From: a virus
DNA: 30,838 nucleotides
Virus record (IMG/VR): IMGVR_UViG_3300029319_000299
Coordinates: 1 to 30,838 of that record
Strand: one strand, 5' to 3'
In this document: one piece after another, positions 1 to 30,838 of the stretch
Layout: every line of letters starts with the position of its first letter
How positions within the stretch are numbered: the first letter of the stretch is position 1
Notes under the pieces: generated by a model
The model's input: the letters and a program-made list of their open reading frames with translations, nothing else
Told to the model about the DNA's origin: nothing
Databases searched by the model: none
Program-made: the position numbers and the translations under genes

Positions 1-411
1 GCTAGAGAATACTCTATGTCTGCATCAGTAGCATTACCAGACGCAAGTGTTGTTTCAAGTGCTGAACATGATGACTCAGGTCAAAGTCAAAGTGGGGCTT
101 TGGAATTATTTAAACAGTTGTTGTTAGAAGGTGATTATGGTGGAACTTCCGCAGCTACTGCTAGGGCTGGTTTTACAGCTAGCTTGAAGTTTGAAAGAGG
201 AACTAATGATTTTATATTGATTGATATACCTACATCGAGTTCTGATTCAGCAGGACCTACAGCAGGTTCAAATGCTATCAACTCTCAAGGTATATTCATT
301 AATGCAGCACCACACAGTATTACAGGAGACAATCCGTTTCAAGTAGATGTGGACATGCTGTTTAGAAGTATAAAAATAAGAATAAGAGATAGTGTACCAG
401 TGTACCCATAA
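1..411 (+). CDS. Probable major tail (tube) protein, 5' end cut by window edge
   Basis: The reading frame is open from base 1. Five codons precede the first ATG at 16, and no SD sequence sits before that ATG, so the real start is probably outside the window and only the C-terminal part is seen. At least 131 residues are visible. The chain is Ser/Thr/Ala-rich and ends in an alternating hydrophobic and basic stretch (FQVDVDMLFRSIKIRIRD) that looks like a terminal beta-strand. Its position directly before the tail assembly chaperones and tape measure gene is the usual place of the major tail protein in long-tailed phages. The assignment rests mainly on gene order. A tail completion or other tail protein is the alternative. 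Confidence 0.5.
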   Translation, partial: AREYSMSASVALPDASVVSSAEHDDSGQSQSGALELFKQLLLEGDYGGTSAATARAGFTASLKFERGTNDFILIDIPTSSSDSAGPTAGSNAINSQGIFINAAPHSITGDNPFQVDVDMLFRSIKIRIRDSVPVYP

Positions 412-420
412 GGAGGACAA

Positions 421-804
421 ATGACACAGAATAGTAAATTTGATGCGTCAAAGTATCAAGTATCAGTAGAAGCAAAGCCAATGACAATAAAGATACCGGA
501 AACGGGTGAGGAGTTTGAGATAACAGTAAAACAATTATCTTGGACTAAAAGAAATCATTTGCTATCTAAGTGTTTTGCTTGGGATGGAAAAACACAAGAA
601 AACAAATTTGATGGTAACTTTTATATAAAAGAATGTATAAAAGAAATGGTTGTAGATGCTCCTTGGGGGCCTACTACAGAAGCTTTTTTGGCTTCAATTG
701 ATGAACGTTTAGGAAGTGCTTTAGAGACAATTGTACCTAATGCTTTTGGTGAAGAAGATGATGGGGCAGGAGGTGGAGACCCTAACGAAATAAAAAAAGA
801 GTAA
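421..804 (+). CDS. Tail assembly chaperone, upstream frame (lambda gpG-like)
   Basis: This 127-residue protein is preceded by AAGGAGG just upstream of its ATG. The middle part (residues about 25-110) is a compact acidic alpha/beta region, and the C-terminus is a Gly/Asp/Glu-rich linker (EEDDGAGGGDPNE) of the kind that joins G and T domains. It lies between the presumed tail tube gene and the tape measure gene, the conserved position of the chaperone pair that coats the tape measure protein during tail assembly. The last codons read ATA AAA AAA GAG TAA and contain a slippery heptamer, so a fraction of ribosomes should continue into the next frame (separate entry). Function is inferred from order, size and the frameshift signal. 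Confidence 0.75.
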   Translation: MTQNSKFDASKYQVSVEAKPMTIKIPETGEEFEITVKQLSWTKRNHLLSKCFAWDGKTQENKFDGNFYIKECIKEMVVDAPWGPTTEAFLASIDERLGSALETIVPNAFGEEDDGAGGGDPNEIKKE

Positions 805-849
805 TGGCCTTTTTAAAGAGTCCCGGTGAGGTGACTCCAGAGGAAGGCC
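792..849 (+). promoter_or_regulatory. Programmed -1 ribosomal frameshift signal
   Basis: The slippery heptamer A AAA AAA occupies 792-798 in the correct zero-frame phase and is followed by G. After a 7-base spacer, an inverted pair GGCCTT (806-811) and AAGGCC (844-849) can pair. It encloses a second pair, GAGTC (818-822) with GACTC (833-837). The -1 frame runs in phase into the downstream chaperone frame. Heptamer, spacer and structure together match the known arrangement of tail chaperone frameshift sites. Efficiency cannot be read from sequence. Confidence 0.75.
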
Positions 850-1034
850 TTTTGTTTACGTATTGGCTAACGGTTCTTCAGTTATTAAAACTGGGAATCC
901 CATGGGTAGATATAATGGGTTTTAGTGATACAGAAATAAAAACTGTTTTAGGGATTGAAATGGCAATAGCTCAAAAGCAACAAGAAGAACAAGCTAGGGC
1001 AATGGCTGCAAATAAAAACAATATGAGGATGTAA
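804..1034 (+). CDS. Tail assembly chaperone, downstream T-like frame
   Basis: This 76-residue frame begins at an ATG whose A is the last base of the preceding stop codon (TAATG). It has a mainly helical composition, with a Gln/Glu/Ala-rich end (AIAQKQQEEQARAMAANK). It lies in the -1 frame relative to the upstream gene. A -1 slip at 792-798 would add Arg-Val and then this whole frame, giving a G-T type fusion of about 204 residues. The TAATG could also allow re-initiation and a free 76-residue product. In the lambda family the T domain recruits the major tail protein to the tape measure complex. Confidence 0.7.
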   Translation: MAFLKSPGEVTPEEGLLFTYWLTVLQLLKLGIPWVDIMGFSDTEIKTVLGIEMAIAQKQQEEQARAMAANKNNMRM

Positions 1035-1927
1035 TGGCGGTAACAACTAAAAGACTTTATAAAGTATATCAAAAAATGCGGGCTACTGATTTTAGAAGTG
1101 GAGAGACGTATAAAAGAGCTGGTGCTTATGGGATGGGTTTTGCCGCTGAAAAAGGTAGACAAGGTCTTAGTGCCGCTAACCAAAAAAGAATTGAAAAAGG
1201 AATTACTTTTGGTCCTATTGGTACGTTAAAACTTTTAGGTAAAATGGCTGGTAAAGCATCAGGATTGATGGGAATAAACTTCAGTATTGGTTCTTTATTA
1301 AAACAATCTCAATTGTTTACAGGTGTTTTAGGTACTATATTTCAAATTTTAGGTGCTATGGTGGATGCGTTTTTAGCACCCCTGATGCCGTACTTTGTCA
1401 AATTAATTAGACGTATGGTGACATGGATACCATGGGCACAAGAAAAAGGTGAACAGTTTGCTAACTGGATACAAAAAATATTAGACACAACTAATGGACC
1501 AATGGGATTTTTAGGTAAATTTCTTATTGATGGAATAACAAATACTCTTGGTTTAATAAAGGACATAATTGTAACGGCATTACAAGAATGGTGGAACGAT
1601 AGAAAAGGTGCCATAGGAGATGATTTGAAGAGTTCCTTAAATCCGGGTACTGATTCATTTTTTGGTAATCAGGTTTTAAGAAGAATACCTATTTTCGGGA
1701 CTGCTCTTAGATTTGGTGATTTAGGAAAAAGTTATTTTGAGGGGGACATCGGAGGTGCAAGTAAATTTGCTCCCGGAGGTCTTAATCCATTTGCTAGCCC
1801 GGGGGCCATAGGTAATGCTTCAACTAATCCGGAAGCGGGAATGCATAATTTTAGAAATGGTAACTCTAATAGTGTTGAAGATATAATGTCTGCCCAAGCT
1901 GCTCAAGAAATGCAATTTTTTAATTAA
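1034..1927 (+). CDS. Tape measure protein, unusually short
   Basis: This 297-residue protein starts at a TAATG junction with GAGGA just upstream. The N-terminal 60 residues are basic. Residues about 60-190 contain several hydrophobic, amphipathic helices, including a long apolar run (GVLGTIFQILGAMVDAFLAPLMPYFV) typical of the membrane-interacting part of tape measure proteins. The C-terminal third is Gly/Asn/Pro-rich and probably disordered. It directly follows the chaperone pair, as tape measure genes do. Tape measure proteins set tail length. This one is far below the usual 600-1500 residues, so the tail should be short if the assignment is right. A separate membrane-active tail protein is the alternative. 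Confidence 0.6.
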   Translation: MAVTTKRLYKVYQKMRATDFRSGETYKRAGAYGMGFAAEKGRQGLSAANQKRIEKGITFGPIGTLKLLGKMAGKASGLMGINFSIGSLLKQSQLFTGVLGTIFQILGAMVDAFLAPLMPYFVKLIRRMVTWIPWAQEKGEQFANWIQKILDTTNGPMGFLGKFLIDGITNTLGLIKDIIVTALQEWWNDRKGAIGDDLKSSLNPGTDSFFGNQVLRRIPIFGTALRFGDLGKSYFEGDIGGASKFAPGGLNPFASPGAIGNASTNPEAGMHNFRNGNSNSVEDIMSAQAAQEMQFFN

Positions 1928-1944
1928 AATAGGAAAACTAATTT

Positions 1945-2499
1945 ATGGAAGCTCCTTTATCGGTATTACTAAGAAACAACACTCATGCATCTGCTTCAGT
2001 TAGACTTGCTTTAAAAGTAGACCAACTAACTTTGGCTTATGCAAGAACACCTATACACATTGCGATTCCTTTTTCAGAGCCCGAAATTTTTGATTTAGGT
2101 TCAACTAGACCTACTATTACTATGTCTGGTCTTGTAGATGCTGTAGGAGGAGACCAATCTAATACTTCATCAGGAACAGATGATGTTTCAGGAAACACTT
2201 ATGCTTTCAAAGGTATGGAATCATTAACTATTGGAAGCCAAACTTATTATATTCCTTATAAAAACTATTTAGAAGAAAAACTATTAACTTGGACGACAAA
2301 AGAAGGACAAGATTTACAACTTGAAATAGGAGATGCAACTACACCTCAAGCAACTTCAGGGGCTTTTTCTACGGGTGGTGGTATTTATCCAATAGCTATA
2401 CAACAATTTCAATTTGCACTTGCTCCGGGTATGGAAGATAGATATACTTATAGTATACAATGTGTAGCAAAATTTAGAGACGATGTAGCATTTGCATAG
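1945..2499 (+). CDS. Probable distal tail / baseplate protein
   Basis: This 184-residue protein has a weak SD (AGGAAA) about 10 bases before the ATG. Composition suggests a beta-rich structural protein with no signal peptide or membrane segment. Features include an early stretch (PIHIAIPFSEPEIFDLGSTRPTITMSGLVD) and a late one (YPIAIQQFQFALAPGMEDRYTYSI) that read like the strands of a distal-tail or baseplate ring protein. Position between the tape measure and the hub/adhesin is the usual place for the distal tail protein of siphophages. No catalytic motif is seen. The assignment is by position and style. Confidence 0.5.
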   Translation: MEAPLSVLLRNNTHASASVRLALKVDQLTLAYARTPIHIAIPFSEPEIFDLGSTRPTITMSGLVDAVGGDQSNTSSGTDDVSGNTYAFKGMESLTIGSQTYYIPYKNYLEEKLLTWTTKEGQDLQLEIGDATTPQATSGAFSTGGGIYPIAIQQFQFALAPGMEDRYTYSIQCVAKFRDDVAFA

Positions 2500-2511
2500 G
2501 AGTACAATAAT

Positions 2512-5500
2512 ATGGCAACAAAAAGACGGTTAAATGCGTTTTATTGGCAAGGTACTTCCGCAAGTGGTTCATGGATTCAATTTATAAAGCGTACATACAA
2601 CACTAGTACTAATGCATATGATGCAGTTTCTCCGACAGTTAGTTCTGTTATAACTGCATCAATAACAGATAAATTGGGTGAACCAATGTCCTGTAATCTT
2701 ACAATAAGTAATTCTGCGGCAGACCCTTTTATCAAAGCAGATAGTAACAGTTCTGGTCTTAGTGCAACAGCAGACCCAGCTTCATTAGGACCTTATACTA
2801 ATGTCGTAAAAGCAATGGATAGGATTTATGTTGAGGATGGGGAAACACATCAAATTTATTTTTATGGGGCAATCGAAGATGTGAATTATACCCATCAACC
2901 TAGCACTGGGCAAGTTATTAACATTAAAGCTAAAGATTATTTACAAGAAATTAAAAATAAATCTACTGTCGGAACTTATGGGTATAAGAGAGATAAAACA
3001 GCAGACGTACATTTAGCTTTAGAAAAAACTTCTGCTAAAGATGCTGATGAAGAAGTGTATGAAACAGCTCTTGGGGGAAACAGTGGAATAATTAAATCTA
3101 TACTAGCACATCATTCTGCAAATATTACAAGTCCCGGAAATACTAATGCTGGTGACATAAGTACTTCGGGAGCAGACCCTAGATTTAATGAATCACTTAC
3201 AAATCATGGTGTACTGGCTGCAGACAATAATCATTTTGATATGAGTTCTGGTGGGGCTACATCAATATTAACTAGAATAAGACAGTTGGCGGCACAAGAT
3301 ACCCATACTGCAAATACGGCAACTTCCGAAGAAACTTTTGGATTTGATTATTATGTTGACGCAAACTTTACCGATGCTAGCGTAAGTAATGTTTTACCTA
3401 AAGCTTTTTTTAATTATTTCAAGAGAGGAGCCCGCCCTAGTGATTCCCCGACATATATTCAAAATACAGGTGGGGCAACAGATGGGGATTCTACGTATGG
3501 ATTAACTATTAAACATCCAAGTAGAAATGAAACATCTAGTGGAGGATTTTTAGAAACAGGACAAAGACAACCTTTATTTAATGGATTCTTTAAACGCCAA
3601 AAATTTGATACCTATACTATAGCAAGAGCTTCTTATAAAGAGTTTGCTGTTCCTGAAGGTGGGGAAGATGGAAAAGGCGGTACTGTGTTATCAGGTACAG
3701 ACAGTGCAGACTTTATGTACGCAAGAGCCGGAACTATCAATAATGTAAACAATACTGCAAATGTGTTTAAGATGGGTTATCTTACAGGAGACAATGGAAA
3801 CATCGAAGAATCTGAATGGTTAAATGCTAGTGTCGCTACAGTTGCCTCTACAATAGCTAATACAAGTGCAGATACGACTTGTACAATTAGCAGAAATGAC
3901 AGTATGTATATAGGGCAAATTTTACTAATAGATTCTGAATATGTAAAAGTTAAAACTATAACTGGTGAAACAACCATAGTCGTTTATAGAAATCAGAATA
4001 ATCCATATACTGGTGCTGCAGGAGCTGGAACTGCTTCACATTCAGCCAGTACAACTATTCATGCTACTAAAGTAGCTAGAATCCAATATATGAATAAATC
4101 TGAAGCTAGTACAGGAGATTTCTCGGGGTCTACAACTGCAGACATATTAATATCTCATATTGATGTTTCTTTATTAGACGCTACAGAAAATCCGGGAAAG
4201 TTTTATTGGACTACATCAAGTCCTAGAACATGGACAGGTTCTGTGTCTGGCAGTACTTTTGTATTTACATATACTCCTTTAGAGACTACTGAATATCAAA
4301 ACCCTGTAATGATAGACACTACAAATGAAGAGAGTACAGAAAATGCCGTAAAACGAATTATGGCAACTTTACAGAGAAGAACTGAAGATACTATTAGAGG
4401 TTCTGTAATGACTTATAGACCTCCTAGATTTTATTTTGAAGATTCTCCAGCTAGTGTAGACAAGAATTATGACGGTGTTAGTGGTCAAGATAGAATAGAT
4501 TTATCAGGCAGTAAAAACCCAAGAAACTATGGGTTTATGCCGGGTATGGTGGCAAATAAATTAGATAGTAATGGTAACGCTACTGGTGAATATTTGTATG
4601 CTAACACAGTAAACACAAGTCAAGTTATAGGTAAATGGGATAGTGGAAGTGGACTAACTGATGGCGATGAGGAGGATGTTAGATTTTACGTTCCTGTTAG
4701 GGCGGGGGATTTAGTTAAGATAAAAGACCAAACTAACAACGTAGACCAACCCTTCTTAATTAGCAAAGTATCATATGATGAAGGAGATGGATTCTCTCTT
4801 ACAAGGTATGACTTAGCTGCAGCAGAAGATGCTAAAGCAGCAGCCGGTGCTGAATACGCACCACAATACGCTGATGCTAGTTCTGCTGAATCATTTACAA
4901 AAAGCTTTCCAACAGAGTTCTTGAATGAATCTGCTGTAATGACTTTTGATATTGAATCTAATAGCCCGACAGCCGTCAACTGGACTGGTGGAACTGTATG
5001 GATAGGGACTAAAAAATACGAAAATGTAGCCGCTGGTAGTAATAGTTCTTTAACTTTAGGTACTACTTATAAACTTTACTATACTAAAGGTAGCCGAGTT
5101 TTGATTTTAGCAGATGAAACCTCGTGGGAAAGTCTGGTTAAGTACAGAAAAAATATAAGATTAATAGCAACTATTACAGCTGAAGAACCTCAATGTAGTA
5201 TTATATTTGCTCAAGGTGTGTCTGGAAAACAACCTGATAGAGCCAGTACTATAAAGGTTATCGGAAACAAAGTACAAATTTCTCATGGACTATCACAATC
5301 TTCTGCGTATCAACTGTCTGCAATTAATATGGGGTCGGGATTAAATGCTACTGATACCGCTATTACTGTAGATGATGTTGATGGTACGAATAAATTTTAT
5401 AGAGGGCAAAAAATTAGGATTGGCAATGAAGAAATGAGAGTAACGGCACTTAATAACAGTACAAATGTTGTTACTGTTCGAGCGAGAAAAAATGGGGTTG

Positions 5501-7080
5501 CTCATGCTGATAATACTCAAGTATATGGTGATACGTTGCATGGGTTGTTTGCCCCAAGCCAACTAAATGATAAACCTGTTACAGATTTCAGAACCCAAAC
5601 AATAGGCGGTAGCGGTTCAGGTTATGGTAACATAACGGAATCAACAATAATGTCTTTAGGGGCTAGTATTGGGTCCGCTTCTGCAACACAACTTCATGGT
5701 ATGGTAATGTATGACAGTATTGAACTGGCTAGCACTACCACTACCCCCAATAGACTATATTGGTCTAGAGACGTAGATGATGGTGATGGAGAAGCCGGAG
5801 ATAATGTTTTAACTCAAGGTTCAATATTTATGTCTGGTTCTTTCTTTTACATAGATGATGCTGGTTCCGAAGGATATAGTGGTGTAGTACCTAACTTTGA
5901 CACGGATACTTATTTACGATTTGAGGGTTCTAATGTAATGAGTCTTCGTGCCGGTGGAAATACAGCATTAACAGTCAATGCTAATGGTAGTCTTACTATG
6001 GGTACAAGCAACATGTATTTCTTTGCTCAAGGTGGTTATTCTTGGGCAGGAGACCCGGATACTTATATAACAGCAGCTTCAGATGTAATGAATTTTTATG
6101 CAGGTAGTTATAGAGCTGCTTACATAACTGCCTCAAGTGCTTCGGATGGTAATATTCATGTACGGAATGCGTATTCTTTTATAGAAGATACAGACACTAA
6201 AATATCATCAAGTTCTAATACTCTACAATTTTGGTCCGGAGGTAACATAGCGGCTACAATATTAGCTTCTTCAGATTCTGATGGAGCAATTTATGCTGAA
6301 AAATATTATACTTGGAGAGATGATACAAATACCCATATTGTTGGGGCTTCAGATGTAATGACATTTACTACTGGAGGTTATAATAGATTAGAACTTAGCT
6401 CTAGTGGGGCAGAATTAAAAACTGGTAATGATTACTGGTATGCTCCTAGTGGAGGAGGGTACACTTGGGCTTCGGATGATAATACGTATATTAATCTTTA
6501 TGCGGCTGATGTTCTAAACTTTGCTACCGGAGGAGCTGCTAGAGTACGAATAGGGGTACAATCAATAGGAGTTACTAAGTCAGATGGTTCCACTCAGAAT
6601 GTAAGTGTAGTTATGGAGACAGATGGGGGAATTATAACTAATAATACCAGTGCTAGTTATTTTGCATCCGTTAGACCTATTGCAGATGATACTTATAGTT
6701 TAGGTGGGGGTTTTTATAGATGGGACAATGTCTATGCAACAAACGCCACAATTCAAACATCTGATGTTAGAGAAAAAGAAAATATTAATGATACTAAATT
6801 AGGTTTAGATTTTCTTAAAGATTTACGTCCTGTATCTTATGAATGGAAAAAGAAAAAAGATAACAAAACAAATCAAACTCACTATGGGTTAATTGCTCAA
6901 GAAGTAGTAGAATCATTAAAGAAACATGGAATAGATTCTATAGAAGATTTTGGGGGGATTGTTCATGAAGGAGACCCTAAAGGTTTGTATGGGGCTAGAT
7001 ACGAAGAATTTGTACCAATCCTTATAAAAGCGGTACAAGAATTATCTGAAGAAATTAAACAATTAAAGGAGGACCAATAA
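2512..7080 (+). CDS. Giant tail hub/adhesin with C-terminal S74 intramolecular chaperone
   Basis: This is a 1522-residue structural protein with an AGGAG start signal. Residues about 1-170 look like a tail hub domain, with a strand-rich segment around GEPMSCNLTISN and an apparent early hub fold. Two related modules occur near residues 449-518 and 940-1011, each with the pattern GQ-x-x-x-I-x-x-E-x-x-x-V followed by V-x-x-R. Residues about 1126-1350 hold at least five imperfect repeats of 40-45 residues with the core D-T-Y/K/H-I ... V-M/L-x-F ... GG. From about residue 1413 to the end is a peptidase S74 domain, recognised by SDVREKENI and HYGLIAQEV. In this family the domain drives trimer folding of the fibre and then cleaves itself off, using a Ser/Lys pair. 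The C-terminus after it is a coiled-coil tail. This is the likely receptor-binding protein and extends the full tail tip. Confidence 0.85.
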   Translation: MATKRRLNAFYWQGTSASGSWIQFIKRTYNTSTNAYDAVSPTVSSVITASITDKLGEPMSCNLTISNSAADPFIKADSNSSGLSATADPASLGPYTNVVKAMDRIYVEDGETHQIYFYGAIEDVNYTHQPSTGQVINIKAKDYLQEIKNKSTVGTYGYKRDKTADVHLALEKTSAKDADEEVYETALGGNSGIIKSILAHHSANITSPGNTNAGDISTSGADPRFNESLTNHGVLAADNNHFDMSSGGATSILTRIRQLAAQDTHTANTATSEETFGFDYYVDANFTDASVSNVLPKAFFNYFKRGARPSDSPTYIQNTGGATDGDSTYGLTIKHPSRNETSSGGFLETGQRQPLFNGFFKRQKFDTYTIARASYKEFAVPEGGEDGKGGTVLSGTDSADFMYARAGTINNVNNTANVFKMGYLTGDNGNIEESEWLNASVATVASTIANTSADTTCTISRNDSMYIGQILLIDSEYVKVKTITGETTIVVYRNQNNPYTGAAGAGTASHSASTTIHATKVARIQYMNKSEASTGDFSGSTTADILISHIDVSLLDATENPGKFYWTTSSPRTWTGSVSGSTFVFTYTPLETTEYQNPVMIDTTNEESTENAVKRIMATLQRRTEDTIRGSVMTYRPPRFYFEDSPASVDKNYDGVSGQDRIDLSGSKNPRNYGFMPGMVANKLDSNGNATGEYLYANTVNTSQVIGKWDSGSGLTDGDEEDVRFYVPVRAGDLVKIKDQTNNVDQPFLISKVSYDEGDGFSLTRYDLAAAEDAKAAAGAEYAPQYADASSAESFTKSFPTEFLNESAVMTFDIESNSPTAVNWTGGTVWIGTKKYENVAAGSNSSLTLGTTYKLYYTKGSRVLILADETSWESLVKYRKNIRLIATITAEEPQCSIIFAQGVSGKQPDRASTIKVIGNKVQISHGLSQSSAYQLSAINMGSGLNATDTAITVDDVDGTNKFYRGQKIRIGNEEMRVTALNNSTNVVTVRARKNGVAHADNTQVYGDTLHGLFAPSQLNDKPVTDFRTQTIGGSGSGYGNITESTIMSLGASIGSASATQLHGMVMYDSIELASTTTTPNRLYWSRDVDDGDGEAGDNVLTQGSIFMSGSFFYIDDAGSEGYSGVVPNFDTDTYLRFEGSNVMSLRAGGNTALTVNANGSLTMGTSNMYFFAQGGYSWAGDPDTYITAASDVMNFYAGSYRAAYITASSASDGNIHVRNAYSFIEDTDTKISSSSNTLQFWSGGNIAATILASSDSDGAIYAEKYYTWRDDTNTHIVGASDVMTFTTGGYNRLELSSSGAELKTGNDYWYAPSGGGYTWASDDNTYINLYAADVLNFATGGAARVRIGVQSIGVTKSDGSTQNVSVVMETDGGIITNNTSASYFASVRPIADDTYSLGGGFYRWDNVYATNATIQTSDVREKENINDTKLGLDFLKDLRPVSYEWKKKKDNKTNQTHYGLIAQEVVESLKKHGIDSIEDFGGIVHEGDPKGLYGARYEEFVPILIKAVQELSEEIKQLKEDQ
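5890..6560 (+). repeat. Tandem imperfect fibre-shaft repeats inside the adhesin gene
   Basis: The encoded protein repeats a unit of about 40-45 residues at least five times. Recognisable cores are DTDTYLRFEGSNVMSLRAGG, DPDTYITAASDVMNFYAGS, DTDTKISSSSNTLQFWSGG, DTNTHIVGASDVMTFTTGG and DDNTYINLYAADVLNFATGG. Three are preceded by Y-[ST]-[WF] or YTW. Such repeats build trimeric beta-helical fibre shafts and commonly sit before S74 domains. DNA identity between copies is low, so these are old protein-level repeats. Confidence 0.75.
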
Positions 7081-7274
7081 TGGCAGACACTACAATAACT
7101 GTGACTTTTACAGAAGCTCAATGGAATAGAATTGTGGCTGCGTCTTCATATATTAAAGGACCAATGGGTTCTGGAAATGTTGATGCAGATTTTTTTTCTA
7201 CACAATGGAAAGAGAATTTAACTAATCAAGTCAAAGCGTATGAAAGAGAACAAGCGTCAATCGCAGACTTCTAA
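7080..7274 (+). CDS. Small protein downstream of the adhesin
   Basis: This 64-residue protein starts on a TAATG junction with the adhesin stop, with AAAGGAGG upstream inside the adhesin gene. It has no transmembrane segment, a mixed alpha/beta composition and a helical C-terminal half (LTNQVKAYEREQASIADF). Translational coupling to the adhesin suggests a tail accessory or adhesin assembly role. I do not recognise the family. Confidence 0.6.
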   Translation: MADTTITVTFTEAQWNRIVAASSYIKGPMGSGNVDADFFSTQWKENLTNQVKAYEREQASIADF

Positions 7275-7632
7275 AATTATACAGTATAGATATAATAACC
7301 CACATGATACTCTCCAACAGATTGGGGATGCATTTAATGTGTCGAGACAGTATGTATTTAAAGTACTAAAAAACTATGGAGTTCCTACGGTAAGGGCTAA
7401 AAAAATGAAAAATCCCAGACATTGTAAAATATGTGGGGAAATTAGCACAAAATTAGTACATGATGGCACCTGTCACTTTCAGTATTATAATCTAAAAATT
7501 AACTGTGCCACCTGTAGAATACCTTTTTATCGTAAACGTAGCCAGATAAAACAAGCATATGAACAAGGGTTTACTTACAACTATTGTTCTCAAAGTTGTT
7601 ATAGAAAAGGCAAAAGAGCCTTATCCGTGTAG
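7240..7632 (+). CDS. Helix-turn-helix zinc-finger DNA-binding protein
   Basis: This 130-residue basic protein overlaps the end of the previous gene by 35 bases, and the ATG at 7240 has no clear SD. Residues about 25-45 (LQQIGDAFNVSRQYVFKVLK) form a convincing helix-turn-helix like those of sigma region 4 or resolvase tails. Four Cys/His pairs follow: C62/C65, C78/H79, C89/C92 and C116/C120, the last within YCSQSC. Together they suggest one or two zinc sites of the HNH-associated type, but the HNH catalytic residues are not evident. It is the last gene before the sigma-factor promoter region. A transcriptional regulator is the most likely role. A degenerate homing-type endonuclease is the alternative. 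Confidence 0.7.
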   Translation: MKENKRQSQTSKIIQYRYNNPHDTLQQIGDAFNVSRQYVFKVLKNYGVPTVRAKKMKNPRHCKICGEISTKLVHDGTCHFQYYNLKINCATCRIPFYRKRSQIKQAYEQGFTYNYCSQSCYRKGKRALSV

Positions 7633-7722
7633 ATAAATATTATAATATCTGATATAATATTACTTATAGATTTTCATATTCGAATCTTACGAGATTCCAA
7701 ACAATCAGAGTAGAATAACGAT
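7633..7722 (+). promoter_or_regulatory. Control region upstream of the phage sigma factor gene
   Basis: This 90-base non-coding gap has two perfect TATAAT boxes (7641-7646 and 7653-7658), an inverted repeat GAATCT/AGATTC (7682-7687 and 7692-7697) around a TACG loop, and a near -10 box TAGAAT (7711-7716) lying 6 bases before the ATG at 7723. The gene has no SD sequence. The layout suggests at least one leadered and one leaderless start. No T-tract follows the hairpin, so it is unlikely to be a terminator. Confidence 0.6.
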
Positions 7723-8352
7723 ATGGAAATTAATAATGATTTAGTAATACAGTGGGAACCTAAAATCCAAAAAATGTCCTCATCTGCATTTATAGTGGGA
7801 ATGGATAAAGAAGATTTAGCTCAAGAGTTGAGAATTTCTTTACTTAAGGCCGCAAAAGCTTATGATGAAGGTAGAGGCATTTCTTTTCATACTTATTTAC
7901 ACACATCTTTAGTCAATACAATCAGAACACTAATTAGTAAAGCTCAAAGAAGACCTGTTCCTAAGAGCATAGATGATTATTATGATTTTTCTGATAATGA
8001 TAATCCTGTTATACCCCAAGAAATTCAAAATGCTTTAAGGGCAAATGATAATTATGCCCAAGAAATTGAGCTCGATTTGTTAGTTTCATCGCAACATATG
8101 TCAAAAAGAGAGCGTAAATTCCTAAAGCTAAAGTTTGAGGGGCTTACCATGGATGAAATAACAGATGACTTGAGAGCCTGTAGAATATGTATTTATTGTT
8201 TAGGATATAGAACAGAAGAAAATCAATTGGGAGTACCAGATTTTTCTAAATGTTTGGATAAACAAGGAGATGGGGCTTATAAAATTAGAAACGCACTAAG
8301 AGAAAAATTTAGGTGGTTAGATGAAAAGCTTGAAAAAGACTCTGATTCTTAA
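7723..8352 (+). CDS. Phage sigma-70-like factor with Cys-rich insertion in region 4
   Basis: This 209-residue protein has a clear sigma region 2 at residues about 27-72 (MDKEDLAQELRISLLKAAKAYD, then FHTYLHTSLVNTIRTLI), the part that binds RNA polymerase and the -10 box. Region 4 begins at about residue 126 (MSKRERKFLKLKFEGLTMDEI). The two helices of its helix-turn-helix are separated by about 30 extra residues with C153, C156, C159 and C177, and the presumed recognition helix follows (GAYKIRNALREKF). Four cysteines in that spacing suggest a zinc site. It probably redirects host RNA polymerase to phage promoters. It is read from a SD-less start behind a -10-like box, which opens the possibility of self-activation. 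The end overlaps the next gene by 32 bases. Confidence 0.8.
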   Translation: MEINNDLVIQWEPKIQKMSSSAFIVGMDKEDLAQELRISLLKAAKAYDEGRGISFHTYLHTSLVNTIRTLISKAQRRPVPKSIDDYYDFSDNDNPVIPQEIQNALRANDNYAQEIELDLLVSSQHMSKRERKFLKLKFEGLTMDEITDDLRACRICIYCLGYRTEENQLGVPDFSKCLDKQGDGAYKIRNALREKFRWLDEKLEKDSDS

Positions 8353-8821
8353 AGACTTAAATTCTAAAAGCTTATATGAATTGTTTTCATCTTTATATAA
8401 GGAAAAACACGGGTTTGAATATGAAGGTGTTGGCTTTATAGGGAATGAAATGCATAAGCTAAAAGTGGTTTTAGAGGATTATGGGCCTGAAAATATTGCT
8501 TGTGCTATACTTAATTGTATAAAACGGAACGACAGAACAGTTTCTGTCCCCTATTTTACTGCTGGTATAAAATATTATTTAGTTCCAGATTACCCCGATA
8601 TTTATTGGGCGGTTAAAAGATATGGAACTCCAGAAATAAAAAAGCTCTGGAATGGTCTTATAGTATTAGATTCTATTTGGCTTCCATCAGCATCACAGAA
8701 AAAAGAATTAAAACAAATAAAAAGTAAGTTACAGGAGTGGACTAATGCCCAGACGAAAAAGAGTTCGGGGAAGACTAATACAAAAACAAAAAAATCAACT
8801 GGAATTAGAAAAAAAAGTTAA
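8321..8821 (+). CDS. Unknown protein between sigma factor and helicase
   Basis: This 166-residue protein starts inside the end of the sigma factor gene, with AGGTGG before the ATG. Residues about 15-110 look globular and mixed alpha/beta (LYELFSSLYKEKHGFEYEG, YLVPDYPDIYWAVKRYGTPEIKKLW). The C-terminal 35 residues are very Lys/Ser/Thr-rich and probably disordered and nucleic-acid binding. No Walker or nuclease motif is visible. Its place just before the DnaB-like helicase would suit a helicase loader or replication initiator, but I see no motif that proves it. Confidence 0.65.
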   Translation: MKSLKKTLILKDLNSKSLYELFSSLYKEKHGFEYEGVGFIGNEMHKLKVVLEDYGPENIACAILNCIKRNDRTVSVPYFTAGIKYYLVPDYPDIYWAVKRYGTPEIKKLWNGLIVLDSIWLPSASQKKELKQIKSKLQEWTNAQTKKSSGKTNTKTKKSTGIRKKS

Positions 8822-8993
8822 GATTATTGCTTCAAAGAATGACAATACTGACATTTGGACTGAAGGACAGTTTAATACAGTTGAGGAAGCTATAAATTAT
8901 CTTGACAAGATAGATACGTCTGATGTAACATACAATGTATATTCAGATTCAAATAGGGTAATATATACCAAACAAGGAGGAGTAAGTGCCTAG
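8745..8993 (+). CDS. Small basic protein of unknown function
   Basis: This 82-residue protein has an AGGAG signal before its ATG. It overlaps the previous gene by 77 bases and the next by 8. The first 25 residues are strongly basic (MPRRKRVRGRLIQKQKN). The remainder looks like a small alpha/beta domain (IASKNDNTDIWTEGQFNTVEEAINYLDK, then YNVYSDSNRVIYTK). The long overlap means its basic head and the Lys-rich tail of the upstream protein are encoded by the same DNA in two frames. No family recognised. Confidence 0.6.
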   Translation: MPRRKRVRGRLIQKQKNQLELEKKVKIIASKNDNTDIWTEGQFNTVEEAINYLDKIDTSDVTYNVYSDSNRVIYTKQGGVSA

Positions 8994-10248
8994 TCCGGAA
9001 TTTATAGAATCCGCAGTAATCTTTAATTTAAATACAGAAGGTAATTTACATAATTTTAAACACGTCAAGAATGATTTTGCTAAACATGGAGAAGCATTTG
9101 ATTGGTTAGTAACTTATTTTGACAAACATGGGGAGTTTCCTTCTCAGGTTGTTTTAGAGCAACAGTTTCCTAGCTTAGATTCTAAAGCAAGTGATACAAA
9201 TTTTGATTATGCGTACGAACAATTTAAGCGTTCTTTATTACAGAGAAATGTATTAAGGGCGGTTAATTCTAATTCTAATTTAATTTTTGATGACCCTAAG
9301 AAAGCTTTGTCTAACATAATGTCAGGGCTAACAGACATCGAAACTGTGTATGACGAAGATGTCATGCCTTATGATAGTGGGGAATTGACTAGATTAGAAG
9401 AATGGAAGAATAGAAAACAAAGAAGAAAGTTAGGGGAAGGCTTAATGGGTATTCCTACTAGTTTTGCTTCTTTGAACTCTAGAGGGGTCGGGTGGATGCC
9501 CGGAGAATTAATAGCAGCTTTTGCTAGACCTACAATTGGTAAAACATGGCTTTGTGTTCATGCTGCTGCTACTGCAGTAAAGGCGGGGCATAGAACGTTA
9601 TTAATTTCTACCGAAATGCCTAATCGTGCTATAAACATGAGAATTGATGTAGTGTTAGCAAAACTATATAACTATGAATTTTCTCATATGGCATTACGGC
9701 ATGGAGAACCTATAAATGAAGCTGACTATAGAGACTTTTTAGAAACATCTAACCAAAAAGATTTGTTGGTAAGTGACCATATTGCAGGTCAGATGGGTTT
9801 TTCATTAGAGTCTATTGCTAGTTTAGTCAGAAAACATAAACCAGAGTTTGTTGTGATTGACGGTGTATATTTGATTTCCGCAGGGGATTCAAAATCAGCG
9901 GCTTGGGAGCAGTCACACAGATTGTTTTATGGATTAAAAAATCTAGCTACTGCAATAAATACACCGATATTAGTTACTACCCAAGCTAACAGAGAGGCTT
10001 CTGATATGTTTAGCCCACCAAAACCTAATCATGTGGCATTTGGAGATGCTTTGATTAGAGCCGCAGACGTGGCGTTAGCCATGTGTGGCGTAGAAGATGA
10101 AGACGATAAAAGAATGGTTCAATTCCAAAAATATCGTGATGGGGATTTATCACAGAACATAACCTACATGCAGTGGGGAGTAAACACAGGAGATATAAGA
10201 GAGCTACAAGGGTATACCCCAGCCTATTTTATGCTCGAAGACGAATAG
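8986..10248 (+). CDS. DnaB-like replicative helicase
   Basis: This 420-residue protein uses a GTG start at 8986, fixed by AGGAGG at 8975-8980. Residues 1-130 form a helical N-terminal domain. The RecA-type motor follows with a Walker A-like loop ARPTIGKT (181-188 region), the H1a-type strand LLISTEMP (about 205-212), Walker B VVIDG (289-293) and a sensor Gln in ILVTTQANR (about 328-336). These are the hallmarks of the DnaB/T7 gp4 helicase family, which unwinds the fork 5'-3' as a hexamer. The primase, ssDNA-binding protein and polymerase genes follow directly. RadA-like ATPases are the main alternative, but the MP-G-EL start of the motor domain and the operon favour helicase. Confidence 0.88.
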   Translation: MPSPEFIESAVIFNLNTEGNLHNFKHVKNDFAKHGEAFDWLVTYFDKHGEFPSQVVLEQQFPSLDSKASDTNFDYAYEQFKRSLLQRNVLRAVNSNSNLIFDDPKKALSNIMSGLTDIETVYDEDVMPYDSGELTRLEEWKNRKQRRKLGEGLMGIPTSFASLNSRGVGWMPGELIAAFARPTIGKTWLCVHAAATAVKAGHRTLLISTEMPNRAINMRIDVVLAKLYNYEFSHMALRHGEPINEADYRDFLETSNQKDLLVSDHIAGQMGFSLESIASLVRKHKPEFVVIDGVYLISAGDSKSAAWEQSHRLFYGLKNLATAINTPILVTTQANREASDMFSPPKPNHVAFGDALIRAADVALAMCGVEDEDDKRMVQFQKYRDGDLSQNITYMQWGVNTGDIRELQGYTPAYFMLEDE

Positions 10249-10258
10249 GAGGATTGTA

Positions 10259-10450
10259 ATGGGACTTTTAGATTGGTTTGGAAGTAGCGATGATAGCAAT
10301 ATTGTTGTGAAATCTACACGAAGTAAAGGAGATGGTAGACCAATGATTGACATTACTGTAGGAGATATCAGAAAAGGTATTGCTACAGATGAGAATGGTT
10401 ACCGAAATGAAGTAGTTCTGTTCCTTAGAAAAAACAAAAGGGATAGATAA
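10259..10450 (+). CDS. Small protein between helicase and primase
   Basis: This 63-residue protein has a strong AGGAGG at 10247-10252 overlapping the helicase stop, and its own stop shares a base with the primase ATG. It begins with a short apolar segment (MGLLDWFG) and ends in a basic tail (LRKNKRDR). No motif is recognisable. Tight coupling on both sides implies a replication-linked accessory role, which is inference from position alone. Confidence 0.6.
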   Translation: MGLLDWFGSSDDSNIVVKSTRSKGDGRPMIDITVGDIRKGIATDENGYRNEVVLFLRKNKRDR

Positions 10451-11325
10451 TGGTAGATTGGTACTCTGTATTAACAAAATATGGGGTTGATGTACCTTAC
10501 GAAGAGCAGGTGATGATTAGCTGCCCTTTTCACGATGACAGAAGAGTTTCGTGTTCCTTAAATTTAGATTTAGGATTATGGATTTGTTTTGCTGGTTGTG
10601 GTCAGGGCAGTTTGAAAGGATTTATATTCAAACTTTCCGGCAAGTCTTGGGAAGAATTAAGTTACGAATTAGATGATAACTTAGATATACAATCTACAGA
10701 GCTTGATTCTGTTTTTTTAGAGCAAGAATTAGAAGATGGATACCGAGAAGTAGGTTACGAAGAACCTGAAAACCTAATGGAAGTGCCTAACAACCATTGG
10801 ATATATGACCGAGGCTTTACAAAACAACTAATATTAGAGTGGGATTGTAAGGTAAATCAATATTCAGACTTTATGATTCCGGTTAAAAATACAGATAATG
10901 AAGTTCTTGGTTGGATTTCTAGGCGTTTACAAGCTGTTCCTAAGTATTTATTTTCTAGGGGTTTTAAGAAATCACAAACGTTGTTTGGTATAAACCACAT
11001 AAAAGAAGAGCAAGAACTTTATATAGTAGAAGGTGCTTTAGATTGTATGTGGTTACAGCAGCATGGTTATGCTAGCGTTGGTGTTTTAGGTGCTAACCTT
11101 TCAAAAAAACAAATTGACTTGTTAGGTGAAATTAATCCATCACGAGTGGTATTAGCATTAGATAACGATGATGCTGGTGGCAAAGGTATGCAGAAAGCAA
11201 CCCTTGACATCAATGAACGTTTCCTGATATCATACTTAAGACTACCAAAAAAATATAAAGACGTTCAAGAAATCCGAGATGTCGAGACGTTACGTACGGT
11301 ATTACAAAATAAAACAATAATATAA
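10450..11325 (+). CDS. DnaG-type DNA primase (CHC2 zinc finger plus TOPRIM)
   Basis: This is a 291-residue primase. An N-terminal zinc-binding domain holds C25, H28, C46 and C50 (ISCPFH ... WICFAGC). The TOPRIM domain follows, with YIVEGALDC (catalytic Glu near 194), the VGVLGANLS strand, and the metal-binding DNDDAGG at about 238-244. The chain ends soon after TOPRIM. It therefore resembles the primase half of T7 gp4 and lacks a fused helicase, which is supplied by the separate gene two positions upstream. It makes RNA primers for lagging-strand synthesis. The start is the TAATG at 10448-10452. Confidence 0.9.
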   Translation: MVDWYSVLTKYGVDVPYEEQVMISCPFHDDRRVSCSLNLDLGLWICFAGCGQGSLKGFIFKLSGKSWEELSYELDDNLDIQSTELDSVFLEQELEDGYREVGYEEPENLMEVPNNHWIYDRGFTKQLILEWDCKVNQYSDFMIPVKNTDNEVLGWISRRLQAVPKYLFSRGFKKSQTLFGINHIKEEQELYIVEGALDCMWLQQHGYASVGVLGANLSKKQIDLLGEINPSRVVLALDNDDAGGKGMQKATLDINERFLISYLRLPKKYKDVQEIRDVETLRTVLQNKTII

Positions 11326-11337
11326 TAGGAGATTTAA

Positions 11338-12021
11338 ATGAGTGGTATTGCAAGAATACAACGCAAAAGAGAGGACTTAAGAAGACCTCAACAACAAACT
11401 CAAGCCCCAAGTAGAGAAGTTTGGTTCAAAGATGGTGACCAAGTTTTTCTTTCATCAATTGCGACAGGTAATGAAGAAGATAAGTTTATGGACGAAATAA
11501 ACCTATATACTTTTAGAATGGGTAACAGATGGATAAACTTGCTAAAAGATGAAACTGTAGATGACAGTATAGTTCCTGAAGGTACTAGAGCGTCTAATAA
11601 GTTTGCTTTTTGGGCATATGTTCACAGAATAGTACACTTAGACAGACTAAATGACGATTGGACAGCTGTAGAAGGACCCGGTGGAAAAATGATGTATAGA
11701 GAAGACATCAATGATTTTAGAATTGTTAGTCTAGGTTTTGGGCGAAACGACTATGTTTGGGACCAACTGTCTGGTATTTATAGTGATTGGGGCGGATTAG
11801 ACAAAGGAGTTATCAGAATTAAGAGAAGTGGTGCTGGATTAGAGACTTCTTATACTTTGTCAGCAACTCCACAAACAGAAGAGATACCTGAAGAAAGAAA
11901 AGCTGAGATAACAGAATTACCTTTAGTAAAAGAATACTTTCTTGAGAGATATGGTAAAAACATTGAGTTATCATTAGGAAGTGAGCCACAAGCTACTACT
12001 CCTGAAAAGCCTTTGTTCTAA
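11338..12021 (+). CDS. Putative single-stranded DNA-binding protein
   Basis: This 227-residue protein has an AGGAGA start signal. The central region (about residues 25-160) is rich in aromatic residues in beta-strand contexts (VWFKDGDQVFLSS, YTFRMGNRWINLL, FAFWAYVHRIVHLD, IVSLGFGRNDYVWDQL), as expected for an OB-type ssDNA-binding fold. The C-terminal 60 residues are Glu/Pro-rich and probably flexible, ending in Phe. The tail is only moderately acidic. Position between primase and DNA polymerase fits a replisome SSB. The function is inferred from composition and context. No diagnostic motif was found. Confidence 0.55.
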   Translation: MSGIARIQRKREDLRRPQQQTQAPSREVWFKDGDQVFLSSIATGNEEDKFMDEINLYTFRMGNRWINLLKDETVDDSIVPEGTRASNKFAFWAYVHRIVHLDRLNDDWTAVEGPGGKMMYREDINDFRIVSLGFGRNDYVWDQLSGIYSDWGGLDKGVIRIKRSGAGLETSYTLSATPQTEEIPEERKAEITELPLVKEYFLERYGKNIELSLGSEPQATTPEKPLF

Positions 12022-12026
12022 GTTAC

Positions 12027-14162
12027 ATGACAATTGTAACACCGGAAAACGCAGACGAGCAGTTACATCTGTTGATGGAACGCTTGGATAAAGATTCTGT
12101 TGTTGTTGTAGATGTTGAAACCACAGGTTTAGAAGTACATGATGATGATTTTATTTGTGGTATTGGCGTTGCCCAATTAGATAGTGATTTTTCTCAGTAC
12201 TACCCAGTAGCACACAATCATAACTGTGAAGTTGAGCGTAAGAACAAAAAGCAGAAAGAGCTAGAAGAACGTCTAATTTGTGACGAGTGGTGTAAAGATG
12301 GTAAATATCAGAATGTTGATTCTGTAATTATAGAGTCTTTGATTAATGTACTAAATGACGAAGTTTTTGTTAGTACTTTTATTGGGCACAATATAAAATT
12401 CGACTTACATTTTTTATCTAAACTTGGTTTGAAAGTTAGTAATAGAAAACTAATTGATACATTAGTTATGACTAGACTTACAGAACCTAAATCTGATGAG
12501 AATGTTGGTATAGGATTGACTGCAACGGCTCAGAGAAGATTTGGGGAAGCCGCAGGACAGTATGATATAGACCTAAAGACTACTATGAAACAAAAGAAGT
12601 GGGTTGGTAAGATAGGTTGTTTTTGTCACGAAGCAGTTGATGAAAATGGTAAATCTATAGACCTCGGGCATGGTGGTTATGACAGAGCACCAATTAACTT
12701 AGTCGGTCCTTATTGTGAGCAAGATGTTTTAGTAACAGCAAGGCTTTATAACAATTGTTTAAAAAAGATAATTGATACAGGACAAACTGGTATTTATGAA
12801 CTTCAATGCCAATTAACTAAGACTTTGTTTGACATGGAAGGACGTGGTATTGGTATAGATAACTTTTATGCTAAGTCTGCCAAGAATGCTATCTTGATTA
12901 GACAAGAGGTTGTTGAACGACAAATATATAAATTAGCAGGAAAAGACTTTGATATACTTAGCCCAAAACAAGTTGGGGAAGTCCTAAATGGTATGAACCC
13001 ACCGATACATTCTCCTGTAAAGACTCCAAAGGGTGAAGAATCGTGGAATGAGGCGGCACTTATTAATATAAATCATAGGATTGCAGGATTGATTAGACAA
13101 TACAGAAGTCTTGCAAAGCTTATATCTACTTATTTAGACCCATATATTAAGAAAGATGTGAAACATACGCAGTTTTATAATTGGGGCACTTCTACTGGGA
13201 GATTATCTAGTCAGAGTCCTAACTTTCAAAACATTCCAAGAAACCATTTTAATCTAGAAGAACATGAATTATCTGATGCAGAGAAGGTGGATATTAGAGG
13301 AAAGATTGCAGCAATGATTTCTCAAAAAGGTATTGTCGCTACGCAAGAACTTTCAGATGATGTCTTGTCTACTTGGGCATATATTGGAGATGAATCATAT
13401 AGTGAAGAAGATGATGCTCAGATATCAATTAGAAGGTTATTTATTCCACGTTCGGGATATAAGTTGGTGGGATTTGACTATCAACAAATGGAAGTTCGTG
13501 TTTTTATGTCTTACTTTAGGAACAAAACTATTGATGAAATACTAAACAAAGATGATGTAGACTTTCATAGTGAGGCAGCCAAGCTTGCTTTTGGGGTAGA
13601 TGAGTCACATGAACGTTTCAAAGAGTTTAGACAGTACGCTAAAGCGGTAACTTTCGGCACTATTTACGGTATAGGCAACAAAAAGCTGGCTCAACAGCTA
13701 AGTACTACACCACAAGAAGCTGGGAAATTCAAGAAACAATACTTTCAAGGAATGAAGGGTTCAAAGGAATGGTTTGATAAAGTGGTAGCCACAGCCGGGC
13801 GGAGAGACATCTTAATGAATCGTTATGGGCGGGTGTATAGAATTGACCCTAAATTTGCTTATAAAGGTGTAAATTACATGGTACAAGGTACTAGTGCTGA
13901 CTTATTGACCGAAAGGATGATAGAAGTAGACAAATACCTTGCTGATAAGAAAAGTCATATATTAGTACAGGTTCATGATGAAATTATATGTGAGATACAT
14001 GAATCTGAGTTAGATACTATACCTTATGAGATACAAACTTTACTAGAGCAGAACTCTAAAAACATACCTTTGAAAGTAGACATGGAAGTCTTTACTCCTT
14101 CTTGGGCGACCAAAAAAGAATTGAAGCCCATACCAGCGGAAGATTATATTGACTGGAGCTAA
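12027..14162 (+). CDS. Family A DNA polymerase with 3'-5' exonuclease
   Basis: This 711-residue polymerase has both domains intact. Exonuclease motifs are Exo I VVDVETTG (D29, E31), Exo II GHNIKFD and Exo III YCEQD. Polymerase motif A is VGFDYQQMEVR (near residue 486), motif B is RQYAKAVTFGTIYG (near 535), and motif C is VQVHDEI (near 650). The residue matching Phe762 of E. coli Pol I is Phe. There is no 5'-3' exonuclease domain. Two short insertions in the exonuclease part contain Cys (ICDEWC and IGCFCHE). The ATG at 12027 has neither a good SD nor a -10-like box, so it may be translated by coupling to the gene ending at 12021. It is the main replicative polymerase of the virus. Confidence 0.95.
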   Translation: MTIVTPENADEQLHLLMERLDKDSVVVVDVETTGLEVHDDDFICGIGVAQLDSDFSQYYPVAHNHNCEVERKNKKQKELEERLICDEWCKDGKYQNVDSVIIESLINVLNDEVFVSTFIGHNIKFDLHFLSKLGLKVSNRKLIDTLVMTRLTEPKSDENVGIGLTATAQRRFGEAAGQYDIDLKTTMKQKKWVGKIGCFCHEAVDENGKSIDLGHGGYDRAPINLVGPYCEQDVLVTARLYNNCLKKIIDTGQTGIYELQCQLTKTLFDMEGRGIGIDNFYAKSAKNAILIRQEVVERQIYKLAGKDFDILSPKQVGEVLNGMNPPIHSPVKTPKGEESWNEAALININHRIAGLIRQYRSLAKLISTYLDPYIKKDVKHTQFYNWGTSTGRLSSQSPNFQNIPRNHFNLEEHELSDAEKVDIRGKIAAMISQKGIVATQELSDDVLSTWAYIGDESYSEEDDAQISIRRLFIPRSGYKLVGFDYQQMEVRVFMSYFRNKTIDEILNKDDVDFHSEAAKLAFGVDESHERFKEFRQYAKAVTFGTIYGIGNKKLAQQLSTTPQEAGKFKKQYFQGMKGSKEWFDKVVATAGRRDILMNRYGRVYRIDPKFAYKGVNYMVQGTSADLLTERMIEVDKYLADKKSHILVQVHDEIICEIHESELDTIPYEIQTLLEQNSKNIPLKVDMEVFTPSWATKKELKPIPAEDYIDWS

Positions 14163-14165
14163 ATA

Positions 14166-14765
14166 ATGCCTAAATATATTTTAAAAGAAGAACTTGAAAA
14201 ATATGAGATAAAAACGGGAACCTCCGGAGTTGATGTTCCTTTAGATGAGCATACTATATTACGAGCTGATACTTTTGCTCGGGGCATGGAACAACGAAAG
14301 CCCAACGAAAAACAATATCAAAAAGATGGTCGGAATATTAGGAAAAGAACAGACACTGGAAAAAAAGCTGAATTAGCGGTGGAACAAATTATTCAAGAGA
14401 CTTACACTGATGATACTATTAGTGATACATCTGAGCACAACCATCCGGATTTAAAGTCATTAGGCATGAAGATGGGAGTAAAAGGGGTTACACCTCCATA
14501 TTTTCCGGTTATTTTTAAAGAATCAAAGATTCCCGAAATAATTGCTATTGTTTTCCCAACACATGTAAAAGTGTTAGGAGTTGCTACTGTAGACAATTTA
14601 AATGCTTTTCAGTGGGATAATGGTATAGGAGACCCAAACCTTAGAAAAAAAAGAACTAAAACAACTTTTTGGAACTTTGAGACCATTATACCCTTCCGTT
14701 CCAGAAAACAATTAGAAGAAATATATCACTTTACTAGACTGGGATACTACATTGACTGGGGCTAA
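14166..14765 (+). CDS. Unknown protein, possibly PD-(D/E)XK nuclease-like
   Basis: This 199-residue protein follows the polymerase by 3 bases, with GGAG upstream. A helix containing TGKKAELAVEQII (residues 64-76) followed by HPDLKSLGMKMGVKG (93-107) recalls the E ... D ... xVK order of restriction-like nucleases. The acidic residue usually placed two before the Lys is Gly, so the catalytic triad is incomplete as I read it. The C-terminal part has strands and aromatics (KTTFWNFETIIPF). Gene order next to DNA polymerase fits a repair or replication nuclease. Unknown is the safer label. Confidence 0.65.
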   Translation: MPKYILKEELEKYEIKTGTSGVDVPLDEHTILRADTFARGMEQRKPNEKQYQKDGRNIRKRTDTGKKAELAVEQIIQETYTDDTISDTSEHNHPDLKSLGMKMGVKGVTPPYFPVIFKESKIPEIIAIVFPTHVKVLGVATVDNLNAFQWDNGIGDPNLRKKRTKTTFWNFETIIPFRSRKQLEEIYHFTRLGYYIDWG

Positions 14766-14776
14766 AAAACTGCTAG

Positions 14777-14789
14777 TATAAATATACAA
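14777..14789 (+). promoter_or_regulatory. -10-like box TATAAA placed for a leaderless start
   Basis: CTAGTATAAA precedes the ATG at 14789, with the hexamer at 14777-14782 and 6 bases between hexamer and ATG. No SD sequence is present. Transcription starting about 7 bases after the box would begin at the ATG. TTGACT lies about 19 bases upstream of the hexamer, a loose -35 candidate. Confidence 0.55.
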
Positions 14790-15061
14790 TGTCTAAATAT
14801 AACGAAGAAGCAATAATAAAAGAAATAGCTGAGTATGTAAACAATACATACGACCAGCACTACAGTGAGGGTGAGGTACAGACCTTAGACTTTATAGAAG
14901 CCTGTGGTGATGCTAAAGCTTTCTGTCGAGGAAACATTCTAAAGTACGCTTCAAGATATGATAAAAAAGGAACCCCCAGAAAAGATATACTAAAAATAAT
15001 ACACTATGCAATGTTACTATTGCATTTTAATGACAAAGGAGAAGATGATGCCAAAAGTTAG
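14789..15061 (+). CDS. DUF3310-like small phage protein
   Basis: This 90-residue protein contains LDFIEACGDAKAFCRGNILKYASRYDKKG followed by DILKIIHYAMLLL (about residues 33-80). That is the characteristic pattern of the DUF3310 family found in many lytic phages; its members have been linked to nucleotide metabolism in a few cases, but the role is generally unknown. It has no SD and is preceded by a TATAAA box 6 bases from the ATG, so it probably heads a new transcript for the recombination and nucleotide block. Its end overlaps the next gene. Confidence 0.75.
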   Translation: MSKYNEEAIIKEIAEYVNNTYDQHYSEGEVQTLDFIEACGDAKAFCRGNILKYASRYDKKGTPRKDILKIIHYAMLLLHFNDKGEDDAKS

Positions 15062-15266
15062 TGCCCATTTAGGGTTTACATTTAGAGTAGGTCCACTAGA
15101 CCAAAATCAATATGGTAGAGTAGATTTGACTGTAGACCAAATAGATACAGAAATTCCAATAGAACCACAGTTAGAAGATTCTAAAAAAGTAGCTGATGTT
15201 GTGTGGGAATTTATAAAAGGAAAGGTAGATGCTCAAATAGAGGATATGTTAGATGACGGTGAATAA
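15048..15266 (+). CDS. Small unknown protein
   Basis: I place the start at the ATG at 15048 (72 residues) because AAAGGAG at 15035-15041 lies 6 bases upstream. A longer frame from 15006 lacks an SD. The sequence has an Ile/Val-rich beta part (GFTFRVGPLDQNQYGRVDLTV) and an acidic helical end (DAQIEDMLDDGE). It overlaps the DUF3310-like gene by 14 bases and the next gene by 14 bases. Family not recognised. It lies among nucleotide and repair genes. Confidence 0.6.
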   Translation: MPKVSAHLGFTFRVGPLDQNQYGRVDLTVDQIDTEIPIEPQLEDSKKVADVVWEFIKGKVDAQIEDMLDDGE

Positions 15267-15513
15267 TTCCTCTGAAAGAGCCCTTGTCCTTGAAGCTGTT
15301 TTAGCTGAACGTGAACGCCAAGACGCATCTTTTGGCGAACAAAACCATGATGATTCTTGGTGGAATCTATTACTGACACAAAAACATGGTAAGGTAACCG
15401 AAGAAATTTTTGGTTATAGTGATACCAAATTATTTATTGAAATTGTTCAAACCTGTGCTACTTATTTTGCATGGGCTGAAGCTATAAGAAGGAGAATGAA
15501 GAATGGAAAATAG
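15253..15513 (+). CDS. MazG-like small protein
   Basis: This 86-residue all-alpha protein has an AGAGGA signal before the ATG. It contains LAERERQDASFGEQNHDD, then GKVTEEIF, and then LFIEIVQTCATYFAWAEAIRRR. This matches the layout of small phage proteins related to the MazG nucleotide pyrophosphohydrolase superfamily, which usually read ERxRQD-x-x-WG ... EExGEV ... ELxQxAAxxxAWxEA. Here the middle motif is degraded (QKHGKVTEE), so catalysis is uncertain. In phages such proteins are thought to act on nucleotide pools. It overlaps both neighbours. Confidence 0.6.
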   Translation: MTVNNSSERALVLEAVLAERERQDASFGEQNHDDSWWNLLLTQKHGKVTEEIFGYSDTKLFIEIVQTCATYFAWAEAIRRRMKNGK

Positions 15514-16456
15514 TGCTGAAGAAGCAATAGAAAAACTGTTAAAAAAGAAATCTTTGAAGTTTATTAGAGGGGATAGTGATACATTTATCAATAATAGAAT
15601 ACCTTTTGATATTCCGGCTTTAGATAAGCTTACTGGTGGGGGTATCCCATTCAAAAAAATGACTCTTATATATGGTCCAACAAATGTAGGGAAGTCTTAT
15701 TTAGCATCTCAAATAGTAGCTAATGCTCAAAAAATGGGTGGTAAAGCTGTGTGGGTAGATACTGAATTATCTTACGATAAAGACTGGATGGAAAGATGTG
15801 GAGTAGATAATGCTAAGATATTAGTTTCTCAGCCTACTACTGGTGAAGAAGCTTTAGAGCATGTTAGAGAGGCAATGGTAGAAGGGTTTGAAGTTATTGT
15901 GCTTGATAGTATTGCTGGTTTAATCCCATCCGCAATTTCAGAAGAAGTTGCTAAAGGAGATTTTGCTCATAGCCCTATGGCTTGGCAAGCAAGATTTGTA
16001 AATAGTTCCTTCCCAAAACTTTTTCCATATTTGCAACATGGGTCAGCATTTGTAGCTATAAACCAAGTACGTGCTAGTATGGGGCCTGTAGCATTAGACA
16101 ATATGCCTGCAGGGCAAGGGCAAGCATATTTTGCCCATTCTATTCTACAAGTACAAAGAAAAGGTTGGATAAAAGAGAACGACCAGAATGTTGGTTTTGA
16201 TATGAGTATTAGATTACGAAAAACAAAAACTGGCGGTGAGAATTGGTCTTCTGCTATTGTACCATTTAGAGTAGCTGGTGGTATTGATGTTCTTGAAAGT
16301 TATATTAGAGATGCAATTGACCAGAAACTAATTACTCAAGCTGGGGCTTGGTATACTTATGGTGATATTAAAGCTATGGGGTTAAATGGGATAAAAGAAA
16401 AGTTTATAGAGGATGATAAGTTATTTACAAAATTGAAAGATGAACTTACCTCCTAG
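15503..16456 (+). CDS. RecA-like recombinase
   Basis: This 317-residue protein is preceded by AAGGAG. It has Walker A GPTNVGKS (58-65), the strand VWVDTELSYDKDW with the catalytic Glu near 88 (matching the RecA EHALD region), Walker B VIVLDS (131-136), and an L2-region motif INQVRASMG close to RecA INQIRMKIG. The N-terminal 40 residues are short and the C-terminal 60 are phage-specific, so it is shorter than bacterial RecA and close in layout to UvsX or RadA-like phage recombinases. It should promote strand exchange in recombination-dependent replication and repair. It sits directly upstream of three nuclease genes. Confidence 0.85.
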   Translation: MENSAEEAIEKLLKKKSLKFIRGDSDTFINNRIPFDIPALDKLTGGGIPFKKMTLIYGPTNVGKSYLASQIVANAQKMGGKAVWVDTELSYDKDWMERCGVDNAKILVSQPTTGEEALEHVREAMVEGFEVIVLDSIAGLIPSAISEEVAKGDFAHSPMAWQARFVNSSFPKLFPYLQHGSAFVAINQVRASMGPVALDNMPAGQGQAYFAHSILQVQRKGWIKENDQNVGFDMSIRLRKTKTGGENWSSAIVPFRVAGGIDVLESYIRDAIDQKLITQAGAWYTYGDIKAMGLNGIKEKFIEDDKLFTKLKDELTS

Positions 16457-16745
16457 AGACTATACAGAGCAAGAGCAGATAATTGCTAGATGTTTAGACG
16501 AGTTTGGTTTACGTTACGAACAACAAGCATATTATCATCCTTACATAATAGATTTTTATATACCGGAAATAAAAATGGCTGTTGAAGCAGATGGGGTGTA
16601 TGGACATCTATCAAAAAGGGACAGAAAGAGGGACAAAGACTTACTATCTCTTGAAGATATTGAGTATATTATACATATAAAAGAAACTACGTTAGAAAAA
16701 ATAAGGGAATCATTATGGCAGGAATTAACCAAATTAGACCCGTAA
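16440..16745 (+). CDS. DUF559 / Vsr-like endonuclease
   Basis: This 101-residue protein overlaps the recombinase gene by 17 bases and the next gene by 31. The nuclease core is YIIDFYIPEIKMAVEADG (residues 35-52): Asp38, Glu49 and Asp51, followed by H56 and RDKD (64-67). This is the DUF559/very-short-patch-repair type of PD-(D/E)XK fold. The residues before it (QEQIIARCLDEFGLRYEQQ) form the usual first helix and strand. Likely a DNA nick-making or repair enzyme working with RecA-like and Cas4-like neighbours. The exact substrate cannot be told from sequence. Confidence 0.8.
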   Translation: MNLPPRDYTEQEQIIARCLDEFGLRYEQQAYYHPYIIDFYIPEIKMAVEADGVYGHLSKRDRKRDKDLLSLEDIEYIIHIKETTLEKIRESLWQELTKLDP

Positions 16746-17392
16746 AAAAGAAAGTAAAAAAAAGTTTATTTACTGAAGATACTTGGTTGATAAATCAAAT
16801 AGATGAGCACTTAGAAGGCGTAATGGACGCTCCTAGAGAAGGTGTTTTTTATCCATCTGCATTAGGAAACCCTTGTGATAGATACTTGTGGTTGTGCTAT
16901 AACGGCAAAATGGTTAGTCAGACTTTGTCTCCTAACTTACAAAGAATATTTCAAAATGGTAGCTTCTTAGAAGACCGAGTAGACAGATGGTTAGAAGAAA
17001 TGAATTTATTGATTGACCGAGAAGTTGCTGTAAAACAAGATATTCCACCTATTTCAGGTAGGATTGACTTTTTGATTCAACACTATAATTATGGAGAACA
17101 TCCTATAGAATTAAAATCTATAAATACTTCAGGGTTTTATAAACTAAAAGCCCCAAAACCAGAACACGAAATACAATTGCAAATCTATTTAAATATTGGG
17201 GACTATAATCAAGGAACTGTTTTTTATGAAAATAAAAATGACCAGAAAATAAAAACATTTGTAATTGAAAGAGATATTGAAAAATGGAATGAGATTTTAA
17301 ACAGATGTTTTAAAATTCAAGATATGTTAGCGAGACCTACTGATTGTACTGGTAATTCGTGGTGTGCTTGTAGAAAGGTTGGGGCTGGATAA
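16715..17392 (+). CDS. Cas4/RecB-type nuclease with probable Fe-S cluster
   Basis: This 225-residue protein has the RecB-family nuclease motifs GRIDFL (D118), IELKS (E132, K134) and HEIQLQIYL (Q154). Four cysteines are placed as in Cas4 and AddB: one before the core (C54, GNPCDRYL) and three at the end (C211, C217, C219, TDCTGNSWCAC). In those families they hold a 4Fe-4S cluster that stabilises the fold. No CRISPR array or other cas gene is in the window, so this is a phage recombination or end-processing nuclease. It is translated from within the preceding gene with AGGGAA upstream, and its stop overlaps the next start. Confidence 0.85.
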   Translation: MAGINQIRPVKKKVKKSLFTEDTWLINQIDEHLEGVMDAPREGVFYPSALGNPCDRYLWLCYNGKMVSQTLSPNLQRIFQNGSFLEDRVDRWLEEMNLLIDREVAVKQDIPPISGRIDFLIQHYNYGEHPIELKSINTSGFYKLKAPKPEHEIQLQIYLNIGDYNQGTVFYENKNDQKIKTFVIERDIEKWNEILNRCFKIQDMLARPTDCTGNSWCACRKVGAG

Positions 17393-17898
17393 TGCAACAA
17401 AGAGAAACCCCTTGGACTCCTATAAAAGCTATTTCAAGAGCTAAAAAAAGTGTAGAATCTTTTGGTATACCTATTTTTGACCCAAATTTACCGAAAGAAC
17501 ATGATTTATTATTCGGGGAGCTGGCAAGTTATCCTGATAATGAGTTAGAAAAGTTTTTAGTTATTTATGGTGGATACAAAGCATCTTTGGAAACTAAACT
17601 TGCAGATATAGAATCTGTCGTTGGGGCTTTAGAAGCGGCTTTTAATGAAGGATATAATACAGCTTTACATCAAGTAGCTAAAGAATATGAAGAGTCAGGG
17701 ACTAAAAAGCCTACTAGAGAAGAGTTAAGAGGTGAAGTAATGACTCGATTTGATGAATTAAGGGAACAGAAAAAAGATATAATTGACCAAACCGTTGAGC
17801 TAAAAAGGTTTCAAGGGTTGTTAAATACTTATACAACTGCTTATCAAACAGTTAGTAGGGTTGTAACTTTACGGACTAAACGGGCAGAAAGTATTTAA
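17392..17898 (+). CDS. Helical protein of unknown function linked to the nuclease
   Basis: This 168-residue protein starts at a TAATG junction with the Cas4-like nuclease gene. From about residue 45 on it is almost wholly helical and charged, with heptad-like stretches (KASLETKLADIESVVGALEAAFNEG, DELREQKKDIIDQTVELKRFQGLL) that predict coiled coils. No catalytic motif is visible. Translational coupling suggests it works with the nuclease or recombinase, for example as a structural or loading partner. That is inference. Confidence 0.65.
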   Translation: MQQRETPWTPIKAISRAKKSVESFGIPIFDPNLPKEHDLLFGELASYPDNELEKFLVIYGGYKASLETKLADIESVVGALEAAFNEGYNTALHQVAKEYEESGTKKPTREELRGEVMTRFDELREQKKDIIDQTVELKRFQGLLNTYTTAYQTVSRVVTLRTKRAESI

Positions 17899-17905
17899 TT
17901 TTTAG

Positions 17906-17917
17906 TATAATATAGTA
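17906..17917 (+). promoter_or_regulatory. -10 box TATAAT placed for a leaderless start
   Basis: TTTTTAGTATAAT ends 6 bases before the ATG at 17917 (hexamer 17906-17911). There is no SD, and no convincing -35 element 16-18 bases upstream. The spacing would put the transcription start on the ATG itself. Confidence 0.65.
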
Positions 17918-18375
17918 TGGAATTTATGGGATTAGACACATCCTCATTTGCTATCCATGCTGTAATTATAAATGATAAGGAAGAAATTACAGAAATGTAT
18001 AAATGGGAATGTGATAGAAAAGCGGAATATACAGACAGGTTTCCGGAATTAATTAATAATTTTAAAATCGGTCTTGAAGATATTGATGTAAAGTACGCAG
18101 CTTTAGAAGATGCTGCTCCAGTTATGTTGGGGCGTTCTAATAATTACACCAAACTTTCTCGAGTAGTTGGGGCTGTTTGGGCTTTCTTAATTGATTCATA
18201 TATTGATACTTCGTTTGTTCCGCACGGTACATGGAAAAAAGCAACTGTAGGAAAAGGAAACGCCAAGAAAGAAGATATAATGAAATATGCAACAGAAAAG
18301 TGGGGAGACAAATTCCCCGAACAAGATTATGCAGACGCAGCATGTCTAGCATTATGGAACAAGAGGAGGTTCTAG
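17917..18375 (+). CDS. RuvC-like Holliday junction resolvase
   Basis: This 152-residue protein has the four-acid RNase H-fold active site expected of RuvC: D7 (MGLDTSS), E64 (AALEDAA), D137 and D140 (QDYADAACLALW). GKGNAKKEDIMKYA (112-125) matches the RuvC segment with G-x-G-x-A-x-K before the last helix. Length is close to bacterial RuvC (about 170). It should resolve branched DNA from recombination-driven replication before packaging, and it is followed by the packaging genes. It appears to be expressed from its own TATAAT box without an SD. Confidence 0.87.
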   Translation: MEFMGLDTSSFAIHAVIINDKEEITEMYKWECDRKAEYTDRFPELINNFKIGLEDIDVKYAALEDAAPVMLGRSNNYTKLSRVVGAVWAFLIDSYIDTSFVPHGTWKKATVGKGNAKKEDIMKYATEKWGDKFPEQDYADAACLALWNKRRF

Positions 18376-18376
18376 T

Positions 18377-18892
18377 ATGAGTTTAGCTGGTGGATTAACT
18401 AAGGTAGTTAGAGGTTTTCAAATGTTCTTTCCGGGAAAGAAGGAAGGACCTAAGAGGGAATATAAAGATAAGTTTCCTAAGAAGCTTCCTACTATAGAAG
18501 ATGTAAAAAAGAAATATGGTACTGTTGTTTGGTGTAAATTTACAGACTGTGGAAGTAATCAACAAGTAAAAGATTTACAAAGAACTACAGGTACTTTATT
18601 GAAAAGAACTAATTATACACCTATTGCAGAACAAGAACATATATGGGCTGGGATATGTACTAGAGGAGAAATAGGTATGCAATACGATGCTATAAAAATG
18701 CCTCATGGAGCTAAAATAAAATTTCCAAGTTGTTACACAGCTCACACAGATAAAACAGGATACTGGGATTTTTCTCAATTCCTAAACTCAGATGGAAGTC
18801 CTTTAGGTGGGAACATTGATTCCCAACATGTTTCTGACGAGGGATATGGAATGATGGATGACAACAGTATATATGACAATCTTAAAGACTAA
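18377..18892 (+). CDS. Unknown protein upstream of terminase
   Basis: This 171-residue protein starts 1 base after the RuvC-like stop, with AGAGGAGG upstream. The N-terminal 45 residues are basic and Lys/Pro-rich (FFPGKKEGPKREYKDKFPKKLP). The middle contains four Cys (VWCKFTDCG, GICTRG, PSCYTAH) and a run of strands. The C-terminus is acidic and Gly/Asn-rich. No family is recognised. Position between resolvase and small terminase suggests a DNA-packaging or DNA-processing role. Confidence 0.6.
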   Translation: MSLAGGLTKVVRGFQMFFPGKKEGPKREYKDKFPKKLPTIEDVKKKYGTVVWCKFTDCGSNQQVKDLQRTTGTLLKRTNYTPIAEQEHIWAGICTRGEIGMQYDAIKMPHGAKIKFPSCYTAHTDKTGYWDFSQFLNSDGSPLGGNIDSQHVSDEGYGMMDDNSIYDNLKD

Positions 18893-18894
18893 TT

Positions 18895-19395
18895 ATGCCT
18901 AAACATATACCAGATGAAATAAAACTAAAAGCAATGGAACTTTTTCTTCGGGGGGACAAAACAGCTAAAGAAATAGCTGAAGAAGTTTCTACTGAAGAAC
19001 ACAAAGTTGCTCCGCCTACTATTTATATGTGGGCGAAAAAAGATAGATGGAGTGAACAAAAAGCTGTTGCAATAGCAGACACACAAACAAAGCTAGCAGA
19101 ATCAGAAGGCCAAAGATTTACTAGGTTACAAGCCGAACAGTTAGATGGCTATACAGAAATAGCTAATAAAGCTGTTAGAGAAATGAGTGAGTTGCATTAT
19201 GATAGGGCTTTAGATGCAGCTAGGGCTGCTGATATAGGTATAAAAGGACAGAGAGAAGTACTTCAAGGTATGATAAACCTAGAGTTTGTTCAAGATATAA
19301 TGACTGTTTTAATTGAAGAGATATCAGACCAAGATACTCTACAAAGAATTGGTGTAAAACTTAAAACTATTGAGCAAAAACATAGGGACATATAG
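18895..19395 (+). CDS. terS: Terminase small subunit
   Basis: This 166-residue protein has an N-terminal helix-turn-helix (DEIKLKAMELFLRGDKTAKEIAEEV, then PPTIYMWAKKDRWSEQK, residues 6-60) of the type used by small terminases to bind the packaging site. A helical oligomerisation region and a C-terminal helix (TLQRIGVKLKTIEQKHRD) follow. It lies directly before the large terminase, as in most tailed phages. It selects viral DNA and delivers it to the large subunit. No SD is seen at the ATG, so coupling to the upstream gene is likely. Confidence 0.78.
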   Translation: MPKHIPDEIKLKAMELFLRGDKTAKEIAEEVSTEEHKVAPPTIYMWAKKDRWSEQKAVAIADTQTKLAESEGQRFTRLQAEQLDGYTEIANKAVREMSELHYDRALDAARAADIGIKGQREVLQGMINLEFVQDIMTVLIEEISDQDTLQRIGVKLKTIEQKHRDI

Positions 19396-19397
19396 AA

Positions 19398-21056
19398 ATG
19401 GCTAAAGACATTATTAGTGTCGGTGGGGCGTTTGATATGCTTTCCGATGGTTTATTAGAACAAAAACGATACGAAGTCGGAAGCTTTAGAGAGTTTATTG
19501 AAAATATATGGGCTCAATCATATGACAATCCAGAGTATTTTAAAGCTTGGCATGTAAGTTTACTTGCCGAAGATATTGAAGAATGTTTAGAAACAGGTTT
19601 GAATTATGTTGGGGTATTACCCAGAGGACATTTTAAATCAACTATTTTAGGACATGCTTTTAGTGTTTGGAGATTATTGAAAGCTCCTAGAGATATGTCT
19701 ATACTTTATCTATCTTATAGTGATGGTATGGCTAAATACCATATTGCTGAGATAAATAAAACTATTGCGAGAAACCCTATTATTCCGGAACTGTTGATTA
19801 ATAGAAATCCGAAGGCTGACTTCTCAGCTAGATTTTATAAGAACAATAAACCCATGGAAATTATGCATGGGGGTTTGTTTTCTTTCAAACGAGGTATGCA
19901 CGTCAATGGTGCTTTAGTTGCTGATGACGTATTAAGAGACCCAGAGAACCCATTGAACATGGGACAAATAACTAAGGTAGAAGACCACTTTATGACAGAG
20001 TCTATGTTCATACCATTGAAAGAAGCTCCTGTTATTGTTGTGGGGACACCTATGATGCCAAATGATATATTGGCTAAGTTACAAGATGATGAACGATTCA
20101 AAGCTAGGGTATTACCAGCACTAGACCCAGTGCCCGGTAGAAGAGTATTGGCTCCAGAAATAATGAGTGAGAAGTACTTGTTAGCACAACAAAAAGCTAG
20201 ACCTAAGTCTTTTGCTTCAGAGTTTATGTTGATTCCGCATTTTGCTACGGAGTCTTATTTTGATGCTGAAGATATAGAAAAGTGTGAAGATGACCTTTTA
20301 CGCTCTGTACCAGCTACTAAAAAGTATACTGATTTACTGCCAGAAGATTTTGTTTTTGGTGGGTACGATGTAGGAAAGAAAAAACACCCATCCCATTTAG
20401 TAATATTTAAAAAGCGTGGGGAAAACATTGAGCAAATACATTCTTCCTTTTTAGATGGTTGGAGTTACTCTGACCAGATAGAATATTTAAATGAAGTGGC
20501 AGACAACTTTGATATGACTTCGGGCTATGTAGATAACACTAGAGGAGAATTAGAAGACCGTGGATTAGACGCTAGATGGAGACCTATGCATTTTTCACAA
20601 AAAAGCAAAAATACCATGGCTTCGGTCTTTGAAAATTTTGTTCATTCAGGTATATTAAAACTAATAAAAGATGAAAGACAGAAGCAGCAGATTCTGTCTG
20701 TAAGTAATGAATTGAAAGCTCCCGATACTCCAATGGGTCATGGGGACGCTTTTTTTTCAATTGCAATGGCATTACAGGCAGCACATGATACATCATATAA
20801 GTTTGTAGATTTAGGAAATGCTTCGGACTGGTTTAATGCAATTAGTCCCGGGGAAACCCCGGAGAGCCGTAGGCAAATGGATAATGAACGAAAGGGTGCT
20901 GATTCCGAAGTTAATCCATTACAAATGCAACCAGTAAACCCTAGTGAAAGGGCTAGCTCTGCACCAAACCCGCAATGCGGTGACCCTGTTTGTAACCCAT
21001 CTTTTTGGGTTCCGGAAAGAGGACTTTGCTTGTATTGCAACTTTAGACAACAATAG
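19398..21056 (+). CDS. terL: Terminase large subunit with C-terminal Cys cluster
   Basis: This 552-residue packaging motor has a Walker A variant PRGHFKST (75-82), Walker B LVADD (173-177), and a motif III-like VVVGTPMM. The nuclease half starts with FGGYDVGKKKHPSHL (first metal Asp near 323) and continues with YVDNTRGELEDRG and the late acidic GHGDAFFSIAMAL. It pumps DNA into the procapsid and cuts it. The last 26 residues hold C527, C532, C544 and C547 in a zinc-ribbon-like arrangement after a Pro/Ser-rich linker, which is not a usual terminase feature. The start codon follows the small-subunit stop by 2 bases. Confidence 0.9.
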   Translation: MAKDIISVGGAFDMLSDGLLEQKRYEVGSFREFIENIWAQSYDNPEYFKAWHVSLLAEDIEECLETGLNYVGVLPRGHFKSTILGHAFSVWRLLKAPRDMSILYLSYSDGMAKYHIAEINKTIARNPIIPELLINRNPKADFSARFYKNNKPMEIMHGGLFSFKRGMHVNGALVADDVLRDPENPLNMGQITKVEDHFMTESMFIPLKEAPVIVVGTPMMPNDILAKLQDDERFKARVLPALDPVPGRRVLAPEIMSEKYLLAQQKARPKSFASEFMLIPHFATESYFDAEDIEKCEDDLLRSVPATKKYTDLLPEDFVFGGYDVGKKKHPSHLVIFKKRGENIEQIHSSFLDGWSYSDQIEYLNEVADNFDMTSGYVDNTRGELEDRGLDARWRPMHFSQKSKNTMASVFENFVHSGILKLIKDERQKQQILSVSNELKAPDTPMGHGDAFFSIAMALQAAHDTSYKFVDLGNASDWFNAISPGETPESRRQMDNERKGADSEVNPLQMQPVNPSERASSAPNPQCGDPVCNPSFWVPERGLCLYCNFRQQ

Positions 21057-21079
21057 AATACTATTACAGGAGAAATTAA

Positions 21080-23014
21080 ATGATATTAGAAAATAAAATA
21101 GAAACACGCACAGAAGATAAATCTACAATCACAGACCAAGCAGAGGTTATTTTAGCTCACCGATATTATTTAAAGGATACTGATGGAGATGTAATTGAAA
21201 ATTCGTCTCAACTTTTTTCTAGGGTAGCTTCGGCTGTTGCTAGTATTGATATACAGTATGGTAAACTTCCTGTAGATGCTCAATTAACTGAGAAAGAATT
21301 TTATAACATAATGTCTAATTTAGAGTTTGTCCCTAACTCTCCGACTTTAATGAATGCTGGTACAGAACAAGGAACTCTTTCCGCCTGCTTTGTATTGCCT
21401 TTAGAGGATAGTATGGAGGGGATAATGAAAGCAGCACACGATGCAGCAATGGTCCAAAAATTTGGCGGTGGGACAGGATTTGCTTTGTCTAAATTAAGAC
21501 CTAAAGGGGACAGAATTAAATCTACTCATGGGATTGCTTGTGGTCCTATAGAAGTACTAAAGACACTTTCAAGGGTGTCATCTATGATTACACAAGGAGG
21601 AAAAAGGGATGGTGCTAACATGGCAGTAATGTCTATTTATCATCCTGATATATTAGAATTTATTGAATGTAAAAAAGTCGAAGGTGAGATACACAACTTT
21701 AATATTTCTGTAGGGGTTGATTCTAATTTCATGAAAGCTGTAGAAGGCAACATGGATTATAATTTAATTAATCCTAAAACCAATGAAGTTGCTGGTTCAC
21801 TTAATGCCCGAGAAGTATTTGACAAAATAGTTTACGGGGCTTGGAGAAATGGTGAACCCGGAATGATATTCTTAGACCAAGTAAACAAAGACAACCACGT
21901 AACTGAAACATATGGAGAGATGATTGCTACTAACCCTTGTGGTGAACAACCATTGTTAGGTAATGAATCTTGTAATTTAGGTTCTATAAACCTAGCTAAG
22001 TTTTATCAAAAAGCTGATGGTCCTTCTCATAGTTGGGACGAAAAGGTAGACTGGAATCGGTTAGAGTGGGTAACAAGAAAGTCTGTTCACTTTTTAGATA
22101 ACGTCATAGATGCTAATAAATATGCAACCGCAGATATTGAAGAAATGACAAAGGCAACTCGAAAGATTGGTTTGGGCATTATGGGTTTTGCTGACTTATT
22201 AATACAAATGCAAATACCCTATGAGTCACAACTTGCAAGAGATGCCGGAAGTAAAATAATGAAATCTGTTAGAGAATGGGCAGATGATGAGTCTAAGCAA
22301 TTAGCTAAATCTAGAGGAGCATTCCCTGCATGGGAAAATAGTAATTACGATAAACAAACAGAAGTCTACAGAAATCATTGTAGACTAACAGTTGCTCCAA
22401 CCGGTACTATATCAATGATAGCTGATACATCTAGTGGTATTGAACCTACATTTGCATTGGCTTGGAAAAAACAAAACATACTAGAAGGTAAGACACTAAA
22501 CTACGTAAACAAGTATTTTGAACAAGATGCTAGAAAGCATGGTTTTTATTCAGAAGATTTAATGGATTATTTGGCAGAAGGCGGTTCACTGGCTACTGTA
22601 CCTGAAGTTCCAGATTGGGCTAAAGCAGTATACGCTACAGCACCGGAAATATCTCCAGAGGACCATGTTCTGATGCAAGCAGCATTTCAAAAAGCTTGTG
22701 ATTCGGGTATCTCTAAAACAATCAATTTCCCAAACTCTGCTACTAAAGAAGATGTAGAAGACGCTTATATGTTAGCATGGAAAGAAGCATGTAAGGGAAT
22801 TACTGTCTATAGGGCGGGTAGTCGAGAAAAAGAGGTCCTTGTAAAAGGTAACGCAGACAAATCAGAGCAGCCAACATTGACTGGATTTGAAATAGAAGAA
22901 AATGTTATTGATAAAACAGTTGATATAAAATGTTGTGCTACACCAAATGTAGTGTTTGCGGATGGTTGTGAAACTTGTAAGTCTTGTGGATGGAGTGCCT
23001 GTTTAATTTCATAG
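21080..23014 (+). CDS. nrdJ: Class II (B12-dependent) ribonucleotide reductase
   Basis: This 644-residue enzyme has AGGAGA at its start. It converts ribonucleotides to deoxyribonucleotides. C103 (SACFVLP) and C298 (NESCNLGSINL) are the redox pair, and NPCGE (285-289) carries the radical Cys287 with Asn285 and Glu289. The glycine-rich FGGGTGF and the conserved VAPTGTISMIADTSSGIEP are also present. The C-terminus ends in C630, C633, C636 and C641 (GCETCKSCGWSAC), the tail typical of adenosylcobalamin-dependent NrdJ. No small subunit or activase gene is nearby, which agrees with class II. It does not need oxygen but needs host or imported B12. It is inserted between terminase and portal and not with the other nucleotide genes. 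Confidence 0.92.
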   Translation: MILENKIETRTEDKSTITDQAEVILAHRYYLKDTDGDVIENSSQLFSRVASAVASIDIQYGKLPVDAQLTEKEFYNIMSNLEFVPNSPTLMNAGTEQGTLSACFVLPLEDSMEGIMKAAHDAAMVQKFGGGTGFALSKLRPKGDRIKSTHGIACGPIEVLKTLSRVSSMITQGGKRDGANMAVMSIYHPDILEFIECKKVEGEIHNFNISVGVDSNFMKAVEGNMDYNLINPKTNEVAGSLNAREVFDKIVYGAWRNGEPGMIFLDQVNKDNHVTETYGEMIATNPCGEQPLLGNESCNLGSINLAKFYQKADGPSHSWDEKVDWNRLEWVTRKSVHFLDNVIDANKYATADIEEMTKATRKIGLGIMGFADLLIQMQIPYESQLARDAGSKIMKSVREWADDESKQLAKSRGAFPAWENSNYDKQTEVYRNHCRLTVAPTGTISMIADTSSGIEPTFALAWKKQNILEGKTLNYVNKYFEQDARKHGFYSEDLMDYLAEGGSLATVPEVPDWAKAVYATAPEISPEDHVLMQAAFQKACDSGISKTINFPNSATKEDVEDAYMLAWKEACKGITVYRAGSREKEVLVKGNADKSEQPTLTGFEIEENVIDKTVDIKCCATPNVVFADGCETCKSCGWSACLIS

Positions 23015-23023
23015 GAGGTTAAA

Positions 23024-23245
23024 TTGGATAAAGAAGAACGGAAAAATTTTGATAATACATATTACAATCATCAGGAAGAGATGAAAGGCATATCTGCGAT
23101 TTTAGATAGCCAAGAATATTTGAAAGAACAAATTATTTTATTATCAGAAAAAGTAGATAAATTAACTCTTTTGTATACTGATTTACAAGAGAAGTATGTT
23201 CATGAAAACAATCAACTTCGTCAAGAATTGACGGGTAGAAGATAA
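23024..23245 (+). CDS. Small coiled-coil protein with TTG start
   Basis: This 73-residue protein begins at TTG (23024), supported by AGGAGG at 23013-23018, 5 bases upstream. It is strongly charged and helical. Residues about 25-70 (LDSQEYLKEQIILLSEKVDKLTLLYTDLQEKY) carry leucine heptads and predict a coiled coil. No other feature. It lies at the end of the reductase transcript. Confidence 0.6.
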   Translation: MDKEERKNFDNTYYNHQEEMKGISAILDSQEYLKEQIILLSEKVDKLTLLYTDLQEKYVHENNQLRQELTGRR

Positions 23246-23260
23246 ATCAGAAAAAAGTAG

Positions 23261-23266
23261 TATAAT
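23261..23266 (+). promoter_or_regulatory. TATAAT promoter box upstream of the portal gene block
   Basis: GTAGTATAATATAAATA lies in the 49-base gap before the gene at 23295. The predicted start is about 7 bases after the box, giving a leader of some 22 bases that contains AGGAGA (23284-23289). The TAG before the box matches the other boxes in this window. No -35 at normal spacing. Confidence 0.55.
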
Positions 23267-23294
23267 ATAAATAGAGAAGTTTTAGGAGAATAGT

Positions 23295-23741
23295 ATGGTA
23301 ATAGGAAATATGCTTTCCGACTCAGGTCAACAATATGTTGCCACTAAAGATGATACGGGGACTTGGAGGATACTGAACACTTGGCATGAAGAGTTGAAAA
23401 CTATGAATGCTGATGATGATATTTCAGACGATAGTCCTGCTGTAGTTGTTTTGTCTGAGGGACAATTTATTTCATTAATCAAAGAAGCAGCTAGTCAAGG
23501 TGTATTAGAGAATGTAAATATTTCTATGGATGCCGATACTGCTGAATTAGAAGATGAAATTGATAATAAAAACCAAGAGATAGAAAAATTAAAAGACCAG
23601 TTAAGTGAACTAAAGGAAGAGAAAACTAAAATTGAAAAGGTTGCTTCTCATTCCGAAGAGTTTGAATTAAAGGAAAAAGCTATGGATAATATATTAAAAT
23701 TAGTATCCATGCAAGATATGACTAAACTAAGCAGGGATTAA
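23295..23741 (+). CDS. Acidic coiled-coil protein upstream of portal
   Basis: This 148-residue protein has AGGAGA before its ATG. The N-terminal half is a small mixed domain (YVATKDDTGTWRILNTWHEE, and SPAVVVLSEGQFISLIKEAAS). Residues about 80-125 are a strong heptad coiled coil (AELEDEIDNKNQEIEKLKDQLSELKEEKTKIEK). It is the first gene behind a TATAAT promoter and is followed by the portal gene after 2 bases. It could be a virion or head assembly protein. Family not recognised. Confidence 0.6.
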   Translation: MVIGNMLSDSGQQYVATKDDTGTWRILNTWHEELKTMNADDDISDDSPAVVVLSEGQFISLIKEAASQGVLENVNISMDADTAELEDEIDNKNQEIEKLKDQLSELKEEKTKIEKVASHSEEFELKEKAMDNILKLVSMQDMTKLSRD

Positions 23742-23743
23742 TA

Positions 23744-25693
23744 ATGAAACTATCCGAATATATGCCTCAAGTTCCCCAAATGCAACAACAAATGGCGGAC
23801 TTAAATAAACAAATTAGTTTACTAGATGTTATGAAATCTGCGGGGGACACAGGTAGTGCTCCTACTGTTGGGTTAGACCAAATTGTAAATACATGGGTAC
23901 GTCACCAAATGGCGTACAGACAACAGTTAGTCCAAGATTTACAGACTGTTGTTATGTCTGTTGAAGAAATCAGAGGCCCCTTATCCCACATAACAGGTGA
24001 AGTTTTTAGACGTGGTATAGAAATAATACCTACAAAAGAAAACGCTGATAAAGAACAAACAGTTAAACTAAAAAATTGGTTAGACGACTGTAATGTGTTT
24101 GACCAAAGTCTAGAAGAAGTACTTAGACAATTTCATATGGACTTAAATTCTTTAGATGATGCTTTTTTGTATATGGCTAAAGAATATAAAGACGAAGGAA
24201 ATGGAAACGTTACTTCTAGATTACAAGAAATTAGAAGACTAAACCCAGCACTTGTAGAGTTTGATTTAGACTCTGCGGGCTTACCTAAGAATGCTCATTT
24301 CTTATGTTTGATTCATAGAGAGCTTGTACAAGAAGCATCCGGTACTTGTGAACGAGAAGATTGTAATGTTAAGCTAGTTCCGGCAATGTACAAATATTAT
24401 CACAGAAGCCAACACTTATATTTTACAGACACTGAAATTATTCATTTGTCTAAGTTTTCTCCATCCGAAACATATGGATGGTCTCCAATACTTACGATTT
24501 TTGAAAAGGCACTAACCTTGATTGGTATGGATAAAAATTTATACCGATTCTTTTACGAAAGAAAAATGCCTGCTTCAATGATTATGGTCACTACAGATGA
24601 CCCAGAGAGTCTAAGAAGAGAAAGAGAGCATATTGCAGCTCAAACTCGGTTAGACCCTAACTATGTTCCTATGGTGGCAGTCTCAGCAAGAAACCAAAGA
24701 GGTAGGGTGGATATGGTGAGGCTGTTCCATACTTTACAGGAAATGGATTATTTACCTGTTCGGGAAGAGATTAGAGAACGTGTGGCAGCTATGTGGGGTG
24801 TTACCCCAGCTTGGCAAGGTGCCCCTGATGCTTTTGGGGGTATGTCTTCACAAACTCAACAACTAGTAGTTATGAGTCGTGTGGTTGAAGGTGACCAAAG
24901 ATTAATTCATGAAAAAGTATTCCCTAGAATTTTAGAAGCTTTTGGTATAACTGACTATGATTTACAATTACCACAGCCAGAAGAAAAAGCTGAAAACACA
25001 AGAATTTCTTTTGCACAACAAAAAATATCTATTGCTAATCAATTCTCTCAATTAGGCTTTGATGTAAAACTAAAAGAACAAGATGTTCCTTTTTGGGAAG
25101 CTGACTTTATTGTTAGTGGTAAGCCTGTACCTACAGCACAAATGCAGGCAGAACAAACTGCTTTGGGTATTGAGCAAACTCGAAAAGCTATGGAACAAGA
25201 AGAACAACAGCAGCAAGCTATGGCTGAACAACAAGCTGCGGCTGCTGAAGAAGGTCCAGTGGCTCCTGAAGAAGAAGGTGCTGAACCTATTCAAGCTATG
25301 CAAAAAGCTTATAAGCCGCCTTCCCAGAGAAAGTTTAAAGGGAGAACGGGTGGAGTGACTCCTGATTGGTCTGACAAACACCCAGACGAAGAAAGAGACA
25401 TTGATAAATATACTGAAGCAAGGGAGAAAAATGAACTAACTTTATCAAAAGGTTGGGTAGAATCATTAAATGAAAAGGGTTTTTCTGCTCCTGTCATAAA
25501 AGAAATAACACCTGATTTATCACAAATGTGGTTTTCAGAAAACAATGTAGATTATATAGCACAGCTATCTGGAAGTGGTGTTACTACAATTGAAAAAGCT
25601 ATTTTTGGTGATGCAACTAGATTTAGTAGATATAAACAAACTGGTAATAGGAAGCCTACAGAACCAACAAAAATTGATATAGACGATGAGTAA
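23744..25693 (+). CDS. Portal protein
   Basis: This 649-residue protein has typical portal architecture. A helical start is followed by a region with DLQTVVMSVEEIRGPLSHITGEVFRRG, the wing and stem sequences including IIHLSKFSPSETYGWSPILTIFEKALTLIGMDKNLYRFFYERKMP, and WGVTPAWQGAPDAFGGMSSQTQQLVVMSRVVEGDQRLIHEKVFPRILEAFG. The last 170 residues are Gln/Glu/Ala-rich, then Lys/Pro-rich, as in portal crown regions. A small Cys pair, CEREDC (202-207), sits in the wing. Portal dodecamers form the DNA entry vertex and dock the terminase. Position upstream of the scaffold and capsid genes fits. Confidence 0.85.
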   Translation: MKLSEYMPQVPQMQQQMADLNKQISLLDVMKSAGDTGSAPTVGLDQIVNTWVRHQMAYRQQLVQDLQTVVMSVEEIRGPLSHITGEVFRRGIEIIPTKENADKEQTVKLKNWLDDCNVFDQSLEEVLRQFHMDLNSLDDAFLYMAKEYKDEGNGNVTSRLQEIRRLNPALVEFDLDSAGLPKNAHFLCLIHRELVQEASGTCEREDCNVKLVPAMYKYYHRSQHLYFTDTEIIHLSKFSPSETYGWSPILTIFEKALTLIGMDKNLYRFFYERKMPASMIMVTTDDPESLRREREHIAAQTRLDPNYVPMVAVSARNQRGRVDMVRLFHTLQEMDYLPVREEIRERVAAMWGVTPAWQGAPDAFGGMSSQTQQLVVMSRVVEGDQRLIHEKVFPRILEAFGITDYDLQLPQPEEKAENTRISFAQQKISIANQFSQLGFDVKLKEQDVPFWEADFIVSGKPVPTAQMQAEQTALGIEQTRKAMEQEEQQQQAMAEQQAAAAEEGPVAPEEEGAEPIQAMQKAYKPPSQRKFKGRTGGVTPDWSDKHPDEERDIDKYTEAREKNELTLSKGWVESLNEKGFSAPVIKEITPDLSQMWFSENNVDYIAQLSGSGVTTIEKAIFGDATRFSRYKQTGNRKPTEPTKIDIDDE

Positions 25694-26417
25694 GTTACAA
25701 AAACAAATTAAGAATGATTTAGAACTGCCTAGAGGTGAAACAAAAGTACTTCAGGCGGAAGATAAAGATTATGATAGAGGTTTACTTGTAAAACTTTTAG
25801 AGGATGGAGGCTATGATGTTGTTTATTGGTATGACAAATTGAAAGCGTATCCTATTGAAGTATTAGTTGATGGTGAGTCTGTAAAGAAAGATGCTAAAAA
25901 AGTTACATTTAAGTTTCACCCAGAACTACAGAAAGCTTTAGATTTATCTAAAGAGAATGGTGGTGGAGGAAACGGAGGTGGTGGCGGTGCTGCTACTTCA
26001 GGTTCTTTTGGTAGTGGTGGAGGTACAGTATTTACTTCAACCAACTCTGGTATATATTCTCCAACTTATGGTGGGGGTAGTCGGAGGAGACCAAAAAAAC
26101 GAAGAAAAAAAAGTGGTATAGATAAACTTGCTGATTTTGTAACTGACAATTCTCCTGAACGTAAAATGATAAAAGACCTTGCATCTTTTGTTATTAAGGC
26201 TCTTGAGAAAGACGAAAAAAAATTTCAAGAAGGTAAAAAATTTAGACAACAAACTAGTTCTACTGAAATGAATGATAACATTGCCCGTGTTGATTACCAA
26301 AAGGGTTGGATGGGTGGATATCAAGCTGATTCTCTAGCTCGGGGTGGGGAAAAAGACCGAGATAGTTATGTTAGTGATGAAATAGAAGAGGAAACAGAAG
26401 AAAGGGAGTTCAAATAA
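25686..26417 (+). CDS. Unknown protein with glycine-rich hinge and basic patch
   Basis: This 243-residue protein overlaps the portal end by 8 bases. Residues 1-92 look like a compact domain (LLVKLLEDGGYDVVYWYDKLKAYPIEVLVDGE). A long Gly/Ser stretch with runs of GGGG follows (about 93-130), then a strongly basic patch RRRPKKRRKKS near 134-144, and a helical acidic end (EIEEETEEREF). The layout suggests a flexible linker between two domains with a DNA- or acid-binding patch. It lies in the head gene block, so a virion or head-tail accessory role is plausible. Family not recognised. Confidence 0.6.
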   Translation: MSKLQKQIKNDLELPRGETKVLQAEDKDYDRGLLVKLLEDGGYDVVYWYDKLKAYPIEVLVDGESVKKDAKKVTFKFHPELQKALDLSKENGGGGNGGGGGAATSGSFGSGGGTVFTSTNSGIYSPTYGGGSRRRPKKRRKKSGIDKLADFVTDNSPERKMIKDLASFVIKALEKDEKKFQEGKKFRQQTSSTEMNDNIARVDYQKGWMGGYQADSLARGGEKDRDSYVSDEIEEETEEREFK

Positions 26418-26729
26418 ATGTTGAACTCACAAACATTATATGATAACCTATGTTCTAAATGTAGAGGTCATATGTATATAAACGAAGATGAGGACTTACA
26501 GTGTTTTACTTGCGGTAAAATATTAGTAGTCACAGTGCGGAGGCATTATGATACCACAAATAGCTCACTCAGAAATAAAAAGAAGGAGAGCACTAGGTTG
26601 GACATGGACCAATCTAGCAAAATGGATAGAAGAAGAGTACGGAACGAAGGTTCATCGAACAACCATTCAAAGATGGTACGACAAACAGGTTTGGGCGGAC
26701 AATCAAGAGGACTTACCGCAGGAAGATAG
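26418..26729 (+). CDS. Small zinc-ribbon protein overlapping the phosphoesterase gene
   Basis: The frame starts immediately after the previous stop and encodes 103 residues. Residues 12-32 form a textbook zinc ribbon (C12, C15, C29, C32: LCSKCRG ... CFTCGK). The remaining residues from about 44 on lie in the +1 frame over the first 182 bases of the next gene and are low-complexity, basic and Ser/Asn-rich, as expected for an out-of-frame read. The zinc ribbon argues that the first part is real. The C-terminal part may be passive overlap or a basic tail. A sequencing frameshift that splits a zinc ribbon-helix-turn-helix fusion is the alternative. Confidence 0.55.
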   Translation: MLNSQTLYDNLCSKCRGHMYINEDEDLQCFTCGKILVVTVRRHYDTTNSSLRNKKKESTRLDMDQSSKMDRRRVRNEGSSNNHSKMVRQTGLGGQSRGLTAGR

Positions 26730-27864
26730 TTTATCTGACCGAATAAAGCTCGATAAAAAAGTCGCAACACATAAAAGTGAAGCTAATCTTTACAAAAAAC
26801 TTTACCAACAATCTTTAAAAGACAACACTAAACAAGAACTTATTGTTGAAGCCATACAAGAGTTTGCCAAAGCATTTCCAGCTGTTCCCTTAAGGCAATC
26901 TAAAAACACTAAAAAAAACCCTTTCGGAGAGAAAAGTCAAATTATGGTTGCCCCTTTAGCTGATACCCACATAGGAGAACATGTATTCAAAGAGCAAATG
27001 CGGGGCTTGAATGAATATAACTTTGATATATTTAATAAACGTATGTATGGTTGGGTCAATGAAATCCTAAAGCACGCTTCGCATAGAAGACAGGTGGTGT
27101 CTGTAGATGAACTAATTATCCCAATGTTAGGTGACATGATTAGTGGAGACATACACGAAGAGTTAGCTAGGTCTAATATGGCTAACTGTATGGAGCAAAT
27201 GAGTAGGGGAGCTAGTATTATTGGACAAGCTTTGATGTATCTAGCACCACACTTTACAAAAATTAGAGTTCCTTGTGTAGTTGGTAATCATGGGCGAATG
27301 ACAAGAAAACCTCCTATGAAAGATAAGTATATGGATTGGGATTATATGCTTTATCAATGGTTGGCGGCATTTTGTAAGAATCAAGAAAATATAGAGTTTC
27401 ATATTCCTAGAAGCTTTATGACTACTTTCAAAGTACACGACCAAGTAGTCCTTATAATGCATGGGGATTCTATATCCGGTGCAGGAAGTGGTGGGGCGAT
27501 AACAGGAGCTATAACTAAACTTAGAAGTGTATTTCAATATCGAAAGGCTTTGCAAAGAGAAATAGAAGATTCACTGGATGATGATTCACAGATAGAGTTT
27601 GATAGTGTTATGATTGGTCATTTTCACAGAATTGATGAAGTAGATATAGGCACAGGAGTATTACTTATATGTGGAACCATGAAAGGTCCTGATGAATTTG
27701 CTCTGCAAAGACTTCATGCAGCGACTAAACCTAAACAAATAATTACTTTCTGGGACGCAGAAGATGGTTATAAAAGTAGAGAAATTATATCTTTTAATAA
27801 ATATGACACCAGCAAAAGAAAGTTTATAGACAAGATTCCTGAAAAGTGGATAGATTTTGTATAA
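26548..27864 (+). CDS. Calcineurin-like metallophosphoesterase with N-terminal helix-turn-helix
   Basis: This is a 438-residue protein. GGAGG at 26539-26543 fixes the start at 26548. Residues about 1-50 (EIKRRRALGWTWTNLAKWIEEEYGTKVHRTTIQRWYDKQVW) form a helix-turn-helix like those of transposases and small terminases. From about residue 130 the phosphoesterase motifs appear in order: APLADTHIGE (D, H), LGDMISGD, VVGNHGRM, IMHGDSIS and IGHFHRID. These residues bind two metals. Such enzymes hydrolyse phosphate diesters or monoesters, including DNA ends (Mre11/SbcD-like). No SbcC partner is seen. Location in the head gene block is unusual for a repair enzyme. Confidence 0.85.
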   Translation: MIPQIAHSEIKRRRALGWTWTNLAKWIEEEYGTKVHRTTIQRWYDKQVWADNQEDLPQEDSLSDRIKLDKKVATHKSEANLYKKLYQQSLKDNTKQELIVEAIQEFAKAFPAVPLRQSKNTKKNPFGEKSQIMVAPLADTHIGEHVFKEQMRGLNEYNFDIFNKRMYGWVNEILKHASHRRQVVSVDELIIPMLGDMISGDIHEELARSNMANCMEQMSRGASIIGQALMYLAPHFTKIRVPCVVGNHGRMTRKPPMKDKYMDWDYMLYQWLAAFCKNQENIEFHIPRSFMTTFKVHDQVVLIMHGDSISGAGSGGAITGAITKLRSVFQYRKALQREIEDSLDDDSQIEFDSVMIGHFHRIDEVDIGTGVLLICGTMKGPDEFALQRLHAATKPKQIITFWDAEDGYKSREIISFNKYDTSKRKFIDKIPEKWIDFV

Positions 27865-27874
27865 TCTTAAATTA
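27860..27874 (+). promoter_or_regulatory. Possible -10 box TATAAT before a SD-less gene
   Basis: TATAAT at 27860-27865 overlaps the stop codon of the phosphoesterase gene and ends 8 bases before the ATG at 27874. There is no SD. A start about 7 bases after the box would give a leader of only about two bases. This is the least certain of the series because it is preceded by TTTG and not TAG. Confidence 0.4.
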
Positions 27875-28311
27875 TGCCCATACATAAACGTTTTGACATA
27901 GATTGGTATATTACTAATGACGCATCTGGAAAAAAAGCCGTCACATGTTTTTTACAAAAACAAGGGCTATCTGTTAAAGAAAATTCTAATAAATATGGCA
28001 TAGACTTAATAACAAATGGTACAACTCATAAGGGACGAGTATTTAGTAGTGTGCCTGTTGAAGTAGAAAGAAGGCAGATATGGGATAAGACCTTTCCTTT
28101 TCCTACAGTGCATGTGCCGGAAAGAAAAACTAAGTTTCTTAAACACTATATGTTATATGCAGTAGTTAATTTGAATTTTAACAAAGTTATGTTTTGTTCT
28201 TCAGATATTATTAAACAATATAAACCCATAGAAATACCAAATAAAGCTGTGGCAAACGATGAATACTTTTATGATGTTCCAATAACTTGTTGGGAAATTC
28301 ATGATATTTAG
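27874..28311 (+). CDS. Possible PD-(D/E)XK nuclease or resolvase-like protein
   Basis: This 145-residue protein begins with a helix (DASGKKAVTCFLQKQGLSV) followed by NKYGIDLITNG (D44) and VPVEVERRQIW (E63, E65). A first helix, Y-G-I-D-L strand and E-V-E strand are the core of small restriction-like nucleases. The usual Lys two residues after the Glu is replaced by Glu/Arg, so activity is uncertain. The rest includes PERKTKFLKHYMLYAVVNLNFNKVMFC, which could be the later strands of the fold. No SD is seen; a TATAAT box lies just upstream. A non-catalytic virion protein cannot be excluded. Confidence 0.55.
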   Translation: MPIHKRFDIDWYITNDASGKKAVTCFLQKQGLSVKENSNKYGIDLITNGTTHKGRVFSSVPVEVERRQIWDKTFPFPTVHVPERKTKFLKHYMLYAVVNLNFNKVMFCSSDIIKQYKPIEIPNKAVANDEYFYDVPITCWEIHDI

Positions 28312-28323
28312 TATAATAACTTA
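28312..28323 (+). promoter_or_regulatory. -10 box TATAAT placed for a leaderless start
   Basis: TTTAGTATAAT (hexamer 28312-28317) ends 5 bases before the ATG at 28323, the same spacing as at 17917. No SD is present. TTGGGA lies about 16 bases upstream of the hexamer as a loose -35. It overlaps the stop codon of the preceding gene. Confidence 0.65.
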
Positions 28324-28895
28324 TGGCTACTCAAAAATCCGCAGATAGAGAAATTACTCGAATACTAACGTCATTTTTACATGGTGTAGGGGATAGAGTT
28401 TTTAAGTTATCTAAAGAAGATGCGATTAAAGTTACTGGAAGTGCTTCACAAGCAGAAAACCAAGTCCAATTAATTAAAGATAAAGGTGGATTTAGATTAG
28501 AACTTTCGGGAGGAGTGGTAGACCTTTTGTCTCCAGATGAAAATAATAAGCCTAAAATCTTACAGTCATCTACTTTTCAATCTAAAAGACATTATAGGAA
28601 GGCAACTACAGTTGTACCTAAAAGTCCTAGATATAAAGTTGGTTCTTATTTAAGGTCTGGTGGATATGTTAGGGCACATCCTAAAACTTGGAAGCCCGGA
28701 TTTAGGCCTCGATATGATGAGAGTTCTAACAGCTGGAGAACCGATAGTATAGATACAAATTTTGGCTATCGTATGTCAGCAGTAAAAAGAAAAAACGATT
28801 GGGTAGCAGAAAATATGGATAAAATTTTTAGTAAGTTGTCAGATGAAGATATTATTCTAATGGCAATGCATGGAGTTATTCCAGAATATGAATAA
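28323..28895 (+). CDS. Unknown basic protein in the head gene block
   Basis: This 190-residue protein appears to be expressed from its own TATAAT box. The N-terminal 80 residues contain a helix (DREITRILTSFLHGVGDRVFKL) and a small strand region (GGFRLELSGGVVDLLS). Residues about 95-135 form a distinctive segment rich in Tyr, Arg, Gly and Pro (SPRYKVGSYLRSGGYVRAHPKTWKPGFRPRY), which looks like a nucleic-acid or protein-binding loop. The C-terminus is helical (NDWVAENMDKIFSKLSDEDIILMAMHG). No family recognised. It may be a virion or head assembly protein. Confidence 0.6.
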   Translation: MATQKSADREITRILTSFLHGVGDRVFKLSKEDAIKVTGSASQAENQVQLIKDKGGFRLELSGGVVDLLSPDENNKPKILQSSTFQSKRHYRKATTVVPKSPRYKVGSYLRSGGYVRAHPKTWKPGFRPRYDESSNSWRTDSIDTNFGYRMSAVKRKNDWVAENMDKIFSKLSDEDIILMAMHGVIPEYE

Positions 28896-28906
28896 GGAGG
28901 AAAAGC

Positions 28907-29104
28907 GTGGGACCGAGTAAAGAACAAGAATATATAATAGCCAGACATTCTAAAATGGTGGGAAAAGTATTAGATTTAGTAGAAGCATCTTTGCCAGAAG
29001 GCAATCAATGTGAGAAATTAAAGAAGCTAATACAAGTTCCTTTGTATGATTTTCGTAATGAAATGCTCCATTTTGAAGCAGAAGGCGTACCTGAGACTGA
29101 CTAA
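28907..29104 (+). CDS. Small helical protein with GTG start
   Basis: This 65-residue protein starts at GTG (28907), supported by AAGGAGG at 28894-28900. It is helical and charged (EQEYIIARHSKMVGKVLDLVEASLPEGNQCEKLKKLIQVPLYDFRNEML), with an overall layout like small phage accessory proteins that end with a Phe/Glu-rich tail. Family not recognised. It is the last gene before the capsid control region. Confidence 0.6.
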   Translation: MGPSKEQEYIIARHSKMVGKVLDLVEASLPEGNQCEKLKKLIQVPLYDFRNEMLHFEAEGVPETD

Positions 29105-29131
29105 TTTCGTATTTTTATAATATAAATCTGT

Positions 29132-29151
29132 AAAATCTCGTAGGATTTTTT
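29132..29151 (+). terminator. Possible weak terminator or regulatory dyad
   Basis: AAAATC (29132-29137) pairs with GATTTT (29144-29149) around a 6-base loop and runs into further T residues. It sits after the last gene of the upstream block and before the capsid promoter. The stem is AT-rich, so it would be a weak terminator. Its core also resembles the dyad at 7682-7697. Confidence 0.35.
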
Positions 29152-29179
29152 AGTTTGTTGAGTATAATGTAATAACGTT

Positions 29180-29199
29180 TAAATATAACGTTATATTTA
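29180..29199. repeat. 20-bp perfect palindrome, candidate operator
   Basis: TAAATATAACGTTATATTTA is a perfect inverted repeat centred on AACGTT, beginning about 5 bases after the predicted transcription start of the capsid promoter. TAACGTT also occurs at 29173-29179, 13 bases before the copy inside the palindrome. Size and position suit binding by a dimeric regulator. Confidence 0.55.
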
Positions 29200-29208
29200 G
29201 CTATAAAA

Positions 29209-29240
29209 AAAAGGTCGGAGGTGGCTTAGACCAACCTTTT
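29209..29240 (+). promoter_or_regulatory. Leader hairpin before the scaffold gene
   Basis: AAAAGGT (29209-29215) pairs with ACCTTTT (29234-29240). After one mismatch, GG (29217-29218) pairs with CC (29231-29232), leaving a 12-base loop. It lies in the predicted leader. The 3' arm ends in TTTT followed by A, so it could act as a weak terminator or as an RNA-stabilising or protein-binding element. Confidence 0.45.
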
Positions 29241-29282
29241 ATGATAGCGTAAACAAACAAAATCATAGGAGGTTTAAAAACT

Positions 29283-30140
29283 ATGGCAGATATAGATGAA
29301 AGGCTTGAAAAGCAGATGGAAGGCACTAATCTTGCTCTAGCCGCTGTAGCCGAAGTCCTACAAAAAATGGACGGAAGATTGGCTAAAGAAGCGGAAGAAG
29401 AGGAAGAAGAAGCTGAAAAAGCTGCAATCGAAAAAGCCCAATCTGATTTGGTGAAATCTGTGGCTTCTGAAGTTGTTTCAATGTTAAAAGCTGGTGAAGG
29501 TGACAGTTATGCTGGTGCTGACGTTAGTGGAGATGACAGAAAGGCTAGCCCTACAGGTGGTACACCACAAGACGCTGACGACTCAGAAAGCGATGCTGGA
29601 ATCTCTTCTAAGATAGAAGACCAGCAAAACACAATTCAAGCAGCCGACATGGGTGACGATGATAAAGATGACATCGAAAAAGCTTATGAAAAGGGTTATG
29701 CAGCTGCAATGAAAAAAGAAAAAGATGAAGATGAGGACGGTATGGAAAAAGCAGCTCATGGAGATGGTGCTGACGATGAGGCTAAAGATGAGCCTACAGA
29801 GAAAGGTATGGACGAAGACGATGATGACATGGAAAAAATGCAGAAGCAAATAGAGTCTTTGAAGAAGCAACTTGCTGATTCAGAAGCTAGCATGCAGAAA
29901 GCAGTCCAAGCAGAATCTGAAGCAAGATTAAGAAAGATGGGATTCAGAGAGGAGAATGGATTACAAGCTCCACAAAAGGTAAATGGATTAGGAGTAGATG
30001 GTTCAACACCTCTACAAAAATCTGCTGCTACTGATACCCCAGAGCAATTAGCTGAACTTTCTTACTCAGAGCTCAGAAGAATGCAACACCAAATAGAAAC
30101 TGGTAACACCGATGGTGTTCCTAGGGAACTATTAGGATAA
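29283..30140 (+). CDS. Capsid scaffold (assembly) protein
   Basis: This 285-residue protein is extremely acidic in the middle, with many Asp/Glu runs (for example EEEEEEAEKA and MDEDDDDMEKM). Coiled-coil stretches lie at both ends of the acidic region (RLEKQMEGTNLALAAVAEVLQKMDGRL, and MQKQIESLKKQLADSEASMQKAVQ). It ends in a small helical tail (TPEQLAELSYSELRRMQHQIETG). A charged, coiled-coil protein directly before the major capsid gene is the classic scaffold, which is removed before DNA packaging. No protease motif is seen, so the maturation protease must lie elsewhere or be absent. It is driven by the strong control region upstream. Confidence 0.75.
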   Translation: MADIDERLEKQMEGTNLALAAVAEVLQKMDGRLAKEAEEEEEEAEKAAIEKAQSDLVKSVASEVVSMLKAGEGDSYAGADVSGDDRKASPTGGTPQDADDSESDAGISSKIEDQQNTIQAADMGDDDKDDIEKAYEKGYAAAMKKEKDEDEDGMEKAAHGDGADDEAKDEPTEKGMDEDDDDMEKMQKQIESLKKQLADSEASMQKAVQAESEARLRKMGFREENGLQAPQKVNGLGVDGSTPLQKSAATDTPEQLAELSYSELRRMQHQIETGNTDGVPRELLG

Positions 30141-30168
30141 TTAAAACAAACTATAGGAGATTATAAAC

Positions 30169-30838
30169 ATGGCTAACCCAAGTTTAAGTGAATATCTTGC
30201 ACAGTCTCAAAGAGGTTTGTATCAGAACGTATTCGGACCTGAATACCTACAGAAACAAACATACTTTACAGTAGATACTGCTACAGGTATATTCAACACA
30301 ACATATGGAAGAAAAGTTTGGCAAGCACTAAACAACCAAACTAGATTCTTCAACGCTATCCCAAGAGTAGTTTGGGGTAACACAGCTGGTTGGAGGGTAA
30401 GAACTGACAGAGGTTCTAGCCGTTCAAGACCAGTAACTGAAACTGGAAGTTTGCCAACAGTTGACGTTTCTAACATTGCTACTGTATCTAGTTTACCTAG
30501 AATAGTATCAACCACATTCGGTGCTTCAGTGAAGTCAGTATTCACTGCACAACTAGAAGGTGGTGTTGGAGATGTTCTTGCGTTGGAAAACGAAAATGCT
30601 CAGTTAGACCACATCAAAGAAATGAACGAAGAACTTCTAGCTGGTTCAGCTTACTTGACATCAGCAGGTTCTGCAACTTCATTCACAGTTCCAGCAGCAA
30701 TTGCTAAGAACTTCAAAGTTGGTGACGCAGTAGCTCAGTTCGATACTTCAGCTTCAGGACATGACAGAACTTCTGGTTCCGTTATTTCTGCAGTGAACAC
30801 TTCATCTGGTGCTGTTACAGTTGCTTCAGGAACTACAT
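30169..30838 (+). CDS. Major capsid protein (HK97 type), cut by the right edge
   Basis: The frame opens at ATG 30169 after AGGAGA (30155-30160) and runs off the window, giving 223 residues. The N-terminal arm (SLSEYLAQSQRGLYQNVFGPEYLQ) is followed by QALNNQTRFFNAIPRVVWGNTAGWRVRTDRG, TETGSLPTVDVSNIATVSSLPRIVSTTFGASVKSVFTAQLEGGVGD, and a long helix (VLALENENAQLDHIKEMNEELLAGSA). These are the E-loop and spine-helix features of HK97-fold capsid proteins. A beta-rich insertion then begins (SFTVPAAIAKNFKVGDAVAQFD). Codon choice is more C-ending than in neighbouring genes, as is common for a highly expressed protein. Confidence 0.8.
   Translation, partial: MANPSLSEYLAQSQRGLYQNVFGPEYLQKQTYFTVDTATGIFNTTYGRKVWQALNNQTRFFNAIPRVVWGNTAGWRVRTDRGSSRSRPVTETGSLPTVDVSNIATVSSLPRIVSTTFGASVKSVFTAQLEGGVGDVLALENENAQLDHIKEMNEELLAGSAYLTSAGSATSFTVPAAIAKNFKVGDAVAQFDTSASGHDRTSGSVISAVNTSSGAVTVASGTT

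Follow-up and report, generated by a model that had tools for sequence, protein, structure and literature searches.

A rigid two-part motif, probably a promoter, in a large uncultured family of ocean phages, and a candidate phage sigma factor to read it

One putative promoter of rigid layout is common to a large uncultured family of ocean phages. It has two parts, an element close to TAGRWWWWT and, at a fixed distance downstream, the invariant octamer AGTATAAT. We call promoters of this kind class-A. The reading that we favor, and consider fairly probable, is that of a dedicated phage promoter read by the phage's own ECF-like sigma factor, with mRNAs that are leaderless or SD-led according to spacing. 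Most likely, sigma region 2 would read AG-TATAAT and region 4 the upstream element, so directing the host RNA polymerase to these sites. An octamer 5 to 8 bases before an ATG would place the transcription start at this ATG or no more than about two bases away from it, giving a leaderless mRNA, while one 18 to 37 (or about 115) bases upstream would give an mRNA with an SD leader. Class-A promoters would drive the late structural operons (tail, portal and head) and a few single genes (a RuvC-like gene at 17917 and the gene at 28323); a second class, resembling those of host sigma70, would serve the gene at 14789.

The window, that is, the whole stretch of DNA analyzed, is a virus record in its own right, of 30,838 bases, whose called genes lie exclusively on the + strand. 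Tail genes fill the first 7.3 kb; replication genes encode a DnaB-type helicase (8986), a primase (10450), DNA polymerase A (12027), RecA (15503) and the RuvC-like protein (17917), and terminase genes (18895 and 19398) and a class II ribonucleotide reductase gene (21080) are also present. The putative portal gene (23744) and the putative head genes (from 29283 on) take their names from position and neighbors, not from family matches. Compared with 50,697 cultured or deposited phage genomes, the window showed no close relative. In tblastn searches the phage polymerase and reductase matched distant cultured phages only, and the terminase gave only weak matches to Bacteroides phages. IMG/VR was searched with the terminase and the sigma factor, which yielded 80 and 75 related loci (about 155 compared). 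Genes were called in every locus using a codon-usage score that is blind to SD and promoter motifs, and a start was dropped if its 120-base context was at least 80% identical to that of a start already kept, which left 766 starts.

The upstream element emerged from a list of the octamer sites. At -18/-17 from the A of AGTATAAT lies a purine pair with G, found in 53 of 61 promoter sites versus 7 of 38 control AGTATAAT sites in coding or antisense positions (P = 7e-12), and this is the sole offset at which all five gene-slot classes agree. In promoter coordinates, with the first T of TATAAT set to -12, the pair falls at about -32/-31, TAGRWWWWT at -34 to -26 and the octamer at about -14 to -7. 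The non-coding head-operon leader keeps TAGGATTTT amid variable flanks; in the slots of the portal operon, the tail gene and 28323, conservation of the element may be partly coding, because there it shares bases with the end of the preceding gene. The window and its near kin were withheld from the training of a matrix of both elements, which placed the sites at 29163, 23261, 28312 and 17906 (first T of the hexamer) at the top of 61,616 window positions (Table 1); the fifth-best position scored 11.3 bits. In 1.9 Mb of kin, 130 sense matches reached at least 17 bits, versus 0 antisense. An earlier note on this DNA had supposed that the motif is read with little or no -35 contribution. The conserved TAGRWWWWT, which accompanies the box in five slot classes, contradicts this, and the phage sigma factor appears to have a region-4-like, -35-reading domain.

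Table 1. Candidate promoters, regulators and leader in the window (all on the + strand; distances run from the end of the box to the ATG)
Feature	Coordinates	Strand	Elements or evidence	Distance and start	Matrix rank and score
HTH and zinc-ribbon protein, candidate co-regulator	7240..7632	+	weak Sigma70_r4/HTH_23 matches		
Degenerate class-A-like promoter, sigma gene	7689..7716	+	element about 7689-7697; AGTAGAAT 7709-7716	6 bases, ATG 7723	19 of 61,616; weak match
ECF-like phage sigma (sigma2 and sigma4, 209 aa)	7723..8352	+	Pfam Sigma70_r2, E=5e-11		
Sigma70-like promoter, DUF3310 gene	14752..14788	+	TTGACT 14752-14757, N16, TAGTAT 14774-14779	9 bases, ATG 14789; predicted leader about 0-3 nt	
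Class-A promoter, putatively leaderless	17884..17911	+	element 17884-17892; AGTATAAT 17904-17911	5 bases, ATG 17917 (RuvC-like)	4; 18.5 bits
Class-A promoter, leadered, portal operon	23239..23266	+	element 23239-23247; AGTATAAT 23259-23266	28 bases, ATG 23295	2; 21.9 bits
Class-A promoter, putatively leaderless	28290..28317	+	element 28290-28298; AGTATAAT 28310-28317	5 bases, ATG 28323	3; 20.3 bits
Class-A promoter, leadered, head operon	29141..29168	+	TAGGATTTT 29141-29149; AGTATAAT 29161-29168	114 bases, ATG 29283	1; 22.3 bits
Structured head-operon leader	29169..29282	+	alignment and pair counts, 11 kin		

The same note had described a recurrent AG-TATAAT box ahead of five SD-less starts and two leadered genes, and all seven boxes exist where it placed them. 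Those before the leadered genes (23261 and 29163) belong to the same class as those of 17917 and 28323, and are in fact the two best matches to the matrix. Among the five sites thought leaderless, two (17917 and 28323) are strong, and that of 7723, although degenerate, is conserved; the site of 14789 belongs to another class, and 27874 is unsupported. The TATAAT proposed for the latter (27860-27865, +) ranks 60th and spans the stop codon that ends the gene before it (27862-27864), and it is not conserved: a 98%-identical relative has GTAGAAT at this place, and locus L159 has no box. Another TATAAT, at 11321, was discarded as the stop-codon region ahead of an SD start. The octamer itself occurs four times on the + strand of the window and once on the - strand; the + copies are all intergenic, and two of them lie 5 bases before a start.

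The phage sigma gene presumed by the earlier note is indeed present. Sigma70_r2 matches all 35 of 35 aligned homologues of its product, r4-type Pfam models a minority of them. In a profile search the best matches were sigma-E, sigma-H and AlgU, with an alignment spanning residues 27-175 of E. coli sigma-E, that is, both domains. A fold search with the window protein likewise matched sigma-E, but adds little to the sequence profile because the AlphaFold model is confident in region 2 only (mean pLDDT 71, pTM 0.36). A conserved C-terminal LTMEEITEDLGESAYKVRQSLREK reads as the region-4 helix-turn-helix, within which the window copy has an insertion. With a region-4 helix-turn-helix, no region 1.1 or 3 and a length under about 210 aa, the features of ECF (group 4) factors, the protein is ECF-like as far as its sequence tells, and such a factor fits a two-part promoter better than it fits recognition of the gp55 type. 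The likely reader of class-A promoters, in which both elements are present, would be the phage sigma factor. Against this assignment, the sigma factor has diverged to 37-50% identity with no visible change in the motif, which leaves no covariation between the two; TATAAT is the housekeeping -10 consensus and unusual for an ECF-like factor; and the neighboring HTH/zinc-ribbon protein could be the specificity factor instead.

Indeed, since TATAAT is the exact sigma70 consensus and an HTH/zinc-ribbon gene adjoins the sigma gene (its homologue immediately precedes the sigma gene at 71 of the 75 loci), a MotA-like arrangement is conceivable. Host sigma70 would then read TATAAT, a phage activator bound to TAGRWWWWT would replace the -35 contact, and the phage sigma factor would serve something else. 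The element also falls near the position of the T4 Mot box (-30 to -27, PMC1524935). We nevertheless hold this arrangement to be rather unlikely: the octamer is near-invariant, AG included, and so tighter than sigma70 requires; no MotA or AsiA homologue came to light, short of a systematic search; and the sigma70-like promoter of the same phages, in the 14789 slot, differs in look.

For this slot the earlier note had proposed TATAAA as hexamer, but the element conserved in relatives is TTGACT-N16-TGn-TAGWAT-N9-ATG. In the general form TTGAxx-N16/17-TGn-TAGWAT-N9-ATG it is kept in 9 distinct upstream regions, with TTGACT, or in other lineages TTGAAA or TTGAAT, at -35. TTGA is encoded via different codons across lineages, which argues against a coding accident. 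With a TTGACA-like -35, a spacer within 16-18 bases and a TATAAT-like -10, this is by its sequence an extended promoter of the host sigma70 type, not a class-A promoter. Leaderless placement would therefore serve two classes of promoter, the one phage-like and the other host-like. By eye, the sigma gene of loci L087 and L089 shows a similar layout, TTGTTT-N16-TARTAT-N6-ATG.

Bacterial genomes searched with a terminase profile yielded no relative and thus no prophage from which to read the host, so the ribonucleotide reductase was used. The phage enzyme is sister to chromosomal enzymes of SAR202-group Chloroflexota (SH-aLRT 100); one of the SAR202 reductase genes adjoins ftsZ and nrdR (putative names, given by reading the sequences). 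This one gene makes a SAR202 host likely. We then have to ask whether the phages simply copied an ordinary host promoter type, read by a housekeeping or an alternative host sigma factor. A few good matches to the motif do occur in the intergenic DNA of a SAR202 genome, and leaderless genes are on record for Chloroflexi (4-6% in 4 of 12 genomes, PMC3160421), so that the host can plausibly translate them. However, the comparison with candidate host genomes that the earlier note had advised makes this improbable. AG precedes intergenic TATAAT in 11 of 169 and 7 of 71 cases in two putative host genomes (G005 and G004, respectively) versus 160 of 448 in the phage loci; class-A-like sites number 3 in 456 kb of putative host DNA; AGTATAAT near ATGs does not exceed the control in these genomes, and AGTATAATN{4,8}ATG is no commoner there than its reversed control. 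Neither the tight AG-box nor its close placement before ATGs is thus enriched in the putative hosts tested, which points to a phage-like signal and not to general host usage.

In the related loci, distance to the start separates two groups of genes. AGTATAAT ends 5, 6, 7 or 8 bases before 12, 4, 1 and 2 SD-less starts, respectively (19 in all), and at this distance before zero SD-bearing starts; ahead of SD starts it lies 18 to 37 bases upstream with a peak at 28 to 34, so that the overall distribution is bimodal. TATAAT is found 4 to 9 bases upstream of 25 of 237 SD-less starts versus 1 of 529 SD starts (Fisher P = 1e-12; this and the other P values given here ignore relatedness among loci, which inflates them); the best of 19 other permutations of TATAAT scores 9 SD-less and 3 SD starts. 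Of 26 close boxes, 25 thus combine a -10-like box with an absent SD, as in TA-led genes. The motif search in related phages that had been proposed as a check therefore favors SD-less starts, and the mutual exclusion of close box and SD extends far outside this window. The label 'leaderless' for the class as a whole fared less well: some members are placed 5 to 8 bases from an ATG, but most are leadered.

If the promoter is real, the mRNA of the close-spaced genes could still start upstream or arise by read-through, these genes being translated by coupling and not as leaderless messages; several boxed genes do start 10 to 25 bases after the previous gene. Such coupling seems to us quite improbable, the spacing being sharply 5 to 8 bases and exclusive with an SD, and the median gap to the previous stop being 19 bases for boxed starts versus 1 for unboxed SD-less ones. 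The latter mostly overlap or abut the previous gene, and are for this reason probably coupled or miscalled.

Conservation was assessed in syntenic slots picked independently of the motif, to avoid selecting perfect matches only. The exact octamer is present in 12/12 head-operon (capsid) leaders, 8/8 upstream regions of a tail gene (MxVYRSDQAQ) and 22 of 26 distinct portal-operon upstream regions, the box preceding an inserted small gene in the four exceptions (L072, L073, L075 and L080). It is kept in 15/18 upstream regions of the 28323 slot, where the encoded protein is often only about 30% identical. The promoter of 17917 persists in five loci (L005, L025, L038, L044 and L036), and at the sigma gene both L084 and L132 retain AGTARAATAACGAT-ATG, although the sigma protein of L132 is only 49% identical. 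Across the relatives, de-duplicated AGTATAAT sites are 65 intergenic versus 14 coding on the sense strand, and 3 intergenic versus 21 coding on the antisense strand. Seemingly intergenic matches in L090, L109 and L121 were set aside, as sequence comparison places them apparently inside an HTH/zinc-ribbon gene missed by the caller. These strand-specific intergenic sites and their syntenic conservation bear out the recurrent class announced by the earlier note. Chance hexamers in AT-rich DNA do account for single cases such as 27860 and for bare TATAAT, of which the window has no excess (24 on + versus 22 on -), but for the class as a whole the held-out matrix, the 130 to 0 strand bias and the slot conservation already exclude them. 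The head-operon leader downstream of its promoter contains a predicted helix (29234-29245 / 29262-29273) that covers the SD, and has no match in Rfam.

Within the 28323 slot, the box lies 22 and 20 bases from the start in loci L041 and L061, whose starts have G-rich SD-like sequences (AAGGGGG and AAGGGAGGG), versus 5 to 8 bases and no SD in other kin; the same promoter thus appears with either translation mode. More tentatively, and with somewhat less than even confidence, we propose a regulon of the phage ECF-like sigma factor in which leaderless and SD-led mRNAs issue from the same promoter, the mode being set by the box-to-ATG distance alone, and infection may shift protein synthesis in SAR202 partly to the leaderless mode. 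A switch between leaderless and SD-led genes below one promoter, within a single gene slot, offers a natural experiment on the interchange of initiation modes. Moreover, this study provides a testable late promoter and its probable sigma factor for a large group of uncultured marine phages with SAR202 as the probable host, and a promoter matrix with which the extent of the regulon can be traced through hundreds of environmental contigs.

Several known systems resemble parts of this one. T4 late promoters are read by the phage sigma factor gp55 and have TATAAATA at -13 to -6 (PMC1524935); they share with class-A promoters a phage-encoded sigma-family protein, a short conserved AT-rich -10 and late structural genes. 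Unlike gp55 promoters, which have no -35 element, those described here have a conserved upstream element in five slot classes, the octamer AGTATAAT, a probable reader with a sigma4-like domain and some putatively leaderless genes. T4 middle promoters combine a Mot box (GCTT, -30 to -27) with TataAT (PMC1524935), and thus likewise pair a sigma70-like TATAAT with a non-sigma70 element near -30; the element is TAGRWWWWT here, not GCTT, and leaderless use is not described for T4. Leaderless genes led by a TANNNT box in bacteria (Zheng 2011, PMC3160421; Deinococcus-Thermus, PMC12340547) similarly lack an SD and have a near-zero leader, with the -10 box some 6-7 bases ahead of the ORF. Theirs is a host housekeeping -10, often without -35, whereas the phages have a rigid, phage-wide two-part motif that also precedes leadered genes. 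In phage SPO1, gp28 and gp33/34 are the middle and late sigma factors, and as is proposed here a phage sigma factor has a time class and -35 and -10 sequences of its own; the consensus sequences differ, and SPO1 genes are leadered. The cI gene of lambda has a leaderless mRNA, as some genes probably do here, but it is a single repressor gene read by host sigma70. Lambda is named in PMC3160421. Phage sigma factors are already known, and so are leaderless genes; their rigid combination across a large uncultured clade was not found in the literature searched, which was not exhaustive.

The leader of the head operon, between its promoter and the ATG at 29283, contains an invariant block, GGTCGGA(GG)TGGCTnAGACCAACCT, conserved in the alignment of related IMG/VR loci, and a helix that covers the Shine-Dalgarno site. 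Among 11 of these relatives, compensatory changes occur at five pairs of the helix, and 95.9% of cells pair in the leader structure, against 34-48% when it is slid. A search of Rfam with the leader returned no match. It may act as a translational switch. Directly 3' of the promoter lies an inverted repeat, also kept in the relatives, which we read as a putative operator or hairpin.

Features of the window by position
Feature	Position	Sequence
HTH and zinc-ribbon protein	7240-7632	
TATAAT boxes	7641; 7653	TATAAT
Dyad	7682-7697	GAATCT-TACG-AGATTC
Cys-rich insertion in sigma	8170-8275	CRICIYC...FSKC (protein)
Class II ribonucleotide reductase	21080-23014	
Inserted gene	27874-28311	
Head-operon leader	29169-29282	
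Inverted repeat	29173-29193	TAACGTT-TAAATA-TAACGTTA type
SD-covering helix, arms	29234-29245 / 29262-29273	ACCTTTTATGAT / ATCATAGGAGGT

Upstream of the ECF-like sigma gene is a perfect dyad, present also in L084 and L132, two of the related loci. The sigma promoter's presumed upstream element shares sequence with this dyad, so the gene may be autoregulated. Two TATAAT boxes, 70-82 bases 5' of the gene, are possible early promoters read by the host. The adjoining HTH and zinc-ribbon protein is kept in 71 of 75 loci, and its conservation is mostly higher than that of sigma. Within the region-4 HTH, sigma of the window's clade carries a Cys-rich insertion; sigma of L126, L128 and L134 has one at the same place, but unrelated.

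The gene inserted between genes 26548 and 28323, present in few relatives only, parts the latter, whose predicted promoter is placed for a leaderless start, from its usual neighbour. The ribonucleotide reductase is sister to chromosomal enzymes of SAR202, the group of the putative host, and this relationship provides a host lead for the entire phage group.
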